46,814 nucleotides of DNA from a virus. A model generated the notes under the pieces. The model saw only the letters and a list, made by a program, of their open reading frames with translations. It ran no database searches and was not told the DNA's origin. The number at the start of each line of letters is the position of its first letter. Within the stretch, counting starts at the first letter, position 1. Of this stretch, positions 1 to 46,814 are shown one piece after another. The position numbers were made by a program, and so were the translations under genes. The stretch lies in IMG/VR virus record IMGVR_UViG_3300022690_000487, positions 1 to 46,814 of that record; one strand, 5' to 3'.

Positions 1-144
1 AAAAAAAGGTATAATACAGCAGTAAACAATAATGGTTTTCTTGCAGGTAGATTTTCGTATTTAATTACTTTCATAGTTTTGTGCTTTGGTGTTATTTTTA
101 TCATAGTTCTTTTAGTTACTTGTTTAAACACTCTTAAAATTGTT
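1..144. repeat. Terminal direct repeat, left copy
   Basis: These 144 bases are identical to 46671-46814. The overlap means the contig closes on itself, either as a circularly permuted or circular genome or as a short direct terminal repeat. It carries the 5' part (minus strand) of the small membrane-protein gene that is intact at 46526-46744. After circularisation that gene follows the 145-456 gene in one operon. Seen directly; whether it is a physical end or an assembly overlap cannot be told. Confidence 0.95.
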
Positions 145-456
145 TCATTTCTTAGTCTTTTCAAATTGATGCAATAGCAAGCTGAATTTCTGTACAAATT
201 CTTCATTCTTACTTAGTTCAAATTCCCCCAACGTATCTAATATTGCATGAACGACCTCGTGATACAATGTAAGTTCCTTATTTTGAGGATTCATTTTTTC
301 ACCTTTATAATGTTTTGCTATTTTTATTTTGTTGGTAATCCCACAACTTTCACCTAAAACATCTTTGTTACTCAGATCAACATCCTCAATAGATATATTC
401 CATTCAATCGCGCCTAATGTGAATTTAGTTGGTAGTTGCTTTTCTTTTAGATTCAT
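145..456 (-). CDS. Small HExxH-motif putative metallopeptidase
   Basis: A 103-residue protein with HEVVH at residues 66-70 in a predicted helix and Glu residues at 85-86 in the next helix. This is the gluzincin-like HExxH...E zinc-binding layout seen in small phage proteins of the ImmA/IrrE and related groups. The N-terminal half is a beta-rich segment with no recognised motif. It sits between the membrane-protein gene at the circular junction and a frameshifted small gene, in the packaging operon. The motif is clear; peptidase activity and substrate are not established. Confidence 0.6.
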   Translation of the reverse strand: MNLKEKQLPTKFTLGAIEWNISIEDVDLSNKDVLGESCGITNKIKIAKHYKGEKMNPQNKELTLYHEVVHAILDTLGEFELSKNEEFVQKFSLLLHQFEKTKK

Positions 457-465
457 TGTTTTGTT

Positions 466-670
466 TTAGTTTGGATTTGTTTTATCAAGTTCATCAGCTA
501 GTATTTTTTTAAATTCATCGGGACAGTTATACCAATCCATCATAGTCATTAATACTTCTCTGCATGGTTTCGACATTTTGTAGAAGTCAATTTGTTTAAC
601 AATCTTTTCCTGCAATTCTTCTGCTACCTCATGTTGATTGGAATAAGGGCTTTATTGGATGCTTACTCAT
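466..670 (-). pseudogene. Small gene split by a +1 frame change (possible programmed frameshift)
   Basis: Translation from the ATG at 670 gives seven coherent codons (MSKHPIK), then runs into TGA. The +1 frame immediately continues as a well-formed protein (EELQEKIVKQIDFYKMSKPC, then MDWYNCPDEFKKIL) to a TAA at 466-468, with no ATG of its own near the 5' end. The change falls at AAG-CCC-TTA, where a P-site CCC slipping to CCU would restore a product of about 67 residues. One base less in the C run would do the same, so sequencing error or recent mutation is possible. Function unknown. Confidence 0.55.
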
Positions 671-677
671 TTCTTTT

Positions 678-920
678 TTAATTAGTGTGTTCTAACATGT
701 ACAATACATTGATTCTCTCATGTTTTCCTATATGATCTTTATTATCAATAATACATACGCATATGGCTCTTTCCCAATCATTTCTATCGCCATGCTTTAC
801 TAATAGCTCTCCATCACCTATTTGAAATAGCCCTAAAGTCACAGCACCAAGTAAATGAAAGGTTTGTCTTAATTCCTGCCACTCATCAGATTCATAATAC
901 TTATCAGATCCAAATTTCAT
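678..920 (-). CDS. Hypothetical protein, 80 aa
   Basis: The start codon overlaps the stop of the small terminase gene by four bases (ATGA), which suggests translational coupling with it. The sequence has an acidic N-terminus, a central hydrophobic LLGAVTLGLF stretch and a helical C-terminus. No family is recognised. It precedes the frameshifted gene at 466-670. Confidence 0.7.
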   Translation of the reverse strand: MKFGSDKYYESDEWQELRQTFHLLGAVTLGLFQIGDGELLVKHGDRNDWERAICVCIIDNKDHIGKHERINVLYMLEHTN

Positions 921-1453
921 TTCTTACTCTTTTTATACCTCTCTACAAGTTCATCCAAATCCTTCTTTTTCTCAGGAGTAAAAGATTCGTCTTTGATGGT
1001 TTGCTCACTCTTTACAGGAGCATCATAGCCCAGCATTTTATTAATCGCTTCAATTGCACGCTGTTTATCATGTAACTTGAATTTAACAATGTTCTCAACC
1101 GTTTGCCCTATTGTCTTGGTGGTATATTGTATTTCAGATAATGCCGCTAATGTGTCTTGGTCTAATTCTTCAAAATCCTTCTGTGTAAGCCATCCATCCT
1201 TAAAATCTGATAGATTGGTATAGGCAAGTTTTTTAAGCTCTATAAGGTTACGCAATGCGCTTACTCCGGCTAATTTTGCTAAATCCTTTTGTATTTCTTC
1301 GATATATTCAGCTATGCAAGGTTTTGCAAGGAGGTTTGATTGTTCTGATCTAGCATTATCATAGGATGATTTAGGATATGCAACCATGTAAGATCGTGTA
1401 CCATTCCAATCAATTACATACTGTTCTGAGAATATTTTCCATTCGGGTTTCAT
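917..1453 (-). CDS. Terminase small subunit
   Basis: A 178-residue protein with the Terminase_2-type plan: an N-terminal HTH region (residues about 5-55) of the form 'F...Y..D.N.T.SY..AYP.SS...A' followed by LLAKPCIAEYI, then a long helical oligomerisation region and a charged C-terminus (KKKDLDELVERYKKSKK). Its role in this family is to recognise viral DNA and load the large subunit for packaging. The large subunit lies across the circular junction at 44460-45929 in the same direction. The start overlaps the preceding gene's stop (ATGA-type). Confidence 0.85.
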   Translation of the reverse strand: MKPEWKIFSEQYVIDWNGTRSYMVAYPKSSYDNARSEQSNLLAKPCIAEYIEEIQKDLAKLAGVSALRNLIELKKLAYTNLSDFKDGWLTQKDFEELDQDTLAALSEIQYTTKTIGQTVENIVKFKLHDKQRAIEAINKMLGYDAPVKSEQTIKDESFTPEKKKDLDELVERYKKSKK

Positions 1454-1833
1454 CTTTTATGATTCTTAATATAAAACTCTACTAATTGCACTACAACCTT
1501 CCCGAATAAATACTTATCAGAAAAGCCCCACTTCCTCCATTCATGCTCTACAAAATCAAAATCTATGTTATCACTGCTCATGTGGAACACGCCTATCTGG
1601 TGTTTATTTTCTTGCTCTTTAATATATCTATAAAACGCCTCATGATTCTGTTTAAGATCAAAATACTCATTTGTAGCATTAAGCGAATCTAAGGTTTTAC
1701 GGGTTTCCTCAATCTTGTGTTTTAACTCCCTGCCTTTTCGGTTGTTTGTTGATTCCATTTCAAGATACTTTCGGGAATCTTTGGCTAGTACGGACCTAAG
1801 TTGCTTTATATCTTCTTGTAATTCTTTCATCAT
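1450..1833 (-). CDS. Coiled-coil hypothetical protein, 127 aa
   Basis: The first 60 residues are a heptad-rich, highly charged helix (LQEDIKQLRSVLAKDSRKYL, then KHKIEETRKTLDSL), followed by a compact region rich in aromatics (HEWRKWGFSDKYLFGKVVVQ). Two ATGs in tandem are possible starts, and both overlap the stop of the upstream zinc-ribbon gene. Its position directly upstream of the small terminase suggests a packaging accessory role, but no family is recognised. Confidence 0.7.
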   Translation of the reverse strand: MMKELQEDIKQLRSVLAKDSRKYLEMESTNNRKGRELKHKIEETRKTLDSLNATNEYFDLKQNHEAFYRYIKEQENKHQIGVFHMSSDNIDFDFVEHEWRKWGFSDKYLFGKVVVQLVEFYIKNHKR

Positions 1834-2069
1834 ATAAATTTAAACTCAACACTACCACATGAGTAACAGCTCTTATTGTCTTCTTCCCGTTCGTTTCCTC
1901 CACAATAAGTACAATCTCCACTTGCAAATGTCTCATATACATTGCCTCTTTTTATTTCAGCTTCTTTCATGTGTAGAAATGTAGTCATATTGATTGCTTC
2001 TTCGCAACCTAATGCGGTTAACCCTTTTAATTTCTCAATAGAATTACTTATGTCATTAAAATCTACCAT
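1830..2069 (-). CDS. Small zinc-ribbon protein, 79 aa
   Basis: Helical N-terminal half, then a C-terminal zinc ribbon with CTYC at residues 53-56 and CYSC at 68-71, spaced as a four-Cys metal site. It overlaps the next gene by four bases. Structural zinc binding is a fair inference; the partner (nucleic acid or protein) is unknown. Confidence 0.7.
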   Translation of the reverse strand: MVDFNDISNSIEKLKGLTALGCEEAINMTTFLHMKEAEIKRGNVYETFASGDCTYCGGNEREEDNKSCYSCGSVEFKFI

Positions 2070-2074
2070 TATTC

Positions 2075-2404
2075 CTATACCTCTTTAGCCGCCTTTTGAA
2101 AACTTGATTTAATAACATCAATATGAGCGCTGAACAACTCCATAGGAATTTGAGTTACTCCCATTTCTTCCGCATCCTTCTTACACTGATCAATTAGTGA
2201 TTTCAGTAGTTTATTAAACTCAATGTAGAAAGCTTTGAAATAATCATCCGCCTTATCCAAATCAATCATTCCTGCCTTTACCGTTTTCTCAATCAGATTT
2301 GTAGGAACTAATTTTGTATTCCATAACTTAATGGACTTCTTTACTGATTCCTCAATCATGTCCAGTTGCTTAAATACTATGTCTATTGTTGTTTGGTTAT
2401 CCAT
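2075..2404 (-). CDS. Helical hypothetical protein, 109 aa
   Basis: Predicted all-helical protein with amphipathic segments (IVFKQLDMIEESVKKSIKLW; KADDYFKAFYIEFNKLLKSL) and no Cys-rich or membrane motif. It starts one base into the stop of the 2404-2838 gene, so the two are probably translated together. No family recognised. Confidence 0.7.
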   Translation of the reverse strand: MDNQTTIDIVFKQLDMIEESVKKSIKLWNTKLVPTNLIEKTVKAGMIDLDKADDYFKAFYIEFNKLLKSLIDQCKKDAEEMGVTQIPMELFSAHIDVIKSSFQKAAKEV

Positions 2405-2838
2405 TACTTACCTATTAATACTTTCCATGCCTGTTTTGCTCTCTGCCAGAATGTAGGGCGTAAAGCCTTATTTAATTCACTGATTATTTTATTCGTTATT
2501 TCAGCTAACTTATTATTTTGATTCCATCCTAAAATCATGTGTGAAAATGATTTGTTTAGTTCTTCTATTGGATATTGAATCGGTGATTTGCGTAACATTT
2601 CAGGATTAATTACCTTTTCTGTATTGTCAAGCATTGCAGGATTGTTAAAATCTATCATTGGAAATCCCTCAGGAATTGGTTTCCATAATTTTAAATTAAG
2701 ATTATCAAGTATCTCTTTAGCTATCTCCATCTCGCTTTTGGAGAAATCATTATCTATTACCTCTAATCTGAAATAATTCAGTTCTTCCAAGTTCTTCGCA
2801 TTGTGCGCATCCTTTAGTATTTCCGTGAGTGTTCTCAT
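2404..2838 (-). CDS. Hypothetical protein, 144 aa
   Basis: Helical N-terminus, a Pro-rich middle (EGFPMIDFNNPAMLDN), and a basic/aromatic C-terminus ending WQRAKQAWKVLIGK. No recognised family. Co-directional with, and 19 bases from, the upstream 225-residue gene, in the operon led by the structured leader at 3536-4013. Confidence 0.65.
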   Translation of the reverse strand: MRTLTEILKDAHNAKNLEELNYFRLEVIDNDFSKSEMEIAKEILDNLNLKLWKPIPEGFPMIDFNNPAMLDNTEKVINPEMLRKSPIQYPIEELNKSFSHMILGWNQNNKLAEITNKIISELNKALRPTFWQRAKQAWKVLIGK

Positions 2839-2857
2839 TATTCAAATATACGTAAAA

Positions 2858-3535
2858 TTAATTAAATGGTTTTTTCTTAAGCCACCAATCAAAAGTATCT
2901 CCTACATCCATCATTTTTGTACTCTTATTTTTAATATGTTGTCCATATTCCCACACTAAACCTAATAATCCTTTAATTTCTCCATACTCTTCATTGATTA
3001 AATGCTCTATGTCCTTGCGTTCCTGTTCTGTGAAATCAATAGGTTCTCCATCATGCCTTATTTTAAGTAACGCACCACCATTTTGACGCACTATTGTTAC
3101 CCTGCTTTCTACGGGTTCCAGGGCTTCGGGTAATAAATGTTGTTCTTTCCAATAGTCCATTGTATTAATAGCATCAGGATTGGGAGCAACATAATATTTC
3201 TTAATCTCCTCTTTCAACTTATAAAGTTGCTCGGGTTTAGGCGGATAATTCATAGGTCTTTCGGGCTTTTTATTCATAAGCGTTGAAAGTGGTTCACGCT
3301 TCATTGCCTCCACTGTTTCCTCTGAAATCGTTATTGGCTTAACAGTACACGTTGTTAATTCCCCGTTAGACTTACTAAAATAATCAATAATTTCTTCTTG
3401 GGTGGGTTTTCTGAATGATAATTGGTAGCTTTCTTCTATTAAATCATGTTTATTTATAAATAGATATCCTTCACCTTCTTTATAAGAATCAAATGATTCA
3501 ACACACATCCACAATTCTCCTTTTTGTTTTTTCAT
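2858..3535 (-). CDS. Hypothetical protein, 225 aa; first gene after the tRNA-like leader
   Basis: Soluble protein with an alternating beta/alpha N-terminal part, a Pro-rich linker (RPMNYPPKPEQLYKL) around residues 95-110, and an acidic helical C-terminal half ending DWWLKKKPFN. No family recognised. The start (AAAACTATG context) lies 15 bases after a GC-rich hairpin (3551-3572) and is the first open frame after the promoter and structured leader at 4013-3536. Confidence 0.7.
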   Translation of the reverse strand: MKKQKGELWMCVESFDSYKEGEGYLFINKHDLIEESYQLSFRKPTQEEIIDYFSKSNGELTTCTVKPITISEETVEAMKREPLSTLMNKKPERPMNYPPKPEQLYKLKEEIKKYYVAPNPDAINTMDYWKEQHLLPEALEPVESRVTIVRQNGGALLKIRHDGEPIDFTEQERKDIEHLINEEYGEIKGLLGLVWEYGQHIKNKSTKMMDVGDTFDWWLKKKPFN

Positions 3536-3550
3536 AGTTTTTTTAAATAA

Positions 3551-3572
3551 CCCCCGACCCTATTGCCGGGGG
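3551..3572 (-). other. GC-rich hairpin just upstream of a start codon
   Basis: Perfect 6-bp stem (CCCCCG/CGGGGG, at 3551-3556 and 3567-3572) with a 10-nt loop, 15-36 bases before the ATG at 3535. It is not followed by a U-run on either strand, so it is more likely a leader or translation-control hairpin than an intrinsic terminator. Confidence 0.5.
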
Positions 3573-3631
3573 AAATAATGAATCAAGCCAACCCCTCAAA
3601 CGAGTGCAGTTACGACCATCATCAATAGTAT

Positions 3632-3705
3632 AACACGGTCAACGGGTGAGATTCGAACTCACGACTCTAGTTGCATTAAACCACTCTGCCACCGAGAACC
3701 ATGTT
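3632..3705 (-). ncRNA. tRNA-like cloverleaf lacking an anticodon arm
   Basis: Has a perfect T-arm (5-bp GTGAG/CTCAC stem with a TTCGAAT loop at 3646-3662) and a class II-like D-arm (GGCAGAGTGGTTTAATGC, 3673-3690). Between D- and T-arm there are only about ten bases, so no anticodon stem fits. The ends form an extended helix: AACATGG/CCGTGTT (3699-3705 with 3632-3638), a 4x4 internal loop, then CGG/CCG. It cannot decode as drawn. It may be a degenerate tRNA or a tRNA mimic within the leader RNA. No CCA is encoded. Confidence 0.45.
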
Positions 3706-3740
3706 ATTTCTTTTCCAAAGTACATCTTACTTTGAATTAG

Positions 3741-3871
3741 TGTAGAAGGCAAGATTCGAACTTGCATTGTAGGGGTTTCTATATTATAGCTGTCGCGAAT
3801 AATGTATAAAATAGTTATCCCAGTACTAACGCCTCTTTTGAGAGACCGCCTTGCCGTTAGGCTACTTCCAC
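3741..3871 (-). tRNA. Unusual tRNA-like gene with a 65-nt variable region (possible Leu-CAA-like)
   Basis: The acceptor stem GTGGAAG/CTTCTAC pairs fully with one G-U (3865-3871 with 3742-3748). T8-A9 are followed by a 4-bp D-stem GCCT/AGGC, an anticodon-like stem GTCTC/GAGGC with only a 6-nt loop (TCAAAA), and a perfect T-arm GCAAG-TTCGAAT-CTTGC (3749-3765). The region between anticodon arm and T-arm (3766-3830) is 65 nt and itself folds (CTATTTTATA with TATAATATAG, one mismatch). The anticodon would be CAA if position 32 is missing. Canonical arms argue for a real tRNA fold; the short loop and giant variable arm argue against normal decoding. Confidence 0.5.
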
Positions 3872-3885
3872 ATATTAAGACAAAG

Positions 3886-3970
3886 ATAGAAGGCGGTACG
3901 GCTGCAACACAGATTCCACCTTCTATAGTGTCCAATTTTTGTTAAATAAGTTAAGGATTATGTTGCAGCC
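3886..3970 (-). ncRNA. H-type pseudoknot in leader L1
   Basis: Two interleaved inverted repeats. P1 is GGCTGCAACA (3970-3961) pairing with TGTTGCAGCC (3909-3900), 10 bp perfect. P2 is ATAGAAGG (3926-3919) pairing with CCTTCTAT (3893-3886), 8 bp perfect. The order P1-P2-P1'-P2' is an H-type pseudoknot. It begins about 13 nt after the -7 box of a consensus promoter and is followed within 15 nt by the tRNA-like gene. Confidence 0.65.
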
Positions 3971-3982
3971 TTAATTGATATT

Positions 3983-4013
3983 CAAAGGTAAGCATTATTT
4001 TAATAACATCAAA
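3983..4013 (-). promoter_or_regulatory. Bacteroidota-type promoter of leader L1 / packaging operon
   Basis: -33 box TTTG (4013-4010), 19-bp spacer, -7 box TACCTTTG (3990-3983): a full match to TTTG-N19..21-TAnnTTTG. Transcription would start near 3978, a few bases before the pseudoknot. Confidence 0.65.
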
Positions 4014-4096
4014 ATCCATCATTCCGTAGCCTTTGGTAAGTGTATAGTTTATTACACCACCGTAGGATAAAAAGTGAGGAAAAGGAATATTATTAA

Positions 4097-4137
4097 TTAT
4101 GCAGATGCCCAGAACAGCATAACACCGCCCCGGGCAT
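4097..4137 (-). other. Compact pseudoknot-forming 3' element after the TM2 gene
   Basis: Interleaved 6-bp perfect repeats: ATGCCC (4137-4132) with GGGCAT (4110-4105), and TTATGC (4122-4117) with GCATAA (4102-4097), followed by an A/U-rich tail. It starts five bases after the TM2 gene's stop, so it probably marks the 3' end of that transcript. Stems are short; chance is not excluded. Confidence 0.4.
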
Positions 4138-4142
4138 ACACA

Positions 4143-4451
4143 CTATTTGTCCATTAACTTAACTCGTTGGAATGTATCCATGGCAATATCTTCATTCATT
4201 GAATCAATCAATCCGCTGATTCTAAATGCATCAATAACCCACCAAAGAAAGAATCCTCCTCCGGTAAGCCAAAACAGGAAGAATAAACCCCATTTACCCA
4301 TATAGGCATAATGAGCTCCTAGAAAAAACCATAGTGCAAATGCAGCGCCTTTTGATTTTTCATTTCTCTTAAATTGTTTTTCCAATGTGATTTTACCGTC
4401 ATCTGACAGCTTGCCTACATAGGGCAGTAATACTTCTGGGATGTTTTTCAT
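4143..4451 (-). CDS. TM2-domain membrane protein
   Basis: A 102-residue protein with a soluble N-terminus (about 30 residues) and a TM2 domain. A first membrane helix (KGAAFALWFFLGAHYAYMGK) is followed by a tight turn and a second helix (GLFFLFWLTGGGFFLWWVID) ending in the typical D-x-FRI. TM2 proteins are common in bacteria and phages; their role here is unknown (possible superinfection or membrane modification). It is transcribed divergently from the XRE/BRO pair at 4573-5530, sharing a control region with direct repeats. Confidence 0.8.
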   Translation of the reverse strand: MKNIPEVLLPYVGKLSDDGKITLEKQFKRNEKSKGAAFALWFFLGAHYAYMGKWGLFFLFWLTGGGFFLWWVIDAFRISGLIDSMNEDIAMDTFQRVKLMDK

Positions 4452-4479
4452 AGTCTCATTTCATAGTTCTGCAATAAAG

Positions 4480-4534
4480 TTACGTAAAAAAGGACATTTA
4501 CGTACTAAAATACTGAGAAAAAGGACATCTACGT
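4480..4534. promoter_or_regulatory. Direct-repeat operator between divergent genes
   Basis: Two near-identical 17-base repeats (AAAAAGGACATYTACGT, 4487-4503 and 4518-4534, one mismatch) spaced 31 bp, about three helical turns. A third partial TTACGTAAA lies at 4480-4488. They lie between the divergent TM2 and XRE genes, next to the predicted XRE promoter, so they are good candidates for binding sites of the XRE protein encoded at 4573. Confidence 0.5.
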
Positions 4535-4535
4535 C

Positions 4536-4567
4536 ATTGTTTTATAAAATACAAAGTATTTCTTTTG
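4536..4567 (+). promoter_or_regulatory. Probable promoter of the XRE/antirepressor operon
   Basis: ATTG (4536-4539), 20-bp spacer, TTCTTTTG (4560-4567), one mismatch in each box from the TTTG/TAnnTTTG consensus. The start site would be at or next to the ATG at 4573, implying a leaderless or near-leaderless mRNA. Confidence 0.35.
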
Positions 4568-4572
4568 TGTTT

Positions 4573-4782
4573 ATGATCTTGAGTGATGAAGAATTATTGA
4601 TTCGTGTTAGGGATAATATCAAGGCCATAATGAAGTCTAAAGGGATTAAGCAAATAAATTTATCTAATAAGACCGGTATACACGCTGGCCGTTTATTAAC
4701 CGGAGACTGTAATATGACCTTAACTACAATCAATAAGATTGCAAGGTTTTTAGAGATTGAACCAAATGAATTATTAAAATAA
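4573..4782 (+). CDS. XRE-family HTH regulator
   Basis: About 69 residues from the ATG at 4573. A Cro/C1-type HTH spans almost the whole protein (VRDNIKAIMKSKGIKQINLS...TLTTINKIARFLEIEPNELL). An upstream in-frame extension is rejected because it reads through the promoter and operator repeats. It is followed after four bases by a BRO-N antirepressor, a typical regulator/antirepressor pair. Likely binds the repeats at 4480-4534 and controls this operon and the divergent TM2 gene. Confidence 0.75.
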   Translation: MILSDEELLIRVRDNIKAIMKSKGIKQINLSNKTGIHAGRLLTGDCNMTLTTINKIARFLEIEPNELLK

Positions 4783-4786
4783 CGAT

Positions 4787-5530
4787 ATGCATTTACAAAC
4801 ATTCAAATATGAGAATATGGAGGATTTAACCACATTGGAAATTGATGGGGAAATATGGTTTGTTGCCAATGAGGTTTGCAAAGTATTGGGATTAGGCAAT
4901 TCCAGACAAGCAACAAGTAGGCTTGATGAGGATGAGAAGGGGGTGTCATTATTACAGACACCCTCCGGAGACCAAAATAAGACTATAGTATCCGAATCAG
5001 GATTATACGCCTTAATCTTTAGTAGCACCAAACCAGAAGCAAAGAAGTTCCGAAAATGGGTAACCAAAGAGGTTATTCCAAAGATTCGTAAGACAGGTAC
5101 GTATACGGTGGAACGCCGAATGCCCGTTTTCGTAGTTAGGTTCAATGATAATTGGGATCGTACTGATAAAGGCTATTTCTCAGTCATTAGCGAGCTTTAT
5201 ATAAGGCTCTACGGTAGGTTTTGGGGCATAGGTTACGAAATCCCAGACAAAGCCTTTGATGGTAAGGAAATGAGACCTGACAATAGTGTTGGCAGGCTGT
5301 TCGCTAAATACCTAAGAGATCATCACCCTGAAATCTCAGAAGACTACAAAAAGTATCTACACATATTCCCAAATGGATTTGAAGTTGATGTAAGGCAATA
5401 TAGAAACAATTTGTTACCACTATTTATTGAATATGTTGATGATCATTGGATGCCAAATAGAGCGCATGGCTATTTTAAGACCCGCGACCCACTGGCACTT
5501 GATTACTTACCTAAACTACTAAAAGCATGA
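4787..5530 (+). CDS. BRO-N domain antirepressor-like protein
   Basis: A 247-residue protein. The N-terminal BRO-N/Bro-like domain (about 1-105) shows the hallmark IDGEIWFVANEVCKVLGLGN, then SESGLYALIFSSTKPEAKKF and RKWVTKEVIPKIRKTGTY. The C-terminal 140 residues form a second domain rich in aromatics (GYFSVISELYIRLYGRFWGI; KRAHGYFKT-like motif) typical of BRO-associated C-terminal regions. BRO-N proteins bind DNA and often counteract repressors. In an operon with the XRE gene; its stop overlaps the next ATG. Confidence 0.8.
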   Translation: MHLQTFKYENMEDLTTLEIDGEIWFVANEVCKVLGLGNSRQATSRLDEDEKGVSLLQTPSGDQNKTIVSESGLYALIFSSTKPEAKKFRKWVTKEVIPKIRKTGTYTVERRMPVFVVRFNDNWDRTDKGYFSVISELYIRLYGRFWGIGYEIPDKAFDGKEMRPDNSVGRLFAKYLRDHHPEISEDYKKYLHIFPNGFEVDVRQYRNNLLPLFIEYVDDHWMPNRAHGYFKTRDPLALDYLPKLLKA

Positions 5531-5640
5531 GAACACACTATACTGTAGAGGAGATCAAGTTTATAATAAGAATGATCAAAGCAGGAGACAAAGAAATGAA
5601 GCGTACTGTGGAGAAGAAGAAAGAACCTTATTTGGTGTAA
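5527..5640 (+). CDS. Mini-protein, 37 aa, coupled to the antirepressor
   Basis: Starts in an ATGA overlap with the antirepressor stop and encodes a basic, mostly helical peptide (MRTHYTVEEIKFIIRMIKAG...VEKKKEPYLV). The overlap, codon pattern and plus-strand direction support it as a real gene. No family recognised. Confidence 0.5.
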   Translation: MRTHYTVEEIKFIIRMIKAGDKEMKRTVEKKKEPYLV

Positions 5641-5692
5641 AGAACTATACAGTTACCAAGTATTTACGGAACAAATAGAAAAATTTTGACAT

Positions 5693-5723
5693 AAAAAAAG
5701 CCCTGCTATTTTGGTAGCAAGGC
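5693..5723 (-). terminator. Intrinsic terminator of the transposase operon
   Basis: Minus-strand hairpin GCCTTGCTA/TAGCAGGGC (9 bp, one G-U; 5723-5715 with 5708-5700), loop CCAAAA, followed by seven U (5699-5693). It lies 26 bases after the stop of the 5749-6219 gene, at the convergent junction with the plus-strand XRE/BRO operon. Confidence 0.85.
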
Positions 5724-5748
5724 GATGTATCAGCTTATTAAGTATTAT

Positions 5749-6219
5749 TTACTTAGGAGGTGGTTTTAATGATTTGAGTAGGTTTTGATCGAATTGGGAT
5801 AGTATTTCGAGTTCTTCACCTGCCAATGCAAAGCATAGATTTTGGAGTTGGTGGACGTATTTTTTCGTCCATAAGCTAACTGATGAACGATCATCTATTA
5901 AATCGTCTTCATCTAATGCCATTCCAAAACCCCTGTCATCCAAAATGCCCCTAATTGATATATGTGATTTTAGGAAATGAAGTACCATTGCTCCTTTAAT
6001 TTTTACAAACCCAAATTTCAATAACCATTCTTCTGTTAATAGAATAGGTTTGAATTCATAATATTCTTCATTTGCTTCGCTATCCACCCATATTGAATAC
6101 TCGCACATGTCAACTGAGTCTACTCCTAAAACCTCACATAAGGTTTCCTGCTCGACAACTTCTGAATCATAATATATGCCTGTAATATAATTCCCTATTC
6201 TTAATTCTGTATTTTTCAT
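5749..6219 (-). CDS. Conserved Bacteroidota mobile-element protein, 156 aa
   Basis: Begins KNTELRIGNYI and contains ILLTEEWLLKFGF in the middle and KYVHQLQNLCFALAGEEL near the end. I recall this pattern from uncharacterised proteins found in Bacteroidota prophages and integrative elements. Function unknown. It lies five bases downstream of the transposase gene and is the last gene before the terminator at 5693-5723. Confidence 0.7.
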   Translation of the reverse strand: MKNTELRIGNYITGIYYDSEVVEQETLCEVLGVDSVDMCEYSIWVDSEANEEYYEFKPILLTEEWLLKFGFVKIKGAMVLHFLKSHISIRGILDDRGFGMALDEDDLIDDRSSVSLWTKKYVHQLQNLCFALAGEELEILSQFDQNLLKSLKPPPK

Positions 6220-6223
6220 AATC

Positions 6224-7153
6224 TTATATTGCTATTTTTAACATTAAATTAAACCTTTCTCCTCCCATTAAATGCCGGGTGTTATACCTAAACGCTGCTC
6301 CATTGGCATACTTCTGTAAGTGCTGTGGAGATACTGAATGATGAACCCCATGAATACCTCTTTTAAACAAGCTCCAGAAGCCTTCCAGACTATTAATGTG
6401 TACTTCCCCCCTTACATACTCTTCGCGCATGTGATTGACAGCCTCATGCTCATACACATACTTTAAACCGTAATAGCTCTGGTTTCCATCTGAATAAATG
6501 GTGGATCCATAATCAATATAATCCTCAACTACATCCATTAATGTTTCTGCGGTTGTGTCATCGACTACTTTTAATATCAATTTCCCTCCCTTTTGCAACA
6601 TGCCAAAAACCGGGGTCTTGCCTTTGCCTCCTTGCATATTTTTCCGCCTCTTTTTCTTAGCCTTATTAGTTTCTTTTCCACCCCAATACATTTCGTCAAT
6701 CTGGATAACACCATCCATTTTGCCAGTGTTTTCTATTCCCAATAAATCATTAATTGTGTGATGCATTTTTAACGCCGTTACATAGGTTGTATCTAATTGC
6801 CTTTGTAGCTGTTTAGAACTTATTCCCTTATTCTGGCCTATGTACCAAATTGTTAAAAACCATTTTTGGAGGGTAACACGTCCCCCTTGATAGATCGTAT
6901 CTGTTCTAGTATTAAAGTACTTTTTGGTGTTCTTACATCGGTAGGTAGGCTCATAATATATTTCTGTAATGTTGCCTTTTTTATCTTTTACTAATCGCTC
7001 TTTAGGGGTACATTCGTATACCTTAGATTTAGGATCAAATGGAGAAACTACATTGCCCCTCCAACGTAATTCCGTTAGATGCTTTATGCAAGCCTGTTCA
7101 TTTGGGAAGGCTGCAAATAAGTCTATGATAGAATTAAATTCTAAATTAATCAT
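6224..7153 (-). CDS. IS1595 (ISXO2-like) family transposase
   Basis: A 309-residue DDE transposase of the IS1595 group. The N-terminal zinc-ribbon region is degenerate, with only Cys48 and Cys73 at the expected positions. An HTH-like part follows (KWFLTIWYIGQNKGISSKQL), then the catalytic domain with D153 in VIQIDEMYWGGKE, D222 in IYSDGNQSY and E257 in HINSLEGFWSLFKRG. Length fits the family. No terminal inverted repeats or target duplications were seen around it. The start overlaps the upstream gene's stop (ATGA), so it is built into a phage operon instead of being a free IS. It may be domesticated or a solitary passenger. Confidence 0.85.
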   Translation of the reverse strand: MINLEFNSIIDLFAAFPNEQACIKHLTELRWRGNVVSPFDPKSKVYECTPKERLVKDKKGNITEIYYEPTYRCKNTKKYFNTRTDTIYQGGRVTLQKWFLTIWYIGQNKGISSKQLQRQLDTTYVTALKMHHTINDLLGIENTGKMDGVIQIDEMYWGGKETNKAKKKRRKNMQGGKGKTPVFGMLQKGGKLILKVVDDTTAETLMDVVEDYIDYGSTIYSDGNQSYYGLKYVYEHEAVNHMREEYVRGEVHINSLEGFWSLFKRGIHGVHHSVSPQHLQKYANGAAFRYNTRHLMGGERFNLMLKIAI

Positions 7154-7410
7154 AGTGCTTTGATTTGAGCCATTTTAATTAAAACCTTCTCATAAGATTT
7201 CCGCGCAGTACTGTTTCTTTGTGCTCCATTCCAATTTCTGCAATCCACAGCCCCTTCCTCTGCGCTTTTATGCTGTTCAACCTCTTCCAGAAGCCATACT
7301 TCTAATTTTTCCATAAAATATTTATGAAAACCAATAGCTTTAAGGTATTCTTCATGCTCTTCTTTTGAGTTGATGCCATCAGGCATACAATATTTTTTAG
7401 TGTTTTTCAT
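7150..7410 (-). CDS. Hypothetical protein, 86 aa, first gene of the transposase unit
   Basis: Soluble, helical, charged protein with no recognised motif. Start context is ATAAAACTATG. It directly follows the promoter, pseudoknot and U-tract leader at 7556-7411, so its expression is the one most exposed to any attenuation there. Ends in ATGA overlap with the transposase gene. Confidence 0.65.
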   Translation of the reverse strand: MKNTKKYCMPDGINSKEEHEEYLKAIGFHKYFMEKLEVWLLEEVEQHKSAEEGAVDCRNWNGAQRNSTARKSYEKVLIKMAQIKAL

Positions 7411-7421
7411 AGTTTTATAAA

Positions 7422-7504
7422 TTAAAAAACCTATCGGGGCTCAGCTAACGTGGAATCGCTTTACCCTAATAGGTTAAATTTGTTATGGTTCGTTAGGATT
7501 CCAC
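7422..7504 (-). ncRNA. H-type pseudoknot with U-tract in leader L2
   Basis: P1 is GTGGAATC (7504-7497) with GATTCCAC (7457-7450), 8 bp perfect. P2 is AACCTAT plus a GGG extension (7475-7464) with CCC plus ATAGGTT (7439-7428), about 11 pairs with one mismatch. Order P1-P2-P1'-P2', then six U (7427-7422) only 12 bases before the ATG at 7410. The position between promoter and first gene suggests an attenuator or leader riboregulator. Confidence 0.6.
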
Positions 7505-7524
7505 TACTAACTTATATTGTTACT

Positions 7525-7556
7525 CTAAGATACGAAATATATCTTTATAAACCAAA
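7525..7556 (-). promoter_or_regulatory. Promoter of leader L2
   Basis: TTTG (7556-7553), 20-bp spacer, TATCTTAG (7532-7525), one mismatch from TAnnTTTG. Predicted start near 7518, about 14 nt before the pseudoknot. Confidence 0.55.
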
Positions 7557-7635
7557 TGATTATGTATAATAATAAACGTGGACTAAGGACGGATAACTAT
7601 GATAATTCCCCCTACAATGTAGTACTGTGGTGTTT

Positions 7636-7896
7636 TCATCGGGAATGCTTTTGATCTATTTTATTAAGAATTTCCTCCTTACATTGAGTCATTTCCTTAC
7701 TCATTACTTTAAATTCATTATGGATTTCCTTAAATTCCTGTTTTGTGTGGACCAATTCAGCGGTGTTTCTGGATACATCTGATTTAATTAAAGCCATATC
7801 ACCCTCAATTTTATAATATAGCCCTACAATGGTACAAAGAAATACTGCTCCCTTTATAACGTCACTCATTCCTAATTTAAGCTTGCTTGCATCCAT
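7636..7896 (-). CDS. Single-pass membrane protein with coiled coil, 86 aa
   Basis: One N-terminal membrane segment (VIKGAVFLCTIVGLYYKI, about residues 13-30) followed by a long charged coiled-coil helix (HTKQEFKEIHNEFKVMSKEM). The plan resembles small phage membrane proteins such as haemolysin/holin accessory or spanin-like proteins, but no specific family is recognised and it is far from the holin gene. Last gene of its operon. Confidence 0.65.
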   Translation of the reverse strand: MDASKLKLGMSDVIKGAVFLCTIVGLYYKIEGDMALIKSDVSRNTAELVHTKQEFKEIHNEFKVMSKEMTQCKEEILNKIDQKHSR

Positions 7897-7920
7897 GTTA
7901 ATCAGCTTTGTTTAACAAAC

Positions 7921-8106
7921 TTAGCGAATTTCCTTCACATTTTTAGGATTCACAATGAATATCTTACTACCCCATGATAAAACATAATATCCTGATAGCT
8001 TCATTTTAAAGGTGAGCCGCCTTCCAGAATATAGTACTTTTAGCCGTCCATTGTTATCAAAATATGTGAGGTTTTGGGTGCATGTACAAGCTGTTCCTGG
8101 TTTCAT
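7921..8106 (-). CDS. Hypothetical protein, 61 aa
   Basis: Small basic, beta-rich protein with two Cys near the N-terminus (CTCTQN) and repeated strand-like segments (YYVLSWGSKIFIVNPKNVKE). No family recognised. Co-directional with close neighbours. Confidence 0.55.
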   Translation of the reverse strand: MKPGTACTCTQNLTYFDNNGRLKVLYSGRRLTFKMKLSGYYVLSWGSKIFIVNPKNVKEIR

Positions 8107-8131
8107 TTTGATTCAAAACCATAAGGTACAC

Positions 8132-8293
8132 TTAAAATGAATTTATTTCAATAGCTTTTTTCAAAGTTTTCATTCTTTCTTCGGGAGACAAACCAATACT
8201 AGAAATCGGTTTGTTTAAAATATGGGCTGGCAGATAAGAAAACTCTTTATTAAACCACTTTCTCAATTCAGACTTTTTATTTTTTATGCTCAT
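8132..8293 (-). CDS. Mini-protein, 53 aa
   Basis: A clean short frame: MSIKNKKSELRKWFNKEFSY...SSIGLSPEERMKTLKKAIEI, ending at 8132. It fills a gap between two genes in the same direction and has a natural protein composition (basic helix, then a helix-capping SPEE). No family recognised. Confidence 0.55.
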   Translation of the reverse strand: MSIKNKKSELRKWFNKEFSYLPAHILNKPISSIGLSPEERMKTLKKAIEINSF

Positions 8294-8304
8294 CACAAAC
8301 AAAT

Positions 8305-8739
8305 TTACATTAAATATCCCAATTCCTTGCTCTCTTTTGGATTCTCTTCTATCCAGTTATGATGTTTTCTACATACACCCATAAAAGTATCTACATTGCA
8401 AAGGTTCTTTCCTCTCCTTGCTTTGTGGTGGAGGTCATTTGCAAGCGCATTACAGTCCTTAAATTGGCAAATGGGGTTCTCCTTCATATACTTATCTCTT
8501 AATGGTCTGTAAACAGCTAAATTTGCGAGCATCTTTTTACTGAAATAATTTATTTTTTTGGTTTTCTTTTTCTCTCCATGTTGCCCTGTTGCTTTCGAAT
8601 CTCTTCTAAGCTGAGCCTTTCTATTTGTTTCTTCCCAATAGTGTGTTGAGCATTTTCCCCCAATAATATTCTTTTCCTTTTCATCATTGCAATCAGAGCA
8701 AAAGCCCCTCTTTTGTTTTATTTTGCTGTTGTGATTCAA
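8305..8739 (-). CDS. HNH-type nuclease (NinG/recombination-like), UUG start
   Basis: N-terminal zinc site (CSDC at 14-17 with a second C..H), a basic middle, and a C-terminal HNH-like unit: CQFKDCNALANDLHHKARRG, then CRKHHNWIEENP. The paired Cys, the HH and the final C..HH fit a beta-beta-alpha metal nuclease used by phages in recombination or packaging. No ATG precedes the zinc motif; translation probably starts at the UUG immediately after the upstream stop (TAATTG). Confidence 0.7.
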   Translation of the reverse strand: MNHNSKIKQKRGFCSDCNDEKEKNIIGGKCSTHYWEETNRKAQLRRDSKATGQHGEKKKTKKINYFSKKMLANLAVYRPLRDKYMKENPICQFKDCNALANDLHHKARRGKNLCNVDTFMGVCRKHHNWIEENPKESKELGYLM

Positions 8740-9165
8740 TTATTTAGGTTGAAGTATTACAATCATTGAATCATGCATACCTGTTTTATTCTCAGTATAT
8801 ACACCATTCGCACCGATTCCCTTAAATTTTACCCTTCCCTTTATAAACCTAATTTCTGGATCCTGTTTTAGAATATGATCGTGAAATAATATTGTGCTAG
8901 TCGATACTGGTATTAATAATATACAGGTTTTTCCGTTTTTATATTCCTCTATCGCCCTCAAAACAAATGCACTCTTTAATTTCAAACTGTATGGAGGATT
9001 TATGAAATTTATGTTTTTCCATCCAATCTTTAAACCATCCCACTCATTTACATTATGATTCAAAGGACATGGATCAAACATTTCACCAAATTCTTTTTTT
9101 AACGGATCCAGTATGTCATCAGGTGTGCCCCAATTATCTTTATGATTTAAATTCCTGTTTTTCAT
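8740..9165 (-). CDS. dam: Dam-like phage DNA N6-adenine methyltransferase
   Basis: A 141-residue protein matching the phage Dam-like family: NWGTPDDILDPLKKEFG near the N-terminus, FDPCPLNHN, the catalytic NPPY in INFINPPYSLKL, and GRVKFKG with a DSMIVIL strand near the end. Such proteins transfer a methyl group from SAM to adenine in phage DNA, usually as anti-restriction or for regulation. The target site cannot be read from the sequence. Neighbour of an HNH protein. Confidence 0.8.
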   Translation of the reverse strand: MKNRNLNHKDNWGTPDDILDPLKKEFGEMFDPCPLNHNVNEWDGLKIGWKNINFINPPYSLKLKSAFVLRAIEEYKNGKTCILLIPVSTSTILFHDHILKQDPEIRFIKGRVKFKGIGANGVYTENKTGMHDSMIVILQPK

Positions 9166-9182
9166 AATGTGTTTAGTTTAAT

Positions 9183-9383
9183 CTATCCCTTTTTCGGAAA
9201 ATGATATTTATTATCTGCTTCCCACTTAATAAGAAGGTTGTTTCCTGTAAATATTCCGTTTTCCTTATTCATTGTGAAGGTCACTTTAGCCTTAATCGTA
9301 CCGAAATCATTTATGTGTTTGAAATACTCTACTAATGCCGTTTCAATATTTGCCGTTAATTCTATTTGTTTCTTGTCTTTCAT
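9183..9383 (-). CDS. Hypothetical protein, 66 aa
   Basis: Small beta-rich protein (IKAKVTFTMNKENGIFTGNN; LLIKWEADNKYHF). No family recognised. Close, co-directional spacing between the methyltransferase and the 101-residue gene. Confidence 0.6.
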   Translation of the reverse strand: MKDKKQIELTANIETALVEYFKHINDFGTIKAKVTFTMNKENGIFTGNNLLIKWEADNKYHFPKKG

Positions 9384-9419
9384 ATTGTTTAGTTTAATCT
9401 ATGATAATACCAGTTTATT

Positions 9420-9725
9420 TTACACTATTTTCTCAATACTTTTGTAACACTCTCTAATTTCATCTTGATTGTTTTCAAGGTATTTATCAAAAGAATTTTC
9501 ACCCCCAAAAACTTCGTTAAACCTTTCTGAAATTTTACCACTAGGATTAAACCAACTGTCTTCTTTACATTCTTCTGGACTGTATATAACTAATATTGGA
9601 GCACTATTTTGATAATGTAAACACATCGTAGCATATGCTGTCAGTTTGTTTTTAGCTGTTAATTTATACTTTGTACTCATTGCACCATATACATATACTG
9701 TATTCGTTAAAACTTTATTACTCAT
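9420..9725 (-). CDS. Hypothetical protein, 101 aa
   Basis: Starts with a beta-rich region (VLTNTVYVYGAMSTKYKLTA) and has a mixed alpha/beta core (TMCLHYQNSAPILVIYSPEE) and an acidic helical tail. It looks like a folded globular domain; no family recognised. Confidence 0.6.
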   Translation of the reverse strand: MSNKVLTNTVYVYGAMSTKYKLTAKNKLTAYATMCLHYQNSAPILVIYSPEECKEDSWFNPSGKISERFNEVFGGENSFDKYLENNQDEIRECYKSIEKIV

Positions 9726-9736
9726 GGTGTTTGTTA

Positions 9737-10000
9737 TTAATTAATCGTTTCTAATTCCTTTTTTAAGCTTTTAATCACCCTTTCAATGCTTTCTTTATCT
9801 TTTCTAATATTTATAAAAAGGTTTTCTTTGCCCGAACTCCCTATGTTTCTAATAGTGTTTTCCTCAAAGTATTCAAAAGCTATATTTAACCAATCGTTTG
9901 TTATGTCTTCCTTTTCTCCTACCCACATTCCCTTAGCTTTATTTTGCTTGCCTATGTAGATTTTATCCGTTAGTGGGCTGTATCCAATTCCTTTTTTCAT
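9737..10000 (-). CDS. Hypothetical protein, 87 aa
   Basis: Begins with a beta hairpin-like KKGIGYSPLTDKIYIGKQNK and ends with a charged helix. I see no catalytic motif. Same direction and close spacing as its neighbours; no family recognised. Confidence 0.6.
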   Translation of the reverse strand: MKKGIGYSPLTDKIYIGKQNKAKGMWVGEKEDITNDWLNIAFEYFEENTIRNIGSSGKENLFINIRKDKESIERVIKSLKKELETIN

Positions 10001-10023
10001 AATTTTATATTTACTGTTTTAAC

Positions 10024-10926
10024 CTATAAACGCTCTATTTTGCAAGGATTTGGATATTTGCTATTATTATAACCTCCGGTTAAATTCCCATGTTTTATTG
10101 CTTTATTAATAGCCCAAAGACTAAACATTTTCATTAGTTCTTCATCTTTAGTATTAAAAAAATACCAAACTTTTCCAGTAATAGTATCAGTAACCTTTAC
10201 ATTGCCTTTATTAGTTCCGGACTTTAATCTTCTTATTTCAAATTCAGATAATTTGCATTCTTCTTCTGTGTATCCTGCATTAATCCTTTTTTCAGTCGTT
10301 CCAATTTCATGCTTATAAACATCTAAAATATATCTTGCTAAATCCATACAAGTAACAAATTCTTTGCCGTCTATAAAATATTTTGGCTTTCTGGATTCCT
10401 CAATTTCATCCCTGAGAGATTGCATTATTTTTTTTGTAAATTTCTTTATCCCTCTCAGTTTACCATATTCTTTTACATAACTATCTCCCAATGTTTCCCT
10501 TTGATTACTTATAAATGCTTTGTGCAATTTAAATCCACAACTTTTACAATTATTTGATATTCCTTTATAATCACTTTTGTTTTTAGGAAAATCCAAAGAC
10601 AAGGATTTAATTTCTTTACAGATAGAACACCTTCTAAATCCTTTTTCAGCTATATTTTTTGCAAATCTAGTTTTACCGATCTCAACAACTCCGTCATTTC
10701 TCATTTGACAATCTCTACACTTAGAATTTCTTCTGCCTGTTGCCCTATCTTTAATATAAAATTCATTAACATCTAATTTATGATGACATTGATTACAAAT
10801 AACTGCTTTATCATAAATATAAACTCTTTGGTTTTTACGGATAATTATTTGATAACCAGATAATTTTCTGTCTTCGTCTTTTCTAAACTTTGGGTATTGA
10901 TTAATACTATATTGTTTCATAAGCAT
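10024..10926 (-). CDS. Double zinc-finger protein, possible homing/HNH-associated, 300 aa
   Basis: Two tandem treble-clef-like zinc modules: CNQC...CRDC (about residues 44-73) and CSIC...CKSC (about 100-131). Both have the 'CxxC...FYxK...grr..CxxC' look of zinc units found next to HNH nucleases. The C-terminal 100 residues include VTDTITGKVWYFFNT followed by a helix-turn region, reminiscent of NUMOD-type DNA-binding modules of homing endonucleases. No catalytic HNH or GIY motif is visible, so nuclease activity is not claimed. Starts at 10926 or 10920. Confidence 0.55.
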   Translation of the reverse strand: MLMKQYSINQYPKFRKDEDRKLSGYQIIIRKNQRVYIYDKAVICNQCHHKLDVNEFYIKDRATGRRNSKCRDCQMRNDGVVEIGKTRFAKNIAEKGFRRCSICKEIKSLSLDFPKNKSDYKGISNNCKSCGFKLHKAFISNQRETLGDSYVKEYGKLRGIKKFTKKIMQSLRDEIEESRKPKYFIDGKEFVTCMDLARYILDVYKHEIGTTEKRINAGYTEEECKLSEFEIRRLKSGTNKGNVKVTDTITGKVWYFFNTKDEELMKMFSLWAINKAIKHGNLTGGYNNSKYPNPCKIERL

Positions 10927-10945
10927 TCTATTATTAGATCAGAGG

Positions 10946-11236
10946 TTATCCCTTAACTTTTTGTAGGCTTTTTCGAAACTTCATATTCTCATCATTCAAG
11001 TTGATAATATCTTCTTTCAGTTCCTCAACCTTGTCTTCAAGTATATTATCGAAATAAATAAATAACGCTTTCCCTTCCGGCTTTTCTTGTTCTTCTACCT
11101 CTTTAAAATAATCATCTATTTCAGTTTCATATGATAAGGTACATTCATACGGATCATCTGTACTCATGTCAATTAATATTACAGGAGCATTGTCCGGTAA
11201 ATCCTTCATTTTCTCTATTAGTTCTAGCTTTGTCAT
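10946..11236 (-). CDS. Acidic hypothetical protein, 96 aa, first gene after leader L3
   Basis: N-terminal beta/alpha part (LPDNAPVILIDMSTDD) and a C-terminal coiled-coil helix (KVEELKEDIINLNDENMKFR). Very acidic. It is the first gene after the long structured leader at 11789-11237. No family recognised. Confidence 0.65.
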   Translation of the reverse strand: MTKLELIEKMKDLPDNAPVILIDMSTDDPYECTLSYETEIDDYFKEVEEQEKPEGKALFIYFDNILEDKVEELKEDIINLNDENMKFRKSLQKVKG

Positions 11237-11271
11237 AACTCATTTTTGTTAAGATTAAGGGCTTCATGAAA

Positions 11272-11416
11272 CTATGTAGTGACAGGAAAACCCTGTTAAA
11301 CCTATCACCACATAAATAACTATTTCCGTTTGAGTATCGGGAACAATTACTATTTTACAGATTTTCAACTGAACGCATTAGTATTTCACTGTCACGTATA
11401 TTCGGCTGTGAGGTTT
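11272..11416 (-). ncRNA. Conserved structured RNA domain, copy 1 (leader L3)
   Basis: Homologous to 24723-24873 on the other strand. Both begin AAACCTCACA. The block 11396-11354 is 35/43 identical without gaps to 24747-24789 and includes AATACTAATGCGT. After about 25 nt, 11328-11306 is 17/23 identical to 24816-24838. The domain ends in a 15-bp helix (11315-11301 with 11286-11272) that stays paired in both copies although bases differ. About 35 nt separate it from the ATG at 11236. No protein is encoded in it. Confidence 0.7.
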
Positions 11417-11462
11417 ATAAAACAGTCTTTCGGACATACCCGACTTCGGTAGAGTAAAACTT

Positions 11463-11562
11463 GTTTAACCGCTTTAAACCTAAAACCTGACTCTTCAGTC
11501 TTTCGCAATCCAGCCATCATAGCTCTAACGGCTAGGCAGGTAAGGGATTCTAGGATTAGTAT
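11463..11562 (-). other. Additional hairpins in leader L3
   Basis: Between the pseudoknot and the conserved domain the RNA can form several small stems: AGCC/GGCT, GACT/AGTC with a GAAG loop, and GTTTAA/TTAAAC around AGCGG. These may sit within a junction closed by ACCTG/CAGGT. The region looks structured and has no credible frame; the exact fold is uncertain. Confidence 0.35.
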
Positions 11563-11654
11563 CTAACTCACATATTATCTGATCCAACAACCGTCTATTG
11601 TTGAAGTTTGGTTTATTTTCTTTGAATCCTAAAAAACACCGACCCAAAGGGCAG

Positions 11655-11742
11655 AAAAAAAGGATTACTGATTTTAGCCCGCAAGAACCTTTATGTTTCA
11701 GTAACCCTAATTTTTTGTTTAAAGTCGTTCGATTCTTGCGGG
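11655..11742 (-). ncRNA. H-type pseudoknot with U-tract in leader L3
   Basis: P1 is CCCGCAAGAA (11742-11733) with TTCTTGCGGG (11687-11678), 10 bp perfect. P2 is AGGGTTACTGA (11708-11698) with TCAGTAATCCT (11671-11661), 11 bp with one U-G. Order P1-P2-P1'-P2', then seven U (11661-11655). It starts about 9 nt after the predicted transcription start. Confidence 0.65.
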
Positions 11743-11757
11743 AATCATTATGTAATA

Positions 11758-11789
11758 CAAATGTAGTCATAATTTTAGTTAATTACAAG
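11758..11789 (-). promoter_or_regulatory. Promoter of leader L3
   Basis: CTTG (11789-11786), 20-bp spacer, TACATTTG (11765-11758; exact TAnnTTTG). The predicted start near 11751 is just upstream of the pseudoknot. The promoter overlaps the start of a spurious 81-codon frame at 11525-11770, which is why that frame is not called. Confidence 0.55.
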
Positions 11790-12043
11790 TTTTTATCAAT
11801 ATCATCTATTTCGCAATCATTTGGAACATAATCGGTTTTTGTTACATCACTAATCCAAAACTGTCTCACTGGAAATTTACCTTTTCCATCCCATCCATGA
11901 ATTATGTCTAGTTCAATAGTCCTTTTTAAATAATAATCTGGATTGTTCCGTGTATACACAACCCACTCTATTAAAGGTACATTATCTGAAGTACAGTTTA
12001 GCACGAATTGCCATACGTCTTCGATTCCATGTATTGTGTCCAT
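11783..12043 (-). CDS. Hypothetical protein, 86 aa
   Basis: Trp-rich alpha/beta protein (GIEDVWQFVLNCTSD; LIEWVVYTRNNPDYYLKRTI) with an acidic tail. Last gene of the replication operon, ending just upstream of the L3 promoter. No family recognised. Confidence 0.65.
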   Translation of the reverse strand: MDTIHGIEDVWQFVLNCTSDNVPLIEWVVYTRNNPDYYLKRTIELDIIHGWDGKGKFPVRQFWISDVTKTDYVPNDCEIDDIDKNL

Positions 12044-12057
12044 AATCTTATTTTTAG

Positions 12058-12462
12058 TTAAAATTTCAATAATTCATCCATAACCTCTTCTTTCGATGTT
12101 CCCAGAAATTTCCAAACCTGATCTAATACCGCATTATAAAGATTTCCGAAAGCTACATCATCCATACTACTAAAAGAGATGCTGTCAGCTTCATAGCTTA
12201 CCTCTCCTGTGATATAATTGTTTTCCTCATGCAAGTACCCTGCTGATTTAATTAAGTCCTTCCTGAGCTTGTCAGGGTCTTTGTAATTATCCTGATTCTG
12301 AAAGGCTAAATTGATTAACGCAAAGAATTTACGATGCAAAAGCACATTACGCGGAATCTTTATATCAATTTCAACGGTATCTCCTAACTTAATCTTTGGA
12401 TAAGCTTTGCATTCTCCTACCGGGCGGAGTCCTCCGAGTGTTTTTTGGTACAGGCTTTTCAT
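12058..12462 (-). CDS. DUF1367-like phage protein
   Basis: A 134-residue protein matching the pattern of DUF1367: LGGLRPVGECKAYPKIKLGD followed by VEIDIKIPRNVLLHRKFFAL and a helical part. Such genes lie among phage recombination and replication genes; function undetermined. Start at the ATG at 12462, which overlaps the upstream stop (TGATG). Confidence 0.7.
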   Translation of the reverse strand: MKSLYQKTLGGLRPVGECKAYPKIKLGDTVEIDIKIPRNVLLHRKFFALINLAFQNQDNYKDPDKLRKDLIKSAGYLHEENNYITGEVSYEADSISFSSMDDVAFGNLYNAVLDQVWKFLGTSKEEVMDELLKF

Positions 12463-12719
12463 CAATCCTGTTTATGCTGTTTTGCCCATTCCAATGCATC
12501 GCGCCAACATTTCAAACGGCTAAACCTACCCCATCCAGCGGTGTTTACAGCATTTTTTGAAAAAACCACGGGGTCTTTTTTGCAGGAAATTTCTAAATAA
12601 CAATCTTCTGTATGCCCATCATTAAATACGTGCTCTATCCACTGCCATCCATATAACGACATTGCACTTTGTATGGTAGCTATTTCTGTTTCTTCGGGTG
12701 TTAATAATTCGTTTTTCAT
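12462..12719 (-). CDS. Hypothetical protein, 85 aa
   Basis: Begins with a charged helix (LTPEETEIATIQSAMSLYGW) and has a Trp/Cys-rich core (DCYLEISCKKDPVVFSKN; SRLKCWRDALEWAKQH). Stop overlaps the DUF1367-like gene's ATG. No family recognised. Confidence 0.65.
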   Translation of the reverse strand: MKNELLTPEETEIATIQSAMSLYGWQWIEHVFNDGHTEDCYLEISCKKDPVVFSKNAVNTAGWGRFSRLKCWRDALEWAKQHKQD

Positions 12720-12723
12720 AATC

Positions 12724-13068
12724 TCATTTCTTTAGTTCCTGTTTAATCCACTTTAATTCTGATATTCTTATTTGTGTTCTTTCAGATTTCACAACCATAC
12801 TTAACACTTCCCTATCAGTGTTTTTACCAATGTTTACTAGATAATGTGTGATTTCTTTTTCAAGCAATTCAACTTCTTTTTTATACGAATCAATTCTTTT
12901 ATTTATTTCATCCGTTACACTCTCCACCTTAGCGGTGTGGTAATGTTCTGCAAATCTCATTGCAGACTCAAATTCATCATCTACGCAAACAGCCCCACCA
13001 ATTCCAGTTCTTGCCTTTTTAGCCTCCTCTATGCGGATAGTGTACCACAAATCTTTTAATTTAGTCAT
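12724..13068 (-). CDS. Coiled-coil hypothetical protein, 114 aa
   Basis: Mostly one long amphipathic helix region (VESVTDEINKRIDSYKKEVE then LLEKEITHYLVN) with a small N-terminal domain. Start in the ATAAAACTATG context. No family recognised. Confidence 0.65.
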   Translation of the reverse strand: MTKLKDLWYTIRIEEAKKARTGIGGAVCVDDEFESAMRFAEHYHTAKVESVTDEINKRIDSYKKEVELLEKEITHYLVNIGKNTDREVLSMVVKSERTQIRISELKWIKQELKK

Positions 13069-13098
13069 AGTTTTATTTGTTAAGTTCTGTTAATTTAT

Positions 13099-13431
13099 TT
13101 ACAATTGTTCTCCGTTTATTGACCTACTTAATTTTGATTGTAAATCCATTCCTATCATAAATAAAGCTTCCTCAATACTGGTAATTATCCAATACTTTAC
13201 CCCTACGCTCTCAATCCTTTCCTTACATTTCTGCTCGTCATCAGTTAACTTTCTCCGGCTTGGCACTAAACTTCCATCTTTAATTTCCGCTGAATAAGTT
13301 TTTCCTTTATGGTAAACAATTAAATCGAATAACCCCGGAACAGTATGCACATGTTCTACCACTGCTCCGGCTTTTCTTAAGGCTTCCACAATCTCTGGTT
13401 GGTTGCGATCAATTTTAGCTGCTCTTCTCAT
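13099..13431 (-). CDS. VRR-NUC-type nuclease
   Basis: A 110-residue minimal PD-(D/E)xK nuclease. It has the RRAAKIDRNQPEIVEALRKA entry helix, GLFDLIVYHKGK carrying the metal-binding Asp, and YSAEIKDGSLVP carrying the ExK pair. KLTDDEQ and a final strand-helix (VKYWIITSIEEALFM) follow. Phage VRR-NUC proteins act as small structure-specific nucleases in replication or recombination. In the replication operon. Confidence 0.75.
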   Translation of the reverse strand: MRRAAKIDRNQPEIVEALRKAGAVVEHVHTVPGLFDLIVYHKGKTYSAEIKDGSLVPSRRKLTDDEQKCKERIESVGVKYWIITSIEEALFMIGMDLQSKLSRSINGEQL

Positions 13432-13543
13432 CCTTCTTAGCTTTTAAGTGAGTCGAGAAACAGGGCTTGCAAACCCAATATTCCCCGATTAGTGTATACA
13501 GGTTTTTAGAATTACACTCGCATTTTGTTTGTTTTTCTTTCAT
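13415..13543 (-). CDS. Mini zinc-ribbon protein, 42 aa
   Basis: A short frame, MKEKQTKCECNSKNLYTLIG then EYWVCKPCFSTHLKAKKDE, with Cys pairs CEC (8-10) and CKPC (25-28) that could hold one zinc. It overlaps the start of the VRR-NUC gene by 17 bases. The paired cysteines and tight packing support a real gene; function unknown. Confidence 0.65.
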   Translation of the reverse strand: MKEKQTKCECNSKNLYTLIGEYWVCKPCFSTHLKAKKDEKSS

Positions 13544-13547
13544 AACG

Positions 13548-13853
13548 TTATATTTTACTGAAAAATAAGGAAACATCAGAAGATACGGGGCTCATCGTTA
13601 TTCCCTCGAAAATCACCACTAATTCTTCTAAGCTATCAATCCACCTAAAAGCTACAGCAGTATATTTTCCTTGTCGCTGTTCAGCATATCCAATGTAAAA
13701 ACTTTCTTGGTAGTCAGTTTTAATGGGGGTATTATAGAATAAGCAAACACCATTCTTTACCCAATAACTCATGTTTTCAAAAAACGGGAATTCACATTTT
13801 CCATTGTCTTTAAAATCAAGTCCTTTTAAAATATCAGTGGTTAATATAGTCAT
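13548..13853 (-). CDS. Hypothetical protein, about 101 aa
   Basis: The likely start is the ATG at 13853 (MTILTTDILKGLDFKD), preceded by an AT-rich CATAATTTT-type context. The frame stays open to an ATG at 13934, which would add a basic 27-residue N-terminus; that start is less likely. The protein is beta-rich (NMSYWVKNGVCLFYNTPI; SFYIGYAEQ). No family assigned. Confidence 0.6.
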   Translation of the reverse strand: MTILTTDILKGLDFKDNGKCEFPFFENMSYWVKNGVCLFYNTPIKTDYQESFYIGYAEQRQGKYTAVAFRWIDSLEELVVIFEGITMSPVSSDVSLFFSKI

Positions 13854-13935
13854 AATTTTCTTTTTTCGTTTTCGTGTTTTTATCTTCTTTCCCCAAAATC
13901 CTTTTTCTTTCCCCCATACCGTAAATTCCTGCATT

Positions 13936-14045
13936 ATGATTTAGTTAAATGAATCATTTTACTTACCTTATAAGCTGCTTCAATATCAATCCTTACTCCG
14001 TTGCTGTCTCAAGACTGTAATGCTCTGGGGTTGGTTTCTCCTTTT
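13936..14045 (-). pseudogene. Coding-like remnant interrupted by UGA
   Basis: One frame reads like protein on both sides of a single TGA (KKGETNPRALQS, stop, DSNGVRIDIEAAYKVSKMIH), ending in TAA just before the next possible ATG at 13934. It has no obvious start codon. It may be a decayed or truncated gene, or a fragment of an in-frame UGA gene. Weak evidence. Confidence 0.3.
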
Positions 14046-14270
14046 TTATTCAGATAAAAATTTATCCAATTCATGCATGATTATATTTTCCATATTAGCG
14101 GCTGAAGACCCATTATATTTGCGCGCTGCTTCCTGCATTTCCCCTAAATCCATATCAAAAGGCAATTCATAATCTTGCCAAATTTCTTCACACATATCTA
14201 TTGGCACATAATCTAAACAATCCGCCATAAAGTGTGCAATCCTCATATATCTTAATTCTTGTTTATCCAT
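14046..14270 (-). CDS. Acidic hypothetical protein, 74 aa
   Basis: Helical acidic protein (YMRIAHFMADCLDYVPIDMC; MENIIMHELDKFLSE). Start in the AAAACTATG context, four bases after the upstream stop. No family recognised. Confidence 0.65.
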   Translation of the reverse strand: MDKQELRYMRIAHFMADCLDYVPIDMCEEIWQDYELPFDMDLGEMQEAARKYNGSSAANMENIIMHELDKFLSE

Positions 14271-14274
14271 AGTT

Positions 14275-14679
14275 TTAGTCTTTTAGTTTATCAATTTCCT
14301 CACTCAATTTCCGTAATTCCTTATTCTTTTCAATCAACAAATTTGCTATATAATTATAATCCTTTTCATTTGCCTTGCTCATTTCCCACATGGTTTGATA
14401 ATATGTTTTCTTGTGTTCAACATCGGCAAAATTATTAAATAGTTCCTGATGATTTCGGAACATTTTTATAACCACAAAAACTCCTTCTTTAAATTTATTT
14501 GTTTTATCCGTATGCTCAGTTACGTTATCCACAATGTGTTTCCAATTGCCTAACACTATTCCGGCATTTCTTAAATCATGCTGATAATTAATTATTTTCG
14601 TTAAATTACTTTCTTCCTGTAATAGTTGAAAATCATCAATTGCCTGATCCTGTAATTTTTCTTTTTCCTCCTTTTTCAT
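14275..14679 (-). CDS. Helical hypothetical protein, 134 aa
   Basis: Charged, helix-rich protein ending in a coiled-coil (IEKNKELRKLSEEIDKLKD). The start overlaps the stop of the 14676-15044 gene. Between the helicase and nuclease genes; no family recognised. Confidence 0.65.
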   Translation of the reverse strand: MKKEEKEKLQDQAIDDFQLLQEESNLTKIINYQHDLRNAGIVLGNWKHIVDNVTEHTDKTNKFKEGVFVVIKMFRNHQELFNNFADVEHKKTYYQTMWEMSKANEKDYNYIANLLIEKNKELRKLSEEIDKLKD

Positions 14680-15044
14680 TTGATTGTATTTATATCAATT
14701 GCAAGTCCTTTTTCAATGAGTCCGAAAATATCGAAATGATAACCTACCAAAAGAACTATTATCCTATACGGTGTAACCGCAATATTTTCTAATGAAATAT
14801 CGTGTTCCAAATGAAAATTACCCAATGGATCGTTTTCTTTTAGAAACTCATAAACGTTTATATTTTGCCCATAATGCTCAATCTCTTCTGTGAGATCGGA
14901 CAGGGGGCGCATGATTGGTTTACATCCATGTATCAAGTATGATGCTATATTTACGTCATTTAACGGCTTTATTTCTTTCCTGTCCAACATCATCAGCCCA
15001 TAGGGCAAATATGGTGCAAGGTGTTTTAATTCTAGTGTTTCCAT
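14676..15044 (-). CDS. Hypothetical protein, 122 aa
   Basis: Pro- and Leu-rich N-terminus (HLAPYLPYGLMMLDRKEIKP), and a C-terminal hydrophobic helix (IIVLLVGYHFDIFGLIEKGL). The general look recalls small proteins next to replication genes in Bacteroidota phages. No family assigned. Start in ATAAAACTATG context, 17 bases after the helicase gene. Confidence 0.65.
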   Translation of the reverse strand: METLELKHLAPYLPYGLMMLDRKEIKPLNDVNIASYLIHGCKPIMRPLSDLTEEIEHYGQNINVYEFLKENDPLGNFHLEHDISLENIAVTPYRIIVLLVGYHFDIFGLIEKGLAIDINTIK

Positions 15045-15061
15045 AGTTTTATTATTTTAGT

Positions 15062-16039
15062 TTAAAAAGGAAGGTCCGAATTTTCAGGGTCCGTTATTTG
15101 TTCAATATTGTTTTCGTGATCCTCAAATTTATTACTCATTCCTCCGTCCGGTTGAATAGTTTCAATATCCTCCATTTGATCAAACGCATAAACTCTTTTT
15201 CCGAAATCAGGATAGTAAAACTTTTGTAGTTTAATATCAAATTCCAGTGTTATCATTCCGGTTTTACCCACAATTCGGGGTTTAATCTTTTGAAAATATA
15301 TATCGTATTCAATACCCTCCTTTTCCTCTTTGTGGATACTTATTACATTTCTTGCATTATTAGCCCATTCCGAACCGCCCATTAAATCGTAAATATCAGG
15401 CGGTTTCAAATTTCCCTGAGCATTAAAGTTTTCCTTTGTAGGTTTTGATGGGTGGATAATTGTGAAGAAATGAATCTTGTGTAAATCTGCTAACTCATTT
15501 CTATAGCTCAATACATCTGCCAGATAACCGGGACCAGTTTCTACATGATTCATATAATTCCAACTATCAATAGTGGCAGTGCTGTAGTTATTTTCAATTG
15601 CATACTCCCAAAACTCTTTCGGGGTTGGTCTTTGCAGCCTTCCTTTTCTATCCTTTTCTAATTCCAGGATGTTAAACTTTTCCACTATCCGATACAATGC
15701 AGGGGAAACTTCCGATTCCTGTATTAAATTCTGATAGCGTTTATCAAATGTTTTTCCGGTTTCTTTCTGGATTAGATGTGAGATTACTTCCTCCGGTTTT
15801 CCAGCATCAGGTAAATGTAAAAGATGGCGTATTCCATGCTTCTTAGTGAGGTTAAATAAAATTTCATTAGCTATTAGGGTTTTGCCAGAATAAGGATAAC
15901 CAGTGATGTCCGTAACGCCCGAAGGAAGGAATTTATAATGGTTATCTATTGGGCTAAAGCCAATGGAGTACAGTTTAATATCTTCTTTTAAATACTTAAT
16001 CATTTTTTCTTCTAAGTCCTCAAATTTCAATACCCTCAT
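15062..16039 (-). CDS. RecA-fold replicative helicase/ATPase (DnaB-like C-terminal domain)
   Basis: A 325-residue single-domain ATPase. Walker A GYPYSGKT is at 47-54 and a Walker B-like ATIDSW at about 155-162. A histidine/sensor motif (TIIHPSK) and QKIKPRIVGKTG near the end are consistent with the RecA/DnaB core. The family's N-terminal primase-binding domain is absent. The C-terminus is an acidic tail ending NSDLPF, like the tail of bacterial SSB. It follows the putative helicase-loader gene and is the strongest replication gene here. Confidence 0.75.
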   Translation of the reverse strand: MRVLKFEDLEEKMIKYLKEDIKLYSIGFSPIDNHYKFLPSGVTDITGYPYSGKTLIANEILFNLTKKHGIRHLLHLPDAGKPEEVISHLIQKETGKTFDKRYQNLIQESEVSPALYRIVEKFNILELEKDRKGRLQRPTPKEFWEYAIENNYSTATIDSWNYMNHVETGPGYLADVLSYRNELADLHKIHFFTIIHPSKPTKENFNAQGNLKPPDIYDLMGGSEWANNARNVISIHKEEKEGIEYDIYFQKIKPRIVGKTGMITLEFDIKLQKFYYPDFGKRVYAFDQMEDIETIQPDGGMSNKFEDHENNIEQITDPENSDLPF

Positions 16040-16663
16040 TTATCCGAACTTTTTGATTGATTCCTGTTTGCGCTTTAATTTCTGTTCTTTGGTTTCTTCT
16101 AAGGGTTGATCTTTTAATATTTTAGCAATCCTATTTCTGAAGTAAACACACTTATCTTCAAATTCCTTTTTATCATATTGGTTTCCGATATATGGTAATT
16201 TGAAATTGTTGAACAGCTCTGTAAATTTTTCATCCGATAAATTGAAATGTTCCTTAACCGCATTTACCATTCCATCATTTAAGAGATAATCTTCTATTAA
16301 GAAAAAATCTTTATTCCAGAAATTTACTATTTCTTCTTTACTCTTTACTCTTTCTTCTTTCTTCTTTCCTTCTAGGGTTCCTTCAAGGCTCCCTTCGAGG
16401 GTTGAATCCTTAAGTCTTTGGTTTTCAGCCTTTATATCCGCACCTAATTTACCAGTTAGCTTTGCGTCTATAACGAAATCCATCGTCTTTTTGTAAGTTT
16501 TGAAGTATTTTTCAACAATTTTCGAACGAAACTGAACGGTTTTACCTCTGTAATATCGAATTACATTGATCAAAAAGTCATTTAAATGCTTTTCATTCTC
16601 GAAGAATTCCTCGGCAATTTCAATGTCCTGAATGGTAATTTTTATGAAGTCTTTTTTTGGCAT
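16040..16663 (-). CDS. Putative replication initiator / helicase loader, 207 aa
   Basis: The N-terminal half is basic and helical, a central low-complexity Glu/Gly repeat ([20 protein letters not shown]) links to a C-terminal domain ([38 protein letters not shown]). The two-domain layout with a variable linker, directly upstream of the helicase, is typical of phage replication initiation/loader proteins in Bacteroidota. Functional call is by context. First gene after leader L4. Confidence 0.5.
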
Positions 16664-16666
16664 GTG

Positions 16667-16732
16667 GTAGATGTTTTGTGTAGATGTGGTTAAAAAGAGA
16701 GCCGGAGGTACATCTACGAAACCGCCCGGCCC
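16667..16732 (-). ncRNA. H-type pseudoknot in leader L4, next to the start codon
   Basis: P1 is GGGCCGG (16732-16726) with CCGGCTC (16705-16699), 7 bp with one G-U, followed by a U-rich stretch. P2 is GTAGATGT in the loop (16717-16710) with ACATCTAC (16687-16680), 8 bp perfect. A second copy of CATCTAC at 16673-16667, three bases from the ATG, is an alternative partner. Switching between the two would change access to the start codon. Confidence 0.6.
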
Positions 16733-16772
16733 TTTGATCTTTGAATGTAAAAGCGTTCAAACAATTACAACC

Positions 16773-16803
16773 CAAAGATACACATTTAATCGGTTAATTC
16801 AAA
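16773..16803 (-). promoter_or_regulatory. Promoter of leader L4 / replication operon
   Basis: TTTG (16803-16800), exact 19-bp spacer, TATCTTTG (16780-16773): full match to the Bacteroidota consensus. It overlaps the very end of the upstream gene. The start site would be near 16766, about 35 nt before the pseudoknot. Confidence 0.65.
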
Positions 16804-16804
16804 T

Positions 16805-17500
16805 TCATCTAAGTTTTTCAGCTTTACCATTTACAACTTGATAATTTAAATCAAACATCTGCACATAAATATCCGTAATATAATGTTCTTCTGGCAAAGA
16901 ATTAACGCTTTCCTCAATCCATTTATCCGATTTTCTTTTATGGTTAAATACACACTCTTTCATGTTCTTTGCCGTGCCATATGATACATTCAATATTTTT
17001 GATATTGAAGTAATTGGCAAATCTAATTTCCCATCATTGGTTATAATTCCATAGAAAAACCAAGTTCTTAAATCCAAATTTGTGTGTCCATAAAAGGTTA
17101 GTGCAAGTGGATGAAATACAAATGAGCAATCACAACATGATAGGGTTCTTGGCGTTTCTTGCCTTACAAACTTTTCAATTTTAAGCATTTTTGCTATAAT
17201 CTTATATCTGCCTGAAACAAAACCATTACTACTTTTACACTTAGGACATACAATTTTGTTTTCCAGAAAGTTTCTAACAATCGCAATAAACACTAATTGT
17301 TCATCTTTTGATAAAAACTTTTTCAAGGATAGAATAAACTTTTTCTCTTTTTTAGGTAGTGGCTTTTTAAAAACATGGTAATATTCTTTTAACAAATTAC
17401 TATAACATGCATTTAAATCAAATCGCTTTGTTTCAACATGGTCCATTGCTCTGTTTATGATGTGTTCATTAGCAAATATCTCCCTCATTCTATTCGCCAT
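16805..17500 (-). CDS. Transposase-derived zinc-ribbon/HTH protein lacking the catalytic domain, 231 aa
   Basis: Residues 85-180 look like the N-terminal DNA-binding part of IS1595/ISXO2-type transposases: zinc ribbon CPKC (85-88) and CCDC (122-125), FHPLALTFYGHTNLDLRTWF, then an HTH-like SISKILNVSYGTAKNM. The DDE catalytic domain is missing; the C-terminus instead ends after about 50 unrelated residues, and an 80-residue helical segment is added at the N-terminus. Probably an exapted DNA-binding protein, possibly a regulator. Last gene of its operon, next to the L4 promoter. Confidence 0.6.
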   Translation of the reverse strand: MANRMREIFANEHIINRAMDHVETKRFDLNACYSNLLKEYYHVFKKPLPKKEKKFILSLKKFLSKDEQLVFIAIVRNFLENKIVCPKCKSSNGFVSGRYKIIAKMLKIEKFVRQETPRTLSCCDCSFVFHPLALTFYGHTNLDLRTWFFYGIITNDGKLDLPITSISKILNVSYGTAKNMKECVFNHKRKSDKWIEESVNSLPEEHYITDIYVQMFDLNYQVVNGKAEKLR

Positions 17501-17512
17501 AATCTTATGGTT

Positions 17513-17896
17513 TTAGTTTAATGTGGTTTTCTCCGTTGGGCATGTATGTTTTTCTGATTCAATATCACCGCAGTAAGAACAAAATTCATCAAGTAAATCA
17601 AGCCTTTCACCGATAGATAAATTTATTATTTGTTGTTTTAAGCTTTCCGGTACTCCTGTTATAAAATCCCTTGCGGCTTTCATTCCTTTTTCGTATGATC
17701 TCCTTGAAAATATCATTTCATAGCCTTTTTGTGTTGCTTCTTCATCTGCATCATCGCTCATTTTATCAATCATTTCATCGGTTAGCACATTGGGTTTAAC
17801 CTTTATAAAAGCATCTATAATCAACGCCTTAGTAGGATCGCCCATTTCAAATATCTTGTCTAATCGTTTGCTGAAATTATTTGTATCTGTTTTCAT
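17513..17896 (-). CDS. Hypothetical protein with C-terminal Cys site, 127 aa
   Basis: Helical acidic protein (MIDKMSDDADEEATQKGYEM) with a possible C-terminal metal site, CSYCG...HTC (about residues 106-119). Start in AT-rich AACTATG context. No family recognised. Confidence 0.6.
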   Translation of the reverse strand: MKTDTNNFSKRLDKIFEMGDPTKALIIDAFIKVKPNVLTDEMIDKMSDDADEEATQKGYEMIFSRRSYEKGMKAARDFITGVPESLKQQIINLSIGERLDLLDEFCSYCGDIESEKHTCPTEKTTLN

Positions 17897-17916
17897 AGTT
17901 CTCTATTTTAAGTTAA

Positions 17917-18090
17917 TTAATTCCTGCTCCTGGGGTTAATGTCAGCTACAATAGTAACTTGTTTTTCTCCCTGGCTTGTGACCTCAATAATTCTATCAGC
18001 AAAAAAGTGGTGTTTTTCATTGGATACACTTATTGTTACTTCCGCTTTCGGGTTCTTTTCAAGTATTCGAATTAATTGTTTTGCTTTCAT
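17917..18090 (-). CDS. Small protein, 57 aa
   Basis: Short frame MKAKQLIRILEKNPKAEVTI...VTSQGEKQVTIVADINPRSR. It begins with a helix, followed by strands. The pattern 'LI..L...PKAEV.I' resembles small hypothetical proteins common in phages. Overlaps the start-side gene by 32 bases. Confidence 0.6.
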   Translation of the reverse strand: MKAKQLIRILEKNPKAEVTISVSNEKHHFFADRIIEVTSQGEKQVTIVADINPRSRN

Positions 18091-18415
18091 CTTGATAAAT
18101 TGGTTTATTTTCAGTAGGTAGTACTATATCAGTTCCAAACCTTGTTTTTACTAACTTCCTTTTGGAATTCCACTCGATTAATTCCCTGTTAAAATCAATA
18201 TCCAATAACTCTACATCATTAGAACTTACTCGGGATATACTTAACCTTATTCCACAACATTCGCAAGGATTACTCCTCATTGACAGACCCCTTGACCAAC
18301 TCCCAACAGTAAATATTTTTCCTTCAGGTAATGATGCCCACCCATTTTTTAAAGGCTTCAAAGACTTAACTTTCAAACCTTCCCAATCCATTTTTCTTTT
18401 AATTAATGTTTCCAT
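18059..18415 (-). CDS. Hypothetical protein, 118 aa
   Basis: Beta-rich N-terminal half with a GWASLPEGKIFTVGSW segment and a CECCG motif (about residues 51-55) that could bind metal. Start in ATAAAACTATG context. Its 3' end overlaps the 57-residue gene. No family recognised. Confidence 0.65.
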   Translation of the reverse strand: METLIKRKMDWEGLKVKSLKPLKNGWASLPEGKIFTVGSWSRGLSMRSNPCECCGIRLSISRVSSNDVELLDIDFNRELIEWNSKRKLVKTRFGTDIVLPTENKPIYQDESKTINSNT

Positions 18416-18440
18416 AGTTTTATATTTAGTCCGTGTTTAA

Positions 18441-18878
18441 TTAATCTTCAGCATCAAAGTAAGTGATATACACTTTTTCGCCTATAAGAAATGCCTCTAA
18501 AACTTTTTCGTACATTTTCTTATAGGCTAAAGTACTATTTCCAATAGAGTGTTCAGAAACGCTTTGCCCAACCAATAAACATCCTGCCGTGTCGTCATCC
18601 GTATTTCCAATATGAATAAGTATCCATTTAAAGTTAGGAACATCCTGCAAATGCAACATGCCTTTATGAAAACCAAATTTATTTTTATATCTATTATGGT
18701 GACCACCCACAGTTCTTAATTTTATTTCATATTCCCCTTCTGGAATCCTCGTTTCTCCAAAAACTTTTACTGTCCTATGTTCATCTTCCAAAGTCCAACA
18801 TTCGAATTTACCATCAATGTAAAGCGCACCTATTGTAGTGTCTCCATTGTCTTTTAATCTAATTACTTTTAGTTTCAT
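18441..18878 (-). CDS. DUF5675-like protein (lysis-cassette, probable peptidoglycan-related)
   Basis: A 145-residue protein with the DUF5675 pattern: TIGALYIDGKFECWTLEDEH, TRIPEGEYEIKLRT, MLHLQDVPNFKWILIHIGNT then DDDTAGCLLVG. The H-I-G-N...GC pairing resembles L,D-transpeptidase-like active sites, so a role on the cell wall is plausible but unproven. It overlaps the holin gene by four bases, which supports a lysis role. Confidence 0.65.
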   Translation of the reverse strand: MKLKVIRLKDNGDTTIGALYIDGKFECWTLEDEHRTVKVFGETRIPEGEYEIKLRTVGGHHNRYKNKFGFHKGMLHLQDVPNFKWILIHIGNTDDDTAGCLLVGQSVSEHSIGNSTLAYKKMYEKVLEAFLIGEKVYITYFDAED

Positions 18879-19345
18879 TTGTCTTTATATTTGTTTTTAA
18901 TAAATTTTCCAACTTCTCTTAATCCAAAATATGCCCCTACTGTTGTAAGCAGTAATGAACCAAATAATGTTACCCACTGATCTTTTACATCCAGAACGTT
19001 ACAACTATCTAATACACATAATAATGTTACACTAAATAATAAATACAGAAGCGTTAATGGACGTACATTTTTACTTAGCCATGAATCGCTGTTCATGTCA
19101 ATTTCCCAACGTTTAGTTATTTCCTTTTGTTCTGCAATATCCTGATCCAGCTTTTTCAGGGCTAATTCTTTGTCTTCTTCCTCTAGCTCTTTAGAGCCCC
19201 TTATGCTTTTAGCAACGTTCTTTAACACATCAATGCCAGTAATGTCACCAACTACGCTTACAATGTTGCTCGCTAGGTTAGGAGCTTTCTCTTTTAAGAA
19301 TTTAACTACTCCCCAATCTTTAAATTTCTTTTTATTTTTACTCAT
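18875..19345 (-). CDS. Holin (3TM, GTA-holin-like)
   Basis: A 156-residue protein. It has an amphipathic N-terminal half and then RWEIDMNSDSWLSKNVRPLT, the signature of the 3TM holin family. Two clear membrane helices follow (LLYLLFSVTLLCVLDS; LFGSLLLTTVGAYFGL), with a basic tail. Holins form membrane lesions to release or activate lytic enzymes. Coupled by ATGA overlap to the DUF5675-like gene. Confidence 0.75.
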   Translation of the reverse strand: MSKNKKKFKDWGVVKFLKEKAPNLASNIVSVVGDITGIDVLKNVAKSIRGSKELEEEDKELALKKLDQDIAEQKEITKRWEIDMNSDSWLSKNVRPLTLLYLLFSVTLLCVLDSCNVLDVKDQWVTLFGSLLLTTVGAYFGLREVGKFIKNKYKDK

Positions 19346-19355
19346 GATTTTATTT

Positions 19356-19556
19356 TTAAATTATATTTTCGTCTTTTGCTATGCTTATAAGTTGAGCCAA
19401 ATTGCTTGCTCCAAGTTTCCTGAATTTCATCCTGATATTGTCCCTGTGAGAATCAACTGTTCTTATACTTATAAATAACTGTTCTGCAATCATTTTAGTG
19501 CTTTGTCCACTTACTATTAATTTTAATACTTGGATCTCCCTGGGTGTTAATTTCAT
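19356..19556 (-). CDS. Stand-alone LuxR-type HTH protein, 66 aa
   Basis: The whole protein is a GerE/LuxR DNA-binding domain (LTPREIQVLKLIVSGQSTKM; IAEQLFISIRTVDSHRDNIR), with no receiver or ligand domain. It overlaps the upstream mini-gene (ATGA). Likely a transcription factor for the lysis or late genes; its target is unknown. Confidence 0.8.
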   Translation of the reverse strand: MKLTPREIQVLKLIVSGQSTKMIAEQLFISIRTVDSHRDNIRMKFRKLGASNLAQLISIAKDENII

Positions 19557-19714
19557 TTTATTTCTTTAAGATATTCAAGTCTCGTTTTAACTGCCTCTCC
19601 TTTGCTTCCTATTGGCTTTATCCATGCATACACGCCCTTTACTTTAGCCACCTCCATAGGTTGTTCCTTTATCTTAAGTAATCCCTTAGGAGTAGTGTAA
19701 ATGGCTTTCTTCAT
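19553..19714 (-). CDS. Mini-protein, 53 aa
   Basis: MKKAIYTTPKGLLKIKEQPM...GVYAWIKPIGSKGEAVKTRL. Basic and beta-rich, joined to both neighbours by four-base ATGA overlaps, which is strong evidence for translation. No family recognised. Confidence 0.65.
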   Translation of the reverse strand: MKKAIYTTPKGLLKIKEQPMEVAKVKGVYAWIKPIGSKGEAVKTRLEYLKEIK

Positions 19715-20130
19715 TTTAAGAGTTCAGGGTTTTGGTAGATGTTTCCTATTACTTCTAGCGTTAATAGTCCACATTTCACAAAATCATATTCCCAATCAGA
19801 TTTGTTTTTTACATTTTGTCGATGCAACATCATGCAAGGATTTACAATATCATTTTTTATTAAACTTATAAGTTTTTCTTTTTTGAAGGTATCAATAAAA
19901 ACATAATTTCCTTTGTATATTTCAAACACGATATCTCCCTCATAAATTTCTTTCCCGTTCTTGTCTTTAAGACCTGTATACGATATTAAAATAATATGTT
20001 CAGGATGTTCTCCAGTAGGCAAAACAGTTGATACAACCCTTCCGTCCGGTCTCACTAAAAAGTGTAATGGATTTATCCATCGTTTTGTTTTTGATTGCCA
20101 CGCCCTGAATTTTATCTCTCTGGTTTCCAT
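19711..20130 (-). CDS. YopX-family protein
   Basis: About 139 residues from the ATG at 20130 (METREIKFRAW), in the conserved AACTATG-like context; an upstream UUG is less likely. YopX hallmarks: REIKFRAWQSKTKRW, TGLKDKNGKEIYEGDIVFEI and EVIGNIYQNPELL. YopX proteins are widespread in phages of Firmicutes and Bacteroidota; function unknown. Confidence 0.85.
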   Translation of the reverse strand: METREIKFRAWQSKTKRWINPLHFLVRPDGRVVSTVLPTGEHPEHIILISYTGLKDKNGKEIYEGDIVFEIYKGNYVFIDTFKKEKLISLIKNDIVNPCMMLHRQNVKNKSDWEYDFVKCGLLTLEVIGNIYQNPELLK

Positions 20131-20134
20131 AGTC

Positions 20135-20371
20135 TTATTTATCAAGTTTTTCCTCTAATTTGCTTTTCTTGTCCAGTGATTTATAAACAGTCCTGTACTG
20201 CTCCTTTACCTGTTCCTTAAGTTCTACCCACTCTTTAGACTCTGGAAATTCTAATGTAGGATCATACCTTCGTGTAATCTCAATTTCGTCCCTGACTTCC
20301 ACCGGAATTTTTAACCAAGTGGTTTCCACCATAGTGCATTTTAGAGTTAGATTTGTTATTTTAGTTCCCAT
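20135..20371 (-). CDS. Hypothetical protein, 78 aa
   Basis: Beta-rich N-terminus (TKITNLTLKCTMVETTWLKI) and a charged helical C-terminus. Its ATG overlaps the ERF gene's stop, so it is probably translated with it. No family recognised. Confidence 0.65.
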   Translation of the reverse strand: MGTKITNLTLKCTMVETTWLKIPVEVRDEIEITRRYDPTLEFPESKEWVELKEQVKEQYRTVYKSLDKKSKLEEKLDK

Positions 20372-20913
20372 TATGCGATTTCTTTAAGATATTGCGTTTC
20401 GTTTGCTTTGCTCAATTTATAGTGTTCCCGAACATCCTTAACCGTTGCTTTCTTTTTAACAGCGTTTTCCCATTCTGGTGTACCAATATTAATCCACTCC
20501 TTATCATCATCGTCTGGATTAGTCTTTGTTTGTGGTTTATTGTTGGAGTTTGCCACTGGCTTTGCTTTGTTTCCATCGTCATCCTCTGCCTGAATAGCAA
20601 GTAAGGATTGCAAGGTATACCGCCTGTAATACGAGATACAGGAACCTATCTTTTGCGGATCTGTTAGATCAGGAAGTTTTAAACTGCTCCCTATGGATTC
20701 ATCACTTTCCAAATCGGTTATATTACTGTGTACTATGCCGTCTTTAATGGGCTGTGTAAGGATTAGATTATTCTTTTCCAGTAAAGGCTCCACGTGTTCC
20801 AATAAAGCGTTTATATCGAAGTATTGGCTATTATGAAATGGATTAGTTGAATCCTTTGAGATTTTACCAATCTCCTTTTTCACTGCTGCTATTTTTTTTA
20901 GTATTGCATTCAT
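20371..20913 (-). CDS. erf: ERF-family single-strand annealing protein
   Basis: A 180-residue protein from the ATG at 20913 (ATAAAACTATG context; an upstream UUG extension is rejected). ERF signature: DSTNPFHNSQYFDINALLEH, VEPLLEKNNLILTQPI, KIGSCISYYRRYTLQSLLAI, then EDDDGNKA. The C-terminal third is a linker and small domain. ERF proteins anneal complementary single strands in phage recombination. First gene after leader L5. Confidence 0.85.
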   Translation of the reverse strand: MNAILKKIAAVKKEIGKISKDSTNPFHNSQYFDINALLEHVEPLLEKNNLILTQPIKDGIVHSNITDLESDESIGSSLKLPDLTDPQKIGSCISYYRRYTLQSLLAIQAEDDDGNKAKPVANSNNKPQTKTNPDDDDKEWINIGTPEWENAVKKKATVKDVREHYKLSKANETQYLKEIA

Positions 20914-21085
20914 AGTTTTATCTTTTAATTTACCTTTAAAAAATAACCATCTGTCCTCCAAGTTGGAATACTTTCCTAATCATATTGTACCCGTTGCGTA
21001 GGAGCGCACCCACTTGTCAGTAGGTAATACAAGCCGTTTAAGTATCTCAACAGCAAACTAATCCCTTGGTGTGATTGTGATATGC

Positions 21086-21171
21086 CAATAGTTTGGTAAG
21101 AATTTGCATCTTACACCCAAATATACATGGACTCTAGCTAAGAGCGCGTCTTATTCCGCCACAATAAATTG
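21086..21171 (-). ncRNA. Degenerate tRNA-Leu-like element in leader L5
   Basis: A D-arm-like GGCGGAATAAGACGCGC close to class II (Leu) D-arms is followed by a shrunken stem-loop around TTAGCTA and a T-arm-like hairpin GTAAG-A-TGCAAAT-T-CTTAC. The flanks form an extended helix CAAT...ATTG / TTG...CAA with a 3x3 internal loop, paralleling the element at 3632-3705. T-loop position 55 and the anticodon stem are abnormal, so decoding is unlikely. Confidence 0.3.
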
Positions 21172-21199
21172 TAATACATCACTTGTTCGCCGTTAAGCA

Positions 21200-21237
21200 G
21201 ATGGTATTTCATTTATCCAAATACATCTTATCTGGAT
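21200..21237 (-). ncRNA. Weak H-type pseudoknot at the start of leader L5
   Basis: P1 is ATCCA/TGGAT (21237-21233 with 21219-21215), 5 bp. P2 is GATGTATTT (21227-21219) with AAATACCATC (21209-21200), 9 bp with one bulge. The stems are interleaved but share base 21219. Weaker than the other leaders; called mainly because of its position right after a promoter. Confidence 0.35.
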
Positions 21238-21239
21238 TA

Positions 21240-21271
21240 CTAATTTACTCAATTTAAGCGTATTTTCCAAT
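21240..21271 (-). promoter_or_regulatory. Probable promoter of leader L5
   Basis: ATTG (21271-21268), 20-bp spacer, TAAATTAG (21247-21240), one mismatch in each box from the consensus. It lies just inside the gap after the 21281-21577 gene and directly precedes the pseudoknot. Confidence 0.4.
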
Positions 21272-21280
21272 CATAACAGG

Positions 21281-21577
21281 TTAGTCTTTAAAGGTTTCCA
21301 ATGTCTTTTTAATCAGGTTATCAATTTTACATACGCTATTCATTAATTTCCTATTGTCTTGTTTAAGAAGGATAGGAAAAAATAATTTGTCCCGTACATC
21401 CCTTAATACAACAAGAGCGTTTTGGTCATTATCGGTTAGTTTCGGTTTCTGTCCCCTTGAAAGATAGTCGTCTGATTCAATGGGAAAGTTTCGTATGTGA
21501 ATCTTTCCATGTCCTTTTATGTCAACATAGCCCTCATTATCCTGTAACAATTTTGCTACTTCTTTTGATATTATCAT
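21281..21577 (-). CDS. Hypothetical protein, 98 aa
   Basis: Begins with a small beta domain (EVAKLLQDNEGYVDIKGHGK) and continues as a basic helical region. Last gene of the early operon, ending just before the L5 promoter. No family recognised. Confidence 0.65.
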   Translation of the reverse strand: MIISKEVAKLLQDNEGYVDIKGHGKIHIRNFPIESDDYLSRGQKPKLTDNDQNALVVLRDVRDKLFFPILLKQDNRKLMNSVCKIDNLIKKTLETFKD

Positions 21578-21581
21578 AGTT

Positions 21582-21824
21582 CTATTCGTTAATAAATTTT
21601 ACCGGAATACTCTCAAATAAGTCCTCTGTAGTTTTGAAAATAAGGTCTTCGTTGATTGATGGGCGGTTTCCTTCTATGGAATATTCAATAAATAATTCTT
21701 CTTTGTTAAACTGTCCGTTTTCAATTACTGATATTGCTATCTCATTTATCCTAACTTCTGTAATAGTTCCTTTGTCAAGAATTAACCCCCTATCTCCTAT
21801 ATTAAATTTAGTTTTGATTTCCAT
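21582..21824 (-). CDS. Small beta-rich protein, 80 aa
   Basis: IKTKFNIGDRGLILDKGTIT has the look of a small SH3/KOW-like barrel as seen in many phage hypothetical proteins; an acidic C-terminal part follows. Four bases upstream of the next gene. Domain call is tentative. Confidence 0.6.
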   Translation of the reverse strand: MEIKTKFNIGDRGLILDKGTITEVRINEIAISVIENGQFNKEELFIEYSIEGNRPSINEDLIFKTTEDLFESIPVKFINE

Positions 21825-21846
21825 TAGTTCTATTCGTTTAATTAAA

Positions 21847-21871
21847 CCCTTCTACCGATTTGATAGAAGGG
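21847..21871 (-). terminator. Terminator-like hairpin with alternative pairing
   Basis: Perfect 8-bp stem CCCTTCTA/TAGAAGGG (21871-21864 with 21854-21847) and a short U-run (UUUAAUU). An upstream AAACCCC (around 21874-21880) can instead pair with GGGTTT, and a 4-bp CCGA/TCGG is interleaved. It sits between the 21900 and 21582 genes, so it may partially terminate. Confidence 0.4.
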
Positions 21872-21899
21872 GAGGGGTTTTCGCGCTTTAGTCGGCTTC

Positions 21900-22088
21900 C
21901 TATTTTCCTTTGTTTACCCGGTCAACTAAGGATTCTTTACTACTAAAAGCAACCCCTCTTCCTTCTTCACGTCTAGTTGAATAATGATCATCATTACCCA
22001 TGTATCCTCTAACTAATTCTACATCTATAGAGCTTCCGTCTTTAGCTGTTTCAGTTGTGTGATTGTACTTGTTGTTGTTTTTTCCCAT
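21900..22088 (-). CDS. Hypothetical protein, about 62 aa
   Basis: Start at the ATG at 22088 (MGKNNNKYNHTTETAKDGSS), preferred because the longer frame runs into the upstream gene. Polar and disordered N-terminus, then DVELVRGYMGNDDHYSTRRE. No family recognised. Confidence 0.55.
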   Translation of the reverse strand: MGKNNNKYNHTTETAKDGSSIDVELVRGYMGNDDHYSTRREEGRGVAFSSKESLVDRVNKGK

Positions 22089-22102
22089 GATATTTATTTT
22101 TT

Positions 22103-22408
22103 TTATTCGTTTAAGTTTGTACATTTAAAAAAATTCTCAAAGTCCGCTTTGTGTTCCGGTATTTCGAAATATGAATTCAGTTCTCCACACATATTAAACC
22201 CATATTTATCCTCATCCATTGCATACTGTCCTAAGGTATGAGTATTCAAGTATTTCAAATCAAAGGAATCAAATGAGTGCTTAATCTGTAGGGTATTTTC
22301 AAAGGCTCCTACATTAGTAACTTTATACTCGCAGTCTTCTTTATCTGATATAATGATAACTTCATCCCACTTGATAATCGTTTCGAATACTGGTATTGGT
22401 TTATTCAT
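22103..22408 (-). CDS. Hypothetical protein, 101 aa
   Basis: Begins with strands (IPVFETIIKWDEVIIISDKE) and continues as a mixed acidic domain (DSFDLKYLNTHTLGQYAMDE). No family recognised. In the XRE-led early operon. Confidence 0.6.
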   Translation of the reverse strand: MNKPIPVFETIIKWDEVIIISDKEDCEYKVTNVGAFENTLQIKHSFDSFDLKYLNTHTLGQYAMDEDKYGFNMCGELNSYFEIPEHKADFENFFKCTNLNE

Positions 22409-22414
22409 CTTAAT

Positions 22415-22639
22415 TTATAAGGTTATATTTGGAGGATACAATACAATTTCTGTTGATGGTACTTTTTGCTCTTGTAATTCATTTTGAAACTCATCTGCTC
22501 TTACCTCATCTTTATCAATCGCAATCCTTGTTATGTAGCAATGTAATTTTATTCCGCTTTCGGTTTCTCCCTCCCAAACTCTTGCAGGAACGCCATCTAA
22601 ATTTGTAATTTTTGTTGTGCTTTCAATTGTTATTTTCAT
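22415..22639 (-). CDS. Hypothetical protein, 74 aa
   Basis: Start at the ATG at 22639 (MKITIESTTKITNLDGVPAR), in CATAATT-type context; an upstream extension would overlap the preceding gene. Beta-rich; a VWEGETESGIKLHCYITRIA core suggests a small sandwich. No family recognised. Confidence 0.6.
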   Translation of the reverse strand: MKITIESTTKITNLDGVPARVWEGETESGIKLHCYITRIAIDKDEVRADEFQNELQEQKVPSTEIVLYPPNITL

Positions 22640-22649
22640 AATTCCGATT

Positions 22650-22838
22650 TTAAAGTGATCCAATAAAGTTCCAATAATTAGCCTCTGATGCAAAAAGTTC
22701 TGATCTCTTGTGAGTAAACAGTTTTCTTTGTGGCTTACTAACCACATCCATCATTCCAAAGTCCATTTCCTCTACAGGCTCAATGATCTCAATCTCTTGG
22801 TTTCTTTCTGCTTTGAATTGGATTATGTAGTTTAGCAT
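22650..22838 (-). CDS. Hypothetical protein, 62 aa
   Basis: Short polar protein (KAERNQEIEIIEPVEEMDFG...SELFASEANYWNFIGSL) with no recognised motif. Preceded by an 87-base gap carrying hairpins and a TATTTAGC motif similar to other starts in this operon. Confidence 0.55.
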   Translation of the reverse strand: MLNYIIQFKAERNQEIEIIEPVEEMDFGMMDVVSKPQRKLFTHKRSELFASEANYWNFIGSL

Positions 22839-22870
22839 GATTGTCGTTGTTTTATATTTAGCAAGAAAGT

Positions 22871-22923
22871 ACCCCCATGTCGGAGAGGGTTAGCCGTCCG
22901 CAAGAATTTAGCGAAACTCACGG
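22871..22923 (-). other. Intergenic hairpins after the 67-aa gene
   Basis: Two possible stems right after the 22926 stop. The first is nested: CCGT/ACGG enclosing CGC/GCG (22923-22920 with 22897-22894; 22913-22911 with 22901-22899). The second is ACCC...GGGGGT around 22890-22871. No U-run follows, so a terminator is only a possibility; a 5' leader structure is the alternative. Confidence 0.3.
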
Positions 22924-22925
22924 AA

Positions 22926-23129
22926 TTATTTCAACTCCCTTTTAGACCCTATAAACGTGATGTAACATTCATTTCCTACATCGTCTAAAATTTTGAATGT
23001 CCTGTATACAGATTTAAGTGCCCTGTTTTCAATTTCTTTTTTTGCGTGTCCGGTAGCCGTGCTTCTGTCAAAGGTTGCTCCTTCCGTTCTGAATAAAGTG
23101 ATTCTGTTTCTTGTGATTTGATTTTTCAT
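22926..23129 (-). CDS. Hypothetical protein, 67 aa
   Basis: Basic protein (MKNQITRNRITLFRTEGATF) with a C-terminal beta/helix part (FKILDDVGNECYITFIGSKR). Its ATG is preceded by AAAAATTTAGCAAA, nearly the same leader as the neighbouring 23381 start. No family recognised. Confidence 0.6.
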   Translation of the reverse strand: MKNQITRNRITLFRTEGATFDRSTATGHAKKEIENRALKSVYRTFKILDDVGNECYITFIGSKRELK

Positions 23130-23156
23130 TTTGCTAAATTTTTAAGTGTTTATAAA

Positions 23157-23381
23157 TTATTTGATAAGTCCGTTGTTCTTTGCAAAATAAGCAACACACC
23201 AAGCTTGTTTTTCTGAAATTGACTTGTGGTTCATAACAGCCTTTTCTACGATGTCTGAACAAAAATGCCCTACCTCGTCAGCTTTTTGCATGATTTCACT
23301 CCATATAGGCAGAATAGCCATTGTTAAAGAGTGTCCGTTGCTGATGTCTTTGATTGATGTTTTGATTTCTAATAAGTTCAT
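23157..23381 (-). CDS. Hypothetical protein, 74 aa
   Basis: Start at the ATG at 23381 (MNLLEIKTSIKDISNGHSLT), with the AAAAATTTAGCATT leader. An upstream in-frame extension is rejected because it covers the promoter/operator at 23420-23450. Helical, with KSISEKQAWCVAYFAKNNGL near the end, a pattern I associate with small phage proteins of unknown role. First gene controlled by the XRE operator site. Confidence 0.6.
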   Translation of the reverse strand: MNLLEIKTSIKDISNGHSLTMAILPIWSEIMQKADEVGHFCSDIVEKAVMNHKSISEKQAWCVAYFAKNNGLIK

Positions 23382-23419
23382 AATGCTAAATTTTTGTTGT
23401 TGTTTGATTAAGTATACGG

Positions 23420-23450
23420 TAAAGGTAATACTTTGTTGCGTATTCACAAC
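23420..23450 (-). promoter_or_regulatory. Early promoter overlapped by an XRE operator
   Basis: GTTG (23450-23447), 19-bp spacer, TACCTTTA (23427-23420), one mismatch per box. The palindrome TGTTG-N8-CAACA (23434-23451) covers the -33 box. The same GTTG-N8-CAAC arrangement occurs at the XRE gene's own start. Confidence 0.55.
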
Positions 23451-23456
23451 ACTTTT

Positions 23457-23654
23457 TTAATCTTTTTTCTTTTTAATCAATTTCATACCCAACTTTTTTT
23501 CGAGTTTATCAATCATATCTGCGCCTATATTTGTGTGTGCACCGCTAAAATAACTAGATAATGTACTCCTATGTATACCAATGATTGCCGCTAAATCTAC
23601 TACGGAATAATTTTGTGCTTTTGCCTCTTTTTTTAGTACTTCGTGTTTTTTCAT
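23457..23654 (-). CDS. XRE-family HTH regulator of the early region
   Basis: About 65 residues from the ATG at 23654. It has an HTH region KAQNYSVVDLAAIIGIHRST then LSSYFSGAHTNIGADMIDKL, and a basic C-terminus. The palindrome GTTG-N8-CAAC directly abuts the ATG, and a second copy lies in the next promoter, so autorepression and control of the 23381 operon are likely. It also divides this operon from the divergent plus-strand gene at 23731. Confidence 0.75.
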   Translation of the reverse strand: MKKHEVLKKEAKAQNYSVVDLAAIIGIHRSTLSSYFSGAHTNIGADMIDKLEKKLGMKLIKKKKD

Positions 23655-23689
23655 GTTGCTAATATACAACATTTATTTAGGAATTCTAA
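23655..23689 (-). promoter_or_regulatory. XRE promoter with palindromic operator
   Basis: TTAG (23689-23686), 19-bp spacer, TATATTAG (23666-23659). The palindrome ATGTTG-N8-CAACAT (23653-23672) covers the -7 box and touches the start codon. The start site would be at the ATG, implying a leaderless mRNA. Confidence 0.5.
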
Positions 23690-23708
23690 TTAATTTCGTT
23701 TTACTTTG
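23676..23708 (+). promoter_or_regulatory. Possible promoter of the plus-strand 23731 gene
   Basis: TTTA (23676-23679), 21-bp spacer, TTACTTTG (23701-23708), one mismatch in each box. It lies just beyond the XRE operator, so the same regulator could affect both directions. Confidence 0.35.
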
Positions 23709-23730
23709 TCTTAAACTTAAGATAAAAATT

Positions 23731-24471
23731 ATGGAAGTAAATGAAATTTTACCAGTACTGGACATTGAGGTTTTAAAAGAAAAAGCCCAAGAGGCAGCTA
23801 TGAAAGGAGCCATTAATGAAATAGAAAGTTATTACAACTCCTATAACTCACCGTATAAAGAAGCTATAAAAGAACAATTAAGCAAGCAGGAGGCTAAATG
23901 GAGTATTTCATTGCCTGATATTTTATCAGTAATAAACGAGAGGTTAGTTGCTGAAATAGATGTGATTGCAAATAACGCAATTTCAAAAACGTTTGTTCCA
24001 ATGGTTAATAATTTCTTAACAAGGGAAAACAAGGAAATTAATTTTTCTTATGTTCTTCAAAGTTTCATAGATGTAATGAAGGATAACTTACCTTATGGAG
24101 AAATGATGGATGAGGAGAGTTTTTGTGTTGACGTTGAAAAAGACGATAGGCACGATTGGTTAAACGTTGAAATAGGTAGTGATAAGGGTGTTTATCGTAT
24201 CACATTTCACACATCTGGAAAGCCTAAAGAGGGAGAAAAGCAAAAATATCAAATACTATCATTACCAAGAACAGATTATAACAGCCTGAGCCAAGTGATG
24301 ACGCTTAAAGTTGATGGTGTTAGCCTTGAAATGCCTTTCACCAAAGATGTGTTAAAAGATGGATTTATGTCGTTTATCGCTAAGTTAATAATAGCAGATT
24401 CAGATATAACTATGGATTGTACAGATTTTCAAGAAGATATGTTTCCGACTGATGAATGTTATTGTGATTAA
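23731..24471 (+). CDS. Hypothetical protein, 246 aa
   Basis: Start at the ATG at 23731 (MEVNEILPVLDIEVLKEKAQ). Helical N-terminal 110 residues (one long helical bundle region), then an acidic beta-rich half (CVDVEKDDRHDWLNVEIGSD; YRITFHTSGKPKEGEKQKYQ) ending DECYCD. No family recognised. Divergent from the XRE gene, so it is a candidate early or lysogeny-linked gene. Confidence 0.7.
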   Translation: MEVNEILPVLDIEVLKEKAQEAAMKGAINEIESYYNSYNSPYKEAIKEQLSKQEAKWSISLPDILSVINERLVAEIDVIANNAISKTFVPMVNNFLTRENKEINFSYVLQSFIDVMKDNLPYGEMMDEESFCVDVEKDDRHDWLNVEIGSDKGVYRITFHTSGKPKEGEKQKYQILSLPRTDYNSLSQVMTLKVDGVSLEMPFTKDVLKDGFMSFIAKLIIADSDITMDCTDFQEDMFPTDECYCD

Positions 24472-24504
24472 TTTGGAAATCTAAGGATTATTACCGTATA
24501 TTGT
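24472..24504 (+). promoter_or_regulatory. Promoter of leader L6
   Basis: TTTG (24472-24475), 21-bp spacer, TATATTGT (24497-24504), two mismatches from TAnnTTTG. It begins at the end of the upstream gene and precedes the pseudoknot by about 17 nt. Confidence 0.45.
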
Positions 24505-24521
24505 AATTCATAATTGCAAAG

Positions 24522-24614
24522 CCCGACCAAGGAACAGCAAGAACTTATTTAAAAAATCCCGTCTACGGGTGGGCTATCTTTCAAACCTTGGTCGGGATGC
24601 GATAGCCCTTTTTT
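24522..24614 (+). ncRNA. H-type pseudoknot with U-tract in leader L6
   Basis: P1 is CCCGACCAAGG (24522-24532) with CCTTGGTCGGG (24586-24596), 11 bp perfect. P2 is GGGCTAT (24571-24577) with ATAGCCC (24602-24608), 7 bp perfect, followed by six U (24609-24614). A small hairpin CCCGT/ACGGG (24558-24569) sits inside. Same P1-P2-P1'-P2'-U plan as L2 and L3 on the other strand. Confidence 0.7.
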
Positions 24615-24722
24615 CGGCTTTAGAATGCTTCGTATTTCAGGGATAAAAGAATAAATACTAAACTTCAATCGTAAATGATTGTTGGATCAGGTAAACCGTG
24701 AGTGAGTTTAAACGAATTAGAA

Positions 24723-24873
24723 AACCTCACACCATCAAATAATATGCGTGGCAGTGTAATACTAATGCGTGCGGTTGAGAGCCCGTAAAGTTACAATGGT
24801 TTACGATGGGTTGATCGGAGATTGTTGTTAGCGTGGTGGTTCTTTTACTAGGTTTTTGAATCACTACGTTAAC
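24723..24873 (+). ncRNA. Conserved structured RNA domain, copy 2 (leader L6)
   Basis: Counterpart of 11416-11272. Its 3' part is a 16-bp helix, GTTAGCGTGGTGGTTC (24827-24842) with GAATCACTACGTTAAC (24858-24873), including three G-U pairs at positions that differ in the other copy. GTGAG/CTCAC (24698-24702 region with 24726-24730) may close a short upstream stem. It lies about 50 nt before the ATG at 24925. The rest of 24615-24722 looks structured but has no clear feature. Confidence 0.7.
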
Positions 24874-24924
24874 TTCCGGTAAACTCAAGTATTATCATAG
24901 ATTGTTAAAGTAAAGGAAAATATT

Positions 24925-25125
24925 ATGGATACAGAAGATAAAGTAAAGGAAATATATCTAAGGTATAGAAAAGGAACAATAAGTTTTTCGCAAATGCACG
25001 TTGAATTATTTCGTTTACAGAATGAAGGCGATTGCAGATTAGAACCCGTTTTGCACCGAGTGTTAAACGCTTATGATTTATTTATACTGTACACCGTTGA
25101 AAGAGTAAACAATCTTACACTATAA
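24925..25125 (+). CDS. Hypothetical protein, 66 aa, first gene after leader L6
   Basis: Helical protein (DKVKEIYLRYRKGTISFSQM; RLEPVLHRVLNAYDLFILYT). The ATG is preceded by the A-rich GGAAAATATT context shared by the next genes (…ATTATG). No family recognised. Confidence 0.65.
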   Translation: MDTEDKVKEIYLRYRKGTISFSQMHVELFRLQNEGDCRLEPVLHRVLNAYDLFILYTVERVNNLTL

Positions 25126-25148
25126 CACAAGTAACTAAAATAAATATT

Positions 25149-25343
25149 ATGAAAAACTATTATAAAGTATCAATGGATGGAAGTTATTGTATATTCCACG
25201 ACTTAAAATCAGCATTTGAAATGATCGAAGCTGATTTAGAAAGCTTACCAAAAGAAGATTTAAAAGAGGTGGAAATGATTATTTCTATTGTAGAAATGAG
25301 TGAGAAAGAATATGCGGAATTACCAGAATTTGAAGGGTTTTAA
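25149..25343 (+). CDS. Hypothetical protein, 64 aa
   Basis: Acidic small protein, MKNYYKVSMDGSYCIFHDLK then EMIEADLESLPKEDLKEVEM. The fold looks like beta-beta-helix-strand-helix. Same AATATTATG-type start context as its neighbours. No family recognised. Confidence 0.65.
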   Translation: MKNYYKVSMDGSYCIFHDLKSAFEMIEADLESLPKEDLKEVEMIISIVEMSEKEYAELPEFEGF

Positions 25344-25370
25344 ACACCCTCAATATTAACATAGAACATT

Positions 25371-25523
25371 ATGGAACAATACAAAATAATAACCGGAACG
25401 GCAAAACAAGTTGAAAAAGAGATAAACGACTTCAATAAAGAATATTTCTTAGTAATAATGGGAATTACTGCAACAAACGAACAAACAACAGTTATAATAG
25501 AGCTATTAGAAAAAAGGGAATAG
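25371..25523 (+). CDS. Mini-protein, 50 aa
   Basis: MEQYKIITGTAKQVEKEIND...EQTTVIIELLEKRE, preceded by TTAACATAGAACATT and the ATG. Size, spacing and composition fit the run of tiny genes under leader L6. No family recognised. Confidence 0.6.
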   Translation: MEQYKIITGTAKQVEKEINDFNKEYFLVIMGITATNEQTTVIIELLEKRE

Positions 25524-25549
25524 AAAGTTAAACTTAACATAGAATGTAT

Positions 25550-25711
25550 ATGAAAAATAAGGAGCTGATAAAAAGACTGGAAATCCACAGAGATAAAATA
25601 ACTGAAACTATAAAAGCTTTTGATATAGTAATTGAAATGTATTCAGAAAAAGTAAATAACAAGGATGATTCTAAGGATATTAATTCAGTATTTGACTTCC
25701 TTAAAACTTAA
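25550..25711 (+). CDS. Mini-protein, 53 aa
   Basis: Helical, charged peptide MKNKELIKRLEIHRDKITET...KDINSVFDFLKT. A second ATG six bases upstream (25544) is possible. In series with its neighbours and preceded by the same AACTTAACATAGA-type leader. Confidence 0.55.
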   Translation: MKNKELIKRLEIHRDKITETIKAFDIVIEMYSEKVNNKDDSKDINSVFDFLKT

Positions 25712-25721
25712 ATACAGTATT

Positions 25722-25940
25722 ATGAAAGACGAATTTGGACAAGACGAGCGATGTATTGAATGTGGAATCCCATTTTTAGCTACAAATTATCATGAACAAT
25801 ATCATGGAATGTGCTCGGAGTGTCACGAATTTCATTTGCAACAGGAGGCACAAGATGAACACAATTATGAAAGAGAACTTGAAGAATGTTCTGGCGAATG
25901 TATTGCTAATGGTCTACCCGAATGTATTTGTAATGATTAA
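25722..25940 (+). CDS. Cys-rich zinc-ribbon mini-protein, 72 aa
   Basis: CIECG and CSEC (about residues 11-36) form a plausible zinc ribbon, and a second Cys cluster lies near the C-terminus (CSGEC, CIC). An acidic linker joins them. It starts at the ATG at 25722, ten bases after the previous stop. Function unknown. Confidence 0.65.
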   Translation: MKDEFGQDERCIECGIPFLATNYHEQYHGMCSECHEFHLQQEAQDEHNYERELEECSGECIANGLPECICND

Positions 25941-25977
25941 CCCTTAATCCATCTGTAACATAAGAAAAAAGAAGATT

Positions 25978-26187
25978 ATGAAAGAGCAATACAGGGATAT
26001 TATAATTAAAAGTGGAGTACTGAAATTGATGTGTTCTAAATGTAGTGAATCTTTTGAACTAAAGCAAATTACTGTTTCCAACCCATGCAGGTTTTTCCAT
26101 TTCTGTTCTCGTTGCTCCATGTGTAAACTCTGTTGCGCTTGCCAGTACAGCATGATTAACCGTATCTCCTTCATACAACTTAACTAG
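25978..26187 (+). CDS. Cys-rich small protein, 69 aa, overlapping a convergent gene
   Basis: Begins MKEQYRDIIIKSGVLKLMCS with CSKC, then a Cys-rich C-terminal half (FCSRCSMCKLCCACQ). The start context (AAGAAGATTATG) matches the other genes of this run. The second half overlaps the last 129 bases of the minus-strand gene 26059-26307, so the C-terminus may be real or an accident of a fusion point. Confidence 0.4.
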   Translation: MKEQYRDIIIKSGVLKLMCSKCSESFELKQITVSNPCRFFHFCSRCSMCKLCCACQYSMINRISFIQLN

Positions 26188-26307
26188 CCCTTTGGTCCCA
26201 TCATTAGAGGGTCTTATATCGCCCTCATCAGATCCCACACATAACCCACATATTTCGATTATATCATCATTTGGAATTGCTATTATAAAATATCTGTTAT
26301 CTGCCAT
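26059..26307 (-). CDS. Hypothetical virion-end protein, 82 aa
   Basis: MADNRYFIIAI, then PNDDIIEICGLCVGSDEGDI and LVKLYEGDTVNHAVLASATE. Beta-rich and acidic. It is the last gene of the structural operon, ten bases after the adhesin stop, so a tail-tip or adhesin-associated role is possible. Convergent with the Cys-rich plus-strand gene. Confidence 0.55.
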   Translation of the reverse strand: MADNRYFIIAIPNDDIIEICGLCVGSDEGDIRPSNDGTKGLVKLYEGDTVNHAVLASATEFTHGATRTEMEKPAWVGNSNLL

Positions 26308-26316
26308 TTTATCTTA

Positions 26317-29300
26317 TTAAGGTGGTGCATCGTTTAAAATATCTCCTGGTTCCATATTAACGGGCAATCCATCATTACTTCCTATCTGATCTGTAATACT
26401 AGCAATAGTATCACCCTCTCCATTTTCTAACCATATTACTATGTCCGCATCATGATTAGCTGTACTTCCTGGTTTACCTCCATTAAACTCTGTTGTAACG
26501 TTCGCGGCTGATAATACTTTTTTAAAGAATTTAACATCATCAATTTGACCATCATAATGGAAAAGGAAGCCCGGGTGTCTCCCCATGTTATTATTATTTG
26601 TTCCCGGATAACCGGATACTAAATTATTACTATCTGTTGTAGTGGCTTGTACACTGTCATCAACGTAAATAGTAAACCCTGATACATCGGTAGCCCCATT
26701 GTGAGTTACCACCACATGATGCCAATTACCATCGTTAAAAGTGGAAGTTGTTCTAACGGCTGCAAAAACAAAAGAACCATTCCGTATTTGGGCAACCACT
26801 TTTCCAAGTGCATCCACGTTAATTAAGAAGCCTTCAAAGATGTCTGTTTTTAAATTACTTATTAATACCCCAGCAGAAACAGAGGTAGTTTTAAACCAAC
26901 AACTAAACGAACGAGATACACCCACATTCATCCTGAAATTAGTATCAAATACAAACGTCATATACTCATTCGCACCGTCAAAAATCAATGATTGAGTAGA
27001 TATATAGGTAGAGACAGCCATTTCAAACAGTTCGGAACTTATACTATAATCTGAATCTAACAATTGAGCCCCGTCTATTAAACATTTGGTGGTGTAATTA
27101 CCAGATACAATAGTCTTTTGCAATTGTGTTTCCCCTGCTATTGGTTTTAGTATATCTCCACTTAAAGCGCCTCTTAAAGAGCTTATTTCATGGATAGAAT
27201 CATCTGTGCCCTGAACCTTTACCTGAAGCCTTGTAATAGCTTCAAAAAGAGCCAACGTTTTTACATTACCATCATCATAGGTTACTGTTACAGTTGAATC
27301 TTCCAGCTGTACAAGATTATCACCTAATCCATTATTGTTTTCATCAGTGAGTACGGTTGTTCCTGTAAAGTCAGGGGTTACATTCCGGTCCTTTTCATAA
27401 TCAAATACTCTAATTTCAGGGCTAGTTGTGTTATATGTGGTAATTATTCCCCCCTTTCTTACTCTCAGTACTTGCCTGATTCTAATTACAAAATCATTTT
27501 CCCCTGAGAACCTGTCCGCTTTTTTATTGAGTCCATTATTTAATTCGTTCGTATCAAAAAATGAACCATCAACGGTGTTTAATTTTTCCCAATCCTGCCA
27601 CGATATTTTTAAACCTATTTGGTATCCGTAATTCTGATTTCCAAAGGCTAGGTTCCCATTTGATATTTTTAGAAAATTATTCTGATCTCCGGCTTTTAAT
27701 AAAAAACCCTGTGTATCATCCAACGCAAGCACCTGTATTTGTTCAAAAGGAGTCAAAAGCTCCGTTTTTACGGTTTGGGTTATAGTTGGAATAGTGTAGG
27801 ATTTGATTACAAATAACTTATCTGTTATCGTGTTTTTTGCTATCAGTTCTATAAATAGTTCTTCAATATCCACAAGTTCAGCTTCTACTTTTATATCAAA
27901 ACTTCCATCCAACATAAAACCTTCTTCAATCCATGTTTCAATGCTTGTATTTCCGGTGGTTACACCATCAACAAAATCAGTTACATGATCATAAAATTCC
28001 ATAGTCTCGTTTTCTACAAGTCCTGTTATGTCTGGGTTTTTAGTAAGTCGTGCCGCGTCAATGGTTAAAGCTACCCTGTTGGACAACTCAGCGGTTAGCA
28101 AATTATCTGCCAGGGAAATATATAATTCGTATGCTCCATCGTCAAAAATACGAGTAAGTTGATCAATAGTAAATTCTGTTTCAAATTGTATATCTAAATC
28201 TCCGGCATTTAAAACACCTGTCAGGTTCTTAATAACTCCCCCACTTACTGCCCCTCCATCAATAGTGTTTCTAAGGCTATCAAATATCGTAGCGGTTTGG
28301 TAATCATCGCTTGTACTTTGTAATACGTTAATTTCCGGCAAATAGGAAAAGTGCATTACAAATGGGTGTGTAGCTGTAAACGTTCCTGTAGTGCTTATCG
28401 TTGCAAGTATCCTTGTGGTAGCTTTGGCTTCTATAGAGATAAACTTCCGATTTGGAAGTGATGGTATGCTGTAAGAAAATGAGTCTGTCGTAAAGACATT
28501 TGCGCCTCCATCGAAATTCTCATTCCTCCATCCTACAGAATCATTAGCAACCCTATCCAATGGAAGAGGTCTAAGCCTCGCATTATCACCGCCTACACCC
28601 ATTTCTATTACTGTCTTGTAGAAAACAGTTTCATTCCTGTACGGATCTGGTATGTTATTAGTTTGTAAATTACTTAATTGATCTTCACGCCCGGCAGGAA
28701 GTACAATAAAATCATGTTCTATTTCAAAAAACTGCACATTGTTTGCTGTTGCAATTCGTCTTTTTGCTTGTGAACTTCCTGTGTTTCCCCGTACTGGTTG
28801 TCGTGCAACTCCTGTATGAAAATTTAAATCCGTTAATCCGTTGTATTCAAAAAGCTGAATAGATTGTAATAATTGCTGTACTAAATCGGTTTGGTTGGAT
28901 AAATCAGTGAAATTATATTGGAATATTAACTGATCTAATTCAGTAGCAAGTTTAACAACCGCATCTGTATAATCTGTGTCTGGAATAGCGGATGCTGTAT
29001 CATCAAACTCAATAAGGTTTCCATTAACCAGAAGCGCAACAGCACCCGTAAATGTTGTAGCACCAACATTATCTAGTAAATCAAATGTATCTCCTTTTGT
29101 AATTCCTGCCGCGATAAAGTCAGCGCTATTGGCAACCAATCTTTTTGTAGTTCCGCTTATAGTTGATACTGTAAAAACATCTCCATTACCGGGGTTTGCA
29201 ATACTCTCAATTTGTACCCTAAATTGAATATTAGCCTGTACCTTTTCCCCTGCATTCGCTTTTAATACACTGGTTCTATTTGTTGCCCCGGTGTCAAAGT

Positions 29301-29346
29301 TCCTTATCTCATGATAAAATTCTATGTTTTCAATTAATGTCGGCAT
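26317..29346 (-). CDS. Tail-tip adhesin with C-terminal LamG/ConA-like lectin domain, 1009 aa
   Basis: Long beta-rich structural protein rich in Thr, Asn and Asp. The last 220 residues are a LamG/concanavalin A-like domain: SFSCWFKTTSVSAGVLISNL, GNWHHVVVTHNGATDVSGFT, and a final YDGQIDDVKFFKKVLSA motif. Such domains bind host glycans; the protein is probably the receptor-binding fibre. N-terminal parts show repeated sandwich-like segments with no named domain. Overlaps the next gene upstream by one base (TAATG). Confidence 0.75.
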   Translation of the reverse strand: MPTLIENIEFYHEIRNFDTGATNRTSVLKANAGEKVQANIQFRVQIESIANPGNGDVFTVSTISGTTKRLVANSADFIAAGITKGDTFDLLDNVGATTFTGAVALLVNGNLIEFDDTASAIPDTDYTDAVVKLATELDQLIFQYNFTDLSNQTDLVQQLLQSIQLFEYNGLTDLNFHTGVARQPVRGNTGSSQAKRRIATANNVQFFEIEHDFIVLPAGREDQLSNLQTNNIPDPYRNETVFYKTVIEMGVGGDNARLRPLPLDRVANDSVGWRNENFDGGANVFTTDSFSYSIPSLPNRKFISIEAKATTRILATISTTGTFTATHPFVMHFSYLPEINVLQSTSDDYQTATIFDSLRNTIDGGAVSGGVIKNLTGVLNAGDLDIQFETEFTIDQLTRIFDDGAYELYISLADNLLTAELSNRVALTIDAARLTKNPDITGLVENETMEFYDHVTDFVDGVTTGNTSIETWIEEGFMLDGSFDIKVEAELVDIEELFIELIAKNTITDKLFVIKSYTIPTITQTVKTELLTPFEQIQVLALDDTQGFLLKAGDQNNFLKISNGNLAFGNQNYGYQIGLKISWQDWEKLNTVDGSFFDTNELNNGLNKKADRFSGENDFVIRIRQVLRVRKGGIITTYNTTSPEIRVFDYEKDRNVTPDFTGTTVLTDENNNGLGDNLVQLEDSTVTVTYDDGNVKTLALFEAITRLQVKVQGTDDSIHEISSLRGALSGDILKPIAGETQLQKTIVSGNYTTKCLIDGAQLLDSDYSISSELFEMAVSTYISTQSLIFDGANEYMTFVFDTNFRMNVGVSRSFSCWFKTTSVSAGVLISNLKTDIFEGFLINVDALGKVVAQIRNGSFVFAAVRTTSTFNDGNWHHVVVTHNGATDVSGFTIYVDDSVQATTTDSNNLVSGYPGTNNNNMGRHPGFLFHYDGQIDDVKFFKKVLSAANVTTEFNGGKPGSTANHDADIVIWLENGEGDTIASITDQIGSNDGLPVNMEPGDILNDAPP

Positions 29347-30290
29347 TATGAACTAAAATTTCGTTTAATTGGTACTTGTACCTTGTCTGTAAAGTTTATG
29401 GTAAATCTTGCCATAGTATTCATTTCATAAAATTTTACCTCTTCTTTTCCTTCTTTAGCTACAGGGATTTCCCTATAAGGTTCTTCAAAATTAAATACCC
29501 CGTATGGTGTTATAAATATATCATTAGCTAACAATCTATCTTTTATTAGTGGTTTCAATACACTGGCAGGGTGCAAAGTTAAGGTCATAGCATAAAAGAT
29601 TTTAACTTTCTCCTGATCCTGTTCAACTCTTCTGCCGGATGTAATATGATTCTCAATAATGTCTTCGTAATCAATCATATCAAACTTACCATACAATCGA
29701 ACATGTCCAATCCATTCAAGATCAAAATTAAAACCTCCTTCAATGACTCCAAATTGCCTTGTACGAACTCTTATTGTCGGGTCCGCTCTCTGGTCTTCAT
29801 AGATAGCTAAATTGAATTTATGGCTGTTTTGTGGATCTCCGGTTACTCCAATAATTGTCCTGGTAAACTGAAAGAAATATATTCCTACTCCAAAAGCATC
29901 TTGAATCAAATTCCAATCCGCTAAAAAACCTATTTTTTTCTGATCCGGGAAAACGGTATTAGGGAAAAATGTTCCTAAAGTATCATCGGTAATCGTTGCT
30001 TTCTCTACCTCATTATTACCCTCAACTTTAAATAATTTGAGCAACAATGTATCAGTGGTTAATGATAGACCGAATAATAAATCGGTTTTATCATTTTTGT
30101 AGTCATCAACAATTCCTCCTGATTCTGAAAAAGCCATTTCAATATACTCTGATTCATATAAACATAAATCAAATGCTTTTGGTATTAAGTCGTTCAAATC
30201 GGCACGAGTAACCACCTCCACATCTTTTTTTGTGGTTAGCCCCGATGATATTAATGGGTTAGTATCAAGTAATTGTTTTTCTACTGCCAT
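29346..30290 (-). CDS. Tail/baseplate structural protein, 314 aa
   Basis: Beta-rich, lies between the tail protein at 30562 and the adhesin. Begins MAVEKQLLDTNPLISSGLTT, and contains GHVRLYGKFDMIDYEDIIEN and RFTINFTDKVQVPIKRN. No named family; assigned to the distal tail by position. Overlaps the 94-residue gene by ten bases. Confidence 0.6.
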   Translation of the reverse strand: MAVEKQLLDTNPLISSGLTTKKDVEVVTRADLNDLIPKAFDLCLYESEYIEMAFSESGGIVDDYKNDKTDLLFGLSLTTDTLLLKLFKVEGNNEVEKATITDDTLGTFFPNTVFPDQKKIGFLADWNLIQDAFGVGIYFFQFTRTIIGVTGDPQNSHKFNLAIYEDQRADPTIRVRTRQFGVIEGGFNFDLEWIGHVRLYGKFDMIDYEDIIENHITSGRRVEQDQEKVKIFYAMTLTLHPASVLKPLIKDRLLANDIFITPYGVFNFEEPYREIPVAKEGKEEVKFYEMNTMARFTINFTDKVQVPIKRNFSS

Positions 30291-30565
30291 TTCTTAACTG
30301 GAATATATTGAATATGTTTATTATAGTCAGGAATACTATCCTTATACTTTTTGAAGGTGTTTTCTTTAAGTTTCTCAGCACGCTTCTGTAATTCATTACT
30401 AGAATTAGTGTTCTTATTGTTCAATGCGTTCACGCTCTCATTCAGGATTTCTGTCATTTCCTTTTTTAGCTCTTTGTCCTGAAACTTATTAAGTTGCTTT
30501 TTCATGGTTTTTAAGCCCGACACAAGTGCCTTTTCCATATCCCCAAAACCGCTTAAATCTATCAT
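30281..30565 (-). CDS. Helical hypothetical tail-region protein, 94 aa
   Basis: A charged helix with repeated Lys/Glu (KALVSGLKTMKKQLNKFQDK; LKKEMTEILNESVNALNNKN). It overlaps both neighbours (four and ten bases), consistent with coupled translation. Role unknown. Confidence 0.6.
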   Translation of the reverse strand: MIDLSGFGDMEKALVSGLKTMKKQLNKFQDKELKKEMTEILNESVNALNNKNTNSSNELQKRAEKLKENTFKKYKDSIPDYNKHIQYIPVKKWQ

Positions 30566-32436
30566 AATGTACTTATTAATGTCTCTGTGATGTTGTCCGT
30601 ATACTGTTCTTCAATCCAATAATTTGCCGTTGCTTCATCTGCATCCAGTTGCCACTCAATGAATTCCATTTTACCTCTTTTACCATCATGAGTTGCAAAA
30701 TACGAATTTAATCTGAGTTTTAAAAGATCAGCAAATGTAAATGGTATTTTTCTACCTCTGAATAACTTCCTTTGTCTTATTATTGGGTTGGTATCCGCAA
30801 ACGAATCACTTAGATAATATTTGTTATAAAGTGGCAATGCGGAAAGAATATCTCTATGGTTTTGAGGAATTCTGTATTTTGGTCTGGATGGAGCAATAGC
30901 GATGTTTTCCAATAATACCAGTTTAGGAACACTGTATGATTTAGAGGACAATTTTACTACTCCCAGTCTTGGTTCTGTAAGGAAGCTTAATATCGTTCCT
31001 ACCGCAGGAGGTATGTCAATACCTACATTATTTAAATTTGCACCGATTTGGTTTCCAAAGATTTTATTTACCTGAATGAGCAAGGGGGCTAACCTAGCCT
31101 GTAATAATTGAAATAGTTCTTCTATCTCTGATAACTCAGATTTTCTACTCGCCAATGCCATAGGAATTCTTATATCCTCAAAGCCATTTATAAGCACCAT
31201 TTTAGGATCGTTTACCACTATCGGTTCACGGATTGCCTGTACATCTATTCCTTCGTCATCTTCTAATGTCCATTGCTCATTAGAATCTGTGGCAAAACCT
31301 AAAACAGTTGTTCCCTGCATTTCATTAGTATTCGGCATAAAAAACTCGCTTTCCAAATCAATTGCAGAAGCGTCGCTATTGCCTACATCCTGTAAAACAA
31401 AAGTGCTGTTTTTAATCCAGAAAGGATCTGAGTCTGTTCTAATGTGTACGGTATCATCTATAATTCCAATCCTTGCGTTTCCTATTCTTAGGGCTATGTT
31501 AATTAATTTACTTACCGTTTCCCCAGGTTCGCCAATCTTCGGAACCCCCGAAAGGATTACATTATCTCCTGATCCTTTAGCGGGCATATACGCGGTTGTT
31601 GCGAGTTCATCAATTCCTGTTTCAAACTTATATCCGAAAAAGTCAATAGCCTTTTCCAACAAGTCCTTTATAAACATTCCCTTTTGGAGTTTAATACGCG
31701 GTACTAATAAACGCGCCATTTCCCCTAATAATCTTAATATCTCTTTAATTAACGCAAGGAGAAATAGTATATCCAATCCAAGTGTTATAACGGCAAGCAC
31801 AAGCGACCCTGGAATTCCTGTTACCGTACTTGCTAAACCAACGATTATTGCAATATCTTTGAAAATTTCTTTTACCAGTTGCGCCCCTTGGATAACAAAC
31901 ATTGTAATTGATAGTTGAAGAGTTGCCAGTTGTCCTTCTCTGTCCAGCGGTTCAACAATAAAAGGAATATCAATAAAATCACTCTTCTTAAAGACTCCAA
32001 TTTCAGCAGACGCAAGAAACTCAAAAGTATTTACCCTTGCCCTGTCATCAAATGAATTTAACCCATCCAATTCCTTGATTGTAACCCGTACTTTAATCGG
32101 GCTTATTTCTTGGTAATCTCTTTTAAAATCAATATACCCGTCGAAATCCGTAACAGTGGTAACACCATCGCTTACATCTCTTCTCACTGGCATTCCTTCG
32201 AAAATTCCTACACCTCCGGTAAGTCCGGCTTTTCTGTAGGCAATTATTTCCTGTGCCCCAATCCCTGTATAAATAAATGTATCGGTATCAATGGATGGTT
32301 GATTTGATTCGGAAATCCTGTTCCCTGTTGCGGTGTCGGTAAATACAAATGATGCACGTGTTTTTATATCCCTCCAATTTATAGGCTCTCTTCCTGATTT
32401 ACCGTTAAGGTAGAATATGGGTGTAGCTAAACTCAA
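30562..32436 (-). CDS. Tail-module protein with membrane-like segment, 624 aa (UUG start)
   Basis: Follows the tape measure gene; its UUG start overlaps that gene's TGA (TTGA). The N-terminal domain is beta-rich; residues about 190-235 are strikingly hydrophobic (ATLQLSITMFVIQGAQLVKE; IPGSLVLAVITLGLDILFLL). The C-terminal half is mixed. By position it is likely a distal-tail/tip protein, and the hydrophobic stretch may act in DNA delivery. No ATG exists near the start. Confidence 0.6.
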   Translation of the reverse strand: MSLATPIFYLNGKSGREPINWRDIKTRASFVFTDTATGNRISESNQPSIDTDTFIYTGIGAQEIIAYRKAGLTGGVGIFEGMPVRRDVSDGVTTVTDFDGYIDFKRDYQEISPIKVRVTIKELDGLNSFDDRARVNTFEFLASAEIGVFKKSDFIDIPFIVEPLDREGQLATLQLSITMFVIQGAQLVKEIFKDIAIIVGLASTVTGIPGSLVLAVITLGLDILFLLALIKEILRLLGEMARLLVPRIKLQKGMFIKDLLEKAIDFFGYKFETGIDELATTAYMPAKGSGDNVILSGVPKIGEPGETVSKLINIALRIGNARIGIIDDTVHIRTDSDPFWIKNSTFVLQDVGNSDASAIDLESEFFMPNTNEMQGTTVLGFATDSNEQWTLEDDEGIDVQAIREPIVVNDPKMVLINGFEDIRIPMALASRKSELSEIEELFQLLQARLAPLLIQVNKIFGNQIGANLNNVGIDIPPAVGTILSFLTEPRLGVVKLSSKSYSVPKLVLLENIAIAPSRPKYRIPQNHRDILSALPLYNKYYLSDSFADTNPIIRQRKLFRGRKIPFTFADLLKLRLNSYFATHDGKRGKMEFIEWQLDADEATANYWIEEQYTDNITETLISTL

Positions 32437-35400
32437 AATATACCGTCTTTTTCGTAAGTGTTTTTAACCCTTTTACCATTTCCGCTTACCTCTTCTACAA
32501 GTCTACCCAATGCATCTAAACTCCAATTTGTTTGCTTAATCTTTTTATAAGCATTATCATTTGACTTAATCAATTCATCCATTTTGTTAAGCATCTGGTT
32601 ATTTGATTGATAATTATTAATTATATGAAGTTCTTTATGTTTACGATCTGCTTCTATTAATTTACCTAATTTATATTGTTCAGCTAAATGTCCAAGTTCA
32701 GCATTACTAATGCCTTCCATTTTTATATTATCCTTTTTAGGAACCACCCTTTCGTGATCATGTAGCACTTTTAACCTTCCTCCTTTGCTGTCTAAAGGAT
32801 TGTTGACTGTTCCAGTGTCTTCTGTTCCTTCATATAACCCTCCAAGAGCAGATATAAACAAACGTGCTGCTGTAAATTGTGCAATACTTGTGAGTACTGG
32901 TTGTTTTACATTTGGGTTCCCTGCGTTGTTTGCAAGTAGTTTCAAAAATACCAATCCTTCCTCAACTCTTTTTTGTCGTTCTACCTCCTGAATTCTTTCT
33001 AAAGTTGCTTCACGCTCTTTTTCTCTGGCAAATACCAAATTCTCCTCTGCATCAGCAACGCCACGCCTTGCATCTTCTGCTAATGAATCCTGTAATTTTT
33101 TACTCGCTGCAATTTCCTCGTCAAATTGATTAAGTCTTTCCTGGTGGGCTTTCCTTTGGGCTTGTATACCTTTATCAATAAGACCCTTAGCAAAATCAAA
33201 GCCGCTTGTAAGTTTCTTTTTTATGGCTGCTAAAAAATTATCCTCCTGCTCTAATGCTTGTTCATTTGCTTGCGCTTGTAAATCTAGTTGCCTTTGAATG
33301 CTATCATTCTCTATCTTTCTCAGCTCTTCTGTTGCTTCTTCTCTTATTTTTGTTCTTGCGTTTTTAGTAAGATTTTCATTTTGCAAAAGGATATCCCTCC
33401 GTAACTCAATTTCTTTACGGGTTTCTTCCGTTTCTTTTCGAATACTATTTAATGCAGATGTTAGTTTTTTCTCATTAAATTGTTCGCTTTCATTGAAGTC
33501 TTTTACTCTTGATGTGCTTGTTTCTTTGGCAATTGCTGCTGCCCTTTTTTGTCTGGACAATAACAAAGCGTTTAAACCTTCATCGTCTTTCTCTTGTTGT
33601 AGTTCTTTTATTGATTTTGGTTGCCTTGCCTTTCTAACGTCCTCCACACCATCTTGTCGAGCATTTTCTTGATCTTCTCCTGCTTGCTTTGCCAGTTTAA
33701 GTGCTTCATCATCTTTAAATAATGCTTCTATCCTGAATTTTGCAACGCTTATGCTATCAGTAAGCCCTCCTAAGAATGCTTTCCCTATTGCATCGGAACC
33801 ATCCTTTATATCCTTACTTGCGGCGGCACTAATAAGCCCCTTTCCTAAATCTTCCTGAAACTTTGCTATTGCCTTATTCCTTTCTTCTTCATCAAAGATA
33901 TTAACCAGTATAAGGGCGAAATCTTTTGCAAGCGTTCCGGCTGCGGCAAAACCGTCTCCAATACCTCTAAAGAACCCCCTGAATATTTTTGCGGTTCCTA
34001 CAACTGCATCTCCAAGCCCCAAAAAGAATGCACTCATAACATCCACAATTATGCCTATGAGTTCAGGAATGTTATTTAACACCTGTACAAAAAACTGGAA
34101 AGATCCAGTAACATCTTTGAGCCTTTCGGATGTAAGCCCTAATCTTTCAGCTAATCGCCCAATCAAATCAACCGCTAAACGGATAGGGAGAATAAATAGT
34201 TTAACAACACTTATCAGAACCTCAAAAGAAGTTTTAATAGCTGTCATTATAGTACCTAAAAAAGAGAATTCTTTCTTTGCTTCTTTGCTTTCTCCTGAAA
34301 TGATACTAAGCGCGGTTGCTAGGTCTCTGAGAACAAACTTAGCAATGTCACTCATTACTCCGCTGCCGTCCTCCATTGATAGGATAAGCCCCTCCCATGA
34401 GGAATTTAGAATTTTAATTGAACCTTCTAATGTATCAAGTTGAATATCAGCCATTGCTTTAGCTGCTCCTCCTGCATCCAGCAAAGATTTTTCGAATCCT
34501 TCTGTTACCTTGGTTCCTTCTGCTAATACTAAAAACGCCTTTGCAGCCTCTTTGCCTACTAAGTCAACAGCGGTTCCTAATTTATCAGAACTCACACTTA
34601 CTTTTTCTAATCCCTTTTCAAGATTTAATCCCTTTTCATTAAGGTTGATAAATGCAGTTGCCAGACTTGTTCCTGCCTTACTTCCACTAATCCCAGCATT
34701 GGCTAATGTACCCAATAATGCTGTTGTTTCTTCAACACTAATACCAACAGCCCTTGCCGCAGGTGCTGCGGTTTTCATAGACTCCCTGAATTTATCTATA
34801 TCTAAAGCCGAAATAGAAAAGGATCTCGCCATTAAATCAGTTACCCTTTGTGTTTGGTCGGCTGCTAATCCAAACCCTCCTAAGGTAGCCCCTGCAATTG
34901 CTGCCGCTTCTGCAAGATCCGAACCTGTTGCCGCTGCTAGATTTAGCGTTGCTTCTGTTGCATTGATTATAGCATCAGGATTGAAGCCTAATTTTGCAAA
35001 TTCTGTTTGAAGAGACCTCACTTCTGTTGCGCTGAACGCCGTACTTGCACCCAGATTTTTTGCGTCCTCCGCAAGTTTGTTTATATTGTCCTCGGTGGCT
35101 AAATCTCCTAGTGTAGCCGCAAGGTTTGCCCCTGCCTGTTCAAAATCCTTTATAATACCAACGGCTGAACGAATAGCACTACCTGCAAGTAATACAGCTC
35201 CGGCAATTGCTCCGGCTCCTGTAGTAAATTGTCCAACAGCTCCCAATGATCCAGTTAATGCAGAACTATAATTACCTACATTTCTTTGGAATTGCCCAAC
35301 TGCTGCATCTGCACTCCGTAATCTTGTATCTAATTTTTTTATTTGAGTTGCAAGCCTTCTCGTTTTACTTGTCGCGGTTCCCTCCGTTAAAGCAAGATCC

Positions 35401-35798
35401 TTAAAACGCTTTCTAAGTCTGTTTAATAATGCTGATTCCTGCTGATAACGAGATGTTAATTTTTCCGTTTCTCTCTTTAGGCGTTTAGTTATTTTTATCT
35501 GTCTTTCTTGCTCTTTTCGAACTTGTGTTTGTGTCCTATTTTTAGCTTGTAAAAGCTGTTCTTCGGTTTTTAGAAGTTTTACTTTTTCATTTTCAATTTG
35601 AATAAGTTCTTTCTCCCTAAGAGCCGATGTTTTAAGTTCTTCATTTAATGTTTTGTGACCCTTAGCAGTGGTTAGATCCAAGTTCTTAACGAGTTTCTTT
35701 TGTGCTGCCGATACATCCTTTAGATTTTTCTCTGTCAGTTCGAGTAATTCGTTTAACTCCCTAACCCCCTGTAGCGATTGATTTGAAATAATCGCCAT
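32433..35798 (-). CDS. Tail tape-measure protein, 1121 aa
   Basis: N-terminal coiled coils, then the TP901-type tape-measure core: GASTAFSATEVRSLQTEFAK, ITALLGTLANAGISGSKAGT-like motif and ATAFINLNEKGLN. Membrane-like segments follow in the middle, then a long charged helical C-terminal half. Its length would set a tail of roughly 160-170 nm if the usual ratio of about 0.15 nm per residue holds. Directly downstream of the chaperone pair, as expected. Confidence 0.9.
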   Translation of the reverse strand: MAIISNQSLQGVRELNELLELTEKNLKDVSAAQKKLVKNLDLTTAKGHKTLNEELKTSALREKELIQIENEKVKLLKTEEQLLQAKNRTQTQVRKEQERQIKITKRLKRETEKLTSRYQQESALLNRLRKRFKDLALTEGTATSKTRRLATQIKKLDTRLRSADAAVGQFQRNVGNYSSALTGSLGAVGQFTTGAGAIAGAVLLAGSAIRSAVGIIKDFEQAGANLAATLGDLATEDNINKLAEDAKNLGASTAFSATEVRSLQTEFAKLGFNPDAIINATEATLNLAAATGSDLAEAAAIAGATLGGFGLAADQTQRVTDLMARSFSISALDIDKFRESMKTAAPAARAVGISVEETTALLGTLANAGISGSKAGTSLATAFINLNEKGLNLEKGLEKVSVSSDKLGTAVDLVGKEAAKAFLVLAEGTKVTEGFEKSLLDAGGAAKAMADIQLDTLEGSIKILNSSWEGLILSMEDGSGVMSDIAKFVLRDLATALSIISGESKEAKKEFSFLGTIMTAIKTSFEVLISVVKLFILPIRLAVDLIGRLAERLGLTSERLKDVTGSFQFFVQVLNNIPELIGIIVDVMSAFFLGLGDAVVGTAKIFRGFFRGIGDGFAAAGTLAKDFALILVNIFDEEERNKAIAKFQEDLGKGLISAAASKDIKDGSDAIGKAFLGGLTDSISVAKFRIEALFKDDEALKLAKQAGEDQENARQDGVEDVRKARQPKSIKELQQEKDDEGLNALLLSRQKRAAAIAKETSTSRVKDFNESEQFNEKKLTSALNSIRKETEETRKEIELRRDILLQNENLTKNARTKIREEATEELRKIENDSIQRQLDLQAQANEQALEQEDNFLAAIKKKLTSGFDFAKGLIDKGIQAQRKAHQERLNQFDEEIAASKKLQDSLAEDARRGVADAEENLVFAREKEREATLERIQEVERQKRVEEGLVFLKLLANNAGNPNVKQPVLTSIAQFTAARLFISALGGLYEGTEDTGTVNNPLDSKGGRLKVLHDHERVVPKKDNIKMEGISNAELGHLAEQYKLGKLIEADRKHKELHIINNYQSNNQMLNKMDELIKSNDNAYKKIKQTNWSLDALGRLVEEVSGNGKRVKNTYEKDGIF

Positions 35799-36421
35799 TA
35801 TGCTGCGTTAAGGAGTTTAGATTCACGCTTGATTTTCTCCGTATAGTGGTCAATCATGTCATTATATTCCTTTACGGTCATGTCGAAAATATTAATTTCT
35901 CTATATCGCACCTGATCTTGTAAAGATTGAATATTAGGTTTACCTCCCCCCTCCTGCAATCGTTGCTCAATGGATTTTATTTGAGCTTCTTTTATTCGAA
36001 TGTAATTATTGATAAATGCGTTTCGGGTAGAAATCAAGTCTGAAATTAAAGCATGTAACTCTAATTTTAGAGTAGTTAACTCATTTACATCGTCACTGAA
36101 TCCAATGTATTTGATATAAGAATCATAGGTTATGAATTCCCATATTTTAAGAGATTTAAAAGAATGGTCTGTTTTCCTTTTATCAATTTTAGAAATATCC
36201 CTACTTGATTTAAGATTACGGGTTAACCACTTTAGATCCTTTGTTTCCCGGACTTTCCACCATGCACCAATCGAAAGAGTTTCAACAGATTTATGATATA
36301 ATTTTCTTCTCAATATAAATTTAAGATCATTCTTCCATACCCTAAATTGATAGAGCTTTTTTTGCTTCCATTTCAAAAAACGGTTGAATAAATACTGACA
36401 ATATGATAAGATTACTTTCAC
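35798..36421 (-). CDS. Tail assembly chaperone C-terminal extension (frameshift product)
   Basis: A 207-codon frame with no ATG near its 5' end (only GUG at 36421), overlapping the previous frame by 80 bases. The overlap holds an A7 run (36357-36363): frame 0 reads GCA-AAA-AAA-GC and this frame reads CAA-AAA-AAG. Such a slip (-2 or +1) would add this basic region to the 152-residue protein, like the G/GT chaperones found just upstream of tape measures. Coiled-coil helices are predicted in the second half. Confidence 0.55.
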   Translation of the reverse strand: MKVILSYCQYLFNRFLKWKQKKLYQFRVWKNDLKFILRRKLYHKSVETLSIGAWWKVRETKDLKWLTRNLKSSRDISKIDKRKTDHSFKSLKIWEFITYDSYIKYIGFSDDVNELTTLKLELHALISDLISTRNAFINNYIRIKEAQIKSIEQRLQEGGGKPNIQSLQDQVRYREINIFDMTVKEYNDMIDHYTEKIKRESKLLNAA

Positions 36422-36800
36422 TTAAACCTACTACTCTACTTTCATCAAAACTATCAAATACACTTTCTCCATCTGGTTTATCTCCTTTTGCTTCTAATCG
36501 AAACCCCATTAATAAAGGAAATACCGTGAATGTCTCATAGAATGCCCCGGTATCCCTTAAGGTAATGTGGTCGAATCTTTGATTTTTTCTAACCTTTTCC
36601 TGTATGGTAAACACACTGTAATCGCCCAAACTAACCCCGAATATATCCTCTCCCTTTGCAAAAAGCTGTGATGTTGTCTGACCTTCTGTGTTTAATTCAA
36701 TTATAAAGTTCTGTACCCTGGGGTTTCTCCATACTTCCCTAAGAATCCTGTTTACATCGAACTTCTTAACCTTCTTTAGCAATACATCGAAGTCATTCAT
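36342..36800 (-). CDS. Tail assembly chaperone (G-like), 152 aa
   Basis: Between tail tube and tape measure, the normal place for the chaperone. Helical N-terminus (FDVLLKKVKKFDVNRILREV), then mixed domain with RKNQRFDHITLRDTGAFYET, ending EAKKALSI. The stop lies just after an A7 slippery run, and a long alternative frame continues. Family call is by context; no signature was recognised. Minor tail protein is the alternative. Confidence 0.45.
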   Translation of the reverse strand: MNDFDVLLKKVKKFDVNRILREVWRNPRVQNFIIELNTEGQTTSQLFAKGEDIFGVSLGDYSVFTIQEKVRKNQRFDHITLRDTGAFYETFTVFPLLMGFRLEAKGDKPDGESVFDSFDESRVVGLSESNLIILSVFIQPFFEMEAKKALSI

Positions 36801-36814
36801 TACAAAAAAGGGGC

Positions 36815-37039
36815 TTAATTATCGCCCCCTTCAATCTCTTCTGTCGATGTTTCAATAATGATATTTTCAGATTCTATTACAGAATCTTTAGAACGAGATT
36901 TTTCAACATCAGCCCAAGCCTCATTAATATCAACTAAACCGTCAAACACTTCCTTGAATTGCTTCTTAGTTTTCAAATGCTCAATTCCTTTTAAAGTGAA
37001 AGAACATCTATTGCCTTTATATAAATAAAAATCCTTCAT
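36815..37039 (-). CDS. Acidic hypothetical protein, 74 aa, next to tail tube
   Basis: Begins MKDFYLYKGNRCSFTLKGIE and ends with acidic repeats (ESENIIIETSTEEIEGGDN). It lies two bases after the tail-tube gene and 15 before the chaperone-like gene. Could be a small chaperone or tube accessory; no family recognised. Confidence 0.55.
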   Translation of the reverse strand: MKDFYLYKGNRCSFTLKGIEHLKTKKQFKEVFDGLVDINEAWADVEKSRSKDSVIESENIIIETSTEEIEGGDN

Positions 37040-37040
37040 A

Positions 37041-37970
37041 TTATGGTATTAAGATTTCTTCGGCTCTCATCTCAAACTTATTAGCTACTCCAGTCGCTGA
37101 ACTTGTTAACTCTAACACATCATCCGTGTCCTGAGTAGGAATAACAAAGACATAAATTCCGCTTAATGCTGGGGTTTCCACTACTGTCGTTATGGTTATG
37201 GTTCCCGGTGCAGGACTCAATTCGTTTAAATCAAAATCCGCAGCCACAGCACCTGTAAATAAGGCTTTGTCTCCTAAGAAACCAGTGTCAAAAGTTCCGG
37301 TCGCTATAAATCCCGTTGTGGTAATAGCAGATATTGCCATATTTACTGGAACAACGCCCACTGCTCTTAATATGTCTGCGTCTGCATCAACCGCAACAGG
37401 GGTAATATCTTCATCCCTGAAAAATTTATCAATATCAAAATTGATAGTAACATCGTTTACAATTGTGTTATTTGCAAAATGGTAGATTGAATCAAATGTA
37501 CTTTTTGCAATCTCTAAAGGTCTACCTATATCCAGATCTACTTCTTCGGTTACGATTACCCCACACTTATCTATGAAAAACACAGACCATTCAGCAACAC
37601 CCCCACATTCCCCGGTTGTTAACCCTTTTAGCAATCCGCTATCCTGTGCCTTCATCATTATGGTAGCTGAACGGATACCATCTCGAACCCTGAAATTAGT
37701 ACCATCCGGTGCAGTATCTAAAACGGTGTCGGATTTTGGCAAGTCAGCGTCGTTAAATGCTGGCAATAAATGCCATCGTTTCGAAATGTCCGGATCAACC
37801 AAATGTAATTCTAATTCTACTTTTGTTAGTGTTTTTTCACCTCCTGTAAAATCAATTACATTTCTTGATCCATCATCTGCAAAGGTTTGTAACAAAATAC
37901 CCCGTACAATGTTTTTTAGGTCTATGGCTCCGGGGGCTATTCCCAGGTTTCCAATTCGTTGTGTACTCAT
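37041..37970 (-). CDS. Major tail (tube) protein, 309 aa
   Basis: Beta-rich protein with a C-terminal Ig-like region (ISAITTTGFIATGTFDTGFL; TGAVAADFDLNELSPAPGTI). The first part (VELELHLVDPDISKRWHLLP; TIMMKAQDSGLLKGLTTGEC) resembles tail-tube proteins. Position upstream of the chaperone and tape-measure genes supports this. No sheath gene is present, so the tail is non-contractile. Confidence 0.6.
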   Translation of the reverse strand: MSTQRIGNLGIAPGAIDLKNIVRGILLQTFADDGSRNVIDFTGGEKTLTKVELELHLVDPDISKRWHLLPAFNDADLPKSDTVLDTAPDGTNFRVRDGIRSATIMMKAQDSGLLKGLTTGECGGVAEWSVFFIDKCGVIVTEEVDLDIGRPLEIAKSTFDSIYHFANNTIVNDVTINFDIDKFFRDEDITPVAVDADADILRAVGVVPVNMAISAITTTGFIATGTFDTGFLGDKALFTGAVAADFDLNELSPAPGTITITTVVETPALSGIYVFVIPTQDTDDVLELTSSATGVANKFEMRAEEILIP

Positions 37971-37990
37971 TTTTATTTATTGTTTATTGT

Positions 37991-38527
37991 TTAACATGCC
38001 ATATCGTGTAATACTCTTAAACTTAATTTGAATACATGATATGGTTCCATGTCATCAAACTGTACTTGATCTATTCTTAAATCGGAATATACATTAGAAA
38101 TTCCAATTGCTATATTCGTTATGTTTGCGCTGTATGGATTATGTTTCAACGCATTATAAACGTCTGCGTGCGCTTCTTCATCTGCCCTATGTGTAGTGAT
38201 TGCAGGATAAGCCTCTTTTAGATTTACCTGGAATATTATATCTACATCACTTTCAATCCATTCATTAACAGGTCTGTTGTCAGAAACCAAAAAGAAAGAT
38301 GTGGCTGTGAAACTATCATTAGTAAACACCTCTATGTACTCATTGTCTTTCAAAAAGAACTCTGGTAATTTACCATCCTTTGATTCATTTTTATTAACCC
38401 TTGGGAAAACTTCATACCCTTTGCTCCCTGCCGCTGTTTCCCACGGCAACTTACTAAACAAATCTTTTTGTAAATTATCTATTGGTATGTCTACTCCAAC
38501 GGGCTCTATCTTCTGAATCAATGCCAT
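37991..38527 (-). CDS. Tail terminator/head-tail joining-type protein, 178 aa
   Basis: A mixed alpha/beta protein with DVDIIFQVNLKEAYPAITTH and NITNIAIGISNVYSDLRIDQ, followed by a final strand (YHVFKLSLRVLHDMAC). Size, order (just upstream of the tube gene) and fold look fit tail-terminator or completion proteins. Family not confirmed. Overlaps the stop of the 56-residue gene by one base (TAATG). Confidence 0.5.
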   Translation of the reverse strand: MALIQKIEPVGVDIPIDNLQKDLFSKLPWETAAGSKGYEVFPRVNKNESKDGKLPEFFLKDNEYIEVFTNDSFTATSFFLVSDNRPVNEWIESDVDIIFQVNLKEAYPAITTHRADEEAHADVYNALKHNPYSANITNIAIGISNVYSDLRIDQVQFDDMEPYHVFKLSLRVLHDMAC

Positions 38528-38697
38528 TATGCCTTATTCCATGTACCTCCCTCATACATCCAAAAACCAATCACTGTAAACGTTACATCAGTCGTGGTAA
38601 CATATATCACCATGCTGTCAAAAGCATTCAGAGCTGTTGCTTGTACCGCCGTAAACTTTAGTATTCCTTTATTTCTTGAGCTTCTAACCTTTCCCAT
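38527..38697 (-). CDS. Mini virion-region protein, 56 aa
   Basis: MGKVRSSRNKGILKFTAVQA...TTTDVTFTVIGFWMYEGGTW. Both ends are joined by TAATG one-base overlaps to neighbouring genes, which strongly supports it as real. Beta-rich with a Trp-rich C-terminus; may be a small head-tail or decoration protein. Confidence 0.65.
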   Translation of the reverse strand: MGKVRSSRNKGILKFTAVQATALNAFDSMVIYVTTTDVTFTVIGFWMYEGGTWNKA

Positions 38698-39038
38698 TAT
38701 AATAGTTCTGCATTAATTGACGTAATATTTCCTGTTGGAACAGCGCCAAAAATCTCATAACTCATTCGAAATTGTTTCCACTCTACTTCTTCCGCTATCC
38801 CTTCATCTGTACCAACAGTTAGTAATTCAACAAAAGATGTAGGTGTTCCATCCTGATTGCTGACTTGCATTACCATATTTTCCACCTGATTTAATGTATT
38901 TGGAAAATGAATAGACAATGTTAAGTTTTTTCCTAGTCCACTTGGTATATCAATTTTATGCCAATCGGTCACAAAGTTTACCCCTCCTGATTCGTTGGCA
39001 AGTTCAACACCTCCTTTTAAAATAGTTAGTTTACTCAT
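38697..39038 (-). CDS. Virion-region hypothetical protein, 113 aa
   Basis: A beta-rich protein (LTLSIHFPNTLNQVENMVMQ; DEGIAEEVEWKQFRMSYEIF) with the look of a small jelly-roll-like or connector subunit. Overlaps both neighbours by one to four bases. No family recognised. Confidence 0.6.
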   Translation of the reverse strand: MSKLTILKGGVELANESGGVNFVTDWHKIDIPSGLGKNLTLSIHFPNTLNQVENMVMQVSNQDGTPTSFVELLTVGTDEGIAEEVEWKQFRMSYEIFGAVPTGNITSINAELL

Positions 39039-40099
39039 GTTATTGTACTCACAAAAATTCCTTCTGAAAAATACCCCTCTTTCAGTTTCTCAAACTCTTT
39101 CTTAATTTGAGTAATGGATATAAATAATTTTTCTGCTAACCCCACAATTCTACGTTCTCCTCGTTGTCCGTTTATCTCCAACAATACCCGGTTAATCAAA
39201 TCCATTGATTTACGCTGTTCCTTATTACTTCTAAGGCTTGCCGTATATGTAGACATAAAATTGATTTGAAAATCAAGGTTTATGGCTTCTGCAAATAGCT
39301 TTTCATTTTGAAAAATCAAGTCTGTGAAATCATCGTAAACCGTAATGTCAGGGTTTAATCCTATATCATCACTCAATCCTTCATTATCATCAATATCCCA
39401 TAGAGTTTCCGTATTGTGTCCTACAACCTCAATCCTTCGAAAATGCATGTGCGTTATAATGCTTTTAATATCAGCGTTCTCAAACTCTCTATCAAACGGC
39501 TGGATCGTTAACCCAGTCGTTAAATAGCCTAAATAATAATCTCCTTTATAAGTACCTCCTGAATTATCAACTACAAAATTTAGTTGCACTTCCTCATGGG
39601 TAGATGATATAGTAATAACCTTTTCAAATATCGGGGTGTCCTGTGAAGTATTAAACAACAACAGTTTAAAGTCTCCTGTTCCCTGAAAATTCAGTAATAT
39701 CCGGGTAATCTCAAAAGCTACATTTTTCTTGTCATCTAGTTCAATCCTCCACCCTACAAAACCATCTGTTAAAGTAGTAACATCCACTTTATTGATAGCC
39801 TTCTTAAACAAAAGATTTCTATCAATATAATCAGCATCATTAAATACCACATTGGCAACACTAGCAATACTATCTCTTTGCATATTTCTAAGCAAAGTAT
39901 TAAATTGAGTGTCATTAATATCCACAAAATCCTGTGTATCTTTTAGGTAATCCAATTTAACCAAAGGATTATCATTCACAATATAACCGGAACGGCTTGT
40001 TTTATTGTCAGCATCCAACACGGGTAAGTCCGGGTTAAATGGTTGCCTGAATCCTACAAGCTTATAAAGCGTATCCTGTATTTTTGTGACCTGGAACAC
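39035..40099 (-). CDS. Virion-region hypothetical protein, 354 aa (GUG start)
   Basis: Beta-rich protein with DGFVGWRIELDDKKNVAFEI and SSTHEEVQLNFVVDNSGGTY in its middle and a helical C-terminal end. The start is a GUG overlapping the upstream TAG; there is no ATG nearby. By order (after the capsid gene) it may be a connector or capsid-associated protein. Family not recognised. Confidence 0.55.
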   Translation of the reverse strand: MFQVTKIQDTLYKLVGFRQPFNPDLPVLDADNKTSRSGYIVNDNPLVKLDYLKDTQDFVDINDTQFNTLLRNMQRDSIASVANVVFNDADYIDRNLLFKKAINKVDVTTLTDGFVGWRIELDDKKNVAFEITRILLNFQGTGDFKLLLFNTSQDTPIFEKVITISSTHEEVQLNFVVDNSGGTYKGDYYLGYLTTGLTIQPFDREFENADIKSIITHMHFRRIEVVGHNTETLWDIDDNEGLSDDIGLNPDITVYDDFTDLIFQNEKLFAEAINLDFQINFMSTYTASLRSNKEQRKSMDLINRVLLEINGQRGERRIVGLAEKLFISITQIKKEFEKLKEGYFSEGIFVSTIT

Positions 40100-40368
40100 T
40101 AATCTTCTTTCTTAGCCTTTTCCGGTTTAGGAGGTGTTTTGTATTCTATTTTCTCTCCTTTACAATACTCCTTTGTTTTAGCTTCATGAAACTTATAATA
40201 GATTCCACTATTAGAATATCCGCTTTCTTTGGATTGAGCATATTTGTGAGTGATCAACATTTTTTCCTGTAAACATTTTCCATGCTCTTTATTCCATTTA
40301 CCATTTATAGAAACAGCCTTGTGCTTCGAATAAATACCCAATCCATTGGGTTCTTTTAAATCTGCCAT
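40099..40368 (-). CDS. Lys-rich small protein, 89 aa
   Basis: Basic, Lys-rich protein (SINGKWNKEHGKCLQEKMLI; TPPKPEKAKKED tail) six bases after the major capsid gene. It may be a capsid-associated or DNA-binding accessory. No family recognised. Confidence 0.6.
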   Translation of the reverse strand: MADLKEPNGLGIYSKHKAVSINGKWNKEHGKCLQEKMLITHKYAQSKESGYSNSGIYYKFHEAKTKEYCKGEKIEYKTPPKPEKAKKED

Positions 40369-40373
40369 AATTT

Positions 40374-41393
40374 CTATATTAATGCTACTGCAAATAAAGT
40401 TGATTCTCCCGCCGGGGTCAATGGTGCATTATCTAACGCAATATCTACTGACACTTCCCATTCTGTTTTAACATCCTGAGTAAAACCATTTGTAGATGTA
40501 CCATTTTCTCTCTCCATAAAAGTATGTAAAGCATAAGTAAGGTTATCTACCGGGTTTATGATGGTGGAATACTGATTTTCTTTAGTGTCAACAGCTTGTC
40601 TGTTTTGAATTGGAATCCAGTCTAAGGCAGATATTGTTCCTTCTGGAACAGCAACCCAAAAACCTTTTACATAAGAAAGAGTGGCAGCTAATGCAGTCAT
40701 TTCAACAGAATGAACAAACGTAATGTTCATAAATTGAAACGTAAGGTTCGCACTGTTTCCACCTCCTTGATTGGCTTGGAACTCAAATTTATTAAACGAA
40801 ACGGTATCACAGAAAACTACTAGTTTACTGGAATACTTGTTTTCATGCATCATCGTTTTAGTGATTTGCGCAGCCCTTGTACCTTCTGAACTTTCGGTAA
40901 TTTCAAAGGTATCGTTGGTAGCATTAAATGTACCGTCCGCTGTTGCTGCGTTTACAGTTGTTCTGTTGTTAAACAAATGGTCTGCACTATCATCCTCTAA
41001 CCCTTCTGCAAAGTTTGCAAAAACATTTTCAAATTCATTGGTGATTAATTCGGGGGCACTCAGTACATTATTGTCTGATGTTTTCAATGAAGTCTTAAAC
41101 TTATCATTGTTTGTGATAAAGGATGGTGTAAGTATCCCGGAATCCCCCTTTACTCCTGTATGATCGTGTGACCTTCCAGTTCCTAATGTACGTGAAGTCC
41201 TAAGCTTAAATATAGCCTCAATCGTTCGGTCTTCTCGCATCCTCACCTCTTTATGAGATGGGACCATAATTTCCCCGTTTCTTACGAACTCTTTGAATAC
41301 TACTGGATCTCTGAATCTTTTTTCAGGATCTGCGAAGTTCCGCATCAATATGGTTTGAACCTCTACTAAATTTGATGGTGTATAATTAGCCAT
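40374..41393 (-). CDS. Major capsid protein, 339 aa
   Basis: Typical size and position (after the scaffold, before connectors). Features fit an HK97-fold coat protein: an N-terminal helical arm region (VEVQTILMRNFADPEKRFRD), a GILTPSFITNNDKFKTSLKT segment, an E-loop-like Gly/Asn-rich part (NNRTTVNAATADGTFNATND) and a C-terminal FWVAVPEGTISALDWIPIQN. Led by its own promoter about 110 bases upstream. HK97 identity is by context and length, not by a motif. Confidence 0.7.
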   Translation of the reverse strand: MANYTPSNLVEVQTILMRNFADPEKRFRDPVVFKEFVRNGEIMVPSHKEVRMREDRTIEAIFKLRTSRTLGTGRSHDHTGVKGDSGILTPSFITNNDKFKTSLKTSDNNVLSAPELITNEFENVFANFAEGLEDDSADHLFNNRTTVNAATADGTFNATNDTFEITESSEGTRAAQITKTMMHENKYSSKLVVFCDTVSFNKFEFQANQGGGNSANLTFQFMNITFVHSVEMTALAATLSYVKGFWVAVPEGTISALDWIPIQNRQAVDTKENQYSTIINPVDNLTYALHTFMERENGTSTNGFTQDVKTEWEVSVDIALDNAPLTPAGESTLFAVALI

Positions 41394-41499
41394 TGTTTTT
41401 GGTTTAAAATTGGTTTAAAAATTACTATGAATTCTTAGCTACCGCCTTTATCCCATGCTAATTGCCATCAACATTTATGATTAGAATTGTTTATTTGTT

Positions 41500-41532
41500 C
41501 AAAAGTATATAAATTATTTCATAAAATGCAAG
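41500..41532 (-). promoter_or_regulatory. Late promoter of the major capsid gene
   Basis: CTTG (41532-41529), 21-bp spacer, TACTTTTG (41507-41500; exact TAnnTTTG). It lies about 107 bases before the capsid ATG, giving a long 5' leader with a small TTAGC/GCTAA stem. The same -7 box and spacing recur at the portal promoter. Confidence 0.6.
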
Positions 41533-41547
41533 ACTTTTTGTTAAAAA

Positions 41548-42366
41548 TTATATTGTTAATGTCTTGTTTGCGACTCTTTTTTGTAATTCCCTGTTAAATT
41601 CAAGTGATCCTGCATTCATTCCATTTTCTTTCATTTCTTTTTGAAACGCTTCCAAGCTTCCTTGTTGTGGATTGCCCGGCTCATCTCCTCCGTCACCTCC
41701 TCCATTCTCTTTTTTAATAAACTCTTGAGAGAATGTTTTAACCACTGCCTCTACTCCTAATGGATTCTTTATATCATCCTTCAACACCTCTCCATTCTTT
41801 TTAAAGACAAGTTTTCCGTCAACAAGTTCCCGTTCATTTCTTGTTTTAAAAATGGTTAACATATCTGCTTTAGAAAGCCCCGTTTTTTCTTTCCCCGGCA
41901 ATTGGTCCAGAATCATGGTATCAATAGATAATTGCTGGTCTTTGATTTGCCCTTGTTCCTGTAGGGTTTTAAAGGAACTCTGTGACTCTGTTAATTGGAT
42001 TTGTAGGCTAGTAACGTCTTTTGTGAGTTCATCAATTTTTGCACTCGGTTCAATAGCCGCTTCTTTAAGAACGTGCGCTTTAAAAGCATTTATAAAATTA
42101 CTAGGGTCTTTTCTTCCTTCAAACTCAAGGTTTAAAGTTGCCTTCATTTCCTTCAATACAAGCTCCCTTCCTGTGGTTTCTCCCTTACCAAAGGATTCGT
42201 TTTTTATATTCGTTTCAAGTGTTTCCTGTGCTTCCTTTGTTCTTACTACTAAATCATCATTTAGTTTAATTTCCACCTCTTCCTCAGCGGTTAATAAATC
42301 AGTGAGGGTTTTACCATCCTCCAATACCACGAACTTTTCCAGTTCATTCAAATTTTTAATTGCCAT
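41548..42366 (-). CDS. Capsid scaffold protein, 272 aa
   Basis: Acidic, helical and Gln/Glu-rich, with a coiled coil (KDVTSLQIQLTESQSSFKTL then QEQGQIKDQQLS) and a Gly-rich hinge (GGGDGGDEPGNPQQG) before a short C-terminal part. This layout and position between portal and major capsid are typical of scaffolds. No protease motif is visible, so a fused protease is not claimed. Confidence 0.65.
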   Translation of the reverse strand: MAIKNLNELEKFVVLEDGKTLTDLLTAEEEVEIKLNDDLVVRTKEAQETLETNIKNESFGKGETTGRELVLKEMKATLNLEFEGRKDPSNFINAFKAHVLKEAAIEPSAKIDELTKDVTSLQIQLTESQSSFKTLQEQGQIKDQQLSIDTMILDQLPGKEKTGLSKADMLTIFKTRNERELVDGKLVFKKNGEVLKDDIKNPLGVEAVVKTFSQEFIKKENGGGDGGDEPGNPQQGSLEAFQKEMKENGMNAGSLEFNRELQKRVANKTLTI

Positions 42367-42370
42367 ATTC

Positions 42371-42763
42371 TTATACGTTGATTAATTCTAAAAGTTTTGT
42401 TGATCCAGCTTTGTGATGATATTCTATCTTTTTTAGATCACAATATTCTCGTAATTGAGCCTTAGTCCAATATTCATTTGGTTCTGGTAAAGAGGTTGGT
42501 ATCTTTTGAGTTTGAGTCGCTGTCTTTACTGCTTCGATTAGTTTTCTACTTCCTTCTACTTGTAGCAGATCCATTTCACGCCTTGTCTCCCTCCACTTTA
42601 TATGCTCCTTTATCCATTCCTTTGTGGCTTCTTCATCTATCACATAGAGTTTGCCACAATCTAAATAATTTGCATTGATTCTGTCAAGGTGTTTTTGAGT
42701 TACCTTCTGATTTGATCTTAATAATTTACCTGCTTTGAAATCCTTACTGAACTTGCCGTCCAT
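42371..42763 (-). CDS. HeH/SAP-like domain protein, 130 aa
   Basis: Preferred start is the ATG at 42763 (MDGKFSKDFKAGKLL), which follows the portal stop by one base; a longer frame overlapping portal is less likely. The C-terminus, YWTKAQLREYCDLKKIEYHH then KAGSTKLLELINV, has the helix-extended loop-helix look of HeH/SAP DNA-binding domains found in phage packaging regions. The middle is a helical charged segment. Confidence 0.6.
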   Translation of the reverse strand: MDGKFSKDFKAGKLLRSNQKVTQKHLDRINANYLDCGKLYVIDEEATKEWIKEHIKWRETRREMDLLQVEGSRKLIEAVKTATQTQKIPTSLPEPNEYWTKAQLREYCDLKKIEYHHKAGSTKLLELINV

Positions 42764-42764
42764 T

Positions 42765-44396
42765 CTAGACAGTTGGTAATAATTCGTTACTAGTATCTGC
42801 ATTATCTATTTTATTTTTGTTAAACCATGTTTTAAATTCTGTTATCAAAGGTTTCCTACCCTTTGGAAAATCTTCTTTAGCCAAAGTATTCCACCACTTT
42901 TCAAATAATCCTTTCCTTTGGGCTTCTTCCCTTCCAAATATCTCCAAAACCTGTTCAATAGTCAGGTGGATATAAGGCTCAATTTCAAGTTTCAATAACT
43001 CTTTTCTAAGCCATGCCGGATCGCTTCGGTATTTTGCGGTTACATATTCATTTAAAAGCCTGTCCAGGATAGTGGTATTGTCTCCTTTCTCTTTTGCTTT
43101 CTCATACCTGTCAAGGATAACATCAGGCGGCTCAATAATATACCTTCTACCATAGCTGATAAATGCTATAGATTCTTTTTTGTCCTTTGCCGGATCTAAG
43201 AAATTAGCACACCATTCTGTGATCTTCCACTCAATGAACTCCGCTGAACTGGAATACATTGTGAGTTTGTTAATTACAGGCTGTGTATCAATGAAACGTC
43301 CTGTTGCTGTCTCATTGTTTTTCTTTTCTTTGAACGTTCCCCAATGGGTTTGTTCTGCAATTCGCTCTAATAGCTCGAGTTCCAGTGTGTATTGGTCCCA
43401 CGTTTTTAAATCAGGACTAATAAATCCTGCAATATCCGGGGCTAACTTAACATCTTCTTTTGTTGGCATAGGCAATGTAACTACATCGGTTACATCTTTC
43501 TTTTGATAAAATCCCTTTCCTTCACACCCAGTACAAAATTTATCACCTGTTTTGCCGACTCCATGACATGTTTTACATGTAGCTATGTATTTCCAGAATA
43601 TAGGAAAGCCATGAAGGAATTTATAGATTGTTTTAATACTTTGGTCCCTTGCGTATTCCTTGGACAATTCAACTATCCTGTGTATAGGAGACAAACGAAT
43701 ATCCTTGTTAATTTTAACTATGTCCGAAATAATGATTCCCGGCACTTCTCCGAATGGATGAGGAAATGTTTTCAATTCATCAACTACAAACATGTCTCCA
43801 GTCTGAATAACAATGTATTCGTTTAAATCATCTACTACCCTCCATAACATTGCGCTCTTTACTACAATAGGCTCAAACAATAGAGCTTCCAATAATTGTC
43901 CTTTGTGCCTGTATGCTCTTATGGTATTGATTGATTTATACGTAGGCTTTATGCGCTCTATTCCATCTTTTAGAAGAAACTCTATAAATATAATTCCATT
44001 CGGATCTACATGGTAAAGGGGAATCCATTTTTCTTGTACAAATTTCTCGATGCTTTTGCCTCCTCTTATGTTGGCTATTTTATTAAGTAAATCGGTTAAT
44101 TGATCTCCTTTTAACTCATACTTCTTACTCCCTCCTGTGGCACTAAATACATTGGATATTGGATTTAGAAGTCGTTCATAAAAGTCTACGATGTTCCGGG
44201 AATGTTTCTTCCTGGACACAGCTTTATCCTCACTCTCAATCTTCTCAATTCTTTTGATTAACTCCTTTTTGAAGTCATCCCCTTCCACTAAGGCAAGTAA
44301 TTCCCTGTGTTGCTCTCTGGCTGTCTGAAATTCTTTACTTACTTGCTGATGCTCTTTGACAAAAGCTATTATATCTTCGTTGTTTTCGAATGTCAT
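42765..44396 (-). CDS. Portal protein with DnaJ-type zinc motif, 543 aa
   Basis: Long helical head protein between terminase and scaffold. It has VDFYERLLNPISNVFSATGG, RAYRHKGQLLEALLFEPIV and FPHPFGEVPGIIISDIVKIN, all consistent with phage portals. Residues about 274-295 hold two CxxCxGxG motifs (CKTCHGVG, CTGCEGKG), the DnaJ zinc-finger pattern, inserted in the portal. Start at ATG 44396 is preferred over the GUG at 44414, because the latter lies inside a leader hairpin. Confidence 0.8.
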   Translation of the reverse strand: MTFENNEDIIAFVKEHQQVSKEFQTAREQHRELLALVEGDDFKKELIKRIEKIESEDKAVSRKKHSRNIVDFYERLLNPISNVFSATGGSKKYELKGDQLTDLLNKIANIRGGKSIEKFVQEKWIPLYHVDPNGIIFIEFLLKDGIERIKPTYKSINTIRAYRHKGQLLEALLFEPIVVKSAMLWRVVDDLNEYIVIQTGDMFVVDELKTFPHPFGEVPGIIISDIVKINKDIRLSPIHRIVELSKEYARDQSIKTIYKFLHGFPIFWKYIATCKTCHGVGKTGDKFCTGCEGKGFYQKKDVTDVVTLPMPTKEDVKLAPDIAGFISPDLKTWDQYTLELELLERIAEQTHWGTFKEKKNNETATGRFIDTQPVINKLTMYSSSAEFIEWKITEWCANFLDPAKDKKESIAFISYGRRYIIEPPDVILDRYEKAKEKGDNTTILDRLLNEYVTAKYRSDPAWLRKELLKLEIEPYIHLTIEQVLEIFGREEAQRKGLFEKWWNTLAKEDFPKGRKPLITEFKTWFNKNKIDNADTSNELLPTV

Positions 44397-44401
44397 AAAA
44401 A

Positions 44402-44422
44402 GGTTGCGTGCCACTTCACACG
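44402..44422 (-). other. Leader hairpin before the portal start
   Basis: Hairpin GCGTG/CACGC (44422-44418 with 44410-44406, loop TGAAGTG) in the 5' leader between the late promoter and the ATG at 44396. It could tune portal translation. Small, so moderate confidence only. Confidence 0.35.
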
Positions 44423-44434
44423 CTGTTTTAATTA

Positions 44435-44467
44435 CAAAAGTATAATATTTTTATTGAAACTACCAAA
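44435..44467 (-). promoter_or_regulatory. Late promoter of the portal gene
   Basis: TTTG (44467-44464), 21-bp spacer, TACTTTTG (44442-44435): exact match to the consensus. It overlaps the end of the terminase gene and starts the structural operon. Confidence 0.65.
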
Positions 44468-45929
44468 TAATACCCACAAAATCTCCTTTATGCTCTGTTT
44501 CTACTATCATAGTAAGCACATCAGCACAATCATCATGCTTGTTTGCCTTGAATAGTTTTTTAAACTTAATCACATGATCATAAAATTTAGGGTAGTCTAT
44601 GCTCCATCGATAAGGAAACACTATTCTTTTGTTTACCGTAGACGCATTAGATATTATTCGGGTCTCCTTATTGTCCGTTTGATGGAACGTGGCAATATTA
44701 CAGTCAGTTAATTTGCCTACATTTCGGGCAAACGCTTCTCCTCCTGAATTAGACTCTATTTTACAATCCCTTATATTTTGGCTGTTCAATAGTTTTGCTG
44801 TTGCCTCCTCTCCTTCATCTCCTCCCTCTTGGGTATACTCTATTCCTGTCACATAGATATTTTCGTCTAAATGATCTATTGGGAGCGCATAATTTACCGA
44901 TGCAATAAAGTCCGTACCTTTTCCGGCTGAGTCCGTACAATTCTTATAGTGAATAACTTTAGGCAATTCATCATAGGTTTTAAATGGCTTATAAAGTAAC
45001 CCCTTTTGTGATAATGGGTTTCCTTGGTACAGACAGCTAAAGTTCTCCGGATCATCCTCCCTTTTTTCATTTAAGGAATCATAATTGTGTTTGGAAGAAT
45101 AAAGGACTTCATCATATTCCCTGGGATCTACTTCTGTAGGATCATTTTTCTTTATTGCTTGAAAGTTTATTTTAACCCATGTTTTATCATTCCAATTATC
45201 TAAATCTTTAAGGGACTTTATCTCTACAACTTTATTACGCTTTTCCAGCCTCCCTATTAAATCATCTTCATGCCATCTTGTAAATACAATGAGTTCCTGG
45301 CTATCATTATGCAGCCGGGTTTTAACTACCGTCTTATACCAATCATCTACATTTTCTCTTATTATGGGGCTATTGGCTTCCATATAATCCTTGTATAGAT
45401 CATCCATGATCATAATGTCTACAGGATTCCCGGTTAAGGCTCCACCCTTTCCAACGGCTTTCAATGAACCCTCATGGTTGACTATCTCAAACTCAGAAGC
45501 ATTACGAAGGTAATTATCTGAGATAGTTACTACATTGGACTTGTTCAGGGTAGTGTCTGGAAACACATCATTGTATGGCTCACTGTCTATTATTCTTTGG
45601 CAATCCCTGTTAAATTTCTTTGCAAAAGTATCGTTATACGATGCAATAGCTATCTTTAAGTCAGGATTGACCCCTAACAAATAAGCCGGAAGCCGTCGGG
45701 TAGATCCTTCACTCTTTCCGTGTTGTGGTGGGATAGTTATGATTAATCTTTTAATTTTTCCTATTGCGAATAAGTGGAGTATCTCGTAGTATACCTTGTG
45801 GAATGGGGTTTCTTCAAACTTATCAAAAGTGTATTTAGTGAAATCTAATAGGTGTTTACTCGCATTATCCCTCTGCTCCATTTTCAGGAGATCATACATT
45901 CTTTCCTTATCGGCTTGGGTGAAGGTCAT
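44460..45929 (-). CDS. Terminase large subunit
   Basis: A 489-residue protein. ATPase Walker A is IPPQHGKSE (67-74 region) and Walker B is DIMIMDDL (171-178). RRLPAYLLGV and IAIASYNDTFAKKFNRDCQR match Terminase_6-type packaging motors. The C-terminal nuclease half has D333/D340 in DSAGKGTDF and a later DDCADV acidic cluster. Drives DNA into the capsid and cuts it. Overlaps the upstream small gene by four bases. Confidence 0.9.
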   Translation of the reverse strand: MTFTQADKERMYDLLKMEQRDNASKHLLDFTKYTFDKFEETPFHKVYYEILHLFAIGKIKRLIITIPPQHGKSEGSTRRLPAYLLGVNPDLKIAIASYNDTFAKKFNRDCQRIIDSEPYNDVFPDTTLNKSNVVTISDNYLRNASEFEIVNHEGSLKAVGKGGALTGNPVDIMIMDDLYKDYMEANSPIIRENVDDWYKTVVKTRLHNDSQELIVFTRWHEDDLIGRLEKRNKVVEIKSLKDLDNWNDKTWVKINFQAIKKNDPTEVDPREYDEVLYSSKHNYDSLNEKREDDPENFSCLYQGNPLSQKGLLYKPFKTYDELPKVIHYKNCTDSAGKGTDFIASVNYALPIDHLDENIYVTGIEYTQEGGDEGEEATAKLLNSQNIRDCKIESNSGGEAFARNVGKLTDCNIATFHQTDNKETRIISNASTVNKRIVFPYRWSIDYPKFYDHVIKFKKLFKANKHDDCADVLTMIVETEHKGDFVGIIW

Positions 45930-46111
45930 TTTGATTTAAAATGGTTTACTACTTCATCTAATTGACGCTTCATTAAATCAATGGATTTTGGATTGATAAA
46001 ATAATCTGAATAGTGATCAACTATGTATATTTCCACCTGATTTTTAGTAAAATTAACTTCTACACTTAGCCCCTTTTGTGCCATGTATTCTATTATTTGT
46101 TGCTCAGTCAT
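45926..46111 (-). CDS. Hypothetical protein, 61 aa
   Basis: Start at the ATG at 46111 (MTEQQIIEYMAQKGLSVEVN), which overlaps the upstream stop (ATGA); an earlier GUG is less likely. Mixed alpha/beta with a helical tail. Stop overlaps the large terminase start. No family recognised. Confidence 0.6.
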   Translation of the reverse strand: MTEQQIIEYMAQKGLSVEVNFTKNQVEIYIVDHYSDYFINPKSIDLMKRQLDEVVNHFKSK

Positions 46112-46299
46112 TTGATAAATGTTACATGCCACATATAAATTTTATTGTCTTTAGTATGCCAAAGAGTAATATTATCCACTTTCTTTAAAGATGAAAGGAA
46201 AGTATCTTTTTCCTTATCACAATCCTTTATGCTCTGAAACTCATTAGAAAAGTGAATAGAAAACAAATTTGGTTTAACTAATAGTATAGGTTTATTCAT
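46108..46299 (-). CDS. Hypothetical protein, 63 aa
   Basis: MNKPILLVKPNLFSIHFSNE...NITLWHTKDNKIYMWHVTFI, beta-rich with several Trp/His. Linked to the next gene by an ATGA overlap. No family recognised. Confidence 0.6.
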   Translation of the reverse strand: MNKPILLVKPNLFSIHFSNEFQSIKDCDKEKDTFLSSLKKVDNITLWHTKDNKIYMWHVTFIK

Positions 46300-46310
46300 A
46301 TATTATTCTT

Positions 46311-46545
46311 TCATGGCATTTCTATATTTATTTTACGAGGCTCCAAATCGTTTACCATGCGATTAAAATTTTCTTCATCCTTATATTTAATATAATCCAA
46401 TTCACGCTGCTCTATGGTTGGAGTTAAAGAAGCTCTTATCGTTCCAATCCCCCTCCTTCAATAACATTCGCTTTTTCATAGCCTTCTTTTTCTTCCTTGG
46501 AAGCCTGTCCTTGCCTTTAATGTATTTAAGATTCTTTGCTTTCAT
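46311..46545 (-). pseudogene. Small basic gene split by a +1 frame change (possible programmed frameshift)
   Basis: The ATG at 46545 opens a basic protein (MKAKNLKYIKGKDRLPRKKK...RMLLKEG). At a G5 run the coherent frame moves +1 and continues as GTIRASLTPTIEQRELDYIK then NRMVNDLEPRKINIEMP to TGA at 46311. One G less would make a single 77-residue protein. Programmed +1 shift, sequencing error or mutation are all possible. Overlaps the next gene by 20 bases. Confidence 0.5.
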
Positions 46546-46744
46546 CAGATTTCTTCTTAAAAATATCTACTTTCTCCTGCTTGTATAACTTAGCGAAATA
46601 ACCTATCCAAAACAATAACATTAAGGTTCCACATATTCCCCAAACATAACCGGGGGCATTGAACTTATCTAAAAAAAGGTATAATACAGCAGTAAACAAT
46701 AATGGTTTTCTTGCAGGTAGATTTTCGTATTTAATTACTTTCAT
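46526..46744 (-). CDS. Two-helix small membrane protein, 72 aa
   Basis: From the ATG at 46744 (MKVIKYENLPARKPLLFTAV, AAAACTATG context). Two hydrophobic helices (PLLFTAVLYLFLDKF; WGICGTLMLLFWIGYF) and a charged C-terminus. An earlier ATG at 46771 would add a short basic N-terminus. Its 5' end lies in the terminal repeat and is duplicated at 1-74. Role unknown. Confidence 0.7.
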   Translation of the reverse strand: MKVIKYENLPARKPLLFTAVLYLFLDKFNAPGYVWGICGTLMLLFWIGYFAKLYKQEKVDIFKKKSDESKES

Positions 46745-46814
46745 AGTTTTGTGCTTTGGTGTTATTTTTATCATAGTTCTTTTAGTTACTTGTTTAAACA
46801 CTCTTAAAATTGTT
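46671..46814. repeat. Terminal direct repeat, right copy
   Basis: Identical to 1-144. The two copies let the contig close into a circle; see the left copy. Confidence 0.95.

Follow-up and report, generated by a model that had tools for sequence, protein, structure and literature searches.

The window analysed here is the whole of a 46,814-nucleotide stretch of viral DNA (IMG/VR record IMGVR_UViG_3300022690_000487) in which several promoter-like sequences are closely followed by a pair of RNA hairpins whose loops are complementary to each other. These leaders, designated A, B, C, D and F, are collected with their associated features in Table 1. Leader B lies upstream of a small ORF and an IS1595-type transposase gene (PF12762), and leader D upstream of ORF 16040-16663 and a DnaB/primase-helicase-like gene, the product of which is 41% identical to gp55 of phage FCL-2. 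A preliminary description of this DNA had placed each leader before the first gene of a unit; leaders A, C and F do head units, but these consist of tRNA-like genes or non-coding RNA, so that the unit is not always a protein-coding one. The non-coding RNAs past C and F are related to each other, are 300-500 nt long and have two blocks in common, and the middle part of the C RNA contains no ORF as long as 60 aa on the RNA's own strand. Both have a CUUCAA-hairpin-UUGUUGGAUCAG motif, which was also detected in at least 17 further viral contigs. A first broad scan for the motif had given mostly chance matches, and a pattern scan for block 2 found nothing.

Table 1. Leaders of the window, their predicted helices, and neighbouring features
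Feature	Coordinates	Strand	Remarks
Leader A	3886..3990	-	promoter TACCTTTG 3990-3983; precedes tRNA-like genes
A, hairpin 1	3974-3969 / 3956-3951	-	stem UUAAGG/CCUUAA
A, loop strands	a 3968-3959, a' 3911-3902	-	12 bp form of a, 3970-3959
A, hairpin 2	3926-3916 / 3896-3886	-	stem b
Leader B	7421..7532	-	promoter TATCTTAG 7532-7525, near-consensus
B, hairpin 1	7511-7507 / 7496-7492	-	GUUAG/CUAAC
B, loop strands	a 7504-7497, a' 7457-7450	-	
B, hairpin 2	7475-7468 / 7435-7428	-	stem b, GGG/CCC inside; U-tract past 7428
Leader C	11654..11765	-	promoter TACATTTG 11765-11758; 5' part of non-coding RNA
C, hairpin 1	11747-11742 / 11735-11730	-	
C, loop strands	a 11742-11731, a' 11689-11678	-	
C, hairpin 2	11708-11698 / 11671-11661	-	stem b; U-tract 11660-11654
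ncRNA downstream of C	11240..11653	-	CUUCAA-hairpin-UUGUUGGAUCAG motif 11606-11579; block 11402-11373
Leader D (re-drawn)	16691..16780	-	promoter TATCTTTG 16780-16773
D, hairpin 1	16761-16756 / 16745-16740	-	UUUGAA/UUCAAA
D, loop strands	a 16751-16747, a' 16717-16713	-	
D, hairpin 2	16733-16725 / 16706-16698	-	stem b, GGGCCGG/CCGGCUC; U-tract UCUUUUU 16697-16691
DnaB/primase-helicase-like gene	15062..16039	-	phrog_5482 3e-53, phrog_239 5e-16; downstream of leader D
Leader F	24497..24614	+	promoter TATATTG 24497-24503, near-consensus; 5' part of non-coding RNA
F, hairpin 1	24514-24517 / 24537-24540	+	UUGC/GCAA, stem 4 bp only
F, loop strands	a 24522-24532, a' 24586-24596	+	
F, hairpin 2	24571-24578 / 24601-24608	+	stem b; U-tract 24609-24614
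ncRNA downstream of F	24615..24920	+	same motif as C ncRNA, 24663-24690; block 24741-24770

The promoters of A, C and D are exactly of the TAnnTTTG type and those of B and F are near-consensus; in all of these leaders a TTTG or TTG lies ~19-21 nt farther upstream. The preliminary description had listed six promoter-linked leaders and had proposed shuffled leaders as a control, for which we used 300 dinucleotide shuffles of each. The interleaved A-B-A'-B' stems at 3970-3886, 7504-7428 and 11742-11661 on the minus strand (leaders A, B and C) and at 24522-24608 on the plus strand (leader F) were matched as pseudoknots by 0/300 shuffles in every case. When scored as kissing hairpins, A, C and F again gave 0/300, and B gave 1/300. 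Leader D was also supported (1/300 as a pseudoknot, 8/300 as kissing hairpins, for the fold 16761-16691), but not the pairing first drawn for it at 16732-16680, between GTAGATGT and a downstream copy, which we have replaced by this better fold ending at the U-tract. The sixth site, E (21200..21237, minus strand), was rejected: 27 of 300 shuffles were as good, and a good promoter is missing. Leaders A, C and F are the 3 top pseudoknots of the window, at -41 to -42 kcal (stacking sum), with F the strongest, and 20 shuffles of the whole window yielded no pseudoknot at -40 kcal or below. The U-tract that had been noted past the last stem of B, C and F is strong in these leaders and in D, and weak in A (UCUUUGUCUU).

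The crossed stems had been described as an H-type pseudoknot. The crossing itself is borne out, but the description is incomplete, since a further covarying helix makes the architecture one of two tandem hairpins with kissing loops rather than a simple H-type pseudoknot. It had been overlooked that each supported leader opens with a hairpin of its own, with strand a in its loop. In related leaders, hairpin 1 begins 0-13 nt, mostly 4-6 nt, past the last base of the promoter, and although it was not a search criterion it is present at -6.5 kcal or below in 33 of 39 leaders, compared with 5.3 expected. An AUG is located no more than 35 nt downstream of stem b in 33/39 leaders, and the 8 nt past the stem contain 5.5 U, against an expectation of 2.4 for positions equally far from an AUG in these phages. 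Purine-rich internal loops, including GAGUA/GAAA (loop-E-like), GGA/AAA and UGAA/GGAU, recur across leaders of unrelated sequence; a stem c is absent from leaders A, C and F of the window. Variants of GAAAAAAUU or UAAGACAUU occur in the linkers, which are rich in A. A boxA-like motif in the linker was considered and rejected, as the linkers have no boxA in common; of 6 genomes examined for host rRNA leaders to compare, only 1 yielded 16S pieces. Short AUG-stop frames were seen by eye in some leaders and are not conserved, so that attenuation through an upstream ORF is without support.

Covariation was examined in four sequence-only alignments of leaders from relatives (A2, A3, A4 and A5). In alignment A2, 94.8% of cells were paired, compared with 37-47% when columns were slid; 21 of 31 pairs had changed on both sides, and 0 of 500 shuffles were as good. 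The other 3 alignments agree with A2. All helices covary, hairpin 1 included, and RNAalifold recovers both hairpins unprompted. Loop sequences vary freely in these alignments while their pairing is retained. This evidence comes from relatives; for A, B, C and F of the window there are no close relatives that would reveal covariation in their own stems.

Related phages were fetched with the helicase-like gene of the window, and the survey set of 80 Bacteroidota phage loci (658 kb) was gathered via protein rather than RNA. Protein scans with the window transposase and helicase-like gene alone gave no viral relatives. Of the 40 strongest pseudoknots in the survey set, 26 were located 5-22 nt downstream of a TAnnTTTG sequence, compared with 0/4 in shuffled DNA, 0/104 in other viral contigs and 1/190 in assorted genomes. 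The proposal of a family of leader RNAs is strongly supported: leaders with the same plan and unrelated sequence were present in 47 of the 80 loci. The claim that they control each phage operon was too broad, as most loci, which are often fragments, have a single leader, the 47 loci having 52 between them; the four to five of the window are the highest count per locus that we observed. In 33 of 61 IMG/VR loci the leader occupies the same place, ~1 kb upstream of the helicase-like gene, and a leader is found at the position corresponding to that of leader D in phages FCL-2 and FCV-1; these two and Gundel_1 are isolated phages with a leader. Phages infecting Flavobacterium or Tenacibaculum have it in common with those of numerous uncultured hosts, and in 2 loci (L077 and L080) promoter, interleaved stems and U-tract again precede the non-coding RNA motif described above. 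Convincing leaders were not found in the distant relatives B124-14, TCUEAP2 and MT835637 or in terminase-related contigs.

Host genes as the source of the leaders were rejected on 2 grounds: 400 kb of host DNA contained no leader with a strong U-tract, and a covariance model searched against 298 host genomes gave 3 weak matches, none with the leader-type fold and at least 1 of them a terminator just past a gene. An origin at the DNA level, as palindromes or element ends, was rejected because the topology is crossed and every leader match (54/54) lies on the coding strand.

As to function, we favor on balance, from sequence and comparative evidence, the reading that these are cis-acting, termination-linked 5' RNAs of the attenuator type. 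A stable hairpin directly before a U-run upstream of a gene, which is a feature of intrinsic terminators and attenuators, is present, and among the functions proposed in the preliminary description attenuation fits best because hairpin 2 with its U-tract is terminator-like. The leaders constitute one architectural family of RNAs of ~100 nt that are predicted to be 5'-terminal. Transcripts are predicted to start within a few nt of hairpin 1, whose loop presents strand a, and an A-rich linker of ~10-40 nt leads to hairpin 2, in which stem b is continued, usually across a purine-rich internal loop, by stem c, and the apical loop bears the complementary strand a'. The kissing contact between a and a' spans ~6-12 bp; a U-tract follows hairpin 2, with the start codon in protein-coding units usually 7-30 nt beyond. 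Hairpin 2 and the U-tract may act as an intrinsic terminator between the promoter and whatever comes first, whether gene, ncRNA or tRNA. The frequency with which RNA polymerase passes could be set by the contact between the loops, to which a host or phage factor may bind. Such a switch would set the timing or level of separate phage units. That units without a protein product (A, C and F of the window, and those of L077 and L080) also have the leader favors a transcriptional over a purely translational role.

Several observations count against attenuation. We found no conserved alternative (antiterminator) pairing in the leaders, and the kissing contact seems compatible with a fully formed terminator. 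There is no evident ligand site, because the loop sequences are not conserved; the large structured loop is atypical of strong terminators, and leader A has only its weak U-tract. The absence of stem c from A, C and F and the want of close relatives for A, B, C and F, noted above, weigh on the same side.

There is a modest chance that the leaders serve instead as 5'-end protectors or translational leaders, in which the kissing hairpins, lying at the very start of the RNA, would block 5'-dependent decay and keep an AU-rich start region open, much as 5' stem-loops that stabilise an RNA do. The short distances from promoter to hairpin 1 and from stem b to AUG, given above, are in keeping with such a role, from which mRNA, tRNA and ncRNA units could all benefit, and the pseudoknot leader of T4 gene 32 offers a precedent (PMC535899, PMC3014915). 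Yet protection leaves both the hairpin-linked U-tract and the conserved loop-loop contact unexplained, and units that start with tRNA or ncRNA do not admit a translational role. We consider it unlikely that the leaders are processive antiterminators like put or EAR, the nascent leader binding RNA polymerase and making later terminators ineffective. Like HK022 put, they head separate units, here on both strands, and their purine-rich internal loops recur in unrelated sequences, but specific support is lacking: Rfam gave no match even at permissive thresholds, the shared core sequence expected for put is not seen, and a U-tract directly past hairpin 2 is unexpected in an antiterminator. Promoter, compact fold and intrinsic-terminator-like end are also the anatomy of a stand-alone sRNA gene, ~100 nt in length, to which the downstream gene would be incidental or fed by read-through; the short, tight and consistent spacing to the next start codon, the recurrent position before initiator-helicase operons, and the wide divergence of the loop sequences fit poorly with a trans-acting RNA whose targets are fixed, and we consider this reading very improbable. 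Finally, AT-rich DNA abounds in weak pseudoknots, as leader E illustrates, but an explanation by inverted repeats arisen by chance, or by ordinary terminators that happen to lie near promoters, is contradicted by the shuffles, by decoy promoters in reversed form, by host DNA and by the controls with slid columns. These refute chance for the family and leave it a negligible probability; an individual weak leader, D for example, could still have arisen in this way.

A broader and more tentative proposal, which may well prove wrong, is that promoter and kissing hairpins form a portable cassette, a general RNA-only checkpoint in Bacteroidota phages, in which loop-loop contact to the nascent 5' end would decide between termination and elongation and might be read by a phage-modified RNA polymerase. 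Replication operons and homing endonucleases would carry the cassette, as would a transposase unit, ncRNAs and tRNA-like genes, and phages would then have a previously undescribed class of transcription control. Gene timing in Bacteroidota phages seems poorly known, and our literature searches on that subject found nothing. Many of these phages probably share an undescribed RNA switch at the transcript starts of replication, mobile-element, tRNA and non-coding RNA genes. The presence of the leader in isolated phages makes termination, read-through and loop contact directly testable. The leaders also provide naturally diversified intramolecular kissing loops coupled to terminator-like hairpins, which should be useful for RNA structure work and toward RNA switches in Bacteroidota.

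That no phage RNA family with this plan had been described, as first suggested, was upheld: Rfam contained no match for the window or its relatives, permissive thresholds included, and literature searches gave no described match to a kissing-hairpin leader. The HK022 put RNAs act in cis, consist of two hairpins and lie just past the promoters of more than one phage operon; their hairpins have sequence in common and are not known to kiss or to precede a U-tract. The leaders resemble put in their location at transcript starts, as predicted from promoter sequence, in more than one phage operon, and appear to differ from it in their kissing loops, their U-tract and the absence of any shared core sequence that we could see among them. 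EAR is a pseudoknotted, structured RNA proposed to act on RNA polymerase and conserved as an element within Bacillales exopolysaccharide operons. The leaders are likewise structured RNAs with a pseudoknot, but they are promoter-proximal and phage-borne, and the Rfam searches gave no match for them. In T4 gene 32, the 5' leader has a pseudoknot ahead of an AU-rich start region. This pseudoknot is small and concerned with autogenous translational repression of one gene (PMC535899, PMC3014915). The leaders share with it the location of a pseudoknot in a phage 5' leader, and differ in having kissing hairpins and a terminator-like end, neither of which is known for the T4 leader. In architecture only, the leaders resemble the Guanidine-IV and Gd4v riboswitches, in which a pseudoknot joins two hairpins and the second of these, ahead of the start codon, is a terminator (PMC9788692); this likeness favors the attenuator reading. 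In contrast to those riboswitches, the phage leaders match no Rfam family, keep their pairing while their loop sequences are free, and form a unit that begins at the promoter and occurs in phages.

We scanned both strands of the window for interleaved helices and compared the outcome with that for dinucleotide shuffles. The three strongest pseudoknots in the 46.8 kb were those of leaders F, A and C (-41 to -42 kcal by stacking sum), and none at -40 or better occurred across 20 whole-window shuffles; the fourth-ranked, at -36.6, lies within the non-coding stretch 3' of C. In the shuffled-leader control suggested with the preliminary description, which set the 130 nt downstream of each promoter against 300 shuffles, the interleaved stems described for leaders A, B, C and F were each superior to all 300 and are beyond chance. 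Leader D, matched by 1 of 300 shuffles, was retained as a site but not with the pairing first drawn: it folds better with other partners and, so refolded, ends in a U-tract, as the other leaders do. The sixth proposed leader, E, was equalled by 27 of 300 shuffles and was dropped. The stretch in which E is located, about 300 nt with no ORF of 60 aa and a promoter-like TATATTTG inside, may be another ncRNA.

Positions of leaders and neighbouring features in the window
Feature	Position	Strand
Leader A	3970	-
Leader B		-
Leader C	11742	-
Leader D		-
Leader F	24522	+
ORF-free stretch containing site E	20961-21280	-
Two tRNA-like stretches behind A	3640-3871	-
IS1595-type transposase (PF12762) and small ORF under B	6224-7410	-
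CUUCAA block behind C	11606-11579	-
CUUCAA block behind F	24663-24690	+
Second block behind C	11402-11373	-
Second block behind F	24741-24770	+

The window promoters are of the Bacteroidota type, and its terminase is 44-49% identical to terminases of Bacteroides fragilis and Elizabethkingia phages and 54-57% identical to those of a few uncultured viral contigs. We gathered 80 related viral loci by the helicase-like protein encoded behind leader D, the RNA not being used as query, and searched them with stem a (which joins the loops of two hairpins) and stems b and c (the second hairpin); evidence that does not depend on this search comes only from stem d (the 5' hairpin), strand, location and the sequence-only alignments. 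In 658 kb of these loci there were 40 pseudoknots at -30 kcal or better, 26 of which sit 5-22 nt downstream of TAnnTTTG, compared with 0 of 4 strong pseudoknots in shuffled copies, 0 of 104 in other viral contigs and 1 of 190 in assorted genomes. When a U-tract was also required, leaders at -30 or better followed 51 promoter sites in the related phages, and 400 kb from two Bacteroidota host genomes contained no such site. The proposed family of leader RNAs is borne out by these near-zero controls and by the presence of the same plan in 47 of the 80 loci, each with at least one leader; the count per phage is a lower bound, because IMG/VR records are often fragments. The coding strand carries all 54 leader hits. 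Of the 61 loci with enough upstream DNA, 33 have a leader 0.3-2.2 kb upstream of the helicase-like gene. Genes downstream of leaders include replication initiators, NUMOD4/HNH/AP2 homing endonucleases and a KilA-N protein.

Homing-endonuclease genes in six loci (L296, L306, L283, L294, L299 and L307) each have their own promoter and kissing leader. NUMOD4/HNH/AP2 domains are present in L296, L306 and L307, and the N-termini are similar in L283 and L299. Hairpin 2 is near-identical among the leaders of L296, L306, L283 and L294, which suggests that leader and gene travel as one.

Inspection of 51 non-redundant candidates showed that the crossed helices of the preliminary description are present, but that the plain H-type pseudoknot is not adequate: an additional 5' hairpin, built on stem d, carries strand a in its loop, and a terminator-like hairpin, composed of stem b, in most cases an internal loop rich in purines, and stem c, carries a' in its own loop. 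Stem d, which had no part in any search, reached -6.5 kcal or better in 33 of 39 strong leaders (5.3 expected with shuffled flanks). Four subfamilies (A2-A5) were aligned by sequence alone, and the named helices were then counted. In A2 (10 sequences) 94.8% of cells were paired, compared with 37-47% in slid versions, and 21 of 31 pairs showed double changes (0 of 500 shuffles). In A4, stem d was 100% paired with double changes in 5 of 5 pairs, and the loop-loop helix had them in 5 of 10; A3 and A5 agreed. RNAalifold, given no structure, recovered hairpins 1 and 2. The helices therefore covary, as the preliminary description had proposed to check, in leaders of related phages; close relatives of leaders A, B, C and F of the window were not found. 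Compared with the main group, A, C and F have a longer loop pairing and lack stem c. The internal loop of hairpin 2 has GAGUA opposite GAAA in L282, L280, L336, L288 and L271, resembling a bulged-G (loop E/sarcin-ricin) module, and GGA/AAA or UGAA/GGAU in other subfamilies.

Leaders of the same plan occur in isolated phages. Downstream of leader D is a gene pair whose second member, DnaB/primase-helicase-like (phrog_5482, phrog_239), shares 41% identity with gp55 of the Flavobacterium columnare phage FCL-2. In FCL-2, an interleaved structure with U-tract lies behind promoter TATATTTG and 14 nt upstream of gp54, a replication-initiator-like gene ahead of gp55. FCV-1, V165 and FCOV-F56 carry a leader with the same plan at the corresponding stretch; in most other F. 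columnare phages this stretch is recognisable by sequence at the promoter side only. Tenacibaculum phage Gundel_1 has a leader immediately upstream of its anti-repressor gene.

Leaders C and F head non-coding RNAs of 300-500 nt with two blocks in common. The first, CUUCAA-hairpin-UUGUUGGAUCAGAUAA, had no Rfam match and is present in at least 17 further viral contigs (including L077, L080, L061, L064, L069 and L098), several copies standing immediately 3' of a Bacteroidota-type promoter. Its inner hairpin is lengthened by pairing in 19 of 19 copies examined (32 extension pairs, 8.7 expected), several of these copies being close relatives; it is a second conserved phage RNA motif. L080 and L077 have a promoter, interleaved stems and U-tract upstream of it, the second stem of L080 being read as CCCGGC/GUCGGG ahead of a U-rich stretch, where the automated finder ranked another stem. 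The second block has the sequence GnCAGTGnAATACTAATGCGT..., and a related GATACTAACGCA block is seemingly present in L077. In L098, L056, L039, L116 and relatives, a long polypyrimidine tract (CTTTTTCTTTTCTTTCTTTTT...) lies directly 3' of the CUUCAA motif, past a short G-run. Leader A heads tRNA-like genes. The Rfam tRNA match of one stretch spans 131 nt, more than a normal tRNA, and ARAGORN called no tRNA in either; possibly these are degenerate or interrupted tRNAs. Since such units encode no protein, the function of the leaders cannot be translational only.

The 8 nt 3' of stem b contain a mean of 5.5 U. Stretches equally far from the start codons of these phages' other genes have 2.4, so the U-tract belongs to the hairpin and is not accounted for by start regions. 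Start codons lie mostly 7-30 nt downstream of the stem. As read from sequence, a terminator-linked leader has this order of promoter, 5' hairpin, second hairpin with U-tract, and start codon. Two pseudoknot-joined hairpins, the second a terminator upstream of the start codon, also make up the guanidine-IV and Gd4v riboswitches, which switch transcription (PMC9788692). The data show the position and fold of the leaders, their covariation, their U-tract and their bias to phages; from this anatomy and precedent, we favour cis-acting attenuators: transcripts would start at the leader, and termination there would be regulated. An alternative antiterminator pairing was not found in the leaders, and the terminator could seemingly form in full with the loop-loop contact in place; hence the contact may stabilise termination or act as a landing site, instead of blocking the terminator.

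Rfam gave no family match for the leaders, even at permissive thresholds, and open full-text searches found no description, so that the earlier statement that a phage RNA family with this plan is undescribed held in both. The leaders occupy the same location as HK022 put, a likeness of position. They would work somewhat like guanidine-IV riboswitch platforms, but are not members by the tests made. They appear to belong to a known kind, the terminator-linked leader RNA, as an RNA family itself undescribed.

Follow-up and report, generated by a model that had tools for sequence, protein, structure and literature searches.

An undescribed structured leader RNA of uncultured phages that may act on the host transcription machinery

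An uncultured phage genome carries two related copies of a long operon leader (copy A, minus strand; copy B, plus strand) that almost certainly represent a real structured leader RNA. The findings point to an undescribed phage control RNA, which may act on the host transcription machinery. New here are the full architecture of the leader and the occurrence of its proximal motif as a family in other uncultured phages, and we infer a function from them.

Phage genome and leader architecture

The window, the whole stretch of DNA analysed, is an entire IMG/VR virus record; it measures 46,814 bases and carries a direct terminal repeat of 144 bp (~46.7 kb if circular). Among named phages, the nearest terminases are those of Bacteroides fragilis phages (~48% identity), and the nearest relatives of the transposase are IS1595 copies on Bacteroides and Phocaeicola plasmids (~40-42%); these two affinities point to a probable host within the Bacteroidota.

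The first-pass annotation had reported a domain present in two copies on opposite strands (11416-11272, minus; 24723-24873, plus), and both exist: in blastn searches of the window each leader retrieves its counterpart, with the named domain aligning over 147 columns at 68% identity (E 2.5e-14) and a second, upstream block over 129 columns (E 7e-11). Within the window, nhmmer gave values of 8e-12 and 1.5e-8. The related region covers ~260 nt, from the U-run of an upstream pseudoknot through the last hairpin. Both leaders have the same layout, in which a promoter-like site is followed by an H-type pseudoknot with a U-run, then by the shared domain and finally by the first gene. The components are listed below, where R2 denotes the model of the proximal 44-nt motif (R1, used later, is that of the distal core).

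Leader A
11758..11788, minus: predicted promoter-like site, TTG-N20-TACATTTG, Bacteroidota type; exact consensus match
11655..11742, minus: H-type pseudoknot (S1 CCCGCAAGAATC/GGTTCTTGCGGG; S2 AGGGTTACTGA/TCAGTAATCCT) ending in a U-run; scanner match
11571..11614, minus: proximal 44-nt motif, ACUUCAAC-loop-GGUUGUUGGAUCAGAUAA; 57.1 bits with R2, of which A is a founder
11408..11571, minus: GUGAG/CUCAC stem (11571-11567 with 11412-11408) enclosing an A-specific structured insert; identified by sequence, RNAalifold pairing GUGAG in both copies
11276..11402, minus: distal core, with hairpin ACGUG/UGCGU, GNRA hairpin, 12-bp helix with bulged U (11353-11312) and terminal hairpin (11311-11276); 36/36 pairs kept relative to B
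10946..11236, minus: first ORF after the leader, 96 aa, no family match

Leader B
24472..24503, plus: predicted promoter-like site, TTTG-N21-TATATTG, degenerate; inexact consensus, position aligned to promoter A
24522..24614, plus: H-type pseudoknot (S1 CCCGACCAAGG/CCTTGGTCGGG; S2 GGGCTATC/GATAGCCC) ending in U6; scanner match
24655..24698, plus: proximal 44-nt motif, ACUUCAAUC-loop-GAUUGUUGGAUCAGGUAA; 61.3 bits with R2, of which B is a founder
24698..24730, plus: GUGAG/CUCAC stem (24698-24702 with 24726-24730) with a short loop; identified by sequence and RNAalifold
24741..24867, plus: distal core, with 12-bp helix (24790-24832) and terminal hairpin (24833-24867); pairs compared with A
24925..25125, plus: first ORF after the leader, 66 aa, no family match

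Both promoter-like sites adjoin the end of the upstream gene, at an aligned position; the exact consensus of promoter A has 12 matches in the window, both strands counted. The two pseudoknots are alike in layout and unrelated in sequence, and in each the second stem continues into the U-run. When the window was scanned for this layout, exactly two matches appeared, those of leaders A and B; three mononucleotide shuffles had none, nor did 757,647 bases of related phages. The loop closed by the GUGAG/CUCAC stem measures ~150 nt in copy A versus ~23 nt in copy B. The larger related region, the complete promoter-pseudoknot-domain leader and the recurrence of the proximal 44-nt motif in other phages all go beyond the first-pass annotation.

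Downstream of A lies a minus-strand run with endonuclease-like, methyltransferase and small-terminase genes, which continues across the circular junction, interrupted by a few plus-strand genes, to the large terminase and structural genes; judging by gene order, transcription from leader A may extend that far. The ORFs downstream of B are short and have no assigned function. Canonical terminators are few in both operons.

Structure and searches of the distal core

The distal core spans 128 columns (A 11402-11276; B 24741-24867), and all 36 pairs are standard in both copies: 23 are unchanged, six changed on one side and seven changed on both sides. The pairing score was equalled by 5 of 500 shuffles, a result that is supportive only: formal covariation statistics cannot be had from two sequences, and the structure itself came from these two. 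When the partner was shifted by 1-3 columns, 29-55% of core cells remained paired. The 12-bp helix of both cores carries a conserved bulged U, and the GNRA-loop hairpin has the loop GAAA in A and GAGA in B. The final hairpin described in the first-pass annotation is present in both copies, although its helix has 10-11 bp rather than the 15-16 given there. Folding energies are mildly low for the core (z -1.9 and -1.7) and lower for the terminal hairpins alone (z -3.1 and -4.0). The unpaired parts of the core are highly conserved in sequence. AAACCU, which is invariant in A and B, could possibly pair with the loop of the last hairpin to form a pseudoknot, the predicted contact being AAACC/GGUUU.

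Comparison with Rfam 15, which had been suggested as a check, found no family that the leaders match at or above gathering score, and relaxing the E-value brought up nothing credible. A conserved protein as the source of the similarity was also considered, and coding was set aside: none of the reading frames stays open across both copies, and indels disrupt the frame. Given the paired changes between copies, the lack of an Rfam match and the lack of a shared frame, the earlier interpretation as a duplicated structured non-coding RNA is the best one. A group I or II intron was set aside, there being no Rfam match, as was an attC-like site, the 5' side of which does not fit.

Searches with the distal core found no homologue in 396 Bacteroidota genomes, 50 whole relatives or the other loci covered. 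The exact pattern AATACTAATGCG gave no matches and then 19 in viral contigs, and 16 in genome contigs, all by chance. With R1, the 396 genomes yielded two weak matches that were rejected, since one lies inside a sugar-epimerase gene and the other spans a short opposite-strand ORF and a terminator-like hairpin; the 50 relatives, 76 loci and others gave weak matches only, and those examined (L089 and L313) are coding sequence. Isolate phages had only chance matches. A flanking protein led to no related loci among viral contigs, and flanking proteins had no phage matches. Repeated intergenic elements of related phages proved to be repeated promoters, not the present leader RNA.

The proximal motif in other phages

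The proximal motif, AAACUUCAAUC-loop-GAUUGUUGGAUCAGRUAA, is intergenic in at least 12 other uncultured phage contigs. The search used an exact 15-base pattern and returned at least 119 matches, mostly inside genes where examined. The 3' half of the motif belonged to this pattern, and its invariance is therefore by construction; the 5' half was absent from the scan, although its CUUCA part was used in picking loci. The resulting R2 family (ACUUCA, a covarying hairpin and UUGUUGGAUCAGRUAA) comprises 14 sequences including A and B; for L250 and L256 the available sequence ends close to the motif. In an alignment fitted to the structure, pairing holds in 98.6% of hairpin cells across the 14 sequences, and none of 500 shuffles attained the covariation score. 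Two hairpin pairs vary (UA/UG/AU/CG and CG/AU), L178 (CAAAC/GUUUG) being the clearest compensated member, and the loop between the arms ranges from 4 to 19 nt. Mimicry of the 16S rRNA 3' end, which UUGGAUCA after the hairpin presumably resembles, was considered and set aside.

The motif is absent from the 396 Bacteroidota genomes by pattern search, which is the better negative since the R2 run over the same genomes scored few candidates per genome. The other phage records hold one confident copy each. In six contigs (L178, L197, L202, L219, L223 and L269) a same-strand ORF begins 110-350 nt after the motif, and in four (L200, L226, L248 and L267) the genes that the motif transcript faces are on the opposite strand. 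A TAnnTTTG element lies at most 110 nt upstream at 6 of 14 sites versus a background of 8%, with four of the six being close relatives. The genes that follow differ: L219 has a chaperonin-like gene (identified by eye), L178 one for a GIY-YIG endonuclease, and L223 and L269 one for a sigma-like protein. The window has hardly any protein in common with the other motif phages, as would be expected if the partner of the RNA were a host factor or RNA polymerase itself.

Comparison with known leader elements

To our knowledge, protein-independent RNA elements that change elongation are known from very few phages. The put RNA of phage HK022 suppresses termination through the beta' zinc-binding domain. 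It occurs as two similar copies, one just after the promoter and the other ~270 nt after, which need no phage protein to act on RNA polymerase (PMC9378689). Like putL and putR, A and B are phage-encoded, cis-encoded, related copies in two operon leaders, and are promoter-proximal with respect to their predicted promoters. Unlike put (~70 nt, two stem-loops), the leader here is ~450 nt long, with a pseudoknot-terminator, a larger core and a related region of ~260 nt with at least five helices; antitermination would be attributed to it by analogy. When R1 and R2 were run against HK022 positions 26000-34000, a stretch within which the location of put is unconfirmed, the best scores (12.2 and 7.4 bits) were at chance level.

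In phage lambda, nut consists of boxA and boxB, functions with N, and places a hairpin and a conserved single-stranded flank in the leaders of two operons. Leaders A and B likewise have a hairpin with a conserved single-stranded flank at two phage operons; however, the flank of the motif is 3' of the hairpin. No N-like antiterminator family was recognised among the proteins scanned. The EAR (epsC leader) RNA of Bacillales is a structured operon leader with a proposed effect on elongation, found at exopolysaccharide operons. The epsC motif is listed in PMC2864571. A and B resemble it as structured RNA in an operon leader, but they are phage-borne and without an Rfam match, whereas EAR/epsC belongs to bacterial exopolysaccharide operons.

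Possible function of the leader

By analogy with put, the likeliest mechanism for the leader would be put/nut-like control of elongation by host RNA polymerase, a reading that we hold with somewhat less than even confidence. The leader would act in cis on the transcribing host polymerase: the nascent motif would fold shortly after the promoter and then, either by itself or together with a host factor, alter elongation such that the polymerase passes pauses and terminators in the operon. The distal core would be an extension peculiar to this lineage, serving to strengthen or regulate the effect, and the upstream pseudoknot with its U-run would serve as a gate, ending some transcripts early. Such put-like control is favoured by the two related copies at two opposite-strand gene runs, placed as put is in HK022; by the compensatory changes between A and B and their common order of promoter, pseudoknot, domain and gene; and by the covarying proximal motif in at least 12 other phage contigs, where it precedes unrelated genes, often soon after a TAnnTTTG element, and by its absence from the 396 Bacteroidota genomes. 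Against it stand the lack of put homology in the HK022 stretch compared, the single confident copy in the other phage records, the U-run terminator preceding the conserved domain in A and B, and the scarcity of canonical terminators in the downstream operons; nor do the four contigs in which the motif faces opposite-strand genes fit an mRNA leader.

More tentatively, we propose a new leader RNA family, ACUUCAAYC-loop-GRUUGUUGGAUCAGRUAA, by which diverse uncultured (probably Bacteroidota) phages might alter elongation by the host polymerase without a phage protein, and which in the present phage would be elaborated into two leaders of at least ~450 nt with a pseudoknot-terminator gate. A compact covarying motif in several uncultured phages, together with a two-copy elaborated form, would provide a searchable family and pose a directly testable question about operon control by Bacteroidota phages.

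An attenuator or riboswitch-like leader is possible but doubtful. Here the pseudoknot/U-run terminator would be the switch, and the downstream domain would sense a ligand or protein, or control mRNA stability or translation. The two pseudoknot-terminators, unique to leaders A and B and kept in layout rather than sequence, would suit such a device, as would the highly conserved unpaired parts of the core. The 5' arm of the motif in L226 and L200 can also pair alternatively with a strand running into a U-run; no such alternative terminator pairing was found in A or B, however, and their terminator lies ahead of the conserved domain, whereas the usual order is aptamer and then platform. Nor is there an Rfam riboswitch match or a common function among the downstream genes.

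It is likewise rather improbable that the leader region gives rise, by processing or in place of the leader itself, to a small RNA that acts in trans or to a decoy for a host RNA-binding protein. The four motif transcripts that face opposite-strand genes would be accounted for, as would L219, where a second promoter-like site and a terminator-like hairpin followed by a U-run lie between the motif and the chaperonin gene. Yet a same-strand ORF follows in A, B, L178, L197, L202, L223 and L269, no U-run follows the distal core in A or B, and the two copies are located at separate gene runs of one phage. Whether attenuator or small RNA, it would still constitute a phage RNA family absent from Rfam.

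A third alternative, which we consider quite unlikely, is an RNA or DNA binding site for a phage sigma-like or Q-like regulator. A sigma-like protein family, with weak Sigma70_r4 and Q-like matches, is encoded by six motif phages (L223, L269, L200, L226, L248 and L267), as the first gene after the motif in L223 and L269, and had, in 18 related genomes and ~107 other pattern loci, only one clear and one weaker match. However, the six phages include four close relatives, the window has no member of the family, and a loop that varies between 4 and 19 nt is more in keeping with an RNA hairpin than with a DNA dyad.

Finally, although the distal core is known from two sequences and its structure was derived from both, ordinary paralogous sequence without RNA function, whether a recent intergenic duplication or a decayed coding region, is very improbable: about one third of positions differ yet every helix is kept, A and B have no open frame in common, the pseudoknots are kept in form and not in sequence, and the proximal motif is common to other phages.

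Sequence downstream of the motif and the sigma-like protein family

The proximal 44-nt hairpin motif is followed by G-rich purine tracts (e.g., AUAUGGGAGGGGGGG or UAAGAGGGGAGG) in five of the uncultured phage contigs that bear it (L178, L197, L223, L256, and L269); in L223 and L269, a hairpin with a U-rich loop lies 3' of the motif and precedes the tract. Directly 3' of the motif in four related contigs, where it faces genes on the other strand (L200, L226, L248, and L267), there is a long pyrimidine tract (TTTTTCTTTTCTTTCTTTTT). A diverged phage sigma-like protein family, with weak matches to both sigma70 region 4 and Q-like proteins, is encoded by these four and by L223 and L269, in which its gene is the first 3' of the motif.

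Features located 3' of the motif
L200, ~6495-6560: long pyrimidine tract
L226, ~2500-2430: long pyrimidine tract
L223, 4682-4131 (-): sigma-like protein gene
L269, 3553-2963 (-): sigma-like protein gene

Promoter-like repeats in related phages

Bacteroides phage B124-14 has at least five copies of an intergenic promoter-like repeat of ~115 nt (2752-2875, 4135-4246, 6348-6458, 24479-24588, and 37925-38034), which contain TTATATTTGC or TTAACTTTGC; repeats resembling it were also identified in other relatives.

Genome ends and additional features of the window

The window is probably a complete genome, circular or terminally redundant, because its ends (1-144 and 46671-46814) form an exact direct terminal repeat of 144 bp. 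This phage genome contains an IS1595/ISXO2-type transposase gene (6224-7153, minus strand). A match to the Rfam tRNA family (39.5 bits) lies at 3741-3871 (minus strand), spanning 131 nt owing to a long extra region, for which ARAGORN made no call; a second tRNA-like sequence, at ~3700-3640 (minus strand), apparently has no anticodon arm.
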